A stretch of 64,000 bases of DNA from Eubacterium sp. (GTDB lineage Bacteria; Bacillota; Clostridia; Lachnospirales; Lachnospiraceae), in contig JAFUVQ010000037.1 of NCBI GenBank assembly GCA_017477505.1, positions 17,412 through 81,411 on the forward strand. The letters run 5' to 3'. Every line of letters begins with the position of its first letter. The first letter of the stretch is position 1. Made by a program: the position numbers and the translations under genes. Under the pieces are notes generated by a model that was not told the origin of the DNA, made no database searches, and worked only from the letters and a program-made list of their open reading frames with translations. Shown here piece after piece: positions 1 to 64,000 of the stretch.

Positions 1-593
1 TTCTCGTGAATACCATGGAGAAAGATATAGATACGGTTATCATCCTCAACAAGGTCGATCTTGTCAGTGATGAGGCTGCAGAGTCTCTGAAAAAGATTTA
101 TTCCGATGCAGGCTATGAGGTTATACTCACGTCTACAAAGCAGGGTATCGGCATGGATACACTGAGAGAGATGATAAAGGATACTACGAGTATTCTTTCG
201 GGGCCATCCGGAGTAGGCAAAAGCTCTATCGTAAACAGTCTTTACGGCAGCAAGGTTGCTGAATCGGGCAAAATAAGCGAGAAGATCAAACGGGGAAAGA
301 ATACTACAAGAAGCAGTACGCTGCTCTGTCTTAAGAGCATTTCTGAAGAAACATATATTATGGATACACCGGGTTTTTCGTCTCTATACAACGAACTGGA
401 GCCCGCGGAGCTTGCGTTACATTTTAAAGAAATGCAGCAGTACTTCGGCAGGTGCCGTTTTACAGGCTGTGTTCATATGGAGGAGCCCGATTGCGCTGTG
501 AAGGATGCTGTTCAGGCAGGGCTTATCCACAGAGAAAGATATGACAGCTATAGAAATATATACGAGGAACTGATGAAAAGGAGGAAATGGTAG
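1..593 (+). CDS. rsgA: Ribosome biogenesis GTPase RsgA, 5'-truncated by the window edge
   Basis: Cytoplasmic GTPase acting in late maturation of the 30S ribosomal subunit. The frame is open from base 1, so the N-terminal OB-fold and the true start lie outside the window. What remains shows the circularly permuted GTPase order of the family: G4 NKVD first, then the P-loop GPSGVGKSS near base 200, then G3 DTPGF near base 364. A zinc-binding tail follows (CRFTGC, H, EPDC). The stop at 591-593 is one base before the rpe start, and the rpe ribosome site AGGAGG (580-585) lies inside this gene, so the two are probably translationally coupled. The rsgA-rpe pairing is common in Firmicutes. Identification is firm; only the start is unknown. 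Confidence 0.95.
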   Translation, partial: LVNTMEKDIDTVIILNKVDLVSDEAAESLKKIYSDAGYEVILTSTKQGIGMDTLREMIKDTTSILSGPSGVGKSSIVNSLYGSKVAESGKISEKIKRGKNTTRSSTLLCLKSISEETYIMDTPGFSSLYNELEPAELALHFKEMQQYFGRCRFTGCVHMEEPDCAVKDAVQAGLIHRERYDSYRNIYEELMKRRKW

Positions 594-594
594 T

Positions 595-1248
595 ATGAAT
601 ATACTGGCACCATCAATACTATCCATAGATTTTAATAACATGGGCAGAGATATCGGAAGGCTTCTTGAATCCGGTATAGAGTATATTCATGTGGATGTAA
701 TGGACGGAATGTTCGTTCCCAACATTTCATTCGGCCCTCCTGTCATAAAATGCGTGAGAGAGGCTGCAGGCGATGCAAAGCTGGATGTGCACCTTATGAT
801 AGAGGAGCCTATCAGATATATAGATACATTTAAAAAATGCGGCGCGGATATGTTAACGGTACATGCTGAGGCGGCGGTTCATCTTGACAGGACGGTAAAT
901 GCCATAAGAGAGGCGGGTATGAGACCGGCTGTGGCAATTAATCCGGCTACTTCCATTCATGTACTGGATGATATACTTCCGCTTCTTGATATGGTGCTTA
1001 TCATGACGGTAAATCCGGGATATGGCGGACAGGAGCTTATACCATATACTCTTGATAAGGTACGTGCACTTAAGAAAGAGATTGACAGTAGAGGCCTTAG
1101 TACAGATATAGAGGTTGACGGCGGAGTGACGGCTGACAATATCAGTGATGTCGTAGATGCCGGGGCAAATGTGATAGTTGCAGGCTCAGCAGTCTTTAAG
1201 GGCGGCAATATTGAAGAAAACGTTAAGGAACTTAAAGCAAAGATTTAA
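595..1248 (+). CDS. rpe: Ribulose-phosphate 3-epimerase
   Basis: Interconverts ribulose 5-phosphate and xylulose 5-phosphate in the pentose phosphate pathway; cytoplasmic TIM barrel. The 217 residues are full length for the family. Visible signatures are APSILSIDF at the N-terminus, HVDVMDGMFVPN (metal-binding His and catalytic Asp), LDVHLMIEEP with the next metal His, MTVNPGYGGQ for phosphate contacts, and DIEVDGGV with the second catalytic Asp. The ATG at 595 directly follows the rsgA stop and has AGGAGG about ten bases upstream. The next gene starts 17 bases downstream with its own Shine-Dalgarno site, so rsgA, rpe and the lipoprotein gene probably share a transcript. Confidence 0.97.
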   Translation: MNILAPSILSIDFNNMGRDIGRLLESGIEYIHVDVMDGMFVPNISFGPPVIKCVREAAGDAKLDVHLMIEEPIRYIDTFKKCGADMLTVHAEAAVHLDRTVNAIREAGMRPAVAINPATSIHVLDDILPLLDMVLIMTVNPGYGGQELIPYTLDKVRALKKEIDSRGLSTDIEVDGGVTADNISDVVDAGANVIVAGSAVFKGGNIEENVKELKAKI

Positions 1249-1265
1249 GAATCGGAGGATATAAT

Positions 1266-2285
1266 TTGAGTCATAAGAAGAGCAGACAATTCCATAGAGT
1301 TTTAGTGTGTTTTATGGTTTCGCTGCTTCTTCTTACATCCTGCGGAAGTACGGCGAAGAAGCAGGCAACAGCCACGGACGCTTCTGCTGCCGGCCATAAT
1401 CACAGAGAGGATTTTACAGTCAGGAGTGATTATGTGAAAACCTCTTCCGATGAGGTTAAGGTTTATACACTTCCTGATGAAAAATCAGAGGTTTATATTA
1501 ATCTGGTTAAGGGAGTGGATCTTTCGAGGACAGGATATACTCCTGAATGGACAGAGGTTTTGATAAACGGAGGATATTATTATATCCCCAGCAGTCAGTT
1601 GGAAAAGACTGAGATAAAATGGGCTACGGAGACAGATTCCGAGAAGGTGAATTATACTATATTCATTGATCCTGCAAAGCAGCTTATCATAGATACCGAA
1701 AGGGAGAATCTCTCTCCTGCGGCAGATCTCGGTACTAAAATGAAGATGGCTCAGGGCGGGGCCGGAACAGTTACCGGTTCATTTGAATATGCAGTCAATC
1801 TTGAGGTCGCAGAGGTTCTCGAGGATGAACTTACGAAGAGGGGCTACAATGTAATTCTTTCGAGAGAAACCAATAATGTAAATATAAGCAATGCCCAGCG
1901 TGCGGTAATGGCAAACAAGGCTGAGGCGGATATCTTTATACGTATCGACACGCCGGTTCTTCAGAATCCTGAAATATCAGGGGTACTGGGATTTGTTACT
2001 ACATCTACAAATCCTTATACAGGTAATAATTATCATAACAGTTACCTGCTCAGTTATTCGATTCTGGAGTCGATATGCAGTAAGACTAATCTTACTCTTA
2101 TGGGGGTTTATGAAACAGATAATATGACAGCACTCAATTATTGTGATATGCCTGCAACTGTGATAGATGTAGGATTTCTGTCAAATATAAATGATGATGC
2201 CAACCTTTCATCTGCGGAGTATAAGAGCCTTCTGGCTGTAAAGATCGCGGATGGCATAGATAAGTATTTCAGCGAAAAGAGATAG
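1266..2285 (+). CDS. Lipoprotein with SH3-like and amidase_3-like domains, zinc ligands lost
   Basis: A 339-residue exported lipoprotein with a TTG start at 1266, supported by CGGAGG ten bases upstream. The signal peptide ends in the lipobox LTSC (Cys26). Residues about 50-115 look like a bacterial SH3 domain. Residues 130-338 follow the fold of N-acetylmuramoyl-L-alanine amidase family 3, including a near-canonical VGFLSN close to the end. However, three of the four positions that bind zinc or catalyse in this family are changed: DPGHGG reads DPAKQL (His to Lys138), SIHAN reads RIDTP (His to Asp228), and the glutamate before GFLSN is Asp301. Only the Glu at about 174 remains. I infer a non-catalytic wall-binding or regulatory protein rather than an active amidase. 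Confidence 0.85.
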   Translation: MSHKKSRQFHRVLVCFMVSLLLLTSCGSTAKKQATATDASAAGHNHREDFTVRSDYVKTSSDEVKVYTLPDEKSEVYINLVKGVDLSRTGYTPEWTEVLINGGYYYIPSSQLEKTEIKWATETDSEKVNYTIFIDPAKQLIIDTERENLSPAADLGTKMKMAQGGAGTVTGSFEYAVNLEVAEVLEDELTKRGYNVILSRETNNVNISNAQRAVMANKAEADIFIRIDTPVLQNPEISGVLGFVTTSTNPYTGNNYHNSYLLSYSILESICSKTNLTLMGVYETDNMTALNYCDMPATVIDVGFLSNINDDANLSSAEYKSLLAVKIADGIDKYFSEKR

Positions 2286-2318
2286 GTTTTCGGATGTTAT
2301 AACAGGGGTACCGGGCTT

Positions 2319-4427
2319 ATGGATAAGAGTAAAAAGGTATATAAGAAAATCAATAAAACAGGAATTGTCGGAACTATCATTACATTTCTTATTTTCGGAG
2401 CATTTTCAGCATTTCTTCTGATAACTCTATATTTATTCTTTACCACATATGCTATTGAATCGAAGATTCAGGGAGACTACTGGCAGCTTGCGGATATAGC
2501 TGACGATATGGCAGATGACAGCATAACAGATACCCAGATGAAAGAACGGCTTGATAGGATGGGTGGCAGCTATGTAATTCTTGACGGCAACAGAAATATC
2601 ATTCAAAAGAAGGGTGAGGCATCTTTCAGGACCGATGACAAGGGCATAATCAACAGAATAGGAACCAGGAATATCAAGGGATACATTGACAAAAGCGACA
2701 GTCTGGTACAGAGATCTTTCTATGGCGGTATCTCCCTTAGCTGGAAAAAACTTTTGACCAGTAACCTGGAAATACCGGGGTTAAGTGACCTTGAAATAAA
2801 TCTGGAAACAAAAGAAAATGATGATGATGATGAAGACGAGGTTGGTTTTACATACAATACAGAATTTCAGGAAAAGTATAATGAACTGATGGATGAAAGA
2901 TATAAGAACGACCATGATGTTGGATTCCTCGAGGTACCTCTGTGGCTGGAATATCCGGTTGAACAGAAGGATGAATTTATAGTATACAGAACAGTATTTG
3001 ATATTAAATTGAGAGATGCCGATCTGGCTATAGAAATCTTTTTACTCACGGCAGTTTTCGTATCTGTTGTCCTGCATGTTCTGCTGATAATGGGAATCGT
3101 AAATTTCGTAAGGCAGAGACGTATACTGAATATGTTCCTTACCGATACGGTTACGGGAGGCCATAACTGGATGTGGTTCCTGATAAAGGGTGAGCATCTT
3201 CTTAAGAAAAGGTCTGTTTCAAAGATTCCTTATGCCATGGTCAGCATGTCCATGGTCAATTACAGAAGCTATACACTGTGTCATTCGGTGAGAGATGGTG
3301 AGAGATTACTAAAGAAACTGAATTACAGCCTGTCAAGAGAACTGAGACCTCGTGAACTCATGGCGCATGCAGCTACGGGCGAATTTTCACTTATCCTGCG
3401 TGCTGAAAATGATGATGATCTGAAGCAAAGACTTAATACCATAATCGGGAAGCTGTCGACAATTGAAAGTCCGCATGTGTTCCATTTCCACGCGGGTGTA
3501 AACGTTATGAAGCCGGCCATGGATGAGAACGGCCGCATCCATAGAAGAAAGAATGTAAATATTGAGGATGAATACAATAAAGCCTGCGCTGCTAAAAACA
3601 GGCTTTTGGACAATGACGATTCAGCAGTTTCCTTCTTTGATACAAATCTTGTTGAAGAAGAAAAGTGGGTTGATACCGTAAATGAAAAGCAGCTCGAAGC
3701 ACTTAAGAATGAGGAATACAAGGTTTATTATCAGCCGAAATACGATCCGAGAACAAATGAGCTTAAGGGCGCGGAAGCACTTATCAGGTGGGAATCACCG
3801 GAATTCGGATTTGTTACTCCGAACCGTATAATTCCAATATTTGAGAAAAACGGATTCATCGTTAATATAGATAATTACATGATCACCCACGTTGCGAGAG
3901 ATCAGAAGATGTGGCTTGATAAAGGCTTAAAATGCGTTCCGGTTTCAGTAAACGTATCAAGAGCACATTTTGTAGATGCGGATCTTGCAGAACAGATAAG
4001 AGACATGGTCGACAGAGAAGGAGCGCCGCATAACCTTATAGAGATAGAGCTTACGGAAAGCGCTTTCTTTGATGATAAGAAAGCAATGATAACAACAATA
4101 AAGAAGCTGAAGAATTATGGTTTCCAGGTATCCATGGATGATTTCGGGGCAGGATATTCATCGCTGAATTCACTTAAAGATATGCCGCTTGACGTATTGA
4201 AGCTGGATGCAGATTTCTTCAGAGGAGAAAACGCCGGCGAGAGAGGCGACATAGTAGTCAAAGAAGCTATAAAACTTGCCAAGAGCCTCAACATGAGAAC
4301 CGTTGCAGAAGGCGTCGAGGAGAAAGAACAGGTCGACTTCCTCGCGGAGCAGGGCTGCGATATGATCCAGGGCTATTATTACGCAAAGCCAATGCCCAAG
4401 ACCGATTACGAAACCAGAATGCACTAA
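2319..4427 (+). CDS. Membrane c-di-GMP phosphodiesterase: degenerate GGDEF plus intact EAL
   Basis: A 702-residue sensor enzyme predicted to hydrolyse cyclic di-GMP. Membrane helices lie at about residues 16-40 and 240-263 and flank an extracytoplasmic sensor region of about 200 residues that includes a run of acidic residues. A GGDEF-type domain follows in which the signature has become ATGEF, so cyclase activity is unlikely. The C-terminal EAL domain looks complete: AEALIRW, VSVNVSRAHF, IEIELTES, SMDDFGAGYSSL, the Lys in VLKLDADFF, AEGVE, and QGYYYAKPMP at the end. The start has only a weak upstream purine stretch (CAGGGG). The gene follows the lipoprotein by 33 bases. Two to three copies of a GCCTGTCACCG repeat begin right at the stop codon. 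Confidence 0.93.
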   Translation: MDKSKKVYKKINKTGIVGTIITFLIFGAFSAFLLITLYLFFTTYAIESKIQGDYWQLADIADDMADDSITDTQMKERLDRMGGSYVILDGNRNIIQKKGEASFRTDDKGIINRIGTRNIKGYIDKSDSLVQRSFYGGISLSWKKLLTSNLEIPGLSDLEINLETKENDDDDEDEVGFTYNTEFQEKYNELMDERYKNDHDVGFLEVPLWLEYPVEQKDEFIVYRTVFDIKLRDADLAIEIFLLTAVFVSVVLHVLLIMGIVNFVRQRRILNMFLTDTVTGGHNWMWFLIKGEHLLKKRSVSKIPYAMVSMSMVNYRSYTLCHSVRDGERLLKKLNYSLSRELRPRELMAHAATGEFSLILRAENDDDLKQRLNTIIGKLSTIESPHVFHFHAGVNVMKPAMDENGRIHRRKNVNIEDEYNKACAAKNRLLDNDDSAVSFFDTNLVEEEKWVDTVNEKQLEALKNEEYKVYYQPKYDPRTNELKGAEALIRWESPEFGFVTPNRIIPIFEKNGFIVNIDNYMITHVARDQKMWLDKGLKCVPVSVNVSRAHFVDADLAEQIRDMVDREGAPHNLIEIELTESAFFDDKKAMITTIKKLKNYGFQVSMDDFGAGYSSLNSLKDMPLDVLKLDADFFRGENAGERGDIVVKEAIKLAKSLNMRTVAEGVEEKEQVDFLAEQGCDMIQGYYYAKPMPKTDYETRMH

Positions 4428-4525
4428 ATATGAACAAACTATTAAGTGCCTGTCACCGTGATAACTGTTAATCGCCTGTCACCGCAAAAAAAAATATGAA
4501 CAAACTGTTAAGTGCCTGTCACCGT
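4426..4525 (+). repeat. Direct repeats carrying GCCTGTCACCG, downstream of the EAL gene
   Basis: A 34-base unit at 4426-4459 recurs almost unchanged at 4492-4525 (AACAAACT, one variable base, TTAAGTGCCTGTCACCGT). A partial copy lies between them (core at 4474-4484). The three cores GCCTGTCACCG sit at 4448-4458, 4474-4484 and 4514-4524. GTG...CAC can form a very small hairpin in each. From memory, GTGCCTGTCACC-like intergenic repeats occur in many bacteria and have been linked to REP-type elements mobilised by Y1 transposases. No transposase is present here, so that link is only a suggestion. Confidence 0.7.
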
Positions 4526-4535
4526 AATAAAGTTC

Positions 4536-4564
4536 TTGACAGTCAATCTCTTTTGTGTTAGCTT
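4536..4564 (+). promoter_or_regulatory. Probable sigma-A promoter of the leuA T-box transcript
   Basis: A perfect -35 TTGACA at 4536-4541 is followed after 17 bases by TAGCTT (4559-4564), a weak but acceptable -10. It lies just upstream of the T-box leader and downstream of the repeat cluster, so leuA appears to have its own promoter. Confidence 0.6.
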
Positions 4565-4594
4565 AAGGGAACAATCTAATATGTTAAATGCATT

Positions 4595-4863
4595 GAAGAG
4601 GACTAGTAGGATGCAGGGAGCTACGGAGAGATCTGCCGGGTGGTGCGAGGCAGCTGTGAAGTGTATCTGAACTCACCTTGGAGCAGCCGGATGAATGAGC
4701 ATATGCTCGTAGTAGTTTAGGACGGAGCCCAACCGTTACAGTGGGAGGATATAAGATTCGTTGAATCCGTATCCGCAGAGTGCATATCTTTTTGATATGA
4801 AGTAGAGTGGTACCGCGCGATATAGCGTCTCTATAGTAGTTGATACTGTAGAGACGTTTTTTT
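4595..4863 (+). promoter_or_regulatory. T-box leader, leucine specifier CUC, upstream of leuA
   Basis: tRNA-sensing transcription attenuator. Stem I opens with the GAGGACTAGTAGG kink-turn-like motif at about 4597. The specifier loop reads GAA-CTC-ACC with CTC (leucine) at 4672-4674, matching the downstream leucine gene. The T-box AGAGTGGTACCGCG is at 4804-4817. It is followed by a terminator stem CGTCTCTA (4826-4833) / TAGAGACG (4849-4856) and a run of seven T (4857-4863). Uncharged tRNA-Leu with a GAG anticodon would be expected to favour the antiterminator and so leuA expression. Specifier, T-box and terminator are all visible, which makes the call strong. Confidence 0.95.
4826..4863 (+). 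terminator. Attenuator terminator of the leuA T-box
   Basis: Eight-base-pair stem CGTCTCTA / TAGAGACG with a loop of about 15 bases, followed by seven T. Its 5' arm directly follows the T-box sequence, the usual arrangement for a mutually exclusive antiterminator. Confidence 0.9.
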
Positions 4864-4966
4864 ACGTTTTAGAAAACTCAGTTTCTGACGGCGCCGGGAA
4901 ACTAAATTAAGTATTGTTGAAAAAACATGGTAATCATAGTACAATATAATTTTGGAGGACGAGAAT

Positions 4967-6640
4967 ATGAAGAATTACGAACATTACAGAAGAGGTTATT
5001 ATATGCCACCGGTGGACTCCACCGAATGGGTAAAGAAAGAGTATGTCGATAAAGCTCCTATCTGGTGCAGTGTCGACCTTAGAGACGGAAATCAGGCACT
5101 CATAGTACCTATGAGCCTGGATGAAAAAATCGAGTTTTATAAAGAACTCATCAGAGTAGGTTTTAAGGAGATAGAGGTAGGATTCCCTGCTGCAAGTGAT
5201 ACTGAGTATGAATTCTGCAGAAGACTTATAGAGGATGATCTTATACCTGATGACGTTACTATACAGGTACTTACTCAGGCCAGAGAGCATATCATCAAGA
5301 AAACATTTGATGCCGTTAAGGGAGCTAATCCTAAAAATGTAATCGTGCATCTTTATAATTCAACCAGCGTTGCTCAGCGTGAGCAGGTGTTCAAAAAATC
5401 CAAAGAGGAGATAAAGCAGCTTGCTATCGACGGAGCTGAACTTCTTAAGCAACTTGCGGATGAAGCAGGTGCTCCATACAGATTCGAGTATTCTCCTGAA
5501 AGTTTCACAGGTACAGAACCTGAATATGCACTTGAGGTTTGTAATGCGGTTCTTGATGTATGGAAGCCAACAGCTGACAGAACAGCTATAATAAACCTTC
5601 CGGCAACGGTTGAACTGTCACTTCCTCATGTATATGCAAGCCAGATTGAGTACTTAAGTAAAAATCTTAAGTACAGAGAAAATGTTGTGCTTTCACTTCA
5701 TCCGCACAATGACCGTGGATGTGGTGTCGCAGATGCAGAGCTCGGACTTCTTGCGGGAGCTGACAGAATCGAAGGAACTCTTTTCGGAAATGGTGAGAGA
5801 ACGGGAAATGTTGATATAATAACACTCGCTCTCAATATGTATACCCACGGAGTTGATCCTTGCCTTGACTTTACAGATATGCCGCATATTCAGGAGAGAT
5901 ATGAGACTCTTACAGGTATGCAGGTTCATATGAGACAGCCTTATTGCGGCAAACTTGTATTTGCTGCTTTCTCAGGTTCTCATCAGGATGCCATAGCCAA
6001 GGGAATGAAGTTCAGGGAAAATGATCCGAAGAGTATGTGGACCGTTCCTTACCTTCCGCTTAATCCTGAAGATATCGGCCGTACTTATGACGGTGACGTT
6101 ATCCGTATCAACAGTCAGTCCGGTAAGGGTGGTATAGGTTTCATACTTGAGACCAAGTACGGATTCGATCTTCCTAAGTCAATGAAGGAAGATGTGGGAT
6201 ATACAGTAAAGGGTATTTCCGATCATCAGCATAAAGAGCTTGAAAGTGACGAAGTGCTTGATGTATTTAAAAATGAATATATCAATGTTGAAGGTCCTAT
6301 TAAGTATATTGAGTGCCACTTCAAGCAGGAAGACGGTATTAAGTGTGAGCTTACTATTGAGAGAGACGGAATTAAAAAGGTTTACCATGGTCAGGGTAAC
6401 GGACGTCTTGACGCGGTCAGCAATGCTCTTATGAGACATTTCAAGATTTCATTTAATATAAACAGCTATGAGGAACATGCTCTTAACAGAGGTTCCAATT
6501 CCAAGGCATGTTCATATGTAGCTATTCAGATGGATGGTCAGGAAAAGGAATTCTGGGGAGCAGGTATTGATGATGATATCATCGTATCATCAGTATATGC
6601 ACTTATAAGTGCTGTTAACCGTGCCATAGCGGAGGGTTAA
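4967..6640 (+). CDS. leuA: 2-isopropylmalate synthase
   Basis: Condenses acetyl-CoA with 2-oxoisovalerate, the first committed step of leucine synthesis; cytoplasmic. The long form of about 557 residues resembles the yeast-type LeuA class. The N-terminal TIM barrel shows VDLRDGNQAL, VGFPAASDTEYEF, the metal-binding LHPHNDRG and GNGERTGNVD. The C-terminal part (from about residue 430) is the regulatory domain that binds leucine in this family. I chose the ATG at 4967, with GGAGGA eight bases upstream. An in-frame TTG at 4952 would place that site inside the coding region. The leucine T-box upstream fits the product. No other leu genes follow, so later pathway steps are encoded elsewhere. Confidence 0.96.
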   Translation: MKNYEHYRRGYYMPPVDSTEWVKKEYVDKAPIWCSVDLRDGNQALIVPMSLDEKIEFYKELIRVGFKEIEVGFPAASDTEYEFCRRLIEDDLIPDDVTIQVLTQAREHIIKKTFDAVKGANPKNVIVHLYNSTSVAQREQVFKKSKEEIKQLAIDGAELLKQLADEAGAPYRFEYSPESFTGTEPEYALEVCNAVLDVWKPTADRTAIINLPATVELSLPHVYASQIEYLSKNLKYRENVVLSLHPHNDRGCGVADAELGLLAGADRIEGTLFGNGERTGNVDIITLALNMYTHGVDPCLDFTDMPHIQERYETLTGMQVHMRQPYCGKLVFAAFSGSHQDAIAKGMKFRENDPKSMWTVPYLPLNPEDIGRTYDGDVIRINSQSGKGGIGFILETKYGFDLPKSMKEDVGYTVKGISDHQHKELESDEVLDVFKNEYINVEGPIKYIECHFKQEDGIKCELTIERDGIKKVYHGQGNGRLDAVSNALMRHFKISFNINSYEEHALNRGSNSKACSYVAIQMDGQEKEFWGAGIDDDIIVSSVYALISAVNRAIAEG

Positions 6641-6643
6641 AGT

Positions 6644-7768
6644 ATGGGGGCACTTTCGGAAGGTAGAGAGTATCTTTCAACTATGCAGGAAGAGCTGGCG
6701 GAGGTTGAAAGGCTTAAAAGAGAACTGGACGGCCTAAAGTCCGATCAGAAAAAACTTGAGAAGGATATAGTTTCAACCGAAAAATCCATAAAGAATGAGA
6801 TAGCTTCTACCATTAAGAGAAAAAGAAATGACCTTAAGGATGAATATGCCCAGAAGACTCACGAAGTAAACAATGAAAAGAAGGGGATAGAACAGCAGAA
6901 AAGCAGGAAGCGTTCCAGAGAGGTCGCAGCCCGTGTGGGTGACGAGACAAGTATGCTTGTCAATGAAAATAAAGAGATACGTAAGGATATCATGAGATAT
7001 CTCAGGGAAAATCGTGTTCCGAAGATATTCCGGAATCGTGTTTTTGAAGTACTCTTTGATCCCGTCGGACTGGTCGACTGGGGCGAATTCCTGGCTGCCG
7101 GCTTTGTGGCATTTCTGTTGATTCCGTGGCTGATCTATCAGCTGGGGCAGTTCACCGGAATTTATAATGAACTGAATACTGCCAACAAAAAAGTATTTCT
7201 TGTTATTCTTGTGGCAGTATGGATAATTCTGGTTCTGGTGGTTTATTTCCTTATCTATGCAAATGTAAAGATGAAGTATAAGGATGTCTTTACGCAGACC
7301 AGGGAGCTCCGCAGGGAGATAAATGTAAATGATAAGAAGATAAATGATATAAAGAGAAATATCCATCGTGACAAGGATGATTCCAAGTATGATCTGGATG
7401 AGTTCAACGTGAAGATACAACTTGCTGAAGAAAAACAGGAAGCTATCAACTTTGACAGAAATAATGCTCTTAAAGATTTTGATGAAAATGTAACGAAGAG
7501 CATTACTGACGAGATAACTGAAAAGAGAACTCCCGAGCTTGAAGAAAAGAAGAAGGCTCTGGAAGAATTAATAGAGAAAACAGAAGAGATAAATGCTGAA
7601 TATGATTCTGCTTCAGCGGATATTGATTCTAAGTACATAAGCGAACTGGGTGCGGATATAGTCCGCCCTGATGTCATAGACAAACTGGCGAAGATCATGG
7701 ATGAAGGTAAAGCTTCTACCATAGGAGACGCTATAGAAGTTCTGAAGGGAAAGAATAGTGCAGACTGA
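6644..7768 (+). CDS. Coiled-coil membrane protein with a central transmembrane hairpin
   Basis: Unrecognised family, 374 residues. Residues about 10-110 are highly charged with heptad-like Leu/Ile/Glu/Lys spacing (coiled coil). Two hydrophobic segments at about 150-175 and 185-207 form a hairpin, and a second long coiled coil (about 215-340) follows. Both coiled-coil arms would then lie on the same side of the membrane, probably the cytoplasm. GGAGGG at 6631-6636 supports the ATG at 6644. The gene starts four bases after leuA and overlaps the next gene by 11 bases, so it is coupled with the DUF5711-like and CvpA-like genes. A scaffolding or envelope-stress role is conceivable but not shown. 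Confidence 0.8.
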   Translation: MGALSEGREYLSTMQEELAEVERLKRELDGLKSDQKKLEKDIVSTEKSIKNEIASTIKRKRNDLKDEYAQKTHEVNNEKKGIEQQKSRKRSREVAARVGDETSMLVNENKEIRKDIMRYLRENRVPKIFRNRVFEVLFDPVGLVDWGEFLAAGFVAFLLIPWLIYQLGQFTGIYNELNTANKKVFLVILVAVWIILVLVVYFLIYANVKMKYKDVFTQTRELRREINVNDKKINDIKRNIHRDKDDSKYDLDEFNVKIQLAEEKQEAINFDRNNALKDFDENVTKSITDEITEKRTPELEEKKKALEELIEKTEEINAEYDSASADIDSKYISELGADIVRPDVIDKLAKIMDEGKASTIGDAIEVLKGKNSAD

Positions 7769-9047
7769 AAACCTCAGAGAATTGCATAAGAAAGAAGATA
7801 ATGTTATCGATGGCGGCGGAAGTGAAGAGCTGAGGAGAGAAAACCGTGAGATACATGAGAGAAGAAGAATAGGAAACAGGAAGTTAAAGCTTCTGGTACT
7901 ATTAATTCTGTTTGTGGCTCTCATAGTTTCGGGCATAGTATTTTTCATTTCCAGCAGAAGAAGCTATAAAAGCTATAAGGTTGTGAGCAGTGTTGATACC
8001 GCATTTGATTCTGATTCGGAATATCTTGAATTTGCGGGTAATCTTCTTAAGTACAGCCCGGCGGGTGTTTCATACATTAACCAGAGTGGTGAAACTGTAT
8101 GGACTGCCGGCGTAAACATGAATTCACCTATAGCTGAGATCAGCGGCGGCTATGCCGTTGTAGCTGATAAGGGCGGTAACAGTGTTGCAGTCTACAATGT
8201 GGACGGAGAGGTTACCAGCGAGACCATGCCATATAAGATATGCGACGTGGATATTTCTTCTTCAGGCGCTTTTGTGGTTGTTCTGGAGAGTGATTCCGCA
8301 AATTATACCAGCATGTACAGCAGGGTCGGAGATAAGATATATGAGATAAAGACATCTATCAAGAACAGCGGTTATCCTGTGGATGTAACACTTTCTGATG
8401 ACGGACAGAAGCTTTTCACAAGCTATCTGTATCTTTCGGGAGTTACCCCGAAGATAAATCTTACAGCCTATAACTTCGGAGACGTAGGTCAGAATGAAAA
8501 TGCCGACCGTATGGTGGGTGGATATTCATTTGAGGAAGAAATGATACCCAAGGTGGAATTTGTGTCGAATGATACAGTTGCGGCTTTCGCTGATTCCGAG
8601 ATAATTATCTATGCCATGAAGGAAAAACCCAGCGAGAAGGTCAGAATTCCTTATGAGACCAATATACTCAGCATCTTCTATGGCAAAGATTACGTAGGCA
8701 TCATAGAGAAAAATGCCAGCGTGGTTCTTACGGGAACTGCAACTGACAGTAAAAGAAAAGCATCAGATTCCGTTTATCGTATGAAAGTTTATGATTTTTC
8801 CGGAAATGAAAGATTCAGCTATGATTTTGACATGGATTATGAAAGAGTCATTGCCAGCGATAAAGAGATTATCATTTCCGGCGGATCGGCTATCGATATT
8901 GTAAGCATGAACGGCAGAAGCAGATTCATTTATAATTTCAGCGCTCCTGTAAGGAATATTATTCCGACTTCAGGAAGGAACAAATACATTATTACATTTG
9001 ATGACAGAACAGAAACCATAAAACTCAGTAAAAAGGAAGAAGAATGA
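7758..9047 (+). CDS. DUF5711-like membrane-anchored beta-propeller protein
   Basis: A 429-residue protein with a basic cytoplasmic N-terminus (about 50 residues), a single membrane helix at about 52-72, and a long extracytoplasmic region. That region has repeated beta-strand blades (for example LLKYSPAGVSYINQSGETVW and VADKGGNSVAVYNVDGEV) typical of PQQ/WD-like propellers. The pattern matches my memory of DUF5711 proteins, which are common in Lachnospiraceae and have no established function. The start is GTG at 7758 behind GAAGGGAAAG and overlaps the preceding gene by 11 bases. The stop overlaps the CvpA-like gene by four bases (ATGA). Three genes sharing such overlaps are likely co-translated parts of one envelope system. 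Confidence 0.8.
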   Translation: MQTENLRELHKKEDNVIDGGGSEELRRENREIHERRRIGNRKLKLLVLLILFVALIVSGIVFFISSRRSYKSYKVVSSVDTAFDSDSEYLEFAGNLLKYSPAGVSYINQSGETVWTAGVNMNSPIAEISGGYAVVADKGGNSVAVYNVDGEVTSETMPYKICDVDISSSGAFVVVLESDSANYTSMYSRVGDKIYEIKTSIKNSGYPVDVTLSDDGQKLFTSYLYLSGVTPKINLTAYNFGDVGQNENADRMVGGYSFEEEMIPKVEFVSNDTVAAFADSEIIIYAMKEKPSEKVRIPYETNILSIFYGKDYVGIIEKNASVVLTGTATDSKRKASDSVYRMKVYDFSGNERFSYDFDMDYERVIASDKEIIISGGSAIDIVSMNGRSRFIYNFSAPVRNIIPTSGRNKYIITFDDRTETIKLSKKEEE

Positions 9048-9787
9048 TGAATTATCTGGAAATCATACTTCTCGTTGTTATTCTGGTTTTTGCTGTAGTA
9101 GGTACCGTCAGAGGACTTTTCAAGAGCCTTATAGGTGTGCTTGCAACAGTACTGGCTATAATCGCAACTTATATTCTGGCACCATATACAGGAGCATTCC
9201 TCATCGAAAATACAGGGTTTGACGATTATGTATATGAGAAGACCGTAAAAAATATAGATGAATATGTGAGAGAAAAAGCATTTCCGGAAGTTACAGACAG
9301 CATGAAGAGACAGGAAGTGCTGGACGATATGAGCCGTGCCAATCAGATAAGGCTGATAGATGAGATGAATCTTCCCGGACCTGTTAAGAAGGTTCTTGAG
9401 GAGAATAACAATGAGAGTGTATATGAAAGACTTGGAGTAAATACTATTACTGCCTATATTGCAAGATCTATTACCTGTATGGTGGTGAATGCAGTCAGTA
9501 TGATTCTGGTATTTCTGGTACTCTGGATAGGGCTCATGCTTCTTTCCATATTTGCCATTAAAGCTTCGGAAGTCCTTCCTATTGTGGGAAGTATTAACAG
9601 AGTTGGTGGATTTCTGCTGGGACTTGCGGCAGGCGTTCTTGTTGCATGGCTTGTCTTTACAGTTTATTCATTTATATTTACAAAAACTGCTGTGGAACTG
9701 ACCAAAGACAGCAGGTTTCTTACTGTGTTGAGTGATCACAATTTCATTACCAATATAATTACCAATATTAAAATGCTTATATCATAA
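9044..9787 (+). CDS. CvpA family integral membrane protein
   Basis: A 247-residue membrane protein with four hydrophobic segments: about 3-22 and 28-48, then 155-178 and 190-215 after a charged extracytoplasmic loop. The opening NYLEIILLVVILVFAVVGTV, followed by RGLFKSLIGVL, is typical of CvpA (colicin V production) proteins. Members influence envelope homeostasis and, in some bacteria, peptidoglycan or purine-linked phenotypes, but their biochemical role is unsettled. The start overlaps the upstream gene by four bases. It is the last gene of the membrane trio before a small gap containing a candidate promoter. Confidence 0.85.
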   Translation: MMNYLEIILLVVILVFAVVGTVRGLFKSLIGVLATVLAIIATYILAPYTGAFLIENTGFDDYVYEKTVKNIDEYVREKAFPEVTDSMKRQEVLDDMSRANQIRLIDEMNLPGPVKKVLEENNNESVYERLGVNTITAYIARSITCMVVNAVSMILVFLVLWIGLMLLSIFAIKASEVLPIVGSINRVGGFLLGLAAGVLVAWLVFTVYSFIFTKTAVELTKDSRFLTVLSDHNFITNIITNIKMLIS

Positions 9788-9799
9788 TATGTGAGCCAA

Positions 9800-9808
9800 T
9801 GGTACAAT
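9800..9808 (+). promoter_or_regulatory. Candidate extended -10 promoter
   Basis: TGGTACAAT matches an extended -10 (TGn plus TACAAT at 9803-9808), 20 bases upstream of the cysteine-rich gene. No convincing -35 lies 17 bases further up. Confidence 0.35.
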
Positions 9809-9828
9809 AAAGAAAAGACGGTATTATT

Positions 9829-10101
9829 ATGGATACTTCGGACCAAAAAGCATCATATAGATTTTTTGAAAACCGGGACTGTGAATTTTATCCATGCCAT
9901 CAGGGCATGGATGAGATTAACTGTCTTTTTTGCTTTTGTCCTTTTTACAGACTTACCGACTGTCCGGGAAATCCGGCGTATAAGATTAAGGATGACGGCA
10001 GGCGAATTAAGGTATGCACCGGCTGTACATTTCCTCATAAAAGAGATAATTATGATGTGATCATGAAACTGCTTAAGGATGAAGCCAGATCAGAAAAGTG
10101 A
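9829..10101 (+). CDS. Cysteine-rich small-domain protein
   Basis: A 90-residue soluble protein with nine cysteines and conserved histidines in the pattern FFENRDCEFYPCH, NCLFCFCPFY, DCPG, VCTGCTFPH. This matches the cysteine-rich small domain (PF04071 as I remember it) found in Firmicutes and archaea, sometimes near cobalamin or metal genes. It probably binds zinc or another metal; the function is unknown. The chosen ATG has only a weak Shine-Dalgarno (AAAGACGG). A frame overlapping at 9791-10060 lacks these family features and is not taken as a gene. The FliB-like gene that follows is also cysteine-rich. Confidence 0.85.
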   Translation: MDTSDQKASYRFFENRDCEFYPCHQGMDEINCLFCFCPFYRLTDCPGNPAYKIKDDGRRIKVCTGCTFPHKRDNYDVIMKLLKDEARSEK

Positions 10102-10152
10102 AGTAAACCCTGTCAGCGTGGCTGAGGGAAATGATAAGGATGATAACAAGAT

Positions 10153-11229
10153 ATGATACATGAATATCCAAAATACGTAGAAGTGTTTAAATGTATAGGC
10201 GGTGAATGTCCCGACAGCTGCTGCATAGGCTGGGAAGTGGATATTGACGAGGAGACATATTATTATTACAGGACCGTTCAGGGAGACTTCGGGAAGAGGC
10301 TGGAGGCCTCCATCCGTGAAGAGGACGGTGATAGATTCTTCCCTCTGGTGGAGAAGAAAAGATGCCCGTTTCTGAATGACAGAAATCTCTGTGATATCTA
10401 TACAAATCTCGGAGAAGAGCATCTCTGCACCGTATGTACCGAATACCCCCGATATTATGAGGTGGTGGGTGACTACGAGCAGATAGATATGAGTCTTTCC
10501 TGTATGGAATACGGAAGGATATATTTCGGAGACACGGAATCGGTTAAGTATATAAAAAAGGATGACGGCTTCGGTGGTGACGGGCTTTCTAAAAGGCTCA
10601 GCAGGAGGCTGGAAAGAGTAACCGAACTTCGTGATGATACCATAAGGTTTATAGAGAACTATGATGTTGAAGACGGCAGTCTTAAAGAATTCTTCCGGGA
10701 AGTTTCCGACTTCATGAAAAACAAAGCTCATTCACTCCGCCTGAACTGCTATAAGAGCATAGCGGCATACGGCTGGGTTTATGGTACGGACAGGGATGAA
10801 AAAGACGTGGTAAGTGAACTTAACAGGCAGATGGCATCTCTTGAAATACTGGATGAAAGGTGGAATGCAGTACTTTCCGATACGGAGGAATCACTTAAAT
10901 CCTGGGCAGAATCGGAACAGTTTTTTGCGGAGAATTTCAGCTATGCGTCATACTATCTTTTTAAAAAGCTGATGACATATTTTGTGTTTAGATATACAAT
11001 CGAAGCATATTTTGACAAGAATGCCAATTTTGATATAGGACTTATAGAGAAGTCGGTTCTTTATATTTATGTTATGTTTGTAAATGAATACAGAAAGAAG
11101 TCTTCCGGGACAAACGGTATCTCTGCTGATGAGGACAGGCTTTTAATGATTGATCTGGCACATATTTATTCCAGAGAGGTTGAGCATTCTGACGATAATC
11201 TGTTAATACTGAAAGGAATCGAGGCATGA
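10153..11229 (+). CDS. FliB-like lysine N-methylase
   Basis: A 358-residue protein with the cysteine signature of flagellin lysine-N-methylases: ECPDSCCIGWEVDID near residue 20, RCPFL and LCDIY near 75-85, and LCTVCTEYPRYYEV near 95. These cysteines probably bind an iron-sulfur cluster. FliB methylates surface lysines of flagellin in Salmonella, but many clostridial relatives occur without flagellar neighbours and their substrates are unknown. No flagellar gene is in this window. The start is preceded by a weak purine stretch (AAGGATGATAA). The stop overlaps the trkA start (ATGA), implying coupled translation. Confidence 0.85.
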   Translation: MIHEYPKYVEVFKCIGGECPDSCCIGWEVDIDEETYYYYRTVQGDFGKRLEASIREEDGDRFFPLVEKKRCPFLNDRNLCDIYTNLGEEHLCTVCTEYPRYYEVVGDYEQIDMSLSCMEYGRIYFGDTESVKYIKKDDGFGGDGLSKRLSRRLERVTELRDDTIRFIENYDVEDGSLKEFFREVSDFMKNKAHSLRLNCYKSIAAYGWVYGTDRDEKDVVSELNRQMASLEILDERWNAVLSDTEESLKSWAESEQFFAENFSYASYYLFKKLMTYFVFRYTIEAYFDKNANFDIGLIEKSVLYIYVMFVNEYRKKSSGTNGISADEDRLLMIDLAHIYSREVEHSDDNLLILKGIEA

Positions 11230-12581
11230 ATATTATCATAGCGGGCTGTGGAAGAGTAGGTTATACTCTTGCAGATCAGCTGAGCAGAGAAGGAAATGAG
11301 ATAACTGTAATAGATACTAATTATAAGGCACTTGAGTCCGTTACCAGCGAGTGTGACGTTATAGGATATGAAGGTGACTGTACTTCTTTCCGTGTTCTTA
11401 AGAAGATAGATGCGGATAAGGCGGATCTTCTTATAGCAGCCACCGATCAGGATGAGAAAAACATGCTTGCCTGCCTAATCGCCAGAAAGGTAGGAAAGTG
11501 CAGGACCATAGCCAGAGTCAGGAGTCCGCAGTATTCAGAGGAGATAAGCTATCTGAAGGAGGAACTCGGGCTTTCCATGTCCGTTAATCCCGAGTATGCG
11601 GCGGCAGCCGAAATGGTAAGACTTATACAGGTTCCTTCGGCCTTCGAGGTCGATACATTTGCAAAAGGAAATGTAAATCTTATCAGCTTTGTAATTCCTG
11701 AAGGATCACCTGTGTCAGGCAGGGCTATCATGGATATAAGACAGAAGCTGGGAATCAATACTCTTATCTGCGTAGTTCAGCGTGGCAGCAAGATTACCAT
11801 TCCGGGTGGTGATTTTGTACTGAAGGAAAATGATAAGATATCCGTATCTCTTTCTCTGAAGGATGCGAATACAGTATTTGAAGCTTTTGGTGTAAAAGTC
11901 AAGAAGATCAGAAATGTGCTTATAGCAGGTGGTGGTACCGTAGGATATTACCTTGCGTCCATGCTTCTGAAGCTTCGTATAAATGTAAAGATCATTGAGA
12001 AGGACCCTGAACGATGTGAAGAGCTTTCCGAGTTGCTTCCGGGTGCTATGATCATAAACGGTGATGCAACGGATACGACTATACTCAATGAGGAATCCAT
12101 AGAAAATATGGATGCAGTCTGCTCCCTTACCAATAAGGATGAGGAGAATATACTTCTGTCTCTTTATGCAAACCGTGTTGCAAAAGCTAAACTTATGACA
12201 AGGATTCACAGGAATTCTTATGAGGATATAATCATGGATGTTCCTGTAGGAACGATCATTTCTACAAAAAAGATTACTGCTGAATACATAACAAGATATG
12301 TAAGATCAATGCAGAATGCATTTGAAAATGATGTTGAGGCTCTTTATCGTATCATGGATGATAAGGTAGAGGCTCTTGAATTCAAGGTCGGTCAGAGAAC
12401 TGATCTTGCCGGTAAGAAACTGAAGAATCTTTCAATCATACCTAATACTCTGATAAGCGCCATCTTCCGACATGGCCAGGTCATAAGACCCGGTGGAAAT
12501 GATGAGATCATGGCAGGTGACAGCGTTGTAGTGGTTACAACAAAAGAGGGACTTGGTAAGATAGAAGATATACTCGGATAA
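11226..12581 (+). CDS. trkA: Trk potassium uptake regulatory subunit TrkA
   Basis: Peripheral cytoplasmic gating subunit of Trk/Ktr potassium transporters. Its 451 residues contain two RCK modules. The first nucleotide-binding fold opens with IIIAGCGRVGYTLADQL and DTNYKALE, the second (near residue 230) with LIAGGGTVGYYLA. Each is followed by a TrkA_C domain (about 140-220 and 370-450). The start overlaps the FliB-like stop by four bases. The trkH channel gene follows after 25 bases, the usual pair. NAD(H) or adenine nucleotides are the expected ligands from the family. Confidence 0.96.
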   Translation: MNIIIAGCGRVGYTLADQLSREGNEITVIDTNYKALESVTSECDVIGYEGDCTSFRVLKKIDADKADLLIAATDQDEKNMLACLIARKVGKCRTIARVRSPQYSEEISYLKEELGLSMSVNPEYAAAAEMVRLIQVPSAFEVDTFAKGNVNLISFVIPEGSPVSGRAIMDIRQKLGINTLICVVQRGSKITIPGGDFVLKENDKISVSLSLKDANTVFEAFGVKVKKIRNVLIAGGGTVGYYLASMLLKLRINVKIIEKDPERCEELSELLPGAMIINGDATDTTILNEESIENMDAVCSLTNKDEENILLSLYANRVAKAKLMTRIHRNSYEDIIMDVPVGTIISTKKITAEYITRYVRSMQNAFENDVEALYRIMDDKVEALEFKVGQRTDLAGKKLKNLSIIPNTLISAIFRHGQVIRPGGNDEIMAGDSVVVVTTKEGLGKIEDILG

Positions 12582-12606
12582 AGACATTTTAGTAAAGGCA
12601 GTTTAT

Positions 12607-14046
12607 ATGAATTATTCTGTAGTTGCAAAAAATCTGGGCAGCCTTCTTATAGTGGAGGCTGCACTGCTATTAATTCCGGCACTGACCGGAAATTTATATG
12701 GTGAGAAGGTAGGAATATGGTTCCTGACTGTTGCTGCTGTGGCAGGGGCGGCAGGAGCTGCACTTCGTTTTCTGATCAAGACCAACGGAAGAAAAGTCAG
12801 ATCACGTGAGGGCTTCACTATAGCAGCTCTAAGCTGGGTAATACTCAGTCTTCTGGGAGCGGTTCCGTTTGTATTGACGGGAGCAATCCCTTCATATACG
12901 GATGCTGTATTTGAAACCGCATCAGGATTTACCACCACAGGGGCAAGTATTCTTACAGATGTTGAGGCCATGCCAAAGTGTGTCTTGATGTGGAGGAGCC
13001 TTACCCACTGGATAGGCGGTATGGGAATACTTGTTTTCATTCTCATTTTCACACCTTCCGAAGCTGACAACATGCACATCATGAAGGCGGAAAGCCCGGG
13101 ATATTCGGTTGATAAGCTTGTTCCCAAGGTTAAACAGACGGCAAGGATGCTTTATCTCATTTATATAGGACTTACTCTTCTGGAGATAATCCTGCTCCTT
13201 TTGGGAGGAATGCCTCTTTTTGATACCATTTGTCATGCATTTGGTACTGCCGGTACCGGTGGTTTTGGTATCAAGGCTGACAGTATAGGTGGTTATAATA
13301 CCTATTGCCAGGTGGTTATAACTATCTTCATGCTTCTTTTCGGAACTAATTTCAAGCTTTATTTCCTTCTGATCACAAAAAAGTTTAAGTCGGCATTTAC
13401 CCAGCAGGAGGTTATCTGGTATTACGGAATTTATGCAGTTCTCTCGGCAGTGATAACTATAAGTATAATCAAGGATGTCGGATCAGTATGGCAGAGTATA
13501 AATCTTGCGACCTTCCAGGCGGCATCGGTTATGACTACAACAGGATATGCAACAGCTGATTTTGACCAATGGAATACCCTGGCCAAATCATCCATGCTGC
13601 TCCTGATGATCATAGGAGCCTGTGCAGGCAGTACAGGCGGTGGTATAAAGGTATCGAGATTTTTGATATATCTGAAGCAGATTAAGAGAGAAATGCAGTC
13701 GCTGGTGCACCCGAGGAGTGTCAAGAAAATCAAGATTGACGGTACATCCATAGATGAAGGAGTGCTCAAGGCAACAAACGTATTCCTGATGGTATATGTT
13801 ATGATACTTGCATTTTCCATTCTTATTGTAAGTATTGACGGTTTCGACATGACATCGACAATTACGGCAATCGTGGCAACCATCAACAATATCGGGCCGG
13901 GACTCGGTATCGTCGGACCGACGGGAAGTTATCATGATTTCAGCAATCTTTCCAAATGGGTAATGATATTTGATATGATAGCCGGAAGACTGGAACTTTT
14001 CCCTATGCTGGTGCTCTTTATGCCGGATACATGGAAGAAACGTTGA
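12607..14046 (+). CDS. trkH: Trk family potassium uptake protein TrkH
   Basis: Potassium-translocating membrane subunit of 479 residues with about ten membrane segments arranged as repeated M1-P-M2 units. Selectivity-filter-like segments are visible as ASGFTTTGAS, GTAGTGGFG, SVMTTTGYATA and TINNIGPGLG. The conserved GGGIKVSRFL lies in the second half. It pairs with trkA upstream. The Shine-Dalgarno is weak (AGTAAAGGCAG), which suggests coupling to the preceding gene. Confidence 0.96.
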   Translation: MNYSVVAKNLGSLLIVEAALLLIPALTGNLYGEKVGIWFLTVAAVAGAAGAALRFLIKTNGRKVRSREGFTIAALSWVILSLLGAVPFVLTGAIPSYTDAVFETASGFTTTGASILTDVEAMPKCVLMWRSLTHWIGGMGILVFILIFTPSEADNMHIMKAESPGYSVDKLVPKVKQTARMLYLIYIGLTLLEIILLLLGGMPLFDTICHAFGTAGTGGFGIKADSIGGYNTYCQVVITIFMLLFGTNFKLYFLLITKKFKSAFTQQEVIWYYGIYAVLSAVITISIIKDVGSVWQSINLATFQAASVMTTTGYATADFDQWNTLAKSSMLLLMIIGACAGSTGGGIKVSRFLIYLKQIKREMQSLVHPRSVKKIKIDGTSIDEGVLKATNVFLMVYVMILAFSILIVSIDGFDMTSTITAIVATINNIGPGLGIVGPTGSYHDFSNLSKWVMIFDMIAGRLELFPMLVLFMPDTWKKR

Positions 14047-14091
14047 TGGAGTACATATTACACGTTGACAGAAGATGGACGGAGGTATCAA

Positions 14092-15600
14092 ATGAAAAGA
14101 TTAATAGTACTTGTTTTGGCAGCATTTTTGATCCTGAGTCCTGCACTTAAATCAAGTGCGGCAGGAAATAAGAATCCCTTCACGGATGTGGCTGAAGGAC
14201 AGAATTACTATGAGGCGGTAGTGTGGGCTTACAATGCCGAGCCAAGAGTTCTTGAAGGTATCACACCGACAAAGTTCAAGCCTTTTAATCAATGCAACAG
14301 AGCTCAGGTTGTTACTTTTTTATGGAGAATGAAAGGATGTCCGGAACCCGGGATTGCTGAGGAAGCATTTGAAGATGTTTCCGAAAAAGACTTTTTCTAT
14401 AAGCCGGTTTTATGGGCGCTTGAAAATGAGATAGTGGCAGGCAAGACAGCTACAAGATTCGGAGCAACCGACGTATGTACAAGAGCACAGTTTGTTACAT
14501 TCCTCTGGAGAGCAGAAGGAAAGCAGGAACCAAAGCTTACTGTCAGTCCATTCACGGATATTGACAGCAGTAAAGGATACTGCAATGCGGTGCTGTGGGC
14601 TTACGAACACGGTATAACCATGGGAAAGGATGCATTACATTTTGCTCCCAATACTACTATAAACCGTGCACAGACTGTGATGTTCCTGTACCGTTACAGC
14701 AGCTACGAAGAGCAGGGCGGGGATGTGACCGTTGACCCGAACCTTATCATTACATGTGTACCTGATTATACGGCAGAAGAGATAGTAAAGGTGTCTCTTA
14801 CGGACGGTAATAACGACGTTGACGGAATACAGTATGATGCGGCAAATAATATGCTCATCTTTAACGGTTACAATGGCGGACCTGTTTTTGTTAACTATAA
14901 TAAGAAAGATGTTTCAACAGCTGCACTTTATGGACTTGAGATAAGAGTGATCGGTGAGAATAAAATACATGCCACGCCGAATTACAGAAGCGTTGAATTT
15001 GTTAACACAGCTTTTGACATGTACAGACTGGATGCTAAGATCGACGGTGATGGAAGTCTTGAAGTAGAGAACAGGTTTAAGGATGATACAGACGGTCACA
15101 CCATCAGTATACTTGGTAATCTTACAATTGACGGACCTGCTGTTATTCTGAAGGATACAGCCTGCGGTATTACGGTTGAGGAAGCTTATTACAGCGGATT
15201 TGATGCAGAGAAGCTTGATTATGTTACCAAGACTCTCGGTGGAAATCTTACTATAAAGAACAGCAGAATCAATATTATGATGCGGCCTCATATGTATGAA
15301 ACACCGGGTGTTAAGAAGACAATTAATTATATATCAAATGCGGCAATTTATGCGAAGAATGATATTAATATATCAGGCGGTGAGTTTGTATTTGATATGA
15401 AATGGATGCCGTATGAAGAAGGTACTGACTCGATCAAGTTCCCTGAAGCTGCAATCTATGCGGAAAATACACTTTCGGTAGATAATGCGGCTATCGATCT
15501 CACCATGGACCGTATTATGGAAGATGTTCCGTGCTTTATGGCAAAAGATAATGATCATATTAAGGCCGGTGGAAGTTTAGTGCGTATTTTCTTAAGATAG
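14092..15600 (+). CDS. Secreted SLH-domain surface protein with beta-helix-like C-terminus
   Basis: A 502-residue exported protein. The ATG at 14092 is chosen because GGAGG at 14081-14085 is correctly spaced; a TTG at 14065 would precede that site. The signal peptide ends at SSAAG. Three S-layer-homology repeats follow at about residues 26-210, each with FTDV or FEDV ... AVLWA ... RAQFVTFLWR-like motifs. SLH domains bind pyruvylated secondary wall polymers or peptidoglycan. The C-terminal 290 residues are rich in Asn, Asp and short beta-strands (NLTIDGPAVILK, NLTIKNSRINI) and look like a right-handed beta-helix, possibly carbohydrate-binding. The substrate is unknown. It follows trkH by 45 bases. 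Confidence 0.85.
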   Translation: MKRLIVLVLAAFLILSPALKSSAAGNKNPFTDVAEGQNYYEAVVWAYNAEPRVLEGITPTKFKPFNQCNRAQVVTFLWRMKGCPEPGIAEEAFEDVSEKDFFYKPVLWALENEIVAGKTATRFGATDVCTRAQFVTFLWRAEGKQEPKLTVSPFTDIDSSKGYCNAVLWAYEHGITMGKDALHFAPNTTINRAQTVMFLYRYSSYEEQGGDVTVDPNLIITCVPDYTAEEIVKVSLTDGNNDVDGIQYDAANNMLIFNGYNGGPVFVNYNKKDVSTAALYGLEIRVIGENKIHATPNYRSVEFVNTAFDMYRLDAKIDGDGSLEVENRFKDDTDGHTISILGNLTIDGPAVILKDTACGITVEEAYYSGFDAEKLDYVTKTLGGNLTIKNSRINIMMRPHMYETPGVKKTINYISNAAIYAKNDINISGGEFVFDMKWMPYEEGTDSIKFPEAAIYAENTLSVDNAAIDLTMDRIMEDVPCFMAKDNDHIKAGGSLVRIFLR

Positions 15601-15609
15601 CATACCTGC

Positions 15610-15638
15610 TTGCAATATATATCATCGTATATTAAAAT
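15610..15638 (+). promoter_or_regulatory. Probable sigma-A promoter for the phosphoribosyltransferase gene
   Basis: TTGCAA (15610-15615), a 17-base spacer, then TAAAAT (15633-15638). It sits between the SLH gene stop and the strong ribosome site GGGAGGT at 15674-15680. Confidence 0.65.
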
Positions 15639-15687
15639 ATATCGTTGTAGGCATTTATCCTAACATAATAAAAGGGAGGTAATCATT

Positions 15688-16326
15688 ATGCATGATTCTT
15701 TTAAGATTAATTCTCCGTACAACAACCTTATTAAATTGAATGTAACACCGGGACATTTTGCAACTTCATCATCTCATATCAATTATCTTATTGATCTGAC
15801 GACTCTTAAGGCCAGAAGCAGTGAGGCCAAGGTTGCTGCAAAGTCTCTTTCACAGGAGTATATGGCGAATACAGTAGTGGATACTATAGTCTGTATGGAT
15901 GGAACGGATGTTATCGGTGCATATCTTGCCGATGAGCTCACGAATTCGGGTATTATGTGTATGAATGCACATGGTTCCATATATGTTACCACACCTGACC
16001 AGAACTCAATCGGACAGCTTACATTCAAGGACAATGTAGTTCCTATGGTTAAGGGTAAGCATATATTGCTTCTTCTTGCAACTGCTACTACAGGCCGTAC
16101 AGTTGAGAAGGCACTGGAGTGTATCGAATACTATGGTGGTATGATAGCAGGTATATCCGCTATATTCAGTGGAGCCGATACGATTCACGGCCACGAGATT
16201 CATAGTATATTCCATGCAAAGGATATCGAAGGATATACATCATATAATTCAGGCAACTGCCCGCTCTGCCAGAGTGGAATGAAGCTTGACGGAATTATAT
16301 CAACTACAGGATTTTCGAAGATATAA
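15688..16326 (+). CDS. Atypical phosphoribosyltransferase (orotate PRTase-like)
   Basis: A 212-residue cytoplasmic protein with a type I phosphoribosyltransferase core: VCMDGTDVIGAYLADEL and a PRPP-loop-like LLLLATATTGRTV near residue 130. In canonical enzymes that loop starts with two acidic residues, which are replaced here by Leu-Ala, so activity is uncertain. A CPLCQSG motif near the C-terminus could bind zinc. Annotation pipelines often call such clostridial proteins orotate phosphoribosyltransferase; no pyrimidine gene is nearby to support that. It has its own promoter and strong Shine-Dalgarno and ends at a convergent terminator, so it is probably monocistronic. Confidence 0.75.
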   Translation: MHDSFKINSPYNNLIKLNVTPGHFATSSSHINYLIDLTTLKARSSEAKVAAKSLSQEYMANTVVDTIVCMDGTDVIGAYLADELTNSGIMCMNAHGSIYVTTPDQNSIGQLTFKDNVVPMVKGKHILLLLATATTGRTVEKALECIEYYGGMIAGISAIFSGADTIHGHEIHSIFHAKDIEGYTSYNSGNCPLCQSGMKLDGIISTTGFSKI

Positions 16327-16335
16327 AGAAAATGA

Positions 16336-16385
16336 AAAAAGTAAGAGGGTTGACTTCAATTTTGGAGTCAACCCTCTTACTTTTT
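16336..16385. terminator. Bidirectional intrinsic terminator between convergent genes
   Basis: A perfect 20-base-pair inverted repeat (16336-16355 with 16366-16385) with an A-run at its left end and a T-run at its right end, so it can terminate on both strands. Its right end overlaps the stop codon of the - strand EAL gene. Confidence 0.95.
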
Positions 16386-18075
16386 AATTGATTTTGTTTA
16401 TAAATGGTGTGCCATCCAGGAGCTTGACAAACTCCTCCTTTGGCATCGGTTTTGCAAAGTAGAATCCCTGTGCTATAAGGCAGTTATTCTTCCTGAGAAG
16501 ATCAACCTGCTTTTTAGTTTCAACACCTTCGGAGATACACTGTATACCCATGTCACGTGCTATAGATACCACATGTTCATAGAGGCTTGTGACACCGATG
16601 GAATGCTCATCATCCGTTGGAAGCAGTGACCGGTCAATCTTGAGTACATCCCACGGGACTGAACGAATAAGATTAAGAGATGAGAAACCATTTCCGAAGT
16701 CATCAACAGATGAATGGATTCCTGCATTTCTAAGGCCGCTTACAACGTAGCTCAGTTCTTTAAATTCAACATCAGTTGTGGTTTCGGTAAGTTCTATCTC
16801 TATATACTCATGGGGAACATTATACTTATCTATTATCCCGATAATCCTGTCAAGCAGGTCAGTATCCGAAAGATGTTTTCTGGACAGGTTTACCGATATT
16901 CTCGGTACAGACAGACCTTCATCAAGCCATTCTCTTATATCTGAACATACCACTTTCAGCATATGGAAATCGAGTCTGCATATATCCTTGTTCATTTCAA
17001 GAATCGGAATAAACTCCATAGGCATGACCATACGGTCATCACGGAACCATCTGCAGAGTGCTTCGGCTCCGACAACCTTTCCGGTTGTAATATCAACTTT
17101 TGGCTGATAAAATGCCCGGAATTCACTCTTCTCCATACCTTCGACAAATCGCTGACGGACTTTCTGAATATGGTCTTTGGCACTATCAAACTCTTCATCA
17201 TAATATGCGACGTTGACACCACGCTGTTTAGCCATCTGTATGGCCGGGAATACTTTATCCATTATCTGTCCGGGTGTATCAAGTGGGAATTTCTCCGATA
17301 CTTTAAATACACCGGCTCTTGCAGAAAGACTTATATGCTTTTCGGGATCATTATCATCGTAATTAATCTGAACGCCGCTAAAAAGATTCAGAAAACGGTC
17401 GGTCAATTCATTTTTAATGAAAAGAACGAAATTGTCACCGCCAAGACGGCAGACAATACCATTTTCGCCGATTTCATCTTCGAGAAGTTTAAAATAGATT
17501 CTGAGTACTTTGTCACCGATAAATCTCCCCAGATCCTGATTAATAAGAGAGAAGTGACGAAGATTGATACAGATGGCTGTATAATTATACTGCTCATTTT
17601 TCATGAGCGATTCAGCAATATAACGATTAAAAGCACGGCGGTTTGGATAGTTGTCCTCATCAAAAAATGCAAATTGATACAATTTCTTCTGAAGACGGTT
17701 TCTGGCGATAAAGCTCATTACAATACGATAAACAAGATCGACTTTTGCAAATTCTTCCTCAGTAAGCGGCTCATCGTCCTTTGACATGTATAGCTTGCCC
17801 ACCATTATAACGCCGGTTTTCGGTGCTATGCGCCGATGGAGTATCTCTATATCTCCATGACCGTTATCACGGTCAATCATGATTTCACCCTGTCCGATCT
17901 GTTCGGAATGGGCATTCAGATAAAAGGCAGTTTCGCCTTTGGCAATCCGGAAAAGATCACAAAACTCATTCAGACTTGCTATAAATTCATCACGGCTAAA
18001 GTAGTCAGGGTTGCAGGTCGTATCTGTGATTTTTTCCATTATTTCATAGTATTTTTGCTGTTTTTCCCACTCCAT
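16384..18075 (-). CDS. Cytoplasmic c-di-GMP phosphodiesterase: GGDEF-like plus EAL
   Basis: The only - strand gene of the window, 563 residues. The ATG at 18075 has GAGGTAA seven bases upstream. A promoter at 18132-18160 would start RNA near 18125, which rules out an in-frame ATG at 18141. An N-terminal region of about 130 residues resembles a GAF-like sensor. The GGDEF-like domain reads LGGDNF, so cyclase activity is doubtful. The EAL domain keeps AEALCRW, VNLSRKHL, IEIELTET, SVDDFGNGFSSL, the Lys in VLKIDRSLL, SEGVETKKQ and QGFYFAKPMP, so hydrolysis of c-di-GMP is likely. No membrane helix remains with this start. It converges with the phosphoribosyltransferase gene. Confidence 0.93.
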   Translation of the reverse strand: MEWEKQQKYYEIMEKITDTTCNPDYFSRDEFIASLNEFCDLFRIAKGETAFYLNAHSEQIGQGEIMIDRDNGHGDIEILHRRIAPKTGVIMVGKLYMSKDDEPLTEEEFAKVDLVYRIVMSFIARNRLQKKLYQFAFFDEDNYPNRRAFNRYIAESLMKNEQYNYTAICINLRHFSLINQDLGRFIGDKVLRIYFKLLEDEIGENGIVCRLGGDNFVLFIKNELTDRFLNLFSGVQINYDDNDPEKHISLSARAGVFKVSEKFPLDTPGQIMDKVFPAIQMAKQRGVNVAYYDEEFDSAKDHIQKVRQRFVEGMEKSEFRAFYQPKVDITTGKVVGAEALCRWFRDDRMVMPMEFIPILEMNKDICRLDFHMLKVVCSDIREWLDEGLSVPRISVNLSRKHLSDTDLLDRIIGIIDKYNVPHEYIEIELTETTTDVEFKELSYVVSGLRNAGIHSSVDDFGNGFSSLNLIRSVPWDVLKIDRSLLPTDDEHSIGVTSLYEHVVSIARDMGIQCISEGVETKKQVDLLRKNNCLIAQGFYFAKPMPKEEFVKLLDGTPFINKIN

Positions 18076-18131
18076 ACGTCTTACCTCAAAATGTAACACC
18101 CAAACTCTATAAAACAAAATACCCACTTGTA

Positions 18132-18160
18132 ATAATATCATAAATCGTGCTTGATTTCAA
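18132..18160 (-). promoter_or_regulatory. Promoter of the - strand EAL gene
   Basis: On the - strand: TTGAAA (18160-18155), 17-base spacer, TATTAT (18137-18132). Transcription would begin near 18125, about 50 bases upstream of the chosen start codon. Confidence 0.75.
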
Positions 18161-18195
18161 AGAATATTAATCCGGATTTACAGATGCGGCATCCG

Positions 18196-18204
18196 TGTTA
18201 TAAT
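18196..18204 (+). promoter_or_regulatory. Extended -10 promoter of the Nudix gene
   Basis: TGTTATAAT is a perfect TATAAT (18199-18204) with an extended TGn. The -35 region is poor. It is divergent from the EAL gene promoter, with the two -35 regions about 20 bases apart. Confidence 0.6.
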
Positions 18205-18262
18205 AATTGAATAAACAGCTTGCTGCATAAATTGCGGCATTTTCAGTAAAGAGGATTAAGAA

Positions 18263-18745
18263 ATGATAGAACCGGAATTAACAACTTTATGTTATATAGA
18301 AAAAGACGGGTGTTATCTGATGATGCATCGTGTCAAAAAAGACAAGGACATCAATAAGGATAAATATATAGGTGTCGGAGGACATTTTGAATACGGAGAG
18401 AGCCCTGATGAATGCCTGAAGAGGGAAGTCATGGAGGAAACCGGCCTTACACTCCTTAATTATAAGCCCCGGGGGATAGTGACATTCATTTACGGAAATG
18501 CCGAAAGGCCTGAAGACAGAATAGTAGAATATATGCATCTTTATACAGCCACCGAATTTGAGGGTAAGATTATTGAATGTAATGAAGGTGACCTTGAGTG
18601 GATTCCCAGGGCTGAAGTATATAATCTCCCGATCTGGGAAGGAGATAAGATATTCTTCAGACTCCTGGAAGAAAGAAAAGATTATTTCTCGCTAAAGCTG
18701 ATATATTCCGAGACAGATGAGCTGACAGAATATGAGATAATATAA
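18263..18745 (+). CDS. Nudix hydrolase (MutT-like)
   Basis: A 160-residue cytoplasmic hydrolase of nucleoside-diphosphate-linked compounds. The Nudix box is complete at about residues 38-60: GHFEYGE, then REVMEETGL, matching Gx5Ex7REUXEEXGU. The overall sequence, starting with a short strand LTTLCYIEKDG and containing LMMHRVKKDKD, resembles 8-oxo-dGTP diphosphatase-type MutT proteins; the exact substrate cannot be read. The start has AGAGGATTAAG just upstream. It stands alone between its own promoter and that of queF. Confidence 0.9.
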   Translation: MIEPELTTLCYIEKDGCYLMMHRVKKDKDINKDKYIGVGGHFEYGESPDECLKREVMEETGLTLLNYKPRGIVTFIYGNAERPEDRIVEYMHLYTATEFEGKIIECNEGDLEWIPRAEVYNLPIWEGDKIFFRLLEERKDYFSLKLIYSETDELTEYEII

Positions 18746-18794
18746 ACCTGACAGGCCTTCTCCGGTTTGGCTTTTATTACAAATGGAAATTTGA

Positions 18795-18830
18795 TATAAT
18801 AACCGGGTTGCAGGAAAAAACCGGCAGCCG
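18795..18830 (+). promoter_or_regulatory. queF promoter -10 and possible structured leader
   Basis: A consensus TATAAT lies at 18795-18800. RNA would start at about 18806, giving a leader of some 70 bases before queF. Within it are two competing short stems: CCGG (18803-18806) with CCGG (18821-18824), and GGTTGC (18806-18811) with GCAGCC (18824-18829), around an A-rich loop. The size and the GGGTTGCAG start recall class I preQ1 riboswitches, but the conserved C-rich core is not clear. The promoter is more certain than the riboswitch. Confidence 0.4.
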
Positions 18831-18876
18831 ATAAAATGTTGATTTTGAAATGATTCGCGTGGAGGAGAATACCGCA

Positions 18877-19365
18877 ATGAATGAAAGAGAGCAGGAAGGA
18901 CTTAAGCTTCTTGGGAATAAAGTAAATGAATATAAATCCGATTATGCGCCGGAAGTGCTGGAGACTTTTGAGAATAAGCATCCTGAAAATGATTATTTTG
19001 TAAAGTTCAATTGTCCGGAGTTTACTTCACTCTGTCCTATCACAGGACAGCCTGATTTTGCCACAATCTACATTTCCTATGTTCCGGATGTAAAAATGGT
19101 AGAAAGTAAGTCTCTGAAGCTGTATCTTTTCAGCTTCCGTAACCATGGAGATTTTCATGAGGATTGTGTAAATAAAATCATGAAAGATCTGATAAAGCTT
19201 ATGGATCCAAAGTATATAGAGGTTTGGGGTAAGTTCACTCCCAGGGGCGGAATATCCATCGATCCTTATGCTAACTATGGAAAGCCGGGGACAAAGTGGG
19301 AGGAAGTTGCTTGGGACAGACTGACTCACCATGACATGTATCCCGAGACTGTAGACAATCGCTAG
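18877..19365 (+). CDS. queF: NADPH-dependent 7-cyano-7-deazaguanine (preQ0) reductase
   Basis: Reduces preQ0 to preQ1 in queuosine biosynthesis; cytoplasmic tunnel-fold enzyme of the short YkvM type (162 residues). Diagnostic motifs are [18 protein letters not shown], with the catalytic Cys in SLCP and the Asp in QPDFA, and the NADPH/substrate stretch [20 protein letters not shown]. The ATG at 18877 is chosen because GGAGGAG (18861-18867) is at the right distance; an upstream in-frame ATG at 18850 would contain that site. No other queuosine genes (queC, D, E) are in the window. folC starts 14 bases downstream. Confidence 0.96.
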
Positions 19366-19379
19366 ACTGAAGGTAAAAA

Positions 19380-20693
19380 ATGACCGGATTCAAAGATAAA
19401 GACGAAGCAGAAAAATATATACTCGGTATTCCAAAATTCGCGGCTAAAACAGGACCGGAAAATCTCAGGAAACTTCTGGATAAGTTAGGAAATCCGGAGC
19501 TTGATTTTCGTACTATCCATATAGCAGGAACCAACGGTAAGGGTTCGGTGGCGAAGCTTATATCGGACACTCTGATAAATATGGGATTTGTGACCGGAGT
19601 TTTCACATCACCGCATATGCTCAGGATAAATGAAAGAATATCAGTAAGCGGTTCCGATATTCCGGATGAGGATTTCTGCAGGATAGCAAATTTAATTATT
19701 GAGAAGATAGAGAACTTTGAATCGGAGGGTGGAACACACCCTTCATTCTTTGAGTTTGTTTTTATAATGTCATGCGTATACTTTTCGGAAAAAGGTGTAT
19801 CCTATGCCGTAATGGAAACAGGACTGGGCGGAAGGCTTGATGCAACGAATATTCTTGACCCCGTTATTTCGGTCATAACTTCCATAGGTATGGATCACAT
19901 GCAGTATCTCGGTGATACTATCGAGCAGATTGCATTTGAAAAAGCGGGCATCATAAAAAAGGGCATACCTGTTGTATATAATATTCCCGATAAGGCTGCG
20001 GAAAAAGTTATAGAAAAAAGAGCATCGGAACTGGGTTCACCTGCCTATAACGCGGGAAATGCCGGGATTATATTAAAAAATATTAAAGCCGATGCCGGCA
20101 TGATTGATTTTTCTGTTCATTGCGGTTATTATAGTGTGGATAATCTGGAACTAAGGAGTCTTGCTTCCTATGAGATCGAGAATACAGTGACTGCTCTTAC
20201 AGCGCTTTTTGTATTATTTGAAGGGAAGAATGATTCTGACTACAGAGATGCATTCCGAGGGGCGGCAAAGAGTTTCAGCTGGACCGGCCGTATGGAATTC
20301 ATAAGACCGAATGTGCTTCTGGACGGAGCTCACAATGTACCCGCAGCAGAAAGACTTCTTGATTCTATTGACAGGATACGTCCTATACTTAAGCCGGGAC
20401 GTATAAGACTTCTTTTTGCGGTTGCAAATGATAAGGACTATAATGGTATTATCAGGCTCATTATGGAAAGACTCAGACCCGATGCTGTTTATATAACAGG
20501 TATCAGAGGAGACAGGCAGACTGAGCTTGAAAGAGTAGGAAAAGCATTTGATGGATGCGAAACAATCAGATTAGTTCCCGGTATTAGTGCAGCCTTCCGG
20601 GAGGCATCTTATAACCTTGAATCTGACGAGCTCCTTATATGTATGGGCTCGCTGTACCTTATAGCTGACATTATCGCGTCATGCCGGGGTTAG
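19380..20693 (+). CDS. folC: Folylpolyglutamate synthase / dihydrofolate synthase
   Basis: Adds glutamate to dihydropteroate and/or to reduced folates, an ATP-dependent Mur-ligase-type enzyme in the cytoplasm. Its 437 residues are normal for the family. The P-loop GTNGKGSV is near residue 50, followed by FTSPHMLRINERI, METGLGGRLDATN, SIGMDHMQYLG and LLDGAHN. The start follows queF closely with GAAGG upstream. The stop is ten bases before a 47-residue gene that begins behind AGGAGG, so folC heads a tightly spaced run extending to the methyltransferase gene. Confidence 0.96.
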   Translation: MTGFKDKDEAEKYILGIPKFAAKTGPENLRKLLDKLGNPELDFRTIHIAGTNGKGSVAKLISDTLINMGFVTGVFTSPHMLRINERISVSGSDIPDEDFCRIANLIIEKIENFESEGGTHPSFFEFVFIMSCVYFSEKGVSYAVMETGLGGRLDATNILDPVISVITSIGMDHMQYLGDTIEQIAFEKAGIIKKGIPVVYNIPDKAAEKVIEKRASELGSPAYNAGNAGIILKNIKADAGMIDFSVHCGYYSVDNLELRSLASYEIENTVTALTALFVLFEGKNDSDYRDAFRGAAKSFSWTGRMEFIRPNVLLDGAHNVPAAERLLDSIDRIRPILKPGRIRLLFAVANDKDYNGIIRLIMERLRPDAVYITGIRGDRQTELERVGKAFDGCETIRLVPGISAAFREASYNLESDELLICMGSLYLIADIIASCRG

Positions 20694-20703
20694 GAGGATA
20701 AAA

Positions 20704-20847
20704 ATGATAAGTTTTGATGAAGAGATTAAGAATTACAAACCGAGTATTCTCATAGATGATACCGAAGATGCTATCTTTAATAATGATTTAAAAGACATAA
20801 CAGATATAGTTCTGGAGATGACACAGGATCTGAGAGGTAGAAGTTAA
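20704..20847 (+). CDS. Small acidic protein of 47 residues, unknown
   Basis: A short open frame with a strong ribosome site (AGGAGG at 20694-20699) and ATG at 20704. Its stop TAA shares its last base with the next gene's ATG (TAATG). The product is acidic and helical-looking, begins MISFDEEIKNYKPS, continues with SILIDDTEDAIFNNDLKD and ends in LRGRS. No family is recognised. The ribosome site, complete filling of the gap and coupling to the TPR gene make it a likely real gene. It may be a small partner of the membrane TPR protein that follows. Confidence 0.75.
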   Translation: MISFDEEIKNYKPSILIDDTEDAIFNNDLKDITDIVLEMTQDLRGRS

Positions 20848-22178
20848 TGGCAGTAAGAGACAAATGTCTTTTTTGCGGTGAACCTGTCAGCATAACCGGA
20901 TACTGCACAAGCTGTAAGCTGAAGCAGGATCATCTCAAAAAAGCATTTAATACATCTATATATCATTATAATCTTGCTCTTGGCAAAGCCAGGAACAGGG
21001 ATCTTTCGGGTGCCTTAAAGTGTCTTCAGGATTCCCTTAGATACAACAAGCAGAATATCAATTCCAGAAATCTGATAGGTCTTATCTATTTTGAAATGGG
21101 TGAACTTGTGCTTGCCATGAATCACTGGGTCATGAGCATCAATTACAAGTCAAAGAATAATCCGGCTACGGAGTACCTGAAGCAGATCAGAGATGACAAA
21201 AAGTATATGGATGATGTGAATCAGTCATATATTGCATTCAATCAGGCATATGAACATGCCAAGACCAGGGATTTTGACCTGGCTATATTGCAGCTCAGGA
21301 AAAGCCTTACATTTAACAAAAATTTTGTAAAGGCCTACCTTCTTCTTTCTGTGCTTTATGTGGAAAAGGGCAGGAAGGGACTTGCCAAGAAGGCTCTGTC
21401 CAGAGTCATAGCCATAGACAGGAGAAATGATACTGCCATGAGATACCTTGAGGCTCTCGGGGTTAAGGGCAGCGGAATGAGCAAAATGGTTGATGAGAAC
21501 AGCGGAAGAGATGAACTGTTTGATTACTATGGTCTTGAAAGCGAGAATCACGTTTCCGAGGACAGGGCTCCAAAGAAGATAATTCCTGTCAGCAGTGACG
21601 GCGCCACAAGGCGGCAGATGCTGAAACGTTACAGGGAGAAGAATCTTGCGAGATATTCAAACCTTTATGTAATACTTGGAATAGTCGTTGGCGTTGCGGT
21701 GCTTTATCTTTTGATAGTGCCTGCTGCCAACAAGGAAAAATCTCTGGAGATAAGTCAGCTCCGGACCAGCTACAGCAAGGATATTTCTGCAAAGAATACA
21801 GAGATAGATAATCTTACTTCGGAAAATGATATTCTTTCGGGCAAGATATCCGACTATGCAACTGAAACCGACGCACTTAATAAAAAGATAACCGACTTGG
21901 AAGAGACAGTTGAAGCCCTGAATAAGAGGCTTATCGATGCAGGTGTAACGGCAGGAACTACCGATAATATAGATCAGAGCCCTGCGGACACTCAGGGACA
22001 GAGTCCGGACGGCGGTAATAATCCTGAGGGTACCGACAATACTGATGCTGCGGATGATGGTCAGGAGGATGCTGCAGAGGGAAGTCTTATGCCGGGTGAT
22101 ACCACTCTGTCCGGTGGAAATGAAAATATTACAGGGATCTCGGTTCCCGAGATAAATACTATAATCAATGGTGAGTAA
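20847..22178 (+). CDS. Membrane TPR protein with N-terminal zinc ribbon and coiled coil
   Basis: A 443-residue protein. A zinc ribbon (CLFCGEP ... YCTSCK) occupies residues 6-24. Tetratricopeptide repeats span about 45-205, with TPR-like phrases such as ALKCLQDSLRYNKQN and AILQLRKSLTFNKNF. A charged linker precedes one membrane helix at about 275-292. Outside lie a coiled coil (about 295-350) and a low-complexity Gly/Asp/Thr-rich tail. The cytoplasmic part looks like a protein-protein interaction platform. It is translationally coupled to the 47-residue gene upstream and followed after 26 bases by a teichoic-acid-type transferase, hinting at envelope assembly. Confidence 0.85.
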   Translation: MAVRDKCLFCGEPVSITGYCTSCKLKQDHLKKAFNTSIYHYNLALGKARNRDLSGALKCLQDSLRYNKQNINSRNLIGLIYFEMGELVLAMNHWVMSINYKSKNNPATEYLKQIRDDKKYMDDVNQSYIAFNQAYEHAKTRDFDLAILQLRKSLTFNKNFVKAYLLLSVLYVEKGRKGLAKKALSRVIAIDRRNDTAMRYLEALGVKGSGMSKMVDENSGRDELFDYYGLESENHVSEDRAPKKIIPVSSDGATRRQMLKRYREKNLARYSNLYVILGIVVGVAVLYLLIVPAANKEKSLEISQLRTSYSKDISAKNTEIDNLTSENDILSGKISDYATETDALNKKITDLEETVEALNKRLIDAGVTAGTTDNIDQSPADTQGQSPDGGNNPEGTDNTDAADDGQEDAAEGSLMPGDTTLSGGNENITGISVPEINTIINGE

Positions 22179-22204
22179 TCTGATTAAATGTTTTAGGAGT
22201 AGAA

Positions 22205-23344
22205 ATGGCAGATAACGTTTTGTTTATTGCAAAGCAATACATGAAATCATATATGAATTTATCTTATCTGCCGCGCATTTATGACAGATATTGCAAGAAC
22301 AGTACTGTTAACTACAATAAGGTGATTTTTGCCGATGCACACAGTGACAGGCTTACAGCGAATATGCTTCCGATATACAAGAGGCTTTCGGAACAGGGCT
22401 ATGATATAAAGAATATGTGCATCGATACTTCGAAGCTTTCATCCATGGAGCTTATGAAGTATATGAAGACTTTCATGAAGGAATATGCAACGGCAAGATA
22501 TGTATTTCTGTCCAGCTATTTTCTTCCGGCTGCTTCCTGCAATAAACGTAAGGAAACCAAGGTTATAGAACTCTGGCATGCAGGTGGTATGCTGAAGAAG
22601 ATGGGATATGATGCAAAGGATGACATACCGTCATATTTTAAAGGTAATCCGGCTGCTAATTTTGATCTCGTTACAGTAAGCGCCGATTTCTGCATACCCG
22701 CATACGAATCGGCATTCAAGCTTGATAAAGGGGTGGCCGCGGCAACAGGTATAGCCAGGACGGATCTTTACTACGATGATGAGTTCAACAAAAAGTGTGT
22801 GGACAGATTTTATAATATGTATCCCAATGCCATAGGAAAGAAGATATGCCTTTTTGCACCTTCATTCTCGGGAAATGCAGCCCGGCCTGTATGCAGGAGT
22901 TATACTCCTGAGATTACCAAATGCTTTGACAGGCTTTCCGATGAGTGGTTCTTCGTTACCAAACTTCATCCCCATGTGGAAAAAAGATATCCGGGGGTAA
23001 GCTGTCCACTGAATACAGAAGAACTCTATGCTCCATGCGACCTTCTGATAACAGATTATTCATCCGTAGTTTTTGATTTTATGATATATAATAAGCCATT
23101 TATCCTTTATGCACCTGATATCAAGAGGTATATGAAGGAAAGAGGCTTCTATATAGAAATAAGCATGCTTCCCGCTCCTGTAGTCAAGACTGCCGAAGGT
23201 CTTGAAAAACTTATGAGAAGTGATAACTGGAAGCGTGACCCGGCAGAGATAGAGAAATGCCGCGGGATATATATGGAAAAATGCGACGGCCACGCAGTGG
23301 ACAGGATACTGAAAACTGTGGGCATAGATGTAAAGGAGACATAA
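22205..23344 (+). CDS. CDP-glycerol glycerophosphotransferase family protein
   Basis: A 379-residue member of the TagB/TagF family that transfers glycerol- or ribitol-phosphate from CDP-activated donors onto wall polymers; peripheral at the inner membrane face. Visible motifs are ELWHAGGMLKKMGYD near residue 120, LFAPSFSG, VTKLHPHVEK, LITDYSSVVFDFMIYNKP and FILYAPD. It lacks the extra N-terminal region of the longest TagF enzymes, so it may be a primer-type transferase. It starts behind TTAGGAGTAGAA and ends in a one-base overlap with the next start. LicD and LTA-synthase-like genes further on also point to phosphate-decorated polymers. Confidence 0.88.
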   Translation: MADNVLFIAKQYMKSYMNLSYLPRIYDRYCKNSTVNYNKVIFADAHSDRLTANMLPIYKRLSEQGYDIKNMCIDTSKLSSMELMKYMKTFMKEYATARYVFLSSYFLPAASCNKRKETKVIELWHAGGMLKKMGYDAKDDIPSYFKGNPAANFDLVTVSADFCIPAYESAFKLDKGVAAATGIARTDLYYDDEFNKKCVDRFYNMYPNAIGKKICLFAPSFSGNAARPVCRSYTPEITKCFDRLSDEWFFVTKLHPHVEKRYPGVSCPLNTEELYAPCDLLITDYSSVVFDFMIYNKPFILYAPDIKRYMKERGFYIEISMLPAPVVKTAEGLEKLMRSDNWKRDPAEIEKCRGIYMEKCDGHAVDRILKTVGIDVKET

Positions 23345-23910
23345 TGAACAGAGGATTCAAACATTTTTTTAAGACAAAGTATAAGGACCTGATCGTTCCT
23401 TCTGCCATGCTTATCTTCGGACTGATATTTGCAATAGCTCCCGGAGTTTCAATGGCGACGATAGTAAGATTCCTGGGTGTATTCATGCTTATATCGGCAG
23501 CAGTGCTCGGAGCTATCAGTTATTACAACAGGACATATCTGCTTCTCGGTATATCCATAGCAATATTCCTGACAGGCGCCATCTGTGCGCTTACGCCGGG
23601 ATTTGTTGCCAGCTTTACCATCAGCCTGGTAGGCTTCATCATTCTTTTTAATGCGGTACTGAGAATATATACGACCATTCAGCTCAGGAAAGATGAGAAG
23701 AATATCGTTCCGTTTCTGATAAATGATATCATAACCGGCGTCATCGGTATAATCATGATCATTAATCCGTTCGGAGCAGCTGCCGGCGTTATCAGAATTC
23801 TTGGAATAATAATAGTGATCTTCGGTATAACCAATCTCATAGAGGTTATCAGGGTATACAGAAACGGCAAATACGTAGATGACGGGTCAGACGTTGTCTG
23901 GGAGGAATAA
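23344..23910 (+). CDS. DUF308 (HdeD-like) membrane protein
   Basis: A 188-residue integral membrane protein with six hydrophobic segments in a duplicated pattern. Each half contains phrases such as LGVFMLISAAVLGAISYYN and LVGFIILFNAVLRIYT, typical of DUF308/HdeD proteins. The function of Gram-positive members is unknown. The ATG at 23344 overlaps the preceding stop by one base and follows AAAGGAGA; a longer in-frame start at 23257 would overlap the transferase gene by almost 90 bases and is rejected. The last codons include VWEE just before the methyltransferase start. Confidence 0.85.
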   Translation: MNRGFKHFFKTKYKDLIVPSAMLIFGLIFAIAPGVSMATIVRFLGVFMLISAAVLGAISYYNRTYLLLGISIAIFLTGAICALTPGFVASFTISLVGFIILFNAVLRIYTTIQLRKDEKNIVPFLINDIITGVIGIIMIINPFGAAAGVIRILGIIIVIFGITNLIEVIRVYRNGKYVDDGSDVVWEE

Positions 23911-23912
23911 AA

Positions 23913-24689
23913 GTGGCGGCTTATCAGAGCTTTGCGTCAGTCTATGACAGACTCATGGATAATATACCATATGACCGGTGGACTGATTATATAGAAGGTC
24001 TTCTAAATGAATTCGGAGAGGTTCCGAAGGGCTCTCTTGTTCTTGATCTTGCCTGCGGGACAGGTAATATCACTGAGAGGCTTGCGTCACGTGGTTTTGA
24101 CATGATAGGGGTGGATAATTCCTCCGATATGCTTGATATCGCAAATGAAAAGAAGACAGAGAATGATTCGAATTCTCTCTATCTTCTTCAGGATATGACT
24201 GAGTTCGAGCTGTATGGCACTGTTGCGGCCGCAGTTTCAATATGTGATTCCATAAACTATCTTCTTTCCGGAGAAGAAGTGGTGCAGTGCATGAAGCTTG
24301 TGAATAATTATCTTGATCCTGAAGGAATATTCGTATTTGATTTCAATACAGATTATTATTATAAAAATGTAGTGGGTGACAGCAGTATCTCCGAAGTAAG
24401 GGATGACGTTGCATTTATCTGGGAAAATGAATATGATCCCGAAGAAAGGATCAACTCCCTCTATCTTACGCTTTTCCTCAGGGAAGATAAGGACGAGTAC
24501 TATAGAAGATATGACGAGCTTCACCTTCAGAGAGGCTATGATCTTTCTGAAATTAAAAAATGTATAGAACTGTCAGGACTTGTGTTTGAGGCTGCTTTTG
24601 ATGCCTTCACCAGAGAAGAACCTAAAAGTGATTCCGAGAGGATTTATGTGGTTGCCCGCGAGGCGGGAAAGAAGGCTCTAAAACCTTGA
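23913..24689 (+). CDS. Class I SAM-dependent methyltransferase
   Basis: A 258-residue Rossmann-fold methyltransferase. It starts with GTG at 23913, two bases after the preceding stop, behind GGAGGAATAAAA. The N-terminal YQSFASVYDRLMDNIPYDRW is the common opening of this family. SAM-binding motif I reads VLDLACGTGNITERL (about residues 44-58), followed by GVDNSSDMLDIA and LLQDMTEF. The substrate cannot be told from sequence. It is the last gene of the folC run; the tRNA promoter TTGACA overlaps its stop codon. Confidence 0.9.
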   Translation: MAAYQSFASVYDRLMDNIPYDRWTDYIEGLLNEFGEVPKGSLVLDLACGTGNITERLASRGFDMIGVDNSSDMLDIANEKKTENDSNSLYLLQDMTEFELYGTVAAAVSICDSINYLLSGEEVVQCMKLVNNYLDPEGIFVFDFNTDYYYKNVVGDSSISEVRDDVAFIWENEYDPEERINSLYLTLFLREDKDEYYRRYDELHLQRGYDLSEIKKCIELSGLVFEAAFDAFTREEPKSDSERIYVVAREAGKKALKP

Positions 24690-24713
24690 CATTCATATTG
24701 AGTCTGTTAAAAT
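24686..24713 (+). promoter_or_regulatory. Promoter of the tRNA-Gly gene
   Basis: TTGACA (24686-24691) with a 16-base spacer and TAAAAT (24708-24713). The -35 overlaps the methyltransferase stop codon. Confidence 0.7.
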
Positions 24714-24726
24714 AGTTTTTGTAAAT

Positions 24727-24797
24727 GCAGGATTAGTCTATCGGTAGGGCGCCAGCTTCCCAAGCTGGATAGGCGGGTTCGACTCCCGTATCCTGCT
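24727..24797 (+). tRNA. tRNA-Gly (anticodon CCC)
   Basis: A 71-base cloverleaf. The acceptor stem is GCAGGAT (24727-24733) with ATCCTGC (24790-24796) and discriminator T. The anticodon stem is CCAGC/GCTGG around loop TTCCCAA, with anticodon CCC at 24759-24761. The T arm contains GGGTTCGACTCCC. CCA is not encoded. The gene stands alone, and transcription may continue into the next protein gene, since no terminator separates them. Confidence 0.96.
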
Positions 24798-24850
24798 TTA
24801 TTTGCATTTAAATTACTTAAATTCACTGAATATAGGAGATTGATTAGAAA

Positions 24851-25486
24851 TTGAATAGCATTATGAATAAGATCAGATGGTTTGCTATGCTCGGCATAGT
24901 ATTGATGGGACTGTGTTTTTCGCTGACTGAGCCGCTTGTATCCAGGGCAGATGAAGGCGAAGTGATAGATGTCTCGGATGTTCCGCAGGAATCCGGTGGC
25001 GGAGGAGATGATTATACTCCGGAGCAGAAGGCCCAGGCCAAAGCGTGGCTTTCAGCCCATGGATATCCGCCTACCCGGGCAGGAGCTAATCAGGCATATG
25101 CTGATTTTATGGCAGGTAAGTTCAATAATGACCCTGCTGTTATGGCTCAGGCGAGGGCATATGGTCTCATACCTCCTGAGGATCCGGCAGAAAACAGCGC
25201 TGATAATAATGAATGGGCACAGATAGTGGTTGATGAGTCTGAGGAGGAAGTTGAAGAAGCAACTCCGGAAGAACCTGAAATTGCAACTCCTGAAAAGCCC
25301 GAGAAAACAGAAAAAGCTACTCCGGCCGAGGCAACTCCCGGGGATACTGACGATCAGATAACAAGAAAAGCAGAAGAAGACAGTACATTCGTTAAAGTAA
25401 TGAGGATTGTTTACATAGCAATAGTTGCGATCCTTGCAATTATAGGTATTACGGCAATCGTCCTCAGATTTAGAAACAGGGTATAG
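24851..25486 (+). CDS. Secreted protein with C-terminal membrane anchor, unknown
   Basis: A 211-residue protein with a signal peptide (hydrophobic about 10-30, cleavage near SRADEG). A compact folded-looking stretch at about 55-115 contains AKAWLSAHGYPPTRAGANQ and MAQARAYGLIPP. It is followed by a Glu/Pro/Thr-rich spacer with repeated ATPEE/ATPEK and a C-terminal membrane helix at about 180-202 ending in basic residues. The overall layout is that of a surface-displayed domain on a stalk, anchored by its C-terminus; there is no LPXTG motif. The TTG start has AGGAG about 12 bases upstream. It precedes the propeller/HD-GYP sensor by 24 bases and could be its partner. No family recognised. Confidence 0.75.
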   Translation: MNSIMNKIRWFAMLGIVLMGLCFSLTEPLVSRADEGEVIDVSDVPQESGGGGDDYTPEQKAQAKAWLSAHGYPPTRAGANQAYADFMAGKFNNDPAVMAQARAYGLIPPEDPAENSADNNEWAQIVVDESEEEVEEATPEEPEIATPEKPEKTEKATPAEATPGDTDDQITRKAEEDSTFVKVMRIVYIAIVAILAIIGITAIVLRFRNRV

Positions 25487-25510
25487 ATTTAATCGGGGGA
25501 AGGCTATTAT

Positions 25511-28500
25511 ATGAAAAAGAAGTTTAGAAATATAATAGTAGCGGCAGTAATAACGGCATTGGCTGTGCCGCTTTCATTTATGAGCCTGAGGACTGTACAG
25601 GCTGAGACTATCTCAGGCGGTGAGAATGATGAACTTGAAGTTGATCCTACAGGTCAGGGAGACGGTTATGCAGCAATCCTTTATGACGGTACCAGCGGAC
25701 TTCCGACTTCGGAGACAAATGCCATAGCTGAGACAGATGAAGGCTTTATATGGGTAGGCGGATACAGCGGACTTCTCAGGTATGATGGACATTCATTTGA
25801 AAGATTTGATTCATCAACCGGAATCTCCAGTGTTGTAAGTCTTTATGTTGATGATGAGAACAGGCTTTGGATAGGTACCAACGAGAATGGCGTTGCCGTA
25901 ATGGAAAACGGTGAGCTTACCTTCTTCAATCAGGTTGAAGGTCTGAAGTCATCGTCAATTCGTTCCATAGTTGAAGATAAGGACGGCAATATCATAATAG
26001 CTACGACCCACGGACTCGCCGAAGTAGATAATGATATGGTCCTTCACGTTGTTGATGCGCCTCAGTTAAATGAGAAGTATATCTGCGAGCTGAGAATAGA
26101 TGATCAGAATATCATCTATGGTGAGACTCTTGACGGCGGTATGTTTACTTATGAAAATGGCAGTGTTACCAGCTATTTCGATGGCAATAAACTTGAGTGC
26201 GGAAGCATAAGAACCATACTTCCCGATACTGATAATCCGGGATATGTTTATCTCGGCTCTGAGGAGTCTTATATTTATTACGGAAGCCTTTCCGGGAATC
26301 TTAAGAATCTAAAAAAGATAGATGTAAGCCCACTTTCCGGTATCAATTCCATAGAGCATATTGCAGGAATACTGTGGATATGCGCTGATAATGGTATAGG
26401 AATGTTAGTCGGGGATGATTTCATCAAGATTGAGAATCTTCCGATGACCCAGTCAATAGATAAGATGATGCCGGATTATGAAGGAAACCTCTGGTTCACA
26501 TCTTCACGCCAGGGTCTCATGAAGATAGTTCCAAACCAGTTCATAGACATCAATCAGAGGTACGGACTTCCGGACATGGTAGTCAATACTACATGCAGAT
26601 ATGGTGATACACTTCTTATCGGTACCGATTCCGGATTGTACAAGATAAATGTAAATGGCAAGAAGGGAGCGTCCAGCCTCCTTATCAAAGAATGCCTTGA
26701 TGAAAATACCAGGCAAATGGTCGGAAACCGTAATACTCTGACAGAATTGTTGGGCGGAATCAGAATCCGTTCCATCATAAAGGACAGTCAGGGCCGGGTA
26801 TGGATCGCAACATTTGGCGATACAGGGCTTCTTAGATATGAAGACGGCAGGCTCCTCTGCTTCAATAAAGAATCAGGGCTTCCTACCAACAGAGTCAGAA
26901 GCGTATACGAGAGAAAAGACGGAAAAATGATGGTTGCCGTCAGCGGAGGCCTTGCGATAATAGATGATGACAAGGTTGAAAAAATATATGACAGTGGCAG
27001 CGGCATAAGTAATCCTGAGATACTTACTCTTGAAGAAGATTCTTCAGGAAAGATGTATGTCGGATCGGACGGTGACGGCATATATATTATTGATGGTGAT
27101 AATGTAACGAATCTTGGCCTTTCATCAGGACTTACTTCTGAGGTTGTCCTCAGGATAAAGAGAGATGACAAGAGAAACCTTTTCTGGGTAATAACCAGTA
27201 ATTCCATCGGTTATCTCAAGGATGACAAATATACTGATTTCCATTTCCCATATTCAAATAATTTTGATCTTTATGAGAATAAAGATGGAGATATGTGGAT
27301 CATAAGCAGTAACGGTATCTATGTAGCGAATGCAGATGATCTTATAAAGGGAGATTATGACTATTCATTCTATGATGCCGACTGCGGACTTCCTACGGTA
27401 GCTACTGCAAATTCCTATAGTGAATATGACAGTGACGGTTCACTCTATGTGTCAGGTTCATCAGGTGTATTCAAGGTAAATATTGATGAGTTTGACGAGA
27501 GTATAAATGAGATCAAACTGGCACTTCCTTTTGTACAGACGGAAGACGGGATATTCTATCCCGATGAAGACGGAGAGATAATCATTTCTGAGTCTACAAA
27601 GGAACTGACGATTTATCCTTATGTCTTTACTTATTCGCTGAAGAATCCCAAGGTATCCTATAAGATGGAGGGATTTGATAAGACAGAGACAACAGTAAGC
27701 AGAAAGAATCTTGAACCTGTGAGATATACAAATCTGGATGGCGGAAGCTACAGATTTGATATGAAGGTCAAAAGTAATATGACTGAAGAGGAGAGAAGTA
27801 TCTCCCTTACGATAGAGAAAAGAATGGCCATATATGAGAATATATGGTTCAAGATATTCCTTATACTTCTTGGTATGGCGATAATTGCCGGAGGTATTAT
27901 CCTTTACTTCAGGAGAAAAGAAGCTGTTCTCATTGAAAAAGAAGAAACCAGCCGGATCTTCATCAGAGAAATGATCGAAGCTTTTGCGAAGGTCATAGAT
28001 ATGAAGGATACATATACTAACGGCCACTCTACCAGAGTTGCCGAGTATACGGCTTTGCTTGCAAAAGAACTGGGTTATGACGATGAGACGGTTGAGAAGT
28101 ATTACAATATAGCACTTCTGCATGATATAGGTAAGATAGGTATACCGGCTGAGGTTCTCAACAAGCCGGGAAAACTTACCGATGAGGAATTCAAGATTAT
28201 CAAGTCTCATTCCGCACAGGGATTCAAGGTTCTTAAGGATATAAGTATCATGCCTGAACTTGCCATAGGAGCAGGAGCTCACCATGAGAGACCGGATGGC
28301 AAGGGCTACCCTAAGGGGCTTTCCGGAGATGAGGTTCCGAGAGTTGCTCAGATTATCGGTGTTGCGGATACTTTTGATGCTATGTACTCAGACAGACCGT
28401 ACCGTAAGAGAATGAACTTTGATAAGGCTGTTTCCATTATTAAGGAAGTATCGGGAACCCAGCTTTATCCTGACGTAGTTGATGCATTTGTAAGGCTTGT

Positions 28501-28573
28501 GGAAAAAGGATATTTCAAGGATCCTAATGATACAGGCGGCGGTACATTTGATGATATTAAGAATATAAAATAG
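25511..28573 (+). CDS. Extracytoplasmic beta-propeller sensor fused to HD-GYP phosphodiesterase
   Basis: A 1020-residue one-protein signalling system. A signal peptide (to about residue 31) leads an extracytoplasmic region with many two-component-regulator-type propeller repeats (for example GFIWVGGYSGLLRYDG and RLWIGTNENGV; about 45-680). A Y_Y_Y-like beta-sandwich (about 690-775), one membrane helix (about 777-800) and a cytoplasmic HD-GYP domain follow. The latter keeps the metal motif HDIGKIGIP (HD near 871), SHSAQG, GAHHERPDGKGYP (GYP near 932) and VADTFDAM, so c-di-GMP hydrolysis is likely. Propellers of this type sense glycans in Bacteroides hybrid sensors; a sugar ligand is plausible here. 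The nucleotide-sugar dehydrogenase gene follows after eight bases. Confidence 0.93.
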   Translation: MKKKFRNIIVAAVITALAVPLSFMSLRTVQAETISGGENDELEVDPTGQGDGYAAILYDGTSGLPTSETNAIAETDEGFIWVGGYSGLLRYDGHSFERFDSSTGISSVVSLYVDDENRLWIGTNENGVAVMENGELTFFNQVEGLKSSSIRSIVEDKDGNIIIATTHGLAEVDNDMVLHVVDAPQLNEKYICELRIDDQNIIYGETLDGGMFTYENGSVTSYFDGNKLECGSIRTILPDTDNPGYVYLGSEESYIYYGSLSGNLKNLKKIDVSPLSGINSIEHIAGILWICADNGIGMLVGDDFIKIENLPMTQSIDKMMPDYEGNLWFTSSRQGLMKIVPNQFIDINQRYGLPDMVVNTTCRYGDTLLIGTDSGLYKINVNGKKGASSLLIKECLDENTRQMVGNRNTLTELLGGIRIRSIIKDSQGRVWIATFGDTGLLRYEDGRLLCFNKESGLPTNRVRSVYERKDGKMMVAVSGGLAIIDDDKVEKIYDSGSGISNPEILTLEEDSSGKMYVGSDGDGIYIIDGDNVTNLGLSSGLTSEVVLRIKRDDKRNLFWVITSNSIGYLKDDKYTDFHFPYSNNFDLYENKDGDMWIISSNGIYVANADDLIKGDYDYSFYDADCGLPTVATANSYSEYDSDGSLYVSGSSGVFKVNIDEFDESINEIKLALPFVQTEDGIFYPDEDGEIIISESTKELTIYPYVFTYSLKNPKVSYKMEGFDKTETTVSRKNLEPVRYTNLDGGSYRFDMKVKSNMTEEERSISLTIEKRMAIYENIWFKIFLILLGMAIIAGGIILYFRRKEAVLIEKEETSRIFIREMIEAFAKVIDMKDTYTNGHSTRVAEYTALLAKELGYDDETVEKYYNIALLHDIGKIGIPAEVLNKPGKLTDEEFKIIKSHSAQGFKVLKDISIMPELAIGAGAHHERPDGKGYPKGLSGDEVPRVAQIIGVADTFDAMYSDRPYRKRMNFDKAVSIIKEVSGTQLYPDVVDAFVRLVEKGYFKDPNDTGGGTFDDIKNIK

Positions 28574-28581
28574 GTTGATAT

Positions 28582-29907
28582 ATGGAACTTGCTCATGAAT
28601 TACAATCAGGGCGTGCAGCTATAGCGGTAGTCGGACTCGGTTATGTGGGGATGCCTATCGCTGTTGCATTTGCTGAAAAAGGTATACGTGTTATAGGATA
28701 TGATCTGAATGAGGAGAAGATTGCGAAGTACAGATCAGGTGTAGATCCCACAGAGGAAGTGGGGGATGAGGCTATCGCCAAAACTTCAGTGGACTTTACT
28801 TCAGATGAGACAAGACTAAAGGAGGCTTCATTTATAATAGTGGCTGTTCCGACTCCTGTAAATCTGGATCATACGCCGGATCTTTCTCCTGTTGAAGGCG
28901 CAAGCCGTATAGTCGGAAGGAATCTTTCTGAAGGGACCATAGTCGTATTTGAGTCCACGGTATATCCGGGGGTGACTGAAGATGTATGTGTTCCGATACT
29001 TGAAAAGGAATCCGGTCTTAAATGCGGAGCTGACTTTAAAGTAGGCTACAGTCCGGAAAGAATCAATCCGGGGGATAAGCAGCACAGACTTTCAAATATC
29101 AGAAAGATCGTGTCAGGTATGGACAGGGAAACCTGTGATGCCGTGAAAGATGTTTATGACATTGTTATTGAGGTGGGGACCTATCCCGTCAGCAGTATAA
29201 AGACGGCCGAAGCCATAAAGGTGGTTGAGAATTCTCAGCGTGATGTCAATATCGCATTCATGAATGAGCTTGCCATGGTTTTTGACCGTATGGGTATAGA
29301 TACAAATGAAGTCGTCGACGGTATGAATACAAAATGGAATGCCCTCGGCTTCAGACCTGGTCTTGTAGGCGGTCACTGCATAGGTGTGGATCCGTATTAT
29401 TTTACGTATGAAGCGGAAAAACTCGGTTATCACAGTCAGATAATTCTCAGTGGAAGAATGATAAATGACGGTATGGGCCGTTTCATAGCCGAGGCTGCTG
29501 TTAAGAAGATGGTGCTGGCGGGAAAGACTGTCAAGGATTCAAAGGTGGTCATCCTCGGCATTACATTTAAAGAAAACTGTCCTGATATAAGAAACAGCAA
29601 AGTAATAGATATTATTGACGGACTTAAGGAATATGGGATTACTCCCGTTGTTACCGATCCTATGGCGGATCCGGCTGATACGGAGAGGGAATACGGTATC
29701 AGACTTGTTCCGTTATCGGAAGTAAAGGATGCCGACTGCATTATATTTGCGGTCATGCATGATGAATTTAGGAGACTCGGTCTCGGTGATATAGAGAAAC
29801 TTTATGTGAATGATATTCCTATGTCAGAGAGAGTTTTGATAGATGTGAAGGGAATCTTCAGTGTTGAGGAACTTGAAGAGTCCGGTATCGCATATTGGAG
29901 ACTATAG
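28582..29907 (+). CDS. Nucleotide-sugar dehydrogenase (UDP-HexNAc dehydrogenase, TviB/WbpA-like)
   Basis: Oxidises the C6 hydroxyl of a UDP-sugar to a carboxylate using two NAD+; cytoplasmic, supplying uronic-acid building blocks. The 441 residues show the NAD fold IAVVGLGYVGMPIAVAF, catalytic GHCIGVDPYYFTYEA (Cys near residue 266), FKENCPDIRNSKV and a C-terminal UDP-binding domain. VDPTEEVGDE and the YYFTYEAEKLGYHSQ stretch are closer to the TviB/WbpA (UDP-GlcNAc or UDP-GalNAc) branch than to UDP-glucose dehydrogenase, though substrate assignment is tentative. It opens the polysaccharide locus. The start codon has only a weak ribosome site. Confidence 0.9.
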   Translation: MELAHELQSGRAAIAVVGLGYVGMPIAVAFAEKGIRVIGYDLNEEKIAKYRSGVDPTEEVGDEAIAKTSVDFTSDETRLKEASFIIVAVPTPVNLDHTPDLSPVEGASRIVGRNLSEGTIVVFESTVYPGVTEDVCVPILEKESGLKCGADFKVGYSPERINPGDKQHRLSNIRKIVSGMDRETCDAVKDVYDIVIEVGTYPVSSIKTAEAIKVVENSQRDVNIAFMNELAMVFDRMGIDTNEVVDGMNTKWNALGFRPGLVGGHCIGVDPYYFTYEAEKLGYHSQIILSGRMINDGMGRFIAEAAVKKMVLAGKTVKDSKVVILGITFKENCPDIRNSKVIDIIDGLKEYGITPVVTDPMADPADTEREYGIRLVPLSEVKDADCIIFAVMHDEFRRLGLGDIEKLYVNDIPMSERVLIDVKGIFSVEELEESGIAYWRL

Positions 29908-29912
29908 ATCAT

Positions 29913-31733
29913 ATGCTGAACTATGGTATTATTCAGATAGTCATATGGAATTTAATAATGCTGCTGCTGGTATCACTTCTGATCATATTCAGAGTTAAGG
30001 AGAAGGAGACTCCTCTGACTGTGGTGAGAATACTGGCGGTGGCTTTTTCTGCACCTCTGTTAACGGCATTGCTGGAGGTGATCCTGAGAGGCAGTATTAA
30101 GGATACCCTTACATGGATAGCTGAAAGAACGATATTTTTCCGTATCGATTCAGCTGTTGTCATGATAATACTGCTTCTTTTTTATTTTCTCACTGACAGC
30201 GCAGGGGTGGCATATATTATTTCCGGAGTTATAACGTTGTTCCTTACTCTTGTAGAGGTCAATTATTATAATATCCGCGGAGATGCGTTCAGATTATCGG
30301 AATTTGCCGTGGCCGGTGAAGCAGGCTCGGTTATTTCGGGATACAGGATAAGCATACCGTTTCTGACGCTCCTCTTTGTTGTTGCAGCGGTAATACTTAC
30401 TGCGGCCCTGGGATTTAAAAGGGATAAGCTTCGTTTCTTTATACGTATACCGGCTTTTATAATTCTTTTGGCCTGCCTTATCTTAATAAATACACATATT
30501 TCAGATATAATACTCCATTATGGCGGCTTTGCCACTGTTACCATAGCAAAAAGCTTCTATGACAAGCATGGCTATGCCATAGGCCTTATGGCGACCGAAC
30601 CAAGAAAGATGAAGAAACCGGAAGGGTATTCTGAGACCAGGGTAAATGAGATAAAAGCCAAGATAAAAGAAACCAGTGATGAAGGAAATTATCCGAATAT
30701 CATTTTCATTCAGAATGAATCTTTCTATGATACAAAGTATTTCGGGGATTTTCAGGCTTCCGGGGATCCTATTGAAGGGCTTTACAGTCTTCAGGAAGAG
30801 TGCATAGGAGGAGAGTTTGTATCTCCTACCGCAGGCGGCGGAACCTGCAATGCGGAATATGAAGCTATTACCGGTTATCCATATGCCAATACGGGCGGTA
30901 CACCTTATACTGAGTTGATAAGACCCGGGACAAAGTCGGTGGCATCCATCCTTGGTGACAGAGGCTATGAGACAGTAGCACTTCATCCGAATACCGGAAA
31001 GTTCTACAACAGAGAAAAGGTCTATAAAAATCTGGGATTTGAAAGGACTGTTTTCCTTGATGATATGAACTATACCGAGGAAGATATGATACATGGCTGG
31101 ATGGATGACAGGGCGGCAATGAGAAATCTTATCTCGGATTACGAGAACCGTGATACATCGAAGCCTTATTTCGCTTTTCTCGTTACGGTTCAGAATCACG
31201 GGGGATATGACTTCCCGTATGATGAAGGCGGAATAACCGCTAAAGACAGACAGATAACAACATTTCTGAATATGGAGAAGAATTCCGTCCGGGCACTCGA
31301 AGAACTAACGGATTATTTCAGGGAACAGGAAAATACAATAATAGTTTTCTGGGGGGATCACTGCCCGAGCTATCATTATTTCGGTGTTGAAATGGATGAC
31401 AGCAGGACTGAGGTATGGGCTGATCTTCACAAGACACCGCTCCTTATCTGGAATAATTACGGACTTCCGAAGGATGATCTCGGAGATTTTGCCGCATACA
31501 GAGTTCCCGGATATGTTATGGGACTTGCCGGTATACATTCCGATCCCTATATGGAATATATGAATGAGAACCCCGTGCCTGATATAACGGGAATGACAGG
31601 CGATATCATAATCCGGGATGACGGAAGTTTTGTGGAAAGAAATGAATGGACTGAAGAGGAGAGGACCTGCCTGGATGATATAAAAGTCATGCAATATGAC
31701 AGATTCTTCGGAAAGGACTATATGGATAAGTAG
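29913..31733 (+). CDS. LTA synthase-like phosphoglycerol transferase
   Basis: A 606-residue membrane enzyme of the alkaline-phosphatase/sulfatase fold. Five N-terminal membrane helices (to about residue 200) precede an extracytoplasmic catalytic domain. NIIFIQNESFYD holds the first metal site. GGGTCNAEYEAITG carries the expected nucleophile Thr311. VTVQNHGGYDFP and FWGDHCPSYH supply further ligands. Family members move glycerol-phosphate or related groups from lipids onto surface polymers. I chose ATG 29913 with GGAGA upstream (29897-29901) rather than an in-frame TTG at 29895, which overlaps the previous gene more. It sits just before the promoter of the first repeat-protein gene. Confidence 0.9.
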   Translation: MLNYGIIQIVIWNLIMLLLVSLLIIFRVKEKETPLTVVRILAVAFSAPLLTALLEVILRGSIKDTLTWIAERTIFFRIDSAVVMIILLLFYFLTDSAGVAYIISGVITLFLTLVEVNYYNIRGDAFRLSEFAVAGEAGSVISGYRISIPFLTLLFVVAAVILTAALGFKRDKLRFFIRIPAFIILLACLILINTHISDIILHYGGFATVTIAKSFYDKHGYAIGLMATEPRKMKKPEGYSETRVNEIKAKIKETSDEGNYPNIIFIQNESFYDTKYFGDFQASGDPIEGLYSLQEECIGGEFVSPTAGGGTCNAEYEAITGYPYANTGGTPYTELIRPGTKSVASILGDRGYETVALHPNTGKFYNREKVYKNLGFERTVFLDDMNYTEEDMIHGWMDDRAAMRNLISDYENRDTSKPYFAFLVTVQNHGGYDFPYDEGGITAKDRQITTFLNMEKNSVRALEELTDYFREQENTIIVFWGDHCPSYHYFGVEMDDSRTEVWADLHKTPLLIWNNYGLPKDDLGDFAAYRVPGYVMGLAGIHSDPYMEYMNENPVPDITGMTGDIIIRDDGSFVERNEWTEEERTCLDDIKVMQYDRFFGKDYMDK

Positions 31734-31749
31734 CGCCGTATGCGAATGC

Positions 31750-31778
31750 TTGAAGCGTTCATATAACTGTGTTATACT
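31750..31778 (+). promoter_or_regulatory. Promoter of the first repeat-protein gene
   Basis: TTGAAG (31750-31755), a 17-base spacer and TATACT (31773-31778), with a TG shortly upstream of the -10. The downstream gene has a near-perfect AAAGGAGGT ribosome site at 31804-31812. Confidence 0.8.
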
Positions 31779-31791
31779 GTTTATAACTGTG
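31762..31791 (+). repeat. Three tandem 10-base repeats across the -10 region, candidate operator
   Basis: TATAACTGTG (31762-31771), TTATACTGTT (31772-31781), TATAACTGTG (31782-31791). The two outer copies are identical and exactly two helical turns apart; the middle, divergent copy contains the -10 hexamer. The placement suggests a regulator binding one DNA face over the promoter. Confidence 0.55.
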
Positions 31792-31816
31792 CGAACTGAT
31801 TTTAAAGGAGGTTCTG

Positions 31817-34564
31817 ATGAATAAAAGAAAGAAACTGTGGCTTACAGCATTTACTGCAATGTCCATGGGTATGCTGATTCTTGCACCTAAAGGAGAGGCG
31901 TTTGCGGCAGAGGATGCTACACCATCCGATGCGGATATTATTTATGAGAATATTGCAGCTGAGCCGGAAAACGGAAACAATCTGACTGAAAATGATATGA
32001 CCGGAAATGATGATACTGAAGTTATTGAAGATACCGGGGTTAATACCGGTGATATCAGTATTTTGGATCCTGAGGCTGTCGTATATGAAGAAGCGGAAGA
32101 TCTGGAGAATATAGCTGAACCCGGAAAGACTTATACAACGGTTCTTGACGGCAAGGATTATTCTGCTGTTTATGACTATTATTATTATCTGAATAAGTAT
32201 CCTGATCTTAAAACTGCTTTTGAAAATAATGAAGCAGGAGCTCTCAGGCATTTTGTTAATTTCGGTATGACAGAAGGCCGCCAGGCATCAGCGGATTTTG
32301 ATCTTAATTCATATAAGAAAGCAAACCTTGACCTTAGAAATGCTTTCGGTATCGACAATGCAAAATACTATATGCATTATATTAATTCAGGTAAGAGAGA
32401 AGGAAGGGCTGCGGTCAATGTCACTGAGAGAGTCGGTTCGGTAACGGCTTATGAGGGTGTTGATTATAAGCCTGTATATAACTTTAATTATTACAGATCA
32501 AAGTATCCTGATATGAAGACGGTGTTTGGTGATGATGATATTCTGACCATACGCCATTTTGTCTTGTTTGGAATGAAGGAAGGAAGACAGGGCAAGGTTA
32601 CATTTGATGTTCAGTCTTATGCATATGCAAATGCAGATCTCAGAAAAGCATATAAAAATGATTATACGAAGTATTATAACCATTATATAAAGTTCGGTTA
32701 TGCCGAAGGAAGAACCAGCCGGGATGTTACTGAGATGCAGAATGCTGCGGTAGTTAAGGATAAGGTCGATTACAGCGCTGTATATGACTATAACTACTAT
32801 ACGAAGAAATATCCGACTGTTAAGGATAAGTACGGTCTTGACGACGAGAAGGTTCTGGATGATTTCGTAAATGAAGGAATTAAGCTCGGAAAGCAGGGTT
32901 CGGAAGATTTTGAGGTTGAATCCTACATTTTCGCCCATGCGGACATCCGCCATATATATAAGAATGCCGTTGAGAAGTATTATTATCATTTTATTAACTT
33001 CGGTAAGAAGGAAGGCAGAGTTGCAACAGGCGTAGACGAGATGAAGAATTATGCGACTGTATATGACGGCATCGATTATGCACCGGTTTATGATTTCAAC
33101 TATTATGCGGAAAGATATCCTGATACGGCTGAGAAGTACGGTTACGATGATGAAGGACTTCTTGATTACTTTGTAAATAAAGGAATATATGCTCTGGACC
33201 GTGCAAGTGAGAATTTCGATCCTTATTCATATGCATTTGCGAATCCTGAACTCAGGGCATATTACAAGAATAATCTTTATAAGTATTATCTCCATTATAT
33301 AAAGATAGGTTCCAAGAAGGGCTATACAGCAAAAGATGTTGGCCATGTCGTAGATGAAGTAAAGGTATATGACGGCGTTAATTACAAAGACGTTTATGAC
33401 TATATCTATTATGTAAGTAAGTATCCGCAGGTTTGGAGACAGTTTTACTTTGATGATGCCGGAGTACTTGAGTATTTCGTAACAACAGGCGTTAAGAAAT
33501 ATCATCAGGCATATGACAGATTCGATATTCTTTCTTATGCTTATGCTCATGCGGACCTCCGCCGTGCATATAAAAATGATATTCTTAAATATGTAACTCA
33601 TTATATCAATTACGGTAAAGCCGAAGGCAGAATTGCAACAGGCGTGACCGATATGAAAAATTGTACTACTGTTATCAATGACGTAGATTACAAGGATGTT
33701 TACGATTATTCCTACTATACAAAGAAGTATGCTGATGTAAAGCAGGCTTACGGCTTTGATGATCAGGCTGTTCTTCTTCATTTCGTTACCTTTGGTATGA
33801 AAGAAGGAAGAAGAGGCTGTAAGGAATTCGATGTTTATTCATATGCTTATGCAAATGTAGACTTAAGACGTGCCTACAAGGATAATATAGCATCATATTA
33901 TACTCATTATATGAGAGACGGCAAGCGTGAAGGCAGAAAAGCCTGGGGTTACTCATATATGAGAAACTTTGAGACAAAATATAAAGATATAGATTATGCG
34001 GCAGTTTATGATTTCAATTATTATTGGAAGAATAATGCACAAGCAAGAAAGGTGACAACCTTTGATGACCTCGCTCTTTTGGAGTATTTTGCAAAGGTTG
34101 ATGTTTATACTGAGACTTATGCCATAGAATGGGATGGTACGCTCAAGGATTATATGGCTACAAAGAACTTCCTTGCAGCATCCACTACAACGGCTCTCAG
34201 AGAAGCGGTAGTAGAGTATGCTATGCAGTTCCTCGGAAAGCCATACGTTCACGGCGGTCACGGTCCTGACGTATTTGACTGTTCAGGATTCACATATTAT
34301 GTATATAAGCATTTTGGTATCTATGCATCACCAAGCTCTGATGAGCAGCAGACACAGGGCGTTGAGATAATAGGAATTGAGAACGCTCTTCCGGGTGACA
34401 TCATATGCAGAGGAACTTATGATCAGGACAGAGCCGGTCATGTGGGACTCTATATAGGAAACGGAAAGATGATACATGCGGCTGACGAGTCGACAGGCGT
34501 TGTTATCGGAGATGCAATAGTAGCCAGCAGAAAGCTCTTTACAATAAGACGTCTGATATACTGA
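31817..34564 (+). CDS. Secreted NlpC/P60 hydrolase with 13 tyrosine-rich repeat units
   Basis: A 915-residue exported protein. Signal peptide to about residue 30 (AFAAED), acidic linker to about 110, then 13 repeat units. Six A-B pairs of about 102 residues are followed by one unpaired A unit. A units follow DYxxVYDxxYYxxKYPD ... HFVNFGMKEGRQG; B units follow FDVxSYxxAxxDLRxAY ... HYIxFGxxEGR, with a linker of about 14 residues. The C-terminal 140 residues are an NlpC/P60 peptidase: GKPYVHGGHG, catalytic Cys in DVFDCSGF, His in AGHVGLYIGNG, and MIHAAD. NlpC/P60 enzymes usually cut peptidoglycan stem peptides. It has its own promoter and very strong ribosome site, and lies at the head of the polysaccharide genes. 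Confidence 0.9.
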   Translation: MNKRKKLWLTAFTAMSMGMLILAPKGEAFAAEDATPSDADIIYENIAAEPENGNNLTENDMTGNDDTEVIEDTGVNTGDISILDPEAVVYEEAEDLENIAEPGKTYTTVLDGKDYSAVYDYYYYLNKYPDLKTAFENNEAGALRHFVNFGMTEGRQASADFDLNSYKKANLDLRNAFGIDNAKYYMHYINSGKREGRAAVNVTERVGSVTAYEGVDYKPVYNFNYYRSKYPDMKTVFGDDDILTIRHFVLFGMKEGRQGKVTFDVQSYAYANADLRKAYKNDYTKYYNHYIKFGYAEGRTSRDVTEMQNAAVVKDKVDYSAVYDYNYYTKKYPTVKDKYGLDDEKVLDDFVNEGIKLGKQGSEDFEVESYIFAHADIRHIYKNAVEKYYYHFINFGKKEGRVATGVDEMKNYATVYDGIDYAPVYDFNYYAERYPDTAEKYGYDDEGLLDYFVNKGIYALDRASENFDPYSYAFANPELRAYYKNNLYKYYLHYIKIGSKKGYTAKDVGHVVDEVKVYDGVNYKDVYDYIYYVSKYPQVWRQFYFDDAGVLEYFVTTGVKKYHQAYDRFDILSYAYAHADLRRAYKNDILKYVTHYINYGKAEGRIATGVTDMKNCTTVINDVDYKDVYDYSYYTKKYADVKQAYGFDDQAVLLHFVTFGMKEGRRGCKEFDVYSYAYANVDLRRAYKDNIASYYTHYMRDGKREGRKAWGYSYMRNFETKYKDIDYAAVYDFNYYWKNNAQARKVTTFDDLALLEYFAKVDVYTETYAIEWDGTLKDYMATKNFLAASTTTALREAVVEYAMQFLGKPYVHGGHGPDVFDCSGFTYYVYKHFGIYASPSSDEQQTQGVEIIGIENALPGDIICRGTYDQDRAGHVGLYIGNGKMIHAADESTGVVIGDAIVASRKLFTIRRLIY

Positions 34565-34627
34565 TAAAACTTATGACTAAGTGCAGGCTTAAATGATATG
34601 ACATATTCGGATTGAAAGGAATCAGAA

Positions 34628-35791
34628 ATGGAAGTAAAAGAAAGAATCATAGACCTCAAGCAGTTCTTCCTCTATCTCTGGGAGAATGTGATAGCTATCC
34701 TCATAGTAGCAGCCATTTTCGGATGCATATTCATGGGATACAGTTATAAGTCACAGAAGAAGGATATAGCAGGTGGAGGAACCACTATTCATACTATAAT
34801 CAAGGCAAATCATGATGCTTATTTCAGCCTGAATACTGCCAAATATACTGACGCGGTCATTCCGGACGGAGTATATAACTCATATGCAAGGGTTTATGTT
34901 GATTTTAACTTTGATAAGATAGAAGGCAGTGATGAGAAGGATTTCTCTCAGCTTATGAATAAGCTTGCCAAGGATGTATATCTTATAGTTGTAAGTGATG
35001 AGACCATGGAGGAAATCATAAATGAGCTTAACCTCAGAAGTTATCCGGATATGGCAAATATCACAGCCAGAGACCTTTCATTTATGGTTAATAAGAATCT
35101 TGAAGGTGTTCATATCGTAAATATAATTGTTTCCGATGTGAATCCCGAAAGAGCAGAGCTTATAGAGAATGCGGTTGTCAATAAGTTCGTTCAGAAGGCA
35201 GGAGATTATCTCGGTATAGATGAGATAAGAGTAATGGATAATGCGTCAAAGCCTTCGGGAAGTGCAGCGGCAGCCAGAAGAGTCAGCAGAAAGACCATGG
35301 TCAAATTCGGTATCCTCGGCGGATTCGCTGGAATAATCGTGGTTGCACTTATACTGCTGGTTGTCTTCCTTGCAAAGGATTCAGTAAGAACTGAAATGGA
35401 TCTGATGTTTGCAGGCACAAGAGGATTTGGTGCGATTCCGAGAAAGAATCGTGAAGAGGCATATAAGAAGGTTGCTTATTCAATAATGATGGATGATTCG
35501 GTAAACAAAGTAGTTGTTGCCGCGGCAGATAAGAAGACTGATACAAGTGAGCTTGCTGAAAAGCTGGCAGCTGCACTTAAGGATGCAAAATCTGACAAGC
35601 AGGTTATTCAGGCTGAAAATGTAGAGAAGAGTGCGGATGCTCTTTCAAAACTTATGAATGCCGATTCCATAATACTTGTTGCAAGCTACGGCAAGACAGG
35701 TATGAAGAAGCTTCTTGATGCAAAGAGAACAGTTCAGCCGGCAGGAGACAAGCTTCTCGGAGTAATTATGACTGGAGTGAGATATATATGA
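34628..35791 (+). CDS. Wzz/YveK-type chain-length regulator with degenerate kinase-like tail
   Basis: A 387-residue membrane protein. Helices at about 18-37 and 222-248 flank an extracytoplasmic domain, the plan of polysaccharide co-polymerases that control chain length. Instead of ending after the second helix, it has about 135 more cytoplasmic residues arranged like a bacterial tyrosine kinase/ParA fold: NKVVVAAADKKTDTSELAEK, LAAALKDAKSDKQVIQAE, ADSIILVASYGKTGMKKLL, LLGVIMTGVRYI. The Walker A lysine motif and a tyrosine cluster are absent, so it should not be a kinase. AAAGGAATC precedes the ATG. The stop overlaps the DUF4422 start (ATGA). No separate kinase gene is in the window. Confidence 0.85.
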   Translation: MEVKERIIDLKQFFLYLWENVIAILIVAAIFGCIFMGYSYKSQKKDIAGGGTTIHTIIKANHDAYFSLNTAKYTDAVIPDGVYNSYARVYVDFNFDKIEGSDEKDFSQLMNKLAKDVYLIVVSDETMEEIINELNLRSYPDMANITARDLSFMVNKNLEGVHIVNIIVSDVNPERAELIENAVVNKFVQKAGDYLGIDEIRVMDNASKPSGSAAAARRVSRKTMVKFGILGGFAGIIVVALILLVVFLAKDSVRTEMDLMFAGTRGFGAIPRKNREEAYKKVAYSIMMDDSVNKVVVAAADKKTDTSELAEKLAAALKDAKSDKQVIQAENVEKSADALSKLMNADSIILVASYGKTGMKKLLDAKRTVQPAGDKLLGVIMTGVRYI

Positions 35792-36708
35792 TTTATACTG
35801 ATCCTGACTACTCAAGAAAAGCAAAGGTATGGGTAGTAGTTGCGACTCATAAGAAATATCCTATGCCCAAGGATAAGATGTATATACCGCTCCATGTAGG
35901 GGCCGAGGGTAAGAAGGATGAAAATGGAATGCCTCTTGATCTTGGCTTTCAGACTGATAATACGGGAGACAATATCAGTTCGATGAATGATCAGTTCTGT
36001 GAGCTTACAGGTCTTTACTGGGCCTGGAAGAATCTGAAGAGTGATTATCTCGGACTTGTACATTACAGAAGGCATTTTAAAGGACTTTCCCCAAAGGCTT
36101 CAGGAAAGAAGAAAAACGGAAATACAGATACAGAAGAATACAAAGATGCAAATAATGCCATAGATATGGATAGTTTCGACAGAGTTCTTAAATATAAAGA
36201 ACTGAGACCGCTTCTTGATAAATATAAGATTTTTGTTCCGAAGAAGAGGCATTATTATATCGAAACACTTCAGCAGCATTATGCCCATAATCACAGGATT
36301 ATTGAGCTTGATACAGCAAGGGATATAATCAAAGAGAAGTATCCTGAGTATATGCCTGCTTATGATATAGCTATCAATCGTACCTGGGGATATATGTTCA
36401 ATATGATGATCATGAGAAGAGACCTGATGGAGGAATATCTGACATGGCTCTTTGATATTCTTTTTGAATTGAAGTCCAGGCTTGAATCAGAAGACGGTCT
36501 TTCTTCATTTGAGAATCGTTATCCGGGAAGGGTAAGTGAGAGAATATTCAATGTATGGCTTACCTACCAGATGCAGGAAGGGAAAATCAGGGAAGATGAT
36601 ATCTGTGAGATTCCTTTCATGTATATGGAGAAGATAAATATACTGAATAAAGGAATAACATTCCTTAAAGCCAAATTTATAGGTAAGAAGCCTGAGAAAA
36701 GCTTCTGA
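35788..36708 (+). CDS. DUF4422 glycosyltransferase-like protein
   Basis: A 306-residue cytoplasmic protein with the DUF4422 signature: VVVATHKKYPMP at the start, YIPLHVGAEGK, DNTGDNISSMNDQFCELTGL, YWAWKN and GLVHYRRHF. It continues with the HYIETLQQHY-like region and a Tyr/Arg-rich C-terminus. DUF4422 proteins are frequent in capsule and exopolysaccharide clusters and are generally regarded as glycosyltransferases; donor and acceptor are unknown. It is translationally coupled to the chain-length protein by a four-base overlap. Confidence 0.88.
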   Translation: MIYTDPDYSRKAKVWVVVATHKKYPMPKDKMYIPLHVGAEGKKDENGMPLDLGFQTDNTGDNISSMNDQFCELTGLYWAWKNLKSDYLGLVHYRRHFKGLSPKASGKKKNGNTDTEEYKDANNAIDMDSFDRVLKYKELRPLLDKYKIFVPKKRHYYIETLQQHYAHNHRIIELDTARDIIKEKYPEYMPAYDIAINRTWGYMFNMMIMRRDLMEEYLTWLFDILFELKSRLESEDGLSSFENRYPGRVSERIFNVWLTYQMQEGKIREDDICEIPFMYMEKINILNKGITFLKAKFIGKKPEKSF

Positions 36709-36728
36709 TAAAAACTGAGGAGACAGCG

Positions 36729-37544
36729 ATGGCAGACAAAGAGCTGAGAGAGATACAGCTTAAAGAGCTGGATATATTAAAGGATTTTATACGTGTATGT
36801 AAGGAGTATAATCTCCGTTATTATGCAGTAGGCGGAACACTTCTGGGTGCTGTCAGACATGGAGGCTTCATTCCATGGGATGATGATATGGATGTGGCTA
36901 TGCCGAGAAAGGATTATGACCTTTTCCTTGAAAAGTACAGACATATGCTGTCGCCTCGCTATGATGTAGAGCATTTTACAATACAGGAGGATGTATATTT
37001 CTATCCTCTTAAGCTGAGAGATCTTAGGACAAGGGTGAAGGAACAGCGACTGTCGGAGGATAGTGTGAGCTATCTCAGCATAGACGTATTCCCTATAGAT
37101 GGTTATCCGGACAAGCGACCGAAGCAGTTTTTCTATAAGCTCGGATATTATTATTACAAGATGCGTATAGGTTTCTGTAATATTGACAGACTCAGGTCAA
37201 ATGTAAAAAGACCTGCTCATGAGAAACTCCTTATTGCATTCGCAAAGGCCTTCAGGCTGAATGAGAAGCTGAACTTAAAGAAGGAACAGGAGAAGTTCGA
37301 TAAGGTATTTAAGAGTACCAAGGGCAAAAAATGTATGCTGGTAGGAGATATCTCCGGCAGATACGGTTTCAGGGAATTTGTTCCAAGGGGATATTTCGGA
37401 AAACCGAGACAGAGAAGATTCGAGGACATTATGATAAATGTTCCGAATAAATATGACAGATATCTTACAAGAATTTACGGTGACTATATGGAACTGCCGC
37501 CTGAATCTGAAAGACAGGCAGGGCATATAGAGATAGTGGAGTGA
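36729..37544 (+). CDS. LicD family phosphotransferase
   Basis: A 271-residue cytoplasmic enzyme with the LicD nucleotidyltransferase-like core: YAVGGTLLGAVRHGGFIPW, then the metal-binding DDDMDVAMPRKDYD. Members attach phosphocholine or other phospho-alcohol groups, or sugar-phosphates, to surface glycans. The ribosome site is GAGGAG ahead of the ATG. No choline uptake (licABC-like) genes are in the window, so the transferred group may be something other than choline; the CDP-glycerol and LTA-synthase-like enzymes nearby make a glycerol-phosphate theme possible. A GT2 gene follows one base later. Confidence 0.9.
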   Translation: MADKELREIQLKELDILKDFIRVCKEYNLRYYAVGGTLLGAVRHGGFIPWDDDMDVAMPRKDYDLFLEKYRHMLSPRYDVEHFTIQEDVYFYPLKLRDLRTRVKEQRLSEDSVSYLSIDVFPIDGYPDKRPKQFFYKLGYYYYKMRIGFCNIDRLRSNVKRPAHEKLLIAFAKAFRLNEKLNLKKEQEKFDKVFKSTKGKKCMLVGDISGRYGFREFVPRGYFGKPRQRRFEDIMINVPNKYDRYLTRIYGDYMELPPESERQAGHIEIVE

Positions 37545-37545
37545 T

Positions 37546-38580
37546 ATGGTAAAGGTAAGCATTATAATTCCATTTTATAATGGAGCAAAAGACAGGCTTT
37601 TTGAATGCGTTGACAGTATAGAAAGAGCCACTGCGGTTTCTCATGAAATCTTACTTGTAAATGATGGAAGTGATCCTGAGTATGATGAGATACTGGGTGA
37701 AATCGTTAAGCAGTACCCTGTAGTCAGGATTATTTCACAGGAGAACGGAGGAGTTTCTTCGGCCAGAAATCTGGGAGTGTCAAACGCTGAAGGAGAGTAT
37801 GTTGCTTTTGTGGATTCGGATGATACGATACTTAACAGCTTTGTTGATAAGGCATATCGTATAGCAAAGAAGCTGGATGCCGATTTCCTGATAGGAAAGC
37901 TTTACAGAGGTTCTGATATCTCGGGACTGGAGTCCGGAAGCGGTAAAGTAGTAAGGATAGAAGATAAGCGTGACCTTATGTCACATCTTATAGACTATGG
38001 CACCTTGTATCATTTCAGAGATAAGACCTATGTGGGACGAGGCTGCGTCTCGAGACTGATAAAAAGGGAACTTGCCGCCGATACACCTTTTGATACAGAT
38101 CTTAAGGTGGGTGAGGATATACTCTGGAACATGCAGCTCATTGAGAAATCCGAGAAGATATATCTTACCAACAGACTTTGGTATTTTTATCATGAAAATG
38201 CAGAGTCTGTTTCAAATGCGGTTAATCGTGAGACAGCCGATAATTATTATAAGTGTTTGAGAAGGATTATGGACAGCGTTGACATGACTGATCCGAGAGT
38301 CTACAGGGCTGTTGTGGGATTATTCATAGAGGCCTTGAAGACCATTCACAGACTTGGACTGTATAAGGGAACTCCGGACATAGACAGGCAGGAGATAAAA
38401 GAACGAAGGACTGCGGTATATGAAGAATTTGAGTTTGAGGAAATATATGGTTCGGTGCTGCTGAATACGCTTTCAGCAGGAGACAGGGCACAGTTACTCC
38501 TGTTCCAGGGAAAGAAGCTGTTCAATATGTATGACGGTTTCAGAGATTTAAGAAAAGTAGTGAGGAAAGTGCATAAATGA
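37546..38580 (+). CDS. Family 2 glycosyltransferase
   Basis: A 344-residue cytoplasmic transferase with a GT-A fold. The N-terminus VKVSIIIPFYNGAKDRLFEC begins the nucleotide-sugar fold, and LLVNDGSDPEYDEI and ISQENGGVSSARNLGV follow. The metal-binding FVDSDDTI is near residue 90. The acceptor-side region KVGEDILWNMQLIEKS is typical. C-terminal helices carry no membrane segment. The stop overlaps the next GT2 start by four bases, so several transferases are made together. Sugar specificity cannot be read. Confidence 0.92.
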   Translation: MVKVSIIIPFYNGAKDRLFECVDSIERATAVSHEILLVNDGSDPEYDEILGEIVKQYPVVRIISQENGGVSSARNLGVSNAEGEYVAFVDSDDTILNSFVDKAYRIAKKLDADFLIGKLYRGSDISGLESGSGKVVRIEDKRDLMSHLIDYGTLYHFRDKTYVGRGCVSRLIKRELAADTPFDTDLKVGEDILWNMQLIEKSEKIYLTNRLWYFYHENAESVSNAVNRETADNYYKCLRRIMDSVDMTDPRVYRAVVGLFIEALKTIHRLGLYKGTPDIDRQEIKERRTAVYEEFEFEEIYGSVLLNTLSAGDRAQLLLFQGKKLFNMYDGFRDLRKVVRKVHK

Positions 38581-39506
38581 TTCTTGCTTCATTTAATATA
38601 CTTCATTATAAAAACTATGAAGAGACCATGAGATGTGTGGATTCGCTTTTAAAGCTCCGCGGTATTGATAAGTGTCTTATACTTATTTATGACAATGGTT
38701 CCGGTGACGGAAGCGATGACATTTTATGGAATAAATATAAGAAATATAAGAATATCAAGGTTATCGTCAATACTGAAGCAGACGGCTTCAGCCGAGGTAA
38801 CAATAAGGCTTATGCCATAGCAAAGAAGTATGATCCGCGCTTTATAATAGCTGCGAATAATGACATAGTTATAAAACAGAAGGATTTTCTGTATCGTCTG
38901 CTTCAGGTAAGCAAGAGGGACAGATATTATATCATAGGCCCTGATATATATGCTCCTACGGTGGCGGAACATCAGTCCCCTCTCTATGCTGAATATCCGA
39001 CAGCGGCTCATGTCGAAGCCGATATGGCTGTGGTAAGAGGCAGGATTGAGGATATAGATGAGGGCGTGAAATGGGAGACCAACCGTCTGAAGAAGAACAG
39101 GATCAAAAAATATTTTCCCAAGCAGGCTATAGAGGCAGTAAGATATTTCACCGGCAATAAAAAGACGGAAGACTGGAAGAAAGAAATTGTAAATCCTGTC
39201 TTTTCCGGTTCATTTCTGATAGTGACAAATCATTTTATCAGGGAAAATGATATCCTGTTCCAGCCCGAGACCAGATTTTATTTTGAAGAACTGCTTCTTG
39301 CCGGAAGGTGCAGGGAAAAAGGTTATAAGACCCTGTATACTCCGAAATTGAAAATATATCATATGCATGGGGCATCGACTCTTAAAGCATATGATGATAT
39401 AAGGAATTATCTGGAATTCAAATATACCAATATGCTTGATTCTTATGAGATATATAAGAAGGAAGAAGAGAGAAGAAATGATAGCAGTTCTGATGGCAAC
39501 ATATAA
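38577..39506 (+). CDS. Family 2 glycosyltransferase (rhamnosyltransferase-like)
   Basis: A 309-residue GT2 enzyme. SFNILHYKNYEETMRCVDSL opens the fold, with IYDNGSGDGSDDI, ADGFSRGNNKAYAIA and the metal site IAANNDIV. The NND-type site and the FSRGNNKAY stretch resemble rhamnosyl- and galactofuranosyl-type transferases of O-antigen clusters. The ATG overlaps the previous stop by four bases. Its own 3' end overlaps the next gene by 29 bases. Confidence 0.88.
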   Translation: MILASFNILHYKNYEETMRCVDSLLKLRGIDKCLILIYDNGSGDGSDDILWNKYKKYKNIKVIVNTEADGFSRGNNKAYAIAKKYDPRFIIAANNDIVIKQKDFLYRLLQVSKRDRYYIIGPDIYAPTVAEHQSPLYAEYPTAAHVEADMAVVRGRIEDIDEGVKWETNRLKKNRIKKYFPKQAIEAVRYFTGNKKTEDWKKEIVNPVFSGSFLIVTNHFIRENDILFQPETRFYFEELLLAGRCREKGYKTLYTPKLKIYHMHGASTLKAYDDIRNYLEFKYTNMLDSYEIYKKEEERRNDSSSDGNI

Positions 39507-40416
39507 CGGAGAGACATATCTGAGGGAGCAGCTGGACTCTATTCTGAGTCAGACCCTGCAGGATATAAAAATATATATACATGATGACGGCTCAAAAGAT
39601 GCAACCGTAGATATTGTAAAAGAATACATGGCTGCATTTCCAAACAGGATTTTTCTTGTGGAAGGTGAGCCGACGGGATCCGGAAGAATGAATTTCCTGT
39701 ATCTTCTGGGACAAGTTGAAGCTGATTATTATATGTTTTCCGATCAGGATGATGTATGGCTTCCTGAAAAGGCGGAAAAATGTATGGAAGCTCTTTCCCG
39801 TATGGAAAAAGAAAATGGTGATATACCGCTTCTTACTTTCTCGGACATGAAGGTTGTAAACGAGGATCTGTCGGTTATTGATAATTCTTTCATGTATTAC
39901 AATCAGCTTGATCCCTATCATCTTACATTTAACAGACTGGTGGTTCAGAATACTGCCGCAGGCTGTACCATGCTCTTTAACCGCAGACTCAGGGATGAGG
40001 CTGTCAGGTATAAGAAAGCTGAGCATATTGAACATATTCTGGCTCATGACTGGTGGATGATCCTTACGGCATCTGCTCTTGGAGAGGTAAGATATGTGGA
40101 CGAACCTCTTTCACTTTACAGGCAGCACAGTGGTAATCTTGTAGGTGCTGTAAAGGAAACAGGAATTAAGAAAAAACTTAAGCTGGTTTACTGGCTCGTC
40201 ACATTTACACATGTGAAACTCACAAAAGAAAGAATTGAGCACTTTGTCCTTCAGGGACAGGAACTGGCGGTTCTTCCTCTTAAAGGTGAGCCTGCCAAGA
40301 TAGTCAAGGGACTGCGTAAGTTTTATGATATGAACAAGATAGAAAGAGTGAGATTCGTAAGACGTTTCAAACTCTTCAGGAATAAGAGAAATCTCTGGCA
40401 GGAGATATGCCTGTAG
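39478..40416 (+). CDS. Family 2 glycosyltransferase
   Basis: A 312-residue GT2 enzyme. The start is placed at ATG 39478, giving the canonical opening MIAVLMATYNGETYLREQLD behind GGAAGAAGAGAG; an in-frame ATG at 39436 would add a basic 14-residue leader. DDGSKDATVDIV and the metal site FSDQDDVWLPEK are clear, as is AHDWWMILTASALG, which is typical of rhamnosyltransferase-like RfbF/RgpB relatives. The stop TAG lies inside the first copy of a 16-base tandem repeat. Confidence 0.9.
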   Translation: MIAVLMATYNGETYLREQLDSILSQTLQDIKIYIHDDGSKDATVDIVKEYMAAFPNRIFLVEGEPTGSGRMNFLYLLGQVEADYYMFSDQDDVWLPEKAEKCMEALSRMEKENGDIPLLTFSDMKVVNEDLSVIDNSFMYYNQLDPYHLTFNRLVVQNTAAGCTMLFNRRLRDEAVRYKKAEHIEHILAHDWWMILTASALGEVRYVDEPLSLYRQHSGNLVGAVKETGIKKKLKLVYWLVTFTHVKLTKERIEHFVLQGQELAVLPLKGEPAKIVKGLRKFYDMNKIERVRFVRRFKLFRNKRNLWQEICL

Positions 40417-40457
40417 CAGAGAGCACCTGTAGCAGAGAGCACCTGTGGCAGAGAGGA
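40411..40457 (+). repeat. 16-base tandem repeat at a gene junction
   Basis: CTGTAGCAGAGAGCAC at 40411-40426 and 40427-40442, then a degenerate third copy at 40443-40457. The first copy contains the stop codon of the upstream glycosyltransferase. The unit length is not a multiple of three. Confidence 0.85.
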
Positions 40458-40494
40458 TGCCCGGTGACATATCCGGATACGAGGAGAACAAAGG

Positions 40495-41520
40495 ATGAGT
40501 AAAATTCTTACTATATCAGTGGCAGCATATAATATTGAAAAATACATAGATAAGCTTATGAGTACCTTTGACGGACTTGATGACAGCGTTATGAATAAGA
40601 TGGAAGTTATAGTGGAGAATGATGGCTCATCAGATGCTACAGCAGCCCGTGTTAATGAGTATGTGGAAATGTGGCCCGGAACCATAAGGCTTAACAATAA
40701 GGAGAACGGAGGATATGGTTCCACTATAAATGCAAGTATTAAGCTTGCAAAAGGAAAGTATTTCAAGCAGCTTGACGGAGATGACTGGTATGTGAAGGAG
40801 AATCTTCCGGAATTTCTGGAATTCCTGGAGCATCACGAAGCAGACCTTATAATCTCTCCTTATAATGAATGTTATGAGGAAGAAGACGGAAGCATTAAGG
40901 TTTATGAGAAGGTATCTCATACCCAGATACCCGAGGAAGATACTGATATTGAAAATGTAAAGATAACACAGAATCTTCTGATGCATGAACTGGCTGTAAA
41001 AACTGAGCTTCTTCAGAAAAACAGTATACATATTACCGAAAGATGCTTTTATACAGATAATGAATATACATGTCTGCCCCTGCTTAAGGCCCACAGTATA
41101 GCAAGGTTTGGAAAGCCTATATACTGTTACAGGCTGGGACTCGGAGAGCAGAGTGTAAGTCTTTCGGGACTCAGGAAGCATTACAGGGATAATATTCGTA
41201 TGACTGCCCGTATATGCAAGGAATTCAGCAGGGATAAGGGCAGGATGGCTGCTTCCGTTGAGGACTATATGCTGAATCTGAAGCTTAAGTCCATTGTCAA
41301 GAATACATATACTGCATATATGGTTCTTGAACATCCGGAAGACGGCAGGAAAGAACTTATGAAGTTTGACAGATACCTGAGGATAAAATATCCGGAAATT
41401 TATGCAAAGTCCGGAGAATCAAAGAGAGTCAGGATACCGCGTGTACTTGGCTTTGTAGGATATAATGCTTTTGCGGCATATGTTCTTAAAGATTTTGAGA
41501 AGAGTCTTAAGAAGAGGTAA
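40495..41520 (+). CDS. Family 2 glycosyltransferase
   Basis: A 341-residue GT2 enzyme beginning KILTISVAAYNIEKYIDKL, with VENDGSSDATAARVNEY, NGGYGSTINASIKLAKG and the metal site FKQLDGDDWYV. The overall pattern is that of capsule transferases often annotated as EpsJ- or WcaA-like; specificity is unknown. Two ribosome-site-like stretches (GAGGAGAA, AAAGG) precede the ATG. It follows the tandem repeat by about 40 bases. The polymerase gene starts two bases after its stop. Confidence 0.9.
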   Translation: MSKILTISVAAYNIEKYIDKLMSTFDGLDDSVMNKMEVIVENDGSSDATAARVNEYVEMWPGTIRLNNKENGGYGSTINASIKLAKGKYFKQLDGDDWYVKENLPEFLEFLEHHEADLIISPYNECYEEEDGSIKVYEKVSHTQIPEEDTDIENVKITQNLLMHELAVKTELLQKNSIHITERCFYTDNEYTCLPLLKAHSIARFGKPIYCYRLGLGEQSVSLSGLRKHYRDNIRMTARICKEFSRDKGRMAASVEDYMLNLKLKSIVKNTYTAYMVLEHPEDGRKELMKFDRYLRIKYPEIYAKSGESKRVRIPRVLGFVGYNAFAAYVLKDFEKSLKKR

Positions 41521-41522
41521 TA

Positions 41523-42947
41523 ATGTTTAAATTACTTATACTGCTTATATGTCTTGTTATACTCTTAATATTGTGTCTTGCTCTTTCTCCGAAGAAACTT
41601 TTGACACCACAGAGCATGTTTCTTGTGGGATTTGTCATGTCGGCCGGTTATGCCATTTTCTTCGTAGATAAGATGCAGCTTGATTTTGCTGAAGAGACCC
41701 TGCTTACGCTTGTGGGAGGGGCTCTTATCTTTGTGCTCGTTTCTCTGGCGGTTGACTATATCTGTAACAGGGATAAGTATATGCCGGTGGATCCTGTGCC
41801 TGTTGAAAAGAAGAAAGAACAGGATAATGTAATAGATGTAGAGCTTTGGAAGCTGGTTATATTTATGGCAGTAGAAGCTCTTGCAAACCTGCTCACTCTG
41901 AAATTCATTATCGGACTCGGAGCGTCAGGGTCTCTCGGTGACCAGATTTATTATTTCAGAAATGTAAATATGTTCACTACAGATACTATAGATATGCCTA
42001 CGATAGTATCTCTTTTCAGACTTGCGGCTTTTTCCATAACTTCAGTTATGGTCTATCTTTTTATACATCAGCTGGTATTCAGATATTCCAAGCACAGGCT
42101 TGTCATTTTTATAAATATAGTTCTGGGAATGACAGCTTCTCTTATCACCGGTGGAAGAGGAGGTCTTATCGGTTACCTCTTTGATATGGTCGTGATCTTT
42201 TATTTCCTTACAGGTGCAAAAACCGACTGGAACATTAAACTCAGTATGAGAAAGATCATTCTGCTGGTAGCTCTGGCTCTGGGATTCCTGGTTCTTTTCT
42301 ACTTTTCGGCGGAGCTTCTCGGAAGAGGAAAGCAGAGGAACTTTGTAGATTATGTATGTGTTTATCTTTCCGCAGAGCTTAAGAATCTCGATACATTTAT
42401 AAGAGCCGGAAAGTTTGGAACACCTTTCTCTAACAGCCAGACATGGGGAGTCGGAAGAGCTTATCTTGCCAAAAGATTCAGTATGGGAGCATGGGGAGCA
42501 AAGCTGGATCTTCCATATCAGGCTGTGGGCAATTATACTCTCGGAAATGTATATACTATTTATTATGCATTTCTTTATGATGGCGGATATCTGGCCATGG
42601 TCATCTATACATTTATCATGGCTGTATTTAATCAGTTTTCTTATCAGTATACACTTAAAGGACTTAAAAAGAATGGCGGAAGCCGTGTTAAGGTATCTTT
42701 GCTCTTTACTTCAAAGATGCTCTTTGTTCTGCTGTTCTCATTTTTCTCTGATAAATTCTATGAAACTATTGCTGACATAGGTTTTATCAGGACTATGATC
42801 ATCTGGTTACTTCTGTCATGGTTCATATCTGATTTCAAATTCCTTGGATATGAAGACAGAGTGTCGGAAATGAAGATTACAGCGCCGAAATTTGGAAGAG
42901 TAAGGCGCAGTGTAGCTAAGAGCAGTGTGGGCAGTGATGAAAGATAG
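41523..42947 (+). CDS. Wzy-type oligosaccharide repeat-unit polymerase
   Basis: A 474-residue integral membrane protein with about eleven to twelve hydrophobic segments and a large extracytoplasmic loop. LTPQSMFLVGFVMSAGYAIF, ITGGRGGLIGYLFDM and LLGRGKQRNFVDYVCVYLSA (a loop Arg-rich region) are typical of O-antigen/capsule polymerases. It would join repeat units on their lipid carrier outside the membrane after Wzx export. AGAGGTAA precedes the ATG. Its 3' end overlaps the acyltransferase gene by 11 bases. Sequence conservation in this class is low, so the call rests on topology and context. Confidence 0.82.
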   Translation: MFKLLILLICLVILLILCLALSPKKLLTPQSMFLVGFVMSAGYAIFFVDKMQLDFAEETLLTLVGGALIFVLVSLAVDYICNRDKYMPVDPVPVEKKKEQDNVIDVELWKLVIFMAVEALANLLTLKFIIGLGASGSLGDQIYYFRNVNMFTTDTIDMPTIVSLFRLAAFSITSVMVYLFIHQLVFRYSKHRLVIFINIVLGMTASLITGGRGGLIGYLFDMVVIFYFLTGAKTDWNIKLSMRKIILLVALALGFLVLFYFSAELLGRGKQRNFVDYVCVYLSAELKNLDTFIRAGKFGTPFSNSQTWGVGRAYLAKRFSMGAWGAKLDLPYQAVGNYTLGNVYTIYYAFLYDGGYLAMVIYTFIMAVFNQFSYQYTLKGLKKNGGSRVKVSLLFTSKMLFVLLFSFFSDKFYETIADIGFIRTMIIWLLLSWFISDFKFLGYEDRVSEMKITAPKFGRVRRSVAKSSVGSDER

Positions 42948-44985
42948 ACAAAGAATAAAATGGATAGATATCGCAAAGGGTATAGCCATACTGTCTGTCA
43001 TCCTTGGACATGTAGTTACGAACGACCATATCAAGGAGATAGTATTTCTCTATCATCTTCCGATATTCTTCGTTCTTGCAGGTTACAATATCGGTGAGGG
43101 AAAGATTGACTGCGCATATATTGCGAAAAAGTTTGACAGGCTGATGAAGCCTTATTTTCTGACGTCTCTTTTTGTTTTTTTATTTGATATTCTGAATAAA
43201 TGCATTACAGGCCCGACAGATACGGTGCAGGTTACTGCCGTTATATGGGCAAGTCTTAAGAAGATATTCTTTGCATCGGGAACCATAAATGCTATGGGAC
43301 CGGTGGATATGGGAGGACGTATAGGAGCTATATGGTTTCTGCCGGCCATGTTCTTCGGAATTGTTCTTGCAAGGCTTATACTTTCCGGAGGTTTTCCTAC
43401 ATGGGTCAAGTGGGCATTTTCGGTTTCTCTGTTTGTTCTCTCTACTGTTATGGCGGCCTTTCTGTGGCTTCCTTTCAGTATTCTTTCGGGACTTTTTTCA
43501 CTCCCGTTTATCATGCTGGGACACGAACTGTGTAAAAAAAATATAGTTGAAAAACTCAGGATTTATCATGCCATACCGCTTCTTCTGTTTGCCTTTGCAG
43601 GAGTTTTTCTCACACCCTATGCAGTAATCTCATTTGCAAGAGCTTCTATCTATGATTATTTCCTTACGACGGCACTGATCATCGCAGCCTGTCTTTTTGT
43701 AATCTACATATCGAAGAAGCTGGAAAAGATATCAGTGGTATTTGCATTTTTCGGAAGGAATTCTCTTCTTTTATTATGCATACATCTGGTAATTCTGGAA
43801 TGCGGCGGGCTGCTGATCAGCCTCATGCTGAAAGGTTTTACTCCGGAAAAGGCTGACCTTATATCAAGATTTATTCAGTTTTTCCTGCCGCTGATACTCA
43901 TGTCCGTCTGGGTGCTGATAAAGAGGTTCGTTAAAAATGGAAGAGCTGCCGATAAGCCGGCACAGAAGACAGAACCTGAAAAAACTGTTACTGAGCATCC
44001 GGGTTCTGTAAAAGGAAAGAGGGACAGATCTGTAGATGTTATGAGATTCATACTCATAATCATGATGCTTATGGGACACAGCAGTCTCGATACAGGACTC
44101 AGAACTCTGATCTACAGCTTCCATATGCCTGCATTTATTATTCTCAGTGGATATTTCCATAAGGACAGTACGAAAGAGAGTTTTGGAAAAGATATACTGA
44201 AGGCTGTTAAGGGTATTCTGCTTCCTTACGCGATATTTGCTGTTATATATGTAATAAAGAATAAAGAACATCTGAAGGCTTTAAAGGAAGCAATACTATC
44301 CATAAGCTTTACGAAAAGAATACTTACAGGAACGGATATGATAGGACCTGTATGGTTTCTTACCATGTTATTCATGACTAAACTCATTTACATGGTGATC
44401 GCGAGATTCACTAAAGATAACCTGCGTCACGCAGTTGTTCTGATCACAGGTCTTCTGGGAATCGCTCTGGCTGGCTTCGGGTTCTGGCTTCCATGGAGTA
44501 TTGACGTTGCGCTTTATGCGGTATGGTTATATCATATCGGATTCATTATTAAGAAATATTCTGTATTCGACCTGATAAAGAATGCAAGGTGGATCTATTT
44601 CATTCTTTCGGCTGTACTTGCATTTTTTATTCATACAGGAATAGGAGAACTGGCCATAAGACAGTATAAGCCTTATGGAGGAGTAGTGATAGCTGCAGTT
44701 GCGGGAACACTTTTCTGTTACCTTTTCTCGGAATGGATAACAAAGGATAATTCGCCGGTGACCGGAGTAGCTGCTCTCGGGGGCCAGGGAACTTTGTACA
44801 TACTAATTGTACATGCACTTTTCAGAAAAGAAATATATGCATTTCTCAGCAGTAAGACTGGAATCATAGAGGGAAGCTTGTATAATCTTATGGCAGGGAT
44901 TCTTATACAGGTAGTAGCGGGTATACTGATATGCTGGATAGTAGAGAAGATAAAAAGAATAATTTCAAAAAAGCAGGAAGCATAG
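42937..44985 (+). CDS. Tandem acyltransferase-3 fusion protein
   Basis: A 682-residue membrane protein made of two complete acyltransferase family 3 domains. Domain 1 (about 5-335) starts RIKWIDIAKGIAILSVILGH and contains FLYHLPIFFVLAGY. Domain 2 (about 358-675) starts RDRSVDVMRFILIIMMLMGH and contains YSFHMPAFIILSGYFH. Both keep the GH histidine expected for acyl transfer across the membrane. Each domain has about ten helices; a charged linker rich in Lys/Glu/Pro joins them. Family members O-acetylate surface sugars. The ATG at 42937 gives the usual family start; a GTG 12 bases earlier is possible. It overlaps both neighbouring genes. Confidence 0.9.
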   Translation: MKDRQRIKWIDIAKGIAILSVILGHVVTNDHIKEIVFLYHLPIFFVLAGYNIGEGKIDCAYIAKKFDRLMKPYFLTSLFVFLFDILNKCITGPTDTVQVTAVIWASLKKIFFASGTINAMGPVDMGGRIGAIWFLPAMFFGIVLARLILSGGFPTWVKWAFSVSLFVLSTVMAAFLWLPFSILSGLFSLPFIMLGHELCKKNIVEKLRIYHAIPLLLFAFAGVFLTPYAVISFARASIYDYFLTTALIIAACLFVIYISKKLEKISVVFAFFGRNSLLLLCIHLVILECGGLLISLMLKGFTPEKADLISRFIQFFLPLILMSVWVLIKRFVKNGRAADKPAQKTEPEKTVTEHPGSVKGKRDRSVDVMRFILIIMMLMGHSSLDTGLRTLIYSFHMPAFIILSGYFHKDSTKESFGKDILKAVKGILLPYAIFAVIYVIKNKEHLKALKEAILSISFTKRILTGTDMIGPVWFLTMLFMTKLIYMVIARFTKDNLRHAVVLITGLLGIALAGFGFWLPWSIDVALYAVWLYHIGFIIKKYSVFDLIKNARWIYFILSAVLAFFIHTGIGELAIRQYKPYGGVVIAAVAGTLFCYLFSEWITKDNSPVTGVAALGGQGTLYILIVHALFRKEIYAFLSSKTGIIEGSLYNLMAGILIQVVAGILICWIVEKIKRIISKKQEA

Positions 44986-45476
44986 TATCTTTATGCATCT
45001 TTCTTCTGCTTGTGGCTGTTATATCCGTTCTGTCGGTTAATTACAGACGGACTGTCAGGGTTATTAGCTATGATACAGCCGGAATCAATGTGATTCATGC
45101 GGATGAGCCCGGAGATTACAGATGGTTCTTTGATAATCTTGATGTAAGATTCTTCGGTGAGGGAAAACAGCTTTTCTATATTTCCGGATGGGCTGTCAAG
45201 GAGTATGTCGATTCAGATGATGTGAAACTCAGTATAGTCCTAAAAGATGAAGAAAGCAGTGAGTATTTCCTCGTCCCCACTTATAATGGCTATCGCCCCG
45301 ACGTCTCACATATGACGGATGATGAATATGATTATGATATATCAGGTTTTTCTCTGCATACAAGAGGAGATGGGGTTCTTAAGATAAATGAGCATAGCTA
45401 CAGAGTCTGTATACTTTATGATACAGCCGATGGCAGTGAGCTTGTTGAGACCGGTGAGATACTGCAGAAAAGATAG
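44931..45476 (+). CDS. Single-pass membrane protein with extracytoplasmic domain, unknown
   Basis: A 181-residue protein: short basic cytoplasmic tail, one membrane helix at about 17-37, and an extracytoplasmic domain rich in aromatic and acidic residues (for example WFFDNLDVRFFGEGKQLFY, YISGWAVKEYVDSDDV). The domain looks like an all-beta fold. I do not recognise a family. The start ATG at 44931 makes a 55-base overlap with the acyltransferase fusion, unusually long but with no better start downstream, since the membrane helix follows at once. Its position among polymerase and acyltransferase genes suggests a role with the exported glycan. Confidence 0.7.
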   Translation: MLDSREDKKNNFKKAGSIVSLCIFLLLVAVISVLSVNYRRTVRVISYDTAGINVIHADEPGDYRWFFDNLDVRFFGEGKQLFYISGWAVKEYVDSDDVKLSIVLKDEESSEYFLVPTYNGYRPDVSHMTDDEYDYDISGFSLHTRGDGVLKINEHSYRVCILYDTADGSELVETGEILQKR

Positions 45477-45488
45477 CCCGGGATATGA

Positions 45489-45534
45489 TGAATTATAGAT
45501 TGACCGGTGAATTATGGATTGACCGATGAATTAT
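45489..45534 (+). repeat. 19-base tandem repeat in a gene junction
   Basis: TGAATTATAGATTGACCGG (45489-45507) is followed by a copy with two changes (45508-45526) and a truncated third copy TGAATTAT (45527-45534), ending just before the ribosome site of the next gene. Confidence 0.85.
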
Positions 45535-45544
45535 TGAGGAACAG

Positions 45545-46750
45545 ATGTTGAAGAAAAATGCAATTGAAAACAGAATAATTGAGATCATATATCTGGTATT
45601 TCTCGGGATTTATGCGGGGATAGCTTTTTCTTCGTCTACTACATTTTTCATCAGATGGAATCCGACTTTCCTGCTTGTAACGCGTATCCTTCTTATATGC
45701 TTTACATTTTATAAGATTCTCAGAGAAGACAGATGGAAGGTCCATGAGGTGGTTTTGGTATTTCTTATCGGCGTTTCATTAATGCTTTCATATTACCTGA
45801 ACGGATGGACCTATATGGGAGATTCCGCTCTTATATTTGAGCTGGTGTTACTTGTTATAGCGGCCAGAGGGTTGGATGGTGACAGGATCATAAAGGTATA
45901 TATGTGCGTGATTCTGGCACTGCTTCTCGTGACAGCTTTTGCGGCACTGACAGGACATATCAATAATTATGTCTATACAAAGGCTTCTCATGACTATAAA
46001 CCCAGGATGTCTTACGGCACTGTTTATCCTACGGATTTTGCCGCTCATATAATGTCACTGGTTCTCTGTTATCTCTGGACAAGGAAGGAGAGGAAACCGT
46101 GGCAGGCGATAATTCCGTTTACTATGGCTGTATTCTGTCTTGTTTTTTGCGATACGAGGCTGACTTCCTTATGCCTTCTTCTGCTTGCAGTCGGGGCACT
46201 GATCCCTGCCGGTATACTGACCGGACTGGGTGACAGAATACCTGAATCCGTGAAGAAGGTTACATCAGGTATAGCAGTTTACTCTGTTCCTGTTATGGCA
46301 TTTATCATGCTGCTCATATCGAGGTTTTACAGTGATTCAAATCCTGTCCTCAGACTTGTCAATAATGCTCTTAATAATCGACTGTATTATGGACGAATGG
46401 GATTTGAGAATTACGATACAAACCTTTTCGGTCAGAGAGTTATTCAGATCGGGTCGGGCGGATTTGCCAGTGTGGGAAAGGAATATTTTTTCATTGACTG
46501 TTCTTATGAGAGCGTACTTCTTCGTTACGGTGTATTTGTACTTATAGCACTGCTTGCAGCATATACTTATATAGCTTTTACGGAGAAGAAGAAGGGGAAT
46601 TATTTCAGGCTTTTCCTCGTAGCAGTTATGGCAGTCCTGTTCTCCATAGAACATCATATGCCGGAACTTGGCTACATGCCTTTCATTCTTCTTATGCTTT
46701 CGGCAAATTCAACTAATAAAGACAGTAAAACCGGAGAAGTTTCAGAGTAA
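45545..46750 (+). CDS. O-antigen ligase/polymerase-like membrane protein
   Basis: A 401-residue integral membrane protein with about ten hydrophobic segments and one larger extracytoplasmic loop (about 255-320) containing NNRLYYGRMGFENYDTNLFG. The arrangement of helices with a late loop, and the SYGTVYPTDFAAH stretch, resemble the WaaL/Wzy superfamily. It is the second such protein in the locus and could ligate the finished chain to an acceptor or polymerise a second glycan. GAGGAACAG precedes the ATG, directly after the 19-base tandem repeat. Conservation is low, so the assignment is tentative. Confidence 0.7.
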   Translation: MLKKNAIENRIIEIIYLVFLGIYAGIAFSSSTTFFIRWNPTFLLVTRILLICFTFYKILREDRWKVHEVVLVFLIGVSLMLSYYLNGWTYMGDSALIFELVLLVIAARGLDGDRIIKVYMCVILALLLVTAFAALTGHINNYVYTKASHDYKPRMSYGTVYPTDFAAHIMSLVLCYLWTRKERKPWQAIIPFTMAVFCLVFCDTRLTSLCLLLLAVGALIPAGILTGLGDRIPESVKKVTSGIAVYSVPVMAFIMLLISRFYSDSNPVLRLVNNALNNRLYYGRMGFENYDTNLFGQRVIQIGSGGFASVGKEYFFIDCSYESVLLRYGVFVLIALLAAYTYIAFTEKKKGNYFRLFLVAVMAVLFSIEHHMPELGYMPFILLMLSANSTNKDSKTGEVSE

Positions 46751-46777
46751 AACATAATTCATTTGTGATATCCTTTG

Positions 46778-46786
46778 TGGTATACT
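46778..46786 (+). promoter_or_regulatory. Extended -10 promoter inside the polysaccharide locus
   Basis: TGGTATACT (TGn plus TATACT at 46781-46786) lies in the 83-base gap after the polymerase-like gene. No good -35 is present. It could give an internal start for the second half of the locus. Confidence 0.5.
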
Positions 46787-46833
46787 CGGTCTTAAGTTTA
46801 CATATAACTTATAAGGATAGGTAATAATATAGA

Positions 46834-47973
46834 ATGGCACCTGTAAATATCCTGAATTTAATACTGTGTACGGTCAATATGATACTTCTTCCGTATCTGG
46901 CAGGATATGGGTTTCTTCATGTGCTGGGGATAAAGCCGGATAAAGATGCAAAGCTGTTATCCGATAAGTATGTATATATGACACGTTACGGACTCAGCCT
47001 CTTTACCGGAATGCTGCTTTCCATGACAGTACTTTATGTCATAACAGTTCCCGTCACATGGTTCAGAGGCACATTAAAACCGGTTATCATCATAACTCTG
47101 GCAGTTACAGTTATATTTGCGGCGGCAGGGCTTTTCTTTATAATCAGGAATTTCAAATCCTCAAAAACGGATGAAAGGACTGCTGAAAAAAATGTAAAAA
47201 AGAATATAAACCCCGAGTTCATATTCTTCTCAGCAGTTGCCGTACTTATCATAGCTTATTATATCTACTGCATGATAACCCTTATGCATGTGGATCATGA
47301 TGATTCAAGATATGTGGTGCTGAGTGTGGATACTTTCCGTACCGGAACCCTTCTTACGATCGATCCTACCATGGGTGTAAATCTGGATGGAAGCTATGCG
47401 GATTTCCTCAAGGACTTCCTTTCACCCTGGTATGTATATATGGCATATCTTTCCAGACTGAGCCTTACCCATCCGGCGGTTATGGCACACAGTATGATGC
47501 CTGTCATTTATACATTTGTCATAGCGCTTCTCATGCTTGATATAGGGCTGGTATTTTTTAACGGGGATAAGCTGAAGGCAGTGATACTTGTATCATTTGT
47601 CCATCTTATATATATCTTTGCCGCTTATACGGTGAAGTCGGCAAATGCTTTCAGGAGCTTTCGTATATGGCAGGGCAAGGCCATGGTGGCGTGCTTCGGA
47701 ATACCGCTTCTCCTGATGCTGTTTTTACTTATATACGAAGCGAAGAGTGTCTGGAGATTTTACGTTCTTGTGCTTATGGCGGACATCAGTATGTGCCTTA
47801 TGTCGGGAAATGGAATTATTCTGGCCGGCATACTTACTTTCTGTTTCGGCATGGTTTACAGCATCATGAAGAAGTCATGGAAGATGGCTGTATTGACATT
47901 TATAGCAGTTATTCCGAATGCGGTTCTTTTCCTGGCAAATCATTTTCTTACGATAGAGATGTACCTTTCGTAG
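46834..47973 (+). CDS. Multi-spanning membrane protein, DUF6077/GT-C-like, possibly a broken N-terminal half
   Basis: A 379-residue protein with about ten membrane segments. After the third or fourth helix comes an extracytoplasmic acidic motif, HVDHDDSRYVV, of the kind that marks the catalytic loop of lipid-sugar-dependent GT-C glycosyltransferases. A GVNLDGSYADFLKDFLSPWY region follows. The general plan fits DUF6077-type proteins as I remember them. It ends abruptly after a hydrophobic segment at IEMYLS. The next open frame, in a different phase, continues with two to four membrane segments and a soluble tail, so the two may once have been, or may act as, a single protein of about 640 residues. 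Confidence 0.65.
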   Translation: MAPVNILNLILCTVNMILLPYLAGYGFLHVLGIKPDKDAKLLSDKYVYMTRYGLSLFTGMLLSMTVLYVITVPVTWFRGTLKPVIIITLAVTVIFAAAGLFFIIRNFKSSKTDERTAEKNVKKNINPEFIFFSAVAVLIIAYYIYCMITLMHVDHDDSRYVVLSVDTFRTGTLLTIDPTMGVNLDGSYADFLKDFLSPWYVYMAYLSRLSLTHPAVMAHSMMPVIYTFVIALLMLDIGLVFFNGDKLKAVILVSFVHLIYIFAAYTVKSANAFRSFRIWQGKAMVACFGIPLLLMLFLLIYEAKSVWRFYVLVLMADISMCLMSGNGIILAGILTFCFGMVYSIMKKSWKMAVLTFIAVIPNAVLFLANHFLTIEMYLS

Positions 47974-47975
47974 AT

Positions 47976-47999
47976 CATAACCTTAACTGCAAGGTTATG
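47976..47999 (+). other. Perfect 9-bp hairpin right after a stop codon
   Basis: CATAACCTT (47976-47984) pairs with AAGGTTATG (47991-47999) around a six-base loop. There is no T-run, so it is not a standard terminator. Its right arm merges into the 28-base tandem repeat and could affect re-initiation at the ATGs there. Confidence 0.6.
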
Positions 48000-48052
48000 A
48001 ATGCAAGTTTATGAGCGCAGTGTCATGAATGCAAGTTTATGAGCGCAGTGTC
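47997..48052 (+). repeat. Two perfect copies of a 28-base tandem repeat between paired membrane genes
   Basis: Two identical 28-base copies, 47997-48024 and 48025-48052, are followed by the beginning of a third (ATGA). Each copy carries several ATG and TGA codons in different phases. The start of the downstream gene lies inside the second copy. Confidence 0.9.
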
Positions 48053-48877
48053 ATGAAGGCAGATTTGGAAATCAAACAAGTTGTTTCGGTGTTAGATATG
48101 GCAAAAATTGAAATGTTGAAGAATCTGTTTCTACAGGTTCTGGAACAACTGAATATTTATTACGGAAGCGGGATATTCCTGGCATTTACAATAGTAGCTG
48201 CCATTTATCTGACTGTATCCGGAAAGGAAACCAGGAAGAAGCTTATATATCCTCTTTTGGCAGTTCTTCTGGTTATCCTTAATCCTGTGGTTTATTATCT
48301 TGCAGGCGAAGATTTTGTTTATTGGAGAATGTTCTGGCTTATACCGGACGCTCTTCTTATGGGACTTGCCGCAACCAGGTTTGTGAGCGGATTTAACAGC
48401 ACTCTTAAAAAATGTGTGGCATATGCTGTTCTTACCGTGATGCTGATCTTCTTCGGAACGAATATATTCACGGCAGGTGAATTCTCTGAGAGAGCCAATG
48501 CATATGGAATATGGGGCTCCTGCAAGGATGTGGCTGATACAGTGCTTAAGGACGATCCCAAACCTCGTTGTATATGCCCGTATACACTCACTATGTTTCT
48601 CAGAGAGTATAACGGTGATATAGAGACTATGTATGGCAGAGATATTGAAGGATATATAACTGCTTCAAATCAGAAAAAGAAGGAAGTAAGCCATGAGATA
48701 GAAGCGGATGAGCCGGATTATGATTTCCTGCTTTCTGTTGCTGTTTATTATGGCTATGACCATATAATCACATATGACAGAAGTCCTATAAGAGAGGAGA
48801 CCCTTACCAGATTCGGATATGAATACCTTGATTCAACGGGCGGTTATACGATATACCGCAGTATGAACCGTGAATGA
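48029..48877 (+). CDS. Membrane protein with soluble C-terminal domain, possible C-terminal half of the preceding gene
   Basis: Up to 282 residues; the start is unsure (ATGs at 48029, 48053, 48098 and 48113, none with a good ribosome site). After a polar leader come membrane segments at about 45-65, 70-95, 105-122 and 130-150 (GSGIFLAFTIVAAIYL, PLLAVLLVILNPVVYYLAG). An extracytoplasmic soluble part follows with CICPYTLTMFLREYNGDIE and a final YEYLDSTGGYTIYRSM. Short tails of this kind are known to me from larger Lachnospiraceae membrane proteins, which supports the split-gene reading, but a genuine two-subunit arrangement is equally possible. Confidence 0.6.
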   Translation: MQVYERSVMKADLEIKQVVSVLDMAKIEMLKNLFLQVLEQLNIYYGSGIFLAFTIVAAIYLTVSGKETRKKLIYPLLAVLLVILNPVVYYLAGEDFVYWRMFWLIPDALLMGLAATRFVSGFNSTLKKCVAYAVLTVMLIFFGTNIFTAGEFSERANAYGIWGSCKDVADTVLKDDPKPRCICPYTLTMFLREYNGDIETMYGRDIEGYITASNQKKKEVSHEIEADEPDYDFLLSVAVYYGYDHIITYDRSPIREETLTRFGYEYLDSTGGYTIYRSMNRE

Positions 48878-48905
48878 GTATTCGAAGCATGAGTGATTAA
48901 TATAT

Positions 48906-50390
48906 ATGAGCAGCGATGACATTAAAAAGATTTCTGTAAAGAAGAATATGATAATGAATGCGATACTTACGCTGTCGCAGATCATTTTTCCAATAATTAC
49001 ATTTCCCTACGTATCCCGTATACTGCTCAAGGAAGGAACGGGACGTGTAGATTTCGTGGCTTCGGTTATAAGCTATTTCGCTATGTTTGCCCAGCTGGGA
49101 ATACCGACCTACGGAATCAGAGCCTGCAGTAAGGCGAGAGATGACAAAGAGGAGCTTTCAAGAACTGTTCATGAGCTTCTTTTTATAAATATAGTGATGT
49201 GTGTTCTGGTTTATGCAGCATTTTTCGTAGCTGTTTTTACGGTTCCGAGGCTCAGGGAAGATATACCCCTTTACATGATAATGGGAACTACAATTTTCCT
49301 GAATGCCATAGGTGTGGAATGGCTATACAGGGGGCTGGAAAAATATCAGTATATTACAATCAGATCCCTGATATTTAAGGCCATCGGAGTTGCAGCCATG
49401 CTGCTTCTGATAAATGACGTCGGTGATTATGTTATATACGGAGCCATCACCATATTTGCGACCTCGGCATCAAATATTCTTAATTTCATCAATCTCAGGA
49501 AATATGTTTCATTCAGGCCGGTAGGCGGATACAGCATAAAAAGGCATATGAAGATGGTACTTACCTTCTTTGCAATGTCTGTTGCAACTGTCATTTATAC
49601 CAATCTTGATAAGTCCATGCTGGGATTCATGAAGGACAATGGAGAAGTCGGACTCTACGGGGCAGCAGTCAAGATAAAGAATATATTGATTTCTCTGGTC
49701 ACATCCATAAGTGCCGTGCTTCTTCCGAGAGCGTCTTATTATGTTGATAAGGGACTCATGGATGAGTTTTACAGAATACTCAGAAAAGCCATGCACTTTA
49801 TGTTTATACTGGCTACGCCAATCAGCATATATTTCATGATCTTCGGAAAAGAAGGAATGCTGCTGCTTTCGGGAGACGACTTTCTGGGGGCGGTTCCGGC
49901 TACGGTTATAATAACACCTACAGTCCTTTTGATAGGAATTACAAATGTAATAGGAATTCAGATGCTTGTACCCCTCGGCAGAGAGATGCAAGTTCTCTAT
50001 TCGGAGATAGTGGGTGCAGTCATCGATATTGTACTGAATGCCCTGTTCATACCAAAGTTCGGTGCGGCAGGAGCAGCAGCGGGAACCCTTGCTGCAGAGC
50101 TGGGAGTTCTTATATTCCAGCTTTATATTTCAAGAGATTTAAAAGCAGAACTGACAAAGGATGTAAAACTTCTTCGTATAGTTCTCATATCAATGATCGG
50201 AATTATAATAACTGTCTGGCTGAAACTCATTACTTTCAGCCGGGTTACGGAACCGGATTGTTTTATAAAGCTTGCCATATCGGCTGTTATCTTCTTTGGC
50301 TTTTATCTTGCAGCCATGCTGGTGACCAAAGAGGAAATGGTTTTAGAGATTACGGATCAGGTGCTTCGAAAGCTGCATATCCGTAAATAG
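48906..50390 (+). CDS. Wzx-type lipid-linked oligosaccharide flippase
   Basis: A 494-residue membrane protein with about fourteen helices of the polysaccharide transporter (MATE/MOP) superfamily. The opening VKKNMIMNAILTLSQIIFPI, then ITFPYVSRILLKEGTGRVDF and the central SVATVIYTNLDKSMLGFMKD are characteristic. It would move undecaprenyl-linked repeat units to the outer face for the Wzy-type polymerase. No strong ribosome site is visible before the ATG (TGATTAATATAT). The end contains WLKLITFSRV and a basic tail. Confidence 0.92.
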   Translation: MSSDDIKKISVKKNMIMNAILTLSQIIFPIITFPYVSRILLKEGTGRVDFVASVISYFAMFAQLGIPTYGIRACSKARDDKEELSRTVHELLFINIVMCVLVYAAFFVAVFTVPRLREDIPLYMIMGTTIFLNAIGVEWLYRGLEKYQYITIRSLIFKAIGVAAMLLLINDVGDYVIYGAITIFATSASNILNFINLRKYVSFRPVGGYSIKRHMKMVLTFFAMSVATVIYTNLDKSMLGFMKDNGEVGLYGAAVKIKNILISLVTSISAVLLPRASYYVDKGLMDEFYRILRKAMHFMFILATPISIYFMIFGKEGMLLLSGDDFLGAVPATVIITPTVLLIGITNVIGIQMLVPLGREMQVLYSEIVGAVIDIVLNALFIPKFGAAGAAAGTLAAELGVLIFQLYISRDLKAELTKDVKLLRIVLISMIGIIITVWLKLITFSRVTEPDCFIKLAISAVIFFGFYLAAMLVTKEEMVLEITDQVLRKLHIRK

Positions 50391-50426
50391 AGTAAGATAC
50401 TAATAATAGATTGGAGGATTTTGGAA

Positions 50427-51296
50427 ATGAAGGGAATCATACTTGCCGGAGGAAGCGGCACAAGACTTTATCCACTTACAAAGGCTGTATCAAAGCAGAT
50501 CATGCCTGTATATGATAAGCCTATGATATATTATCCGCTGTCAACACTGATGCTGGCGGGAATAAGGGAGATACTTATAATATCCACGCCAAGAGACCTT
50601 CCGTGCTTTAAGGAACTTTTCGGTACCGGTGAGCAGCTTGGAATGAGCTTTTCCTATGCTGTTCAGGAAAGCCCGAAAGGACTTGCCGATGCCTTCATCA
50701 TAGGTGAGGAGTTTATAGGAAATGACAGCGTTGCCCTTGTACTCGGCGACAATATCTTTTATGGACAGAGCTTCTCAAAGGTTCTTGCAAGAGCTGCTGC
50801 AAGAGAGAAGGGAGCTACTATCTTCGGTTATTATGTAAGAGATCCGAGAGAGTACGGCGTAGTGGAATTTGATGAAAACGGAAAGGCTATATCCATAGAG
50901 GAAAAGCCGGAGAATCCAAAGTCAAATTATGCGGTTCCGGGGCTTTATTTCTATGATAACGATGTAGTTGAGATTGCTAAAAATGTAAAACCGTCGGCAA
51001 GAGGCGAGATAGAGATCACATCAGTCAATAATGCTTATCTTGACAGAGGAGACCTTATGGTAGAAACTCTCGGAAGAGGTTTTGCATGGCTTGATACGGG
51101 AAATCATGATATGCTCCTGGATGCAGCTGATTTCGTTGCGGCATTCCAGAAGAGACAGGGACTTTACATTTCCTGTATAGAAGAAATTGCTTATAAGAGA
51201 GGTTTTATAGACAGAGAACAGCTTCTTAAGCTGGCCGAGCCTCTTATGAAGACCCGTTACGGTGAGTATCTTGTTGATGTTGCAAATGGACTTTAA
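50427..51296 (+). CDS. rmlA: Glucose-1-phosphate thymidylyltransferase
   Basis: Makes dTDP-glucose from dTTP and glucose 1-phosphate, the entry step to dTDP-deoxysugars; cytoplasmic. The 289 residues are standard. Motifs: [70 protein letters not shown] and [13 protein letters not shown]. The ATG at 50427 follows GGAGG (50413-50417); a TTG at 50421 is rejected. The other rml genes (B, C, D) are not in the window. An FdtA-like isomerase and an FdtB-like aminotransferase downstream suggest that the dTDP-sugar is turned into an amino sugar. Confidence 0.96.
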
Positions 51297-51314
51297 TAGA
51301 AATGAGTTTTTAAT

Positions 51315-53015
51315 ATGAGTAACAAGCTGACCAGAGTATGGAAGTTCTTCAGGGCTCATGGATTTAAGGAGACTGTAAGTACAACCCTAAGATATTTTGT
51401 GATACACAGAAGATTTCTTCTTCCCAGAGACAGAAAGTATGAGATATACTTTGATACCGTACGACCGGGGGAGGAGATACTGGAGGAACAGAGAAAGACA
51501 GATTTTAAGTATAAACCTCTGCTTAGTATTCTGGTTCCTCTCTATGAAACAGATTTTATATTCCTGGATGAACTGATCAAGTCCATTCAGGCACAGACCT
51601 ACAGTAACTGGCAGATATGCTTTTCCGACGGAAGCCGGGATAAGTCCCGACTTCGTGACAAGGTGGCATGGTATCAGAAGGATGATGACCGTATACTTTA
51701 TATAGGTGAAGGCGAAGATACCCTCGGTATTTCTTCAAATACCAATCAGGCATATACACTTGCTACCGGTGATTATATTGTACTTGGAGATCATGACGAT
51801 CTTTTTATGCCGGATGCATTCTATGAGGTTGTAAAAGCCATAAATGAGGACCGCAGTATAGATGTCATTTATACTGATGAAGATAAGACAGATGAAGGCG
51901 GAATAAGGCATTTTGAACCCAGCATGAAGCCGGCGTTTAATCCTGACCTGCTTCAAAGCTGTAATTATATAACACATATGTTTGTGGCCAAAAAGTCACT
52001 GGTTGAAAAAGCAGGACTTTTTGATGATATTTATAACGGCGCTCAGGATTATGATTTTATCTTAAGATGCACCGAGCTGGCGGAAAAGATACATCATATT
52101 CCTAAGATTCTTTACAGCTGGCGTGTGAATGCAACTTCCACAGCCGGAAATGTAGAAGCAAAGCTTTATGCATATGATGCAGGCGTAAAAGCGGTTCAGG
52201 CTCATTATGACAGGATAGGTATTAAAGCCACGGTCAGCCAGGACGAAAGGCTTTACGGTCATTATATAACTACCTATCCCTTACCAGAGGGAGAGAGCCT
52301 GACGGTTCTGGTAATTACAGATGGCTTTGATGATAATCTCAAGAAATGTATAGAAAGCTTTAATTCAGTATCTGACTTTAAAGAAATGTCATTTATCCCT
52401 GTTAATCCCGGTAACAGAGGTGATGCACCAATGGGAGAGATACTTGATGCCCAGATCAACAGACTGAGCTCAGAGTATTTCATGATAGTAAACTGTGATG
52501 TAAGGCTTTACAGTCCTCACGGTGTCCGTGATATGATAAGCCTTCTTAGTGCAAGACCAGATGTCGGGATAGCAGCCACTCAGTTTGCAATGCCTTTCTA
52601 CAGAACAAGGCATGCTGCCATAATTTATGGACATGATAAGATATATGGTCATGAATATCTTATGCATGAGGATTATGACGAAGAATACAATCAGTATATA
52701 GACTGCATGGCTCTGAGAGAGGGCTGTGTAATGTCAAGAAAGAAGGCATATAAAGCCGCAGGTGGCTTCAGTAAAGAGATGAGGACCATGGGACCTATCA
52801 TCGAGGATTACTGTATGAAGCTCAGAGAGGCAGGCTTAAAGTCTGTGTACGCCGGAAGATCTATATGTAAATTCCGTGGAAAAGCCATACTTCCGGATAA
52901 TTATAAAGAGATGGAGAAAAAGGACAAAAAGGTTTTGGCTGACAGGTGGAAGGCGTATATACCGGATGGTGACGTTTATTACTCTGAGAGGCTTAAAAAA
53001 GAAAACGATGAGTAA
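51315..53015 (+). CDS. Glycosyltransferase with two GT2-like halves
   Basis: A 566-residue cytoplasmic enzyme. The first half (about 55-300) is a GT2 domain with LLSILVPLYETDFIFLDELI, ICFSDGSRDKS, the metal site LGDHDDLFMPDAF and CNYITHMFVAKKSLVEKAG. The second half (about 320-540) looks like another GT2 fold: LTVLVITDGFDDNLKKCIES, YFMIVNCDVRLYSPHG, VGIAATQFAMPF and MRTMGPIIEDYCMKLREAG. In that half the usual DxD site reads NCDVRL, so it may be degenerate or use a different metal arrangement. Two-domain GT2 enzymes of this kind occur in rhamnan and galactan synthesis. The start has no strong ribosome site. Confidence 0.85.
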   Translation: MSNKLTRVWKFFRAHGFKETVSTTLRYFVIHRRFLLPRDRKYEIYFDTVRPGEEILEEQRKTDFKYKPLLSILVPLYETDFIFLDELIKSIQAQTYSNWQICFSDGSRDKSRLRDKVAWYQKDDDRILYIGEGEDTLGISSNTNQAYTLATGDYIVLGDHDDLFMPDAFYEVVKAINEDRSIDVIYTDEDKTDEGGIRHFEPSMKPAFNPDLLQSCNYITHMFVAKKSLVEKAGLFDDIYNGAQDYDFILRCTELAEKIHHIPKILYSWRVNATSTAGNVEAKLYAYDAGVKAVQAHYDRIGIKATVSQDERLYGHYITTYPLPEGESLTVLVITDGFDDNLKKCIESFNSVSDFKEMSFIPVNPGNRGDAPMGEILDAQINRLSSEYFMIVNCDVRLYSPHGVRDMISLLSARPDVGIAATQFAMPFYRTRHAAIIYGHDKIYGHEYLMHEDYDEEYNQYIDCMALREGCVMSRKKAYKAAGGFSKEMRTMGPIIEDYCMKLREAGLKSVYAGRSICKFRGKAILPDNYKEMEKKDKKVLADRWKAYIPDGDVYYSERLKKENDE

Positions 53016-53054
53016 ACCAATGAGTAAAAAGCTCACACTGTTCTGGTGATTATA

Positions 53055-53486
53055 ATGATAAAAAGTATAAAAGCACTGTATGAAAAATACAGAGAGATAG
53101 TTAATTATGTGATCGCAGGAGGTCTTACTACTCTTGTATCACTGGGGATATACTGGGGACTTACACTGACGGTTTTTGACCCCGGAAATCCTCTGCTTCT
53201 TCAGGCTGCAAATGTAGCTTCATGGATAGGAGCTGTCATATTTGCTTACTTCATAAACAGAAGCTTTGTCTTCAGAAGTGAGAACAGGAATATGGTCAAG
53301 GAATTTACTTCATTTGTCCTTGGAAGGGTCGGTACGCTTCTTATGGACATGGGCTCAATGTTTGTGATGGTAACATGGCTTAAGTGGAATGACAGGCTTG
53401 CAAAAATAATTGTACAGTTTATAGTTCTTATAGGAAATTATGTAATAAGCAAGTTTTTGGTATTCAGAAAGAAGAAAGATGCATGA
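53055..53486 (+). CDS. GtrA family membrane protein
   Basis: A 143-residue protein with four membrane helices, opening MIKSIKALYEKYREIVNYVI and containing FAYFINRSFVFRS and GNYVISKFLVFRKKKDA at the C-terminus, as in GtrA proteins. These are thought to move polyprenyl-linked sugars across the membrane or to assist O-antigen glucosylation. The ATG at 53055 is chosen; a GTG at 53046 is possible. The stop overlaps the GT4 start by four bases. Confidence 0.9.
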   Translation: MIKSIKALYEKYREIVNYVIAGGLTTLVSLGIYWGLTLTVFDPGNPLLLQAANVASWIGAVIFAYFINRSFVFRSENRNMVKEFTSFVLGRVGTLLMDMGSMFVMVTWLKWNDRLAKIIVQFIVLIGNYVISKFLVFRKKKDA

Positions 53487-54595
53487 AAGATTATCATAGG
53501 ATTCTTATAGTTTCGAATATGATACCTGACAAAAAGCATCCGAGTTACGGAGTGTTCGTAAAGAACTTCATCGAACAGATGGAACATCTGCATCTTCCCT
53601 TTGATGTGTCAGCAATGTATATGTCTGACGGAAAGCTTTCCAAGTTACTCGGTTATATCAGGTTTTATATGAAGACCTATAAAAGTATTCTGTCCGGAAA
53701 GTATGATCTGGTTTATGTTCATTATCCATCCTTCAGCTTTATTCCCGTAAATGCGGCGAGGCTTGTAAGACGTTTTGACATAATGACAAATCTGCATGGT
53801 TCGGATGTAATACCTCTGAAGAGGATTCATAAGATCATGAATCTGAATACCGCAGCGGCTGTGAAGAAAAGCGTCAAGGTGGTTGTTCCCTCGGAATACT
53901 ACAAAAGTGTTGTAGTAAAAAAGTATGGGATTCCCCAAAACAGGATATGTGTATATCCTTCTGCCGGAATAGATACAGACGTGTTTCATCCGCTTCCTGA
54001 AGACGGGCTTCAAAAGCTGAGAGAAGAGTATGGTATTGATAAGGATTCATTTGTTATAGGATTTGCAGGAAGACTGGTAACAACTAAAGGTTGGAAAGTA
54101 CTCCTGAAGGCACTGGTTCGTTCGGATAAACTTAAGAATACCGGCTTCCGGGTTCTCATTGTAGGTGACGGAGTTGACGGCGATAAACTGGACAATGCTA
54201 TAGAGAAAATGCCCGCCTATATCAGAGAGAATATAATACGTTATCCGTTTCTTGATCAGAAAAAACTTGCAGAAGTATATAATCTGATGGATGTTCTGGC
54301 ATTTCCTACATTGGCAAACGAAAGCCTTGGACTGGTTGCCCTTGAAGCTATGACCACAGGGGTTCCGGTTATATCAAGTGATATAGCAGCTCCCTCATAT
54401 TATATAAAAGATGGAGTGAACGGATATAAATTTGAAGTGGGAAATGCTGACAGATTAGCGGAATGTATAGATAGATGTATATCAGATCCCGAAAAGCATA
54501 AATCGTTAAAGACAGGGGCACTGGGTACAGCCCAAAAGTATTCATCAACAGAAGCTGAAAATATACTTGGAAAACTCTTTATACCGGGGAGATAG
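53483..54595 (+). CDS. Family 4 glycosyltransferase
   Basis: A 370-residue GT-B transferase, peripheral to the inner membrane face. N-terminal VSNMIPDKKHPSYGVFVKNF binds the acceptor. The C-terminal half carries IGFAGRLVTTKGWKVLLKAL, LIVGDGVDGD and the donor-binding EX7E motif NESLGLVALEAMTTGVPVI. PSAGIDTDVFHP is typical of capsule GT4 enzymes. It is coupled to the GtrA gene by a four-base overlap. It is the only GT4 of the locus and could be an early transferase. Confidence 0.93.
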   Translation: MKDYHRILIVSNMIPDKKHPSYGVFVKNFIEQMEHLHLPFDVSAMYMSDGKLSKLLGYIRFYMKTYKSILSGKYDLVYVHYPSFSFIPVNAARLVRRFDIMTNLHGSDVIPLKRIHKIMNLNTAAAVKKSVKVVVPSEYYKSVVVKKYGIPQNRICVYPSAGIDTDVFHPLPEDGLQKLREEYGIDKDSFVIGFAGRLVTTKGWKVLLKALVRSDKLKNTGFRVLIVGDGVDGDKLDNAIEKMPAYIRENIIRYPFLDQKKLAEVYNLMDVLAFPTLANESLGLVALEAMTTGVPVISSDIAAPSYYIKDGVNGYKFEVGNADRLAECIDRCISDPEKHKSLKTGALGTAQKYSSTEAENILGKLFIPGR

Positions 54596-54598
54596 GAT

Positions 54599-55132
54599 AT
54601 GAAGCTGAGAGAATTAAAGATTGAAGATGCGCCGCTTATGCTAGAGTGGATGCATGATGAAGAAGTTGTGAGAGACCTTAAAAAGGATTTCAGGAGCATG
54701 ACTCTTGATGACTGTGTAAGGTTTATAGAGATGAGCAGGATAGCTTCAGGACTCATTAAGAGTAATATAGGAGTCAATATCGGCGGGGCCATGCATCTTG
54801 CCATAGCAGGTGACGGTGACAAATATATGGGAACCGTAAGCCTTAAAGAAATTGACAGGAAGAAAGGCTGTGCGGAATTTGGCATAACCCTCAGGCGTGA
54901 AGCCATGGGTAAGGGCTTCGCTTCCTATGCGATGCAGGAAATTCTTAAGCTGGGTACTGAGGAAATGGGGCTTAATCTCATTTACTGGTGCGTAGATCCG
55001 GAGAATGAGAGAGCCATAAGATTTTATGAAAAAAATGAGTATAAAAGAATAGATTGTGATGAACTTGATGTAAAACTGGAGTATACTGATAAAGAGAAAG
55101 AAAGATATATCTGGTATGCCTACAGGAAGTAA
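54599..55132 (+). CDS. GNAT N-acetyltransferase
   Basis: A 177-residue acetyl-CoA-dependent transferase. KLRELKIEDAPLMLEWMHDE opens the fold. The acetyl-CoA-binding segment reads ITLRREAMGKGFASYAMQEI (about 98-117), and DPENERAIRFYEKNEYKRID closes it. The sequence resembles RimJ/RimL-type or sugar-amine acetyltransferases. It lies directly before the sugar aminotransferase gene, so it may acetylate the new 3-amino group of the dTDP-sugar, a step done by hexapeptide-repeat enzymes (FdtC/QdtC) elsewhere. That role is inferred from position only. Confidence 0.85.
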   Translation: MKLRELKIEDAPLMLEWMHDEEVVRDLKKDFRSMTLDDCVRFIEMSRIASGLIKSNIGVNIGGAMHLAIAGDGDKYMGTVSLKEIDRKKGCAEFGITLRREAMGKGFASYAMQEILKLGTEEMGLNLIYWCVDPENERAIRFYEKNEYKRIDCDELDVKLEYTDKEKERYIWYAYRK

Positions 55133-55168
55133 TTTCATGTAGCACTGCTAAAAGACAGAGGATAAAAT

Positions 55169-56287
55169 ATGGACATAAGAATTCCATTTGTATCATTTGA
55201 TAAGATGCATGGTGAGATAAGGGAAGACCTGGACAAGGCCTATGCCCGTACCATGGATAGAGAATGGTTCATACAGGGAAAGGAATGCGAAGAGTTTGAG
55301 AAGGAGTTTGCAGCATACTGTGGAGCAAAGTATGCGGTAGGATGCGGCAACGGACTGGATGCTCTGTATCTGATACTTCGTGCATATGATATAGGTTCCG
55401 GAGACGAGGTTATAGTTCCTTCAAATACATTTATAGCAACGGCACTTGCCGTTACATATACCGGTGCCAAAGTGGTTTTTGTGGAACCTGAGGAAGGATA
55501 TTATGATATAGATCCTTCACTTATAGAAGAGAAGATCACCGGAAAGACAAAAGCCATAATGGCGGTTCATCTTTACGGACAGCCGGCCAGAATGGATGAG
55601 ATAAAGAGCATTGCGGATCGTTACGGGCTTAAAGTGATAGAGGACGCGGCTCAGGCTCACGGTGCATTGTATAAGGGCGTGAAGACCGGTAATCTTGCAG
55701 ATGCGGCAGGCTTCTCACTATATCCGGGAAAGAATCTCGGGGCACTTGGTGATGGAGGAATCGTAGTAAGTAATGACAGGGAGCTGATCGATAAGATAAG
55801 GGCTCTAGCTAATTATGGTTCCGATTATAAATATCATCACATTTATCAGGGTAATAATTCAAGACTTGATGAGATGCAGGCGGCTTTTCTAAGAGTAAAG
55901 CTTCCAAAACTTGATAAATGGAATCAGGAAAGACGAAGGATAGCAGACAGGTATCGTAAAGAGATAGATAATCCTCTGATAGGTCTGCCTGAAGTTTATC
56001 CTGATGTGGAGCATGTATATCATATATTTGCAATAACCGCTCCGGAAGGAAAGCGGGATGAACTTGCTGACTACCTTAAAGCTGCAGGAATAGGAACCAA
56101 TATGCATTATCCTACACCTATGCATCTTCAGGGAGCATATATGGATATGGGTCTTCCGAAGGGAAGTCTTCCCATAGCCGAAAAAATATCAGAGACAGAG
56201 CTCAGCATACCTATGTTCTATGGGCTCTCTGATGAAGAAGTAACATATGTAATTGCAACTGTTAACCAATGGAAACCCCAGAATTAG
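55169..56287 (+). CDS. DegT/DnrJ/EryC1 sugar aminotransferase (FdtB/QdtB-like)
   Basis: A 372-residue PLP-dependent enzyme that aminates a nucleotide keto-sugar. [68 protein letters not shown] and the PLP-lysine segment [15 protein letters not shown] are visible. [20 protein letters not shown] and [10 protein letters not shown] match the dTDP-3-keto-6-deoxyhexose 3-aminotransferase group. With the FdtA-like isomerase at 63474 it would make dTDP-Fuc3N or dTDP-Qui3N. AGAGGA precedes the ATG. Confidence 0.92.
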
Positions 56288-56307
56288 AGAACAGGATGGT
56301 AGAAAAC

Positions 56308-58644
56308 ATGAGAAAAAAGGGATTTTTAAGAAGAGCTGCGCTCACTGCCGGTATTGCCGCGCTGGTCGCCGGGGGGATGCTGATTCCGAAGGCTGATGCA
56401 TTTGCTGCAGAAGATACCGCCACGGTTACGGATGCTGTCCCGGATAGTGTTTCAGAGGACAAAGATGATACTCCATACGTTTCTGAAACCGATGAAGGAA
56501 AGAACAGTGAAGAGAAGAACAGTGAAGAGAAGAACAGTGATGCTGTTCCGGCAGAGGATACTGATCAGGATTTGAATGAAGGTTCTGATACGGTACTCGA
56601 TGAGCCGGATGACAAGGGCGTAACGGTTCTGAACGGTGTTGACTACAGTGCAGTCTATGACTGGCATTATTACACGTCAAAATATCCGGACATCAAGAAA
56701 GTATACGGAGATGACCAGACGAGAGCACTGTGGCACTTTGTTAATTTCGGTATGAAGGAGAAAAGACAGGGATGCGCTTCATTTGATGTAAATTCATACA
56801 TCAAAGCCTACCCGGATCTGCGTTCTGCATACAGAAATAATTATGAGAGATACTATGAACACTATATCAGATATGGTTACAATGAGAACAGAGTATCTCA
56901 GGGTATAGAGGAGATGATCAATCCTGTATATACCTATAAAGGAACTGATTACAGCAAAGTGTATTCTTACAAGGAGTACATAAAGTACAATGCGGCTGTA
57001 AGTGATAAGCTCGGTGTTGATAATGATTACGGACTTATCGAAGACTTCGTTCAGAACGGAATGAAGGCTAAGAGAAGAGGAAATGAGAACTTTGATGTTC
57101 AGTCCTATATCTATCAGTATCCGGACCTCAGAAATGCATACAGGAATAATTATGAGAAGTTCTATGAGCATTATATGAAATTCGGATTCGATGAAGGAAG
57201 AATCTCAAGCGGTGTGACTGAACTTCAGAATCCTGTAACATTTTATAATAACTTCGAGTATAAGACTGTATATGATCCTGCATACTATGCAGCCATGAAT
57301 AAGGACATAAGAAAAGTAATCGGTGCCGATAATGATTACGGTCTCATCGAGCATTTTGTAAAGAACGGAATCAATGAGAAGAGACCATCATCGGAAAACT
57401 TTAACCTTAGATCATATATAAATGCAAATATTGACCTGAGAAAAGCATATGGCAGTAACTGGAGAGCTTATCTTGAGCACTATGTTAAGTATGGCAGAAA
57501 GGAAGGCCGTACAGCAGTAGGTGTTCCGGAGATAGTAAATCCGCGTGTAAAGTATAAGGGCGTTGATTACAGTAAGGTATATGATTTCAAGTTCTATATA
57601 GCACATAATCCTGAACTTAAATATCTTTATGACTGTAATGATATAGGTGCCATTCAGCACTTTGTTGAGCAGGGAATACCTGCAAGGAAGCAGGCTAAGG
57701 AAACATTTGATGTAAGATCCTATATCAATGCGCATAAGGACCTTCGTCAGGCCTTTGGTGGTGATATAGCTGCATATGTAAAGCATTATATGGAATATGG
57801 CCAGAAGGAAGGCCGTATGGCAACCGGAATGCCACGTATGCTCAATTTTGCTACAGATCATATACTTGGAGACTATGCAGGAATATATGATTTCAATGAT
57901 TACACAGATAAGTATTCCGACATGATCAGAACTTACGGTTTCGATGATGTTGCTATTCTGAATCATTTCGTAAGATTCGGTATCAAGGAAGGCAGAACAG
58001 CTAAGGCTTCATATGACAGTGCGCTTTACAATGAGAAGCAGAAGCTTTCAAAGGATCTCTACAAGGAACAGTACAGAAATGGCTGGCTTAAGTACAGCAA
58101 CAGATGGTTCAAATATGATAACTACGGAACTATCATAAGAGCCCAGAAAGATGCACCTACACTGGTTACTCTTTCCGGATATTATGTAAGTCCGATGAAG
58201 ACAGGTAATCTTAATTCCCGTGAAGAGAGGATTGAGGCTATGATAGAGAGAGCCTATGAATATATGGGAACTACCTATCAGATATGTAAGTCTACACAGC
58301 CTGGAAATGCGGTTGACTGCAGCGGACTTGTTATGCAGTGCCTCTATGCGGCAGGCTTTGATCCGTATCCGGCAACACCTGCACATCATGCACTTCCTGA
58401 AAATGAATATGATTCACGTACACTTTATAATCAGACACCGATGCAGCATGTAAGCTACAGTAATATCAAGAGGGGTGACCTTATATATTATAAGAGCGGA
58501 AGAGGAAATATCATCATCCATGTTGCTATCTATCTCGGAAACGGAAGAGTTATAGAGGCCTGGCCTCCGGCTGTTACAGACAGCTATGGAGTTGCTTCAT
58601 GGCCACATCCATACATTTACGGAGTGACAAGACCATTCCCGTAA
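56308..58644 (+). CDS. Secreted NlpC/P60 hydrolase with nine tyrosine-rich repeat units
   Basis: A 778-residue exported protein (start uncertain; ATGs at 56269, 56296 and 56308 share the frame; I favour 56308, MRKKGFLRRAALTAG). The signal peptide ends near AFAAED. An acidic linker with NSEEK duplications follows. Nine repeat units come next: four A-B pairs and a final unpaired A unit, as in the protein at 31817. Then comes a single NGWLKYSNRWFKYDNYGTI segment resembling a choline/cell-wall-binding repeat. The C-terminal NlpC/P60 domain has AVDCSGLVMQ (Cys), HVAIYLGNGRVIEAW (His) and a Pro/Trp-rich end. It overlaps or abuts the aminotransferase stop, tying it to the polysaccharide genes. Confidence 0.88.
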   Translation: MRKKGFLRRAALTAGIAALVAGGMLIPKADAFAAEDTATVTDAVPDSVSEDKDDTPYVSETDEGKNSEEKNSEEKNSDAVPAEDTDQDLNEGSDTVLDEPDDKGVTVLNGVDYSAVYDWHYYTSKYPDIKKVYGDDQTRALWHFVNFGMKEKRQGCASFDVNSYIKAYPDLRSAYRNNYERYYEHYIRYGYNENRVSQGIEEMINPVYTYKGTDYSKVYSYKEYIKYNAAVSDKLGVDNDYGLIEDFVQNGMKAKRRGNENFDVQSYIYQYPDLRNAYRNNYEKFYEHYMKFGFDEGRISSGVTELQNPVTFYNNFEYKTVYDPAYYAAMNKDIRKVIGADNDYGLIEHFVKNGINEKRPSSENFNLRSYINANIDLRKAYGSNWRAYLEHYVKYGRKEGRTAVGVPEIVNPRVKYKGVDYSKVYDFKFYIAHNPELKYLYDCNDIGAIQHFVEQGIPARKQAKETFDVRSYINAHKDLRQAFGGDIAAYVKHYMEYGQKEGRMATGMPRMLNFATDHILGDYAGIYDFNDYTDKYSDMIRTYGFDDVAILNHFVRFGIKEGRTAKASYDSALYNEKQKLSKDLYKEQYRNGWLKYSNRWFKYDNYGTIIRAQKDAPTLVTLSGYYVSPMKTGNLNSREERIEAMIERAYEYMGTTYQICKSTQPGNAVDCSGLVMQCLYAAGFDPYPATPAHHALPENEYDSRTLYNQTPMQHVSYSNIKRGDLIYYKSGRGNIIIHVAIYLGNGRVIEAWPPAVTDSYGVASWPHPYIYGVTRPFP
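56500..56541 (+). repeat. 15-base coding tandem repeat
   Basis: AAGAACAGTGAAGAG at 56500-56514 and 56515-56529 plus a partial third copy. It encodes NSEEK-type repeats in the acidic linker of the NlpC/P60 protein; the length is a multiple of three, so copy-number change would keep the frame. Confidence 0.8.
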
Positions 58645-58668
58645 AATATGGAATATCATTTACATTGA

Positions 58669-58721
58669 TTGACGCTGCCATTGTCTTAAGGCATGGGCAG
58701 CGTCAACCGGTTGTAAACCGG
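58669..58721 (+). terminator. Two adjacent hairpins after the second NlpC/P60 gene
   Basis: An 11-bp perfect stem TTGACGCTGCC (58669-58679) / GGCAGCGTCAA (58696-58706) is followed directly by CCGGTT (58707-58712) / AACCGG (58716-58721). No T-run follows, so termination may be partial or factor-dependent, or the stems may stabilise the upstream mRNA. Confidence 0.55.
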
Positions 58722-58735
58722 AAAGAAGATAAGGC

Positions 58736-58764
58736 TTGGCATTTGTTCAGTGCATTTATATCTA
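58736..58764 (+). promoter_or_regulatory. Candidate promoter for glf
   Basis: TTGGCA (58736-58741), 17-base spacer, TATCTA (58759-58764). It follows the double hairpin and lies 50 bases before the glf start, where a new transcript would make sense. Confidence 0.45.
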
Positions 58765-58814
58765 CGTAAGATATCAGTTCAGTGAAAGAATACCAAGGGG
58801 GATAAAAATATAAT

Positions 58815-60026
58815 ATGAGTAAATATGATTTTTTAGTAGTAGGGGCAGGACTTTACGGTGCGGTTTTTGCCAGAAGCATGGCCGAAACAGGCAGAAAAGT
58901 TCTGGTAATTGAGAAAAGACCTCACATCGCAGGTAATATTTATACGGAAAATGTTGAGGGAATCGAAGTACATAAGTATGGTGCACATATATTCCATACA
59001 AACAATAAGGAAGTATGGGATTATGTACAGAGATTTGCAACATTTAACAGATATACAAATTCACCTGTTGCGAATTATAAAGGGGAACTTTATTCACTTC
59101 CGTTCAATATGTATACCTTCAATAAGATGTGGGGTGTCGTAACACCTGAGGAGGCAGAGCAGAAGATAGCCGAGCAGCGAAGGGAAGCGATGGAAGGCTT
59201 TGCCGCAGCTTATAAGGAAAGAACAGGAAAGGATATCTCACCGGATGAATATGAGCCGGAGAATCTTGAGGAACAGGCCATATCTCTTGTAGGCGTTGAT
59301 ATCTATGAAAAGCTTATCAAAGGATATACCGAGAAGCAGTGGGGAAGACCGTGTAATGAGCTTCCGAGCTTTATCATAAAGAGACTTCCGGTAAGACTTA
59401 CATTTGACAATAATTATTTTAATGCTCTTTATCAGGGTATCCCTATGGGCGGCTATACTGCCATGATAGGAAATATGCTGGATCATGACGGAATCACTGT
59501 GATGACGGATACAGACTTCTTTGATGTAAAGAAAAATGGTCTCAGTATCAGCGGTGAAACAGTGGCTCTGTCGGAACTCGCCGATAAGATTCTTTATACA
59601 GGACCTGTCGATGCTTATTTTGATTTCAGACTCGGTACGCTTGAATATCGTTCCGTAAGGTTTGAAACCGAACTTCTTGATAAAGAAAGCTTCCAGGGAA
59701 ACGCGGTATTTAATTATACCGACGCGGAAACTCCTTATACAAGAATAATCGAGCATAAATGGTTCGAATTCGGTAAGGATAAAGACGGAAATATGCTTCC
59801 TAAGACTGTCATCAGTAAGGAGTACAGCAGTGAATGGAAGCCGGGAGATGAACCGTACTATCCTGTAAATGATGAGAAGAACGGCAGACTCCATGAGGAG
59901 TATAAAAAGCTGGCCGACGCCGAGGAAAATGTTATCTTTGGCGGAAGACTCGGTGAGTACAAGTACTATGATATGGATAAGGTTATAGAAGTAGCACTTG
60001 ATACTTTCCGTAACGTACAGAAATAA
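58815..60026 (+). CDS. glf: UDP-galactopyranose mutase
   Basis: FAD enzyme converting UDP-galactopyranose to UDP-galactofuranose; cytoplasmic. The 403 residues start with the FAD fold FLVVGAGLYGAVFARSMAE, then VIEKRPHIAGNIYTENVEGI, VHKYGAHIFHTNNKEVWDYV and NSPVANYKGELYSLPFNMYT. KGYTEKQWGRPCNELP, RLPVRLTFDNNYF and a closing GGRLGEYKYYDMDKVI also match the family. It implies that the surface glycan contains galactofuranose. AGGGGG lies 13 bases before the ATG. Confidence 0.97.
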   Translation: MSKYDFLVVGAGLYGAVFARSMAETGRKVLVIEKRPHIAGNIYTENVEGIEVHKYGAHIFHTNNKEVWDYVQRFATFNRYTNSPVANYKGELYSLPFNMYTFNKMWGVVTPEEAEQKIAEQRREAMEGFAAAYKERTGKDISPDEYEPENLEEQAISLVGVDIYEKLIKGYTEKQWGRPCNELPSFIIKRLPVRLTFDNNYFNALYQGIPMGGYTAMIGNMLDHDGITVMTDTDFFDVKKNGLSISGETVALSELADKILYTGPVDAYFDFRLGTLEYRSVRFETELLDKESFQGNAVFNYTDAETPYTRIIEHKWFEFGKDKDGNMLPKTVISKEYSSEWKPGDEPYYPVNDEKNGRLHEEYKKLADAEENVIFGGRLGEYKYYDMDKVIEVALDTFRNVQK

Positions 60027-60072
60027 GACCTGAATATAAACTGTTAAACAGACAAAAAGGAGTGACGGAAAT

Positions 60073-62052
60073 ATGAAGCAGAAAGTTGGATTTAAACGGT
60101 TTATCACATTTTTCTTTGCATTATTAATAGCGGTATCGATTTTGAATATACCCGTAATTCCGGTAAAGGCAGCGGCACCGAAGCTGGTTGCCTTTACCTT
60201 TGATGACGGACCTTATAAGACTACGGGACCACTCCTGGACGGACTCGCAGCAAGAGGTGCCAAAGCCACATTCTTTATGGTTGGACAGAGCGGTGCCTGC
60301 GGTGTGGCCGGAAAGCAGGAGATAATCAATCGTATGGTTAGAGAAGGTCATCAGGTTGCGAATCATACCTGGAGTCATGTTGCTCCTTTTGCCAGGCTTT
60401 CCGCATCTGAGATGAGATCGGAGATTGACAGTGTTTATCCTTATCTGAAGACTGCCATGGGCGGTGATTTCAAGCAGTTGGTCAGGATACCCGGCGGTGA
60501 TATGTCCAGAAACACATCGGCAACGGTAGCTTATCCTATGATCAGATTTGACTTTAATCCTCAGGATTATATATATATGAATGTGGATAAGACATATCAG
60601 GCTATCATTTCAGGAGTGCAGGACGGAAGCATTGTATGCCTTCATGACAGAATCAAGGAGTCATGTGATGCGGCACTCCGTGCTATAGATTATCTTCAGG
60701 CCAGAGGATATGAATGTGTTACGATATCAGAACTTTTCAGAAGAAGAGGTATAGATCTCGAAGCATATCATACATATAATTCCGCTTATAATAACGGAAT
60801 CAATCTTCCGGCGTACAAAAAACCGGTTCTCACTAAGTCGGTTTCAAAATTTGGCAAGGTTACTATTTCGGTAAGTACGCCCGATAAAGGAATCACTCTC
60901 CGTTATACTACAGACGGAAGCATTCCCAATCTTTCCAGCAGGGCATATCAGAGCCCTATAAATGTGGAAGGAGCACTTCACCTCAGGGTTGCCGGCTTTG
61001 ATAAGTACGGAACCAGGACTGAAATAGCTGAATACTCGGTTGATGGGGCACCCAGCGAAGCTGTCTTTAATTCCGATTATTATGCATCTGTTTATCCGGA
61101 TATGAAGCAGCATTTCGGTTCTGACTCAACTAAGCTTTACGATCATTATATGAGATGCGGTCTTTCGGAGGGACGTGCGGGAAGCCCTACATTTAACGTT
61201 ACATTTTATAAAAAATCATATACTGACCTGAATAAGGCATATGGAAATGACAATGCCAGATATCTTGAGCATTTCATAAATTTCGGTATGAAGGAAGGCA
61301 GACAGGGCTCATCAATCTTTGATGTCTACTCATACAAGAATTATCATCAGGATCTTCGTCTGGCCTACGGAAATGATCTTCCTAAGTATTATGAGCATTA
61401 TAACAAATACGGATATGCCGAGGGACGTGTGGCTACCGGCGCAAAAACCGTAATGAACGCGGTTACAAAGCAGGGCGGTATGGATTACAGTCTTGTATAT
61501 GATTATTATTACTATACAAGCAGGTATCCTGATGTTAAGAGAACATATGGAAATGATGATATAGCCGCGCTCCGCCATTTCATAAACTTCGGTATGAAAG
61601 AGGGCAGACAGGGTAAGGCTTCATTTGATGTATGGTCATATAAGAATGCTCATCCTGATATAAGAGCGGCATATGGAAATGATATGAAGAGCTATTATAT
61701 CCATTATATTAAATATGGTTACAGAGAGAACAGAGTCTGCACTAACCGTCCTAAGGTTGTAGGTGCGACAACGGTTTATAACGGCGTGGATTATAAGTCT
61801 GTTTACAGCTATTATTATTACACAAATAAATATCCTGATATTCTTAAGGCATACGGAAATGATGATGTGGCAGTTCTCCGTCATTTTGTAAACTTTGGTA
61901 TGAAGGAAGAAAGACAGGGTTCTGCAGAGTTTAATCCTAAGCTTTATAAGTCAAGATACGACGACCTCAGAAGTGCATATGGTGATAATAATTCTAAATA
62001 CTATTATCATTACATAAATGCAGGTAAGGCCGAAGGCAGAAGCGGAAGATAA
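60073..62052 (+). CDS. Secreted polysaccharide deacetylase with chitobiase-C-like domain and seven repeat units
   Basis: A 659-residue exported protein. Signal peptide to about residue 35 (VKAAAP). NodB deacetylase domain at about 38-230: AFTFDDGPYKT (catalytic Asp and metal Asp), NHTWSHV (metal His pair), RIPGGD and VCLHDRI. A short beta-sandwich follows (about 255-335) with LRYTTDGSIPNLSS, like the chitobiase/hexosaminidase C-terminal domain. Seven tyrosine-rich repeat units fill the rest, ending in NAGKAEGRSGR. The enzyme should remove N- or O-acetyl groups from wall or capsule sugars. The ribosome site is AAAGGAG. Unlike the NlpC/P60 proteins, repeats here are C-terminal to the catalytic domain. 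Confidence 0.92.
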   Translation: MKQKVGFKRFITFFFALLIAVSILNIPVIPVKAAAPKLVAFTFDDGPYKTTGPLLDGLAARGAKATFFMVGQSGACGVAGKQEIINRMVREGHQVANHTWSHVAPFARLSASEMRSEIDSVYPYLKTAMGGDFKQLVRIPGGDMSRNTSATVAYPMIRFDFNPQDYIYMNVDKTYQAIISGVQDGSIVCLHDRIKESCDAALRAIDYLQARGYECVTISELFRRRGIDLEAYHTYNSAYNNGINLPAYKKPVLTKSVSKFGKVTISVSTPDKGITLRYTTDGSIPNLSSRAYQSPINVEGALHLRVAGFDKYGTRTEIAEYSVDGAPSEAVFNSDYYASVYPDMKQHFGSDSTKLYDHYMRCGLSEGRAGSPTFNVTFYKKSYTDLNKAYGNDNARYLEHFINFGMKEGRQGSSIFDVYSYKNYHQDLRLAYGNDLPKYYEHYNKYGYAEGRVATGAKTVMNAVTKQGGMDYSLVYDYYYYTSRYPDVKRTYGNDDIAALRHFINFGMKEGRQGKASFDVWSYKNAHPDIRAAYGNDMKSYYIHYIKYGYRENRVCTNRPKVVGATTVYNGVDYKSVYSYYYYTNKYPDILKAYGNDDVAVLRHFVNFGMKEERQGSAEFNPKLYKSRYDDLRSAYGDNNSKYYYHYINAGKAEGRSGR

Positions 62053-62112
62053 TACATAATATACTTTCGTAATGAAGACCGGACAAAAGTCATTTCAGTG
62101 AAGGGCAAGGTC

Positions 62113-63453
62113 ATGAAAGCAGCAAAACGGATAATAAGCTTTATATTATGTATAGCGGTTTTTCTCGGTACCGTGATGTTGCCTTCTGATGATACTGTTA
62201 TGGCTGCCGGTGTCAGGTATATATTCATAGGTGATTCAAGATTCTGCGGAATGGCCAATGCCTTTGGAGTTCAGGACTCCCTGACAAAGAATAACGGCGG
62301 CAGGGGAACCGAGGTTATCAGAATCAGTAATGATATACACTGGTGTTCCATGGTGGGTACTTTTATCAGCGAGTTTCAAAGCCGCGTCGATTCCGTACTC
62401 AGTGCTTATAAAACCGGAAGCGCTGTCATCATATATGAGCTGGGAGCCAATGATACCAAAAACATCAGTAAGGATATAGCTTATTGTAATTCTCTTGCTG
62501 ATAAGGGATGGACGGTATATTACTGCGACCTTCTTCCTATAAATGACAGCGGCACTGGGACCATCAAAGAAAAGGATATACTTTCTGCCAACAGCAGGAT
62601 ATATTCCGGCGAAGGAAAGTATAAGGTTATCAGGTTTCATGACAAGGCAGATTCCCGTAAAACCGACAGTCTGGGATATCACTATGATGATGCGACCTAT
62701 AAAGCATGGTTCGATGTCATTATGAATTCTGTTAAGGGAGATATCACTCCCGAAAAATATGCAGCTGTTTTTAATGCGGATTATTATCTTTCAAGATATG
62801 CAGATCTAAGGAAGGCATACGGGAACAACAGAGATAAAGCATTTAATCATTTTATAAATTATGGTATTAAGGAAGGACGCTGTGCCTCTCCTGCCTTTGA
62901 TGTGAACTATTATAAGAATACCTATGCGGATTTAAGGAGCGTATATGGTAATGACAATATGAAATACGTTAGTCATTTCCTTAAGTTCGGCAGTCTTGAG
63001 GGAAGGCGGGCATCGGCTCTCTTTGATGTTTATTCATATAAGAATTATCATGCGGACTTAAGGACAGCCTTCGGGAACAGTCTTCCCCGGTATTATGAGC
63101 ATTATAATAATTACGGTTACAAAGAAGGAAGAGCAGCACTTGGAGCGGCAACCGTCAGAAATGCGGTTACTGTATCCGGTACTACAGACTACAGAGCCGT
63201 ATATGATTATTACTACTATACGGAAAGGTATCCTGACATAAAGGCGGCCTACGGAAATGATGATATAGCGGTCCTTAATCATTTCATAAAATATGGAATG
63301 AAAGAGGGAAGGCAGGGAAATTCAGAGTTCAATCTCTCTAAATATAAGTCGGCTTATGCCGATCTGCGGAATGCATACGGAAATGATAATAAAGGATATT
63401 ATCTGCATTATATAAAATTCGGAAAAAGTGAAGGCAGAAATGCAACGCGATGA
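62113..63453 (+). CDS. Secreted SGNH-type hydrolase with five tyrosine-rich repeat units
   Basis: A 446-residue exported protein. The ATG at 62113 follows GAAGGGCAAGG; a GTG at 62098 is an alternative. The signal peptide ends near VMAAG. The catalytic domain (about 34-215) has the block I motif FIGDSRFCGM (nucleophile Ser), ELGANDTKN (block III-like) and a late LGYHYDDATYKAW containing the likely His. SGNH hydrolases often remove acetyl esters from glycans. Five repeat units follow in the order A, B, B, A, B, closely resembling the repeat tract of the deacetylase upstream. It overlaps or nearly touches the FdtA-like gene. Confidence 0.88.
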   Translation: MKAAKRIISFILCIAVFLGTVMLPSDDTVMAAGVRYIFIGDSRFCGMANAFGVQDSLTKNNGGRGTEVIRISNDIHWCSMVGTFISEFQSRVDSVLSAYKTGSAVIIYELGANDTKNISKDIAYCNSLADKGWTVYYCDLLPINDSGTGTIKEKDILSANSRIYSGEGKYKVIRFHDKADSRKTDSLGYHYDDATYKAWFDVIMNSVKGDITPEKYAAVFNADYYLSRYADLRKAYGNNRDKAFNHFINYGIKEGRCASPAFDVNYYKNTYADLRSVYGNDNMKYVSHFLKFGSLEGRRASALFDVYSYKNYHADLRTAFGNSLPRYYEHYNNYGYKEGRAALGAATVRNAVTVSGTTDYRAVYDYYYYTERYPDIKAAYGNDDIAVLNHFIKYGMKEGRQGNSEFNLSKYKSAYADLRNAYGNDNKGYYLHYIKFGKSEGRNATR

Positions 63454-63473
63454 ATTATACAGGCGGTGAAAGA

Positions 63474-63884
63474 ATGGAGATTATAAAATATACATTTGAT
63501 ATACACGGGGATGACAGGGGACAGCTTGTAGCCTTAGAGGAACTAAAGAATATTCCCTTTGACGTTAAACGTGTTTATTATATGTGGAATACAACAGAAG
63601 GGGTCAGAAGAGGATTTCATGCCCACAAAAAGCTGAAGCAGATACTGATAGCCATCCACGGAAGCTGCAGGATACATCTTGATAACGGAAATGAGACAGA
63701 AGAGGTACTGCTCGATAAGCCTTATGAGGGACTTTATATCGAAGGACTTATCTGGAGAGAGATGTATGATTTTTCTGAAGATGCGGTGCTTATGGTTCTT
63801 GCATCCGAATACTATGATGAGAGCGATTATATAAGAAATTATGAAGAATTCAGTAAGAGGGTTAAGTTTGAAACAAAGAGGTAG
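63474..63884 (+). CDS. FdtA-like dTDP-4-keto-6-deoxyglucose 3,4-ketoisomerase
   Basis: A 136-residue cupin. IIKYTFDIHGDDRGQLVALE, VYYMWNTTEGVRRGFHAHKK, LKQILIAIHGSCRIHLDNG and WREMYDFSEDAVLMVLASEY are characteristic of the FdtA/QdtA group. These enzymes shift the keto group of dTDP-4-keto-6-deoxyglucose from C4 to C3, giving the substrate for a 3-aminotransferase. The ATG at 63474 gives the usual family start, with GGCGGTGAAAG upstream; an in-frame ATG at 63450 overlaps the SGNH gene. Whether the product is the galacto (FdtA) or gluco (QdtA) epimer cannot be told from sequence by eye. Confidence 0.9.
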   Translation: MEIIKYTFDIHGDDRGQLVALEELKNIPFDVKRVYYMWNTTEGVRRGFHAHKKLKQILIAIHGSCRIHLDNGNETEEVLLDKPYEGLYIEGLIWREMYDFSEDAVLMVLASEYYDESDYIRNYEEFSKRVKFETKR

Positions 63885-64000
63885 CGGTTAGAGAAGAAAA
63901 AAAGGCATTACAAATAAGCCATCAATTGGTGGCTTCATAGAGGAAATATAGACACGACACTTAATTAGGATGTGACAACAGACTCATCTGTTATGATATA
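63885..64000 (+). promoter_or_regulatory. Non-coding end of window with weak hairpin and candidate promoter
   Basis: After the FdtA-like stop there is a short stem AAGCCA/TGGCTT at about 63916-63935. A possible promoter, GTGACA (63972-63977) with 17 bases to GATATA (63995-64000), reaches the window edge. No coding frame is supported here. Confidence 0.3.

Follow-up and report, generated by a model that had tools for sequence, protein, structure and literature searches.

Four repeat proteins at a polysaccharide locus

The window examined here, a 64,000-nucleotide stretch of a Eubacterium sp. contig, contains a polysaccharide locus that encodes a sugar-nucleotide dehydrogenase, a sulfatase-family protein, LicD, five GT2 and a GT1/GT4-type glycosyltransferase, an acyltransferase, a Wzx-like flippase, a nucleotidyl transferase, GtrA, GNAT, and a DegT aminotransferase. 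The window also encodes four proteins that carry tandem repeats, with 34 units of 42 residues among them (Table 1). The unit counts of the initial annotation (13, 9, 7, and 5) and their positions, all on the + strand, were recovered, and Pfam confirmed its NlpC/P60 domains (twice) and its NodB deacetylase domain. The SGNH domain that it placed in the fourth protein is putative: a GDS motif is visible by eye and a paralog, itself bearing repeat units, matches weakly (E 3e-5, with 25% identity across 100 aligned columns), whereas Pfam gave no SGNH match at E<=1.

Table 1. Positions of the repeat proteins, their domains, and neighboring features in the window
Feature	Position	Strand	Evidence
Polysaccharide locus (context)	28582..56287	+	
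915-aa protein: signal-like N-terminus, 13 units (AB x6 + A), C-terminal NlpC/P60	31817..34564	+	
Array of 13 units (residues 116-769), 915-aa protein	32162..34123	+	
NlpC/P60 domain, 915-aa protein	34235..34507	+	PF00877, E 3.4e-21
791-aa protein: 9 units (AB x4 + A), C-terminal NlpC/P60	56269..58644	+	
Array of 9 units (residues 127-578), 791-aa protein	56647..58002	+	
NlpC/P60 domain, 791-aa protein	58252..58560	+	Pfam, E 4.7e-11
659-aa protein: NodB-type polysaccharide deacetylase, CHB_HEX_C_1/Fn3_assoc, 7 units (BBB-AB-AB) reaching the C-terminus	60073..62052	+	
Polysacc_deac_1, 659-aa protein	60175..60522	+	PF01522, E 1.6e-25
Array of 7 units, 659-aa protein	61057..62046	+	
Modeled AB-AB segment, 659-aa protein	61489-62046		pLDDT 97.1
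451-aa protein: putative SGNH hydrolase, then 5 units (xBB-AB)	62098..63453	+	
Array of 5 units, 451-aa protein	62761..63444	+	
Modeled AB dyad, 451-aa protein	63193-63444		pLDDT 97.3
FdtA, downstream of the polysaccharide locus	63450-63884		

A profile built from these units scores the four proteins at E 1e-92 to 1e-205, compared to 0.016 for the best of 200 shuffled sequences, and by construction it favors the proteins from which its units were taken. For a further profile (A1), three of the 34 units that are degenerate or carry an insertion were omitted (one from the first NlpC/P60 protein and two from the second). Identity is 35% within class A and 48% within class B but 22% between them, and A and B are therefore real classes of one family, which supports the earlier view of them as diverged duplicates. 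Both cores span 42 residues, and an ∼18-residue linker precedes the A core, such that units are spaced at 42 and then 60-61 residues. Of the unit lengths first proposed, that of B (∼42) stands, while the extra length assigned to A (∼46) belongs to the linker in front of it. Likewise, the proposed alternation of A and B is strict in both NlpC/P60 proteins but not in the NodB and SGNH arrays. The usual unit is the A-B dyad.

Catalog searches and predicted fold

In agreement with the initial statement that the repeat belongs to no established family, its units had no match in Pfam, NCBIfam, or PDB sequence searches, and as a consequence most repeat proteins are left unlabeled by current annotation. 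The A-B dyad was modeled as all-helical with a pLDDT of ∼97. Each unit is predicted to consist of three helices, of which the first and second are 7 residues long and separated by one residue. A Foldseek search of the modeled dyad found no fold match in the PDB, and matches to the dyad fold were found on giant-virus sugar enzymes.

Distribution, export, and partner domains

The source genome has six sites with repeat genes, which together encode 12 signal-bearing proteins and 84 units. Eight of the 12 proteins lie at five sites outside the window locus, and the module is therefore not confined to one polysaccharide locus as first supposed. In the same genome, only 7 of the 16 domains from five wall-enzyme families are found in repeat proteins. 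The repeat is present in 63 of 299 genomes of a family sample and 3 of 398 of a phylum sample, and it is absent from a relative (G557) within the same genus.

Of the 87 distinct repeat ORFs with a complete start, 81 have a signal-like N-terminus by a crude rule for such stretches, compared to 65 of 207 control ORFs. A mainly cytoplasmic location, which the initial annotation had named as counting against its proposal, is thus not what was found for the Lachnospiraceae-type proteins. The module is not confined to exported proteins, a point that the initial annotation had raised for checking, since a methyltransferase without a signal bears one dyad (L144:8356-9819) and many proteobacterial relatives of the repeat occur on proteins annotated as glycosyltransferases.

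The partner domains in 74 host repeat proteins, in a tally where one protein may count twice, are Amidase_3 (8), transglutaminase (8), glucosaminidase (6), GH25 (5), NlpC/P60 (5), M23 (4), deacetylase (4), CAP (3), and L,D-transpeptidase (3). The repeat is also carried by one GH9, two papain-like, and one methyltransferase protein; therefore, its partners are not all wall enzymes. In one host protein (L046), SLH repeats and a repeat dyad stand side by side.

The dyad in phage endolysins

On viral contigs, endolysins carry the dyad at their C-terminus or close to it. We collected 28 distinct viral repeat ORFs (from 26 of 29 viral stretches found with one DNA pattern, together with two earlier kinds of search). 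By the Pfam tally and our own reading, 21 of these contain a lytic domain and represent 21 different lytic proteins. The domains found were Amidase_2 (8), glucosaminidase (5), GH25 (4), CHAP (4), phage lysozyme (3), and Amidase_3 (2). LysM in five of the 28 ORFs and PG_binding_1 in two indicate that another wall binder is present there. PHROGs assigned lysis to nine of the ten viral repeat proteins tested, and one of the viral contigs (L137) encodes tape-measure, Dit, tail, and integrase genes. The exact grammar AB or AB-AB was found in 20 of 26 classified viral ORFs. The endolysins have one or two dyads, which follow the lytic domain as a separate C-terminal module and usually end only a few residues before the stop codon, as expected of an endolysin wall-binding domain. 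The seven ORFs without a lytic Pfam domain are five short or cut ORFs and two tape-measure-like proteins, one assigned by PHROGs (L141) and the other by eye, with no PHROGs match (L168). It appears that phages direct their lysis enzymes to the wall of Lachnospiraceae-like bacteria by means of this repeat.

The endolysins also bear on whether the array could instead serve as a spacer or mediate protein-protein contacts (self-assembly) and not bind glycans. Long, regular, and strongly helical arrays would suit such a role, as would the presence of the repeat in the tape-measure-like proteins and the signal-less methyltransferase. Against it, the endolysins have just one or two dyads behind the lytic domain, usually close to the stop, and polar His, Glu, Arg, Asp, and Tyr positions, which could be structural, are conserved in every dyad class. 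We consider this explanation the least probable of those weighed here.

Homologous units in Proteobacteria

A similar pattern in Proteobacteria, pointed out in the initial annotation, proved to be homologous. This uncataloged repeat (Y-x-x-x-x-P-D ... H-Y-x-x-x-G-x-x-E-G-R) has a unit of 41-42 residues and matched by tblastn (E 5e-18) and by profile-profile comparison (hhalign probability 98.8, E 7e-17), the latter with 12 proteobacterial units from records already found by similarity. It differs from the window repeat in that all nine units of two Azospirillum proteins are of B type and in its partners, which are RTX/M10, beta-helix, and glycosyltransferase proteins; many of the proteins that carry it are annotated as glycosyltransferases. 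With odds that we place slightly short of even, these units could belong to an unrecognized glycan-binding superfamily of ∼42-residue helical units on surface-glycan enzymes of cells and viruses. In Proteobacteria and giant viruses the units would be attached to glycosyltransferases and other sugar enzymes, and in Lachnospiraceae and the phages that infect them to wall hydrolases. The B type would be ancestral, and the A/B dyad would have arisen in the Lachnospiraceae line and been shared with phages. If the glycosyltransferase-linked relatives bind glycans too, one small fold would join the making and binding of glycans in bacteria and viruses.

Gene neighborhood

The predicted link to surface-glycan loci across genomes is supported by the neighbors of repeat genes in related genomes, where Pfam GT2 was found in 18 of 128 ORFs compared to at most 1 of 128 controls (Fisher p 4e-5). 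The tally covers 128 of 130 complete neighbor ORFs from 17 regions, which are the best-scoring hits and not a random draw; two very long ORFs and 46 ORFs of the source genome are omitted. The controls are 128 of 228 ORFs from 20 regions of our own choosing, which lie in genomes from the same set. Counted per region, a GT2 gene lies near repeat genes in 10 of 17 regions from other genomes and in 2 of 20 controls, with a model that leans towards the neighbor set because it was iterated on that set; the Pfam tally is free of this bias. No GT2 gene was found in the five other repeat regions fetched from the source genome.

The initial annotation suggested that the repeat might be specific for the polymer of the window locus, which we regard as improbable. 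The four repeat proteins are encoded inside or beside that locus, and the GT2 genes near repeat genes elsewhere are in keeping with such specificity. The location of most repeat proteins of the genome at other sites speaks against it, although linkage is not required for a binder that acts in trans. Furthermore, LicD, which is part of the locus, showed no association with the repeat when genomes were compared (42 of 63 repeat-bearing genomes and 143 of 236 others, p 0.47), and both the repeats and the dyad grammar recur in genomes and phages that are unlikely to have one identical polymer in common.

CW_7 and the candidate ligand

A close analog is CW_7 (PF08230) of the Cpl-7 endolysin, described as a tandem repeat of ∼40 residues with three helices of 9, 9, and 13 residues that is found in endolysins and cell-wall hydrolases, Lachnospiraceae included, and binds GlcNAc-MurNAc-dipeptide (PMC5705596). 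The window repeat is like CW_7 in size, tandem arrangement, and occurrence in endolysins and wall hydrolases, and three helices per unit are predicted for it. No sequence relation between the two was found: hhalign against ten CW_7 units gave a probability of 0.1, and Pfam found no CW_7 at E<=1 in the four window proteins. Helices 1 and 2 are longer in CW_7 than in the modeled repeat, and the CW_7 structures 4CVD and 5I8L do not appear among the Foldseek matches to the dyad.

By analogy, the ligand of the repeat could be peptidoglycan itself, either the glycan strand or a muropeptide, in place of a secondary wall polymer, a possibility to which we give appreciable but minority weight. In both hosts and phages the partners are for the most part enzymes of peptidoglycan, and CW_7 provides a precedent. 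Against this stand the patchy distribution of the repeat, although CW_7 is also patchy (7 of 60), the homologous units on glycosyltransferase-annotated enzymes without obvious peptidoglycan contact, and the GT2 enrichment near repeat genes. Between the two candidate ligands, we slightly favor a wall glycopolymer of patchy distribution over peptidoglycan.

Proposed function

Our preferred reading, with a probability of roughly 0.8, is that the repeat represents an uncataloged family of small all-helical wall-glycan-binding modules, which serve as enzyme tethers and as the wall-binding domain of phage endolysins. This is broadly the wall-retention or glycan-binding role that was first guessed. 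The endolysins are the strongest evidence in its favor, together with the host partner domains, the signal-like N-termini, the GT2 neighbors, the homologous units on proteobacterial glycosyltransferases, and the patchy distribution. Against it count the viral ORFs that lack a lytic domain or contain a second wall binder, the missing GT2 genes and the low share of wall-enzyme domains in the source genome, the host protein with SLH repeats, the partners that are not wall enzymes, and the relative without the repeat. In this lineage, the functional unit would usually be the A-B dyad of ∼84 residues, with six short helices and linkers of ∼18 residues between dyads. Arrays of dyads would tether exported enzymes non-covalently to a cell-envelope glycan, and several weak sites in one array could add up to strong retention. 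The tethered domain (amidase, endopeptidase, lysozyme, deacetylase, esterase, or transglutaminase) would then act on the wall. Wall-modifying enzymes of Lachnospiraceae-like bacteria are probably kept at the cell surface in this way, and in phages of repeat-bearing hosts one or two dyads would form the wall-binding domain of the endolysin. The repeat, its dyad grammar, predicted fold, distribution, partner domains, place in endolysins, and glycosyltransferase neighbors come from computation, and from these the binding, its multivalency, and the ligand are inferred.

The Lachnospiraceae are among the major bacteria of the gut. The site at which an autolysin acts and the bacteria that an endolysin is able to kill are determined by wall-binding modules, and a module common to enzymes of the host and endolysins of its phages would open a way to the poorly known wall glycans of this family. 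It would offer a probe for labeling these glycans and would be a likely determinant of the host range of endolysins.

Other wall-binding repeats

Choline-binding repeats, which retain wall enzymes, occur in tandem and are rich in aromatic residues. The window repeat is likewise aromatic-rich, tandem, and found on wall enzymes, and LicD is present in the locus; however, its unit is 42 residues long compared to ∼20 residues for CWB1 (PF01473, PMC5817068), and Pfam found no PF01473 match in the window arrays. As an indirect test of choline as the ligand, LicD showed no association with the repeat; LicD in itself neither proves nor excludes choline. SLH and CWB2 modules bind polysaccharides of the wall and act as non-covalent anchors (PMC5817068), and the window repeat is a candidate anchor of this kind, with no Pfam match to SLH (PF00395) or CWB2 in its arrays. 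ChW (PF07538), a tandem clostridial surface repeat of ∼50 residues for which the same source lists the ligand as unknown (PMC5817068), had no Pfam match in the window arrays and is built on GW motifs, unlike the window repeat. ChW is carried by three neighbor proteins of repeat genes.

Dyad organization and predicted fold

The unit counts first assigned to the four window proteins (13, 9, 7, and 5) were borne out. Unit starts in these arrays alternate in spacing between 42 and 60-61 residues, and the pattern is therefore one of dyads separated by linkers of ∼18 residues. A and B HMMs were trained on just the two window NlpC proteins and then applied to units in other arrays. Most of the arrays retrieved from other Lachnospiraceae-like genomes came out as (AB-)n; exceptions include single-A runs in stretch L101 and triads of B in L007 and L103 as well as in the window NodB protein. 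Tyr, Phe, His, Asp, Gly, Glu, and Arg occupy constant positions and are candidates for fold or for binding. AlphaFold2 returned all-helical models for a single AB dyad (pLDDT 97.3, pTM 0.85) and for AB-AB (pLDDT 97.1, pTM 0.85), in which each unit is predicted to have two helices of 7 residues with a one-residue break between them, then one of 12-15 residues. Foldseek found no relative in the PDB (best E 3.9 for AB-AB and 5.5 for the dyad).

Repeat proteins, partner domains, and export

The initial annotation described a module of one polysaccharide locus, which proved too narrow. A profile search located 84 units over 12 proteins in the window's genome. Four of these proteins lie in the window, and the other eight are spread over five further sites. 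By a crude rule, every one of the 12 carries a signal-like stretch at its N-terminus. Family searches back NlpC, M23, GH25, deacetylase, and Amidase_3 domains among them, accounting for 3/4, 1/5, 1/3, 1/2, and 1/2 of the genome's matches to these families, respectively. The L046 protein, with SLH repeats and a dyad together, raises the prospect that two unlike anchoring modules may cooperate.

Repeat proteins and other features by location
Feature	Location	Basis
Nucleotidyl transferase	window 50421-51296	
GNAT	window 54599-55132	
DegT aminotransferase	window 55169-56287	
UDP-galactopyranose mutase-like	window 58815-60026	by eye
FdtA	window 63450-63884	
Reg_prop beta-propeller and Y_Y_Y sensor fused to HD domain	window 25511-28573	
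Four-protein cluster: GH9; papain-like; amidase and phage-type lysozyme; GH25	another site, window's genome	read from sequences
M23 peptidase with repeat	separate site, window's genome	read from sequence
Third NlpC/P60 protein with repeat	separate site, window's genome	read from sequence
Transglutaminase with repeat	separate site, window's genome	read from sequence
SGNH-like domain, SLH repeats, and one A-B dyad	L046:7998-9590, window's genome	read from sequence
SAM-methyltransferase and coiled coil, no signal peptide, one dyad at its end	L144:8356-9819 (also L083)	
Tape-measure-like, two or three units	L141:1273-6621, viral contig	PHROGs, E 4e-8
Tape-measure-like, two or three units	L168:2-2419, viral contig	no PHROGs match

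Among 74 repeat proteins, the commonest Pfam partners are Amidase_3 (8), transglutaminase (8), glucosaminidase (6), GH25 (5), and NlpC/P60 (5), followed by M23 (4), polysaccharide deacetylase (4), CAP (3), and L,D-transpeptidase (3); those with one or two matches include GH9, papain-like peptidase, SLH, LysM, and methyltransferase. The expectation that the repeat occurs only in exported proteins holds for most: over a wider set, export is suggested for 81 of the 87 distinct repeat ORFs with a complete start, versus 65 of 207 control ORFs under the same rule, but exceptions exist (L083/L144, L076, L113, L087, L070, and L088). L076 encodes an M23-LysM protein, and L113, L087, and L070 are short, cut, or possibly mis-started. 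With the L144/L083 methyltransferase, the module is found on a probably cytoplasmic enzyme too.

Phage endolysins and a putative wall-binding role

Searches of viral contigs yielded 28 distinct repeat ORFs, and 26 of 29 viral stretches from a DNA-pattern search contained convincing ones (one match was doubtful and two stretches had none). By eye, the sequences resolve into 21 distinct lytic proteins, and nine of these were scanned individually. Pfam lytic domains in the viral ORFs are Amidase_2 (8), glucosaminidase (5), GH25 (4), CHAP (4), phage lysozyme (3), and Amidase_3 (2), and PHROGs labeled 9 of 10 viral proteins tested as a lysis family. The dyads lie behind the lytic domain, usually ending one residue short of the stop; in five proteins LysM comes after them. 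L137 has tape measure, Dit, tail protein, and integrase neighbors. Small ORFs adjoining the L136, L137, and L140 endolysins look holin-like by eye, with no PHROGs match.

An endolysin, once released, must locate its wall substrate, and the binding part is usually a separate C-terminal module. Because endolysins carry the repeat as such a module, it appears to bind the cell wall, and this placement is the strongest argument for that reading. Each dyad would provide one weak glycan-binding site, arrays would give retention through multivalency, and the attached enzyme would then act where the ligand sits. Candidate ligands are peptidoglycan and a wall glycopolymer. Cpl-7 serves as the comparison case for an endolysin with a wall-binding module (PMC5705596). 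The repeat is functionally like CW_7, choline-binding modules, SLH, CWB2, and ChW but by the tests run belongs to none of them, and is therefore a new family inside a known functional kind. Separately, a role for LicD-made phosphocholine was unsupported, LicD being present in 42/63 repeat-bearing versus 143/236 other genomes (p 0.47).

The units on tape-measure-like proteins (L141, L168) are unexpected for a wall binder, unless the tail tip contacts the wall. L162 (MT836085.1), titled 'Bacteriophage sp.' (UNVERIFIED), looks bacterial by eye; its two repeat proteins, one also with choline-binding-like repeats, lie beside ABC-exporter-like and glycosyltransferase-like genes.

Taxonomic spread and distant relatives

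At E ≤ 1e-6, the profile matched 3/398 genomes of the phylum sample (all in the window's own family), 11/291 of the class sample (8 in that family and 3 in two others), and 63/299 of the family sample. G557, the only other sampled genome of the window's genus, had no match at this cut-off. The window's family is taken to be Lachnospiraceae, its nearest named relative being Lachnospiraceae bacterium YSB2008 (60% identity).

The distantly similar proteobacterial pattern initially noted was confirmed: plasmid records gave 86 matches at E ≤ 1, the best from Azospirillum (5e-18), and a profile of 12 alphaproteobacterial units matched the window profile with a probability of 98.8. The Azospirillum units (L155, L156) are all B type, a hint that B may be the older type. 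For relatives of a Bradyrhizobium protein's repeat-rich N-terminus, a spread of 40 of the 116 similar plasmid records was counted by hand: 24 are annotated glycosyltransferase, GH99-like, or CDP-glycerol glycerophosphotransferase, 4 methyltransferase/sulfotransferase/DUF616, and 5 M10 peptidase/Ig-like/Hint, and 7 are hypothetical or unannotated. Against predicted viral structures, Foldseek gave four matches with E ≤ 0.001; the named matches that rank high belong to giant viruses such as Hyperionvirus and Fadolivirus and comprise glycosyltransferases, an FkbM methyltransferase, and a dTDP-sugar reductase. Global TM-scores are low (0.2-0.3), thus units match and not the whole array. The bold case would make the repeat part of a wider superfamily.

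Association with glycan genes

The proposed link to surface-glycan loci stood in other genomes but not at the other repeat regions of the window's own. Among 128 neighboring proteins from 17 regions of other genomes, Pfam identified 18 GT2, 6 GDP_Man_Dehyd and Epimerase, and 5 nucleotidyl transferase matches. The 128 control proteins contain at most one GT2, the family falling outside their 25 commonest, which reach single matches (Fisher p 4e-5, one control match assumed). By region, a GT2 gene is present in 10/17 versus 2/20 controls (p 0.004), but in 0/5 other repeat regions of the window's genome; the link is thus a genuine tendency rather than a rule.

In the window, the nucleotidyl transferase, GNAT, DegT, and FdtA genes suggest a polymer with a dTDP-Fuc3NAc-type sugar. 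The sensor-HD fusion lies directly ahead of the polysaccharide locus.
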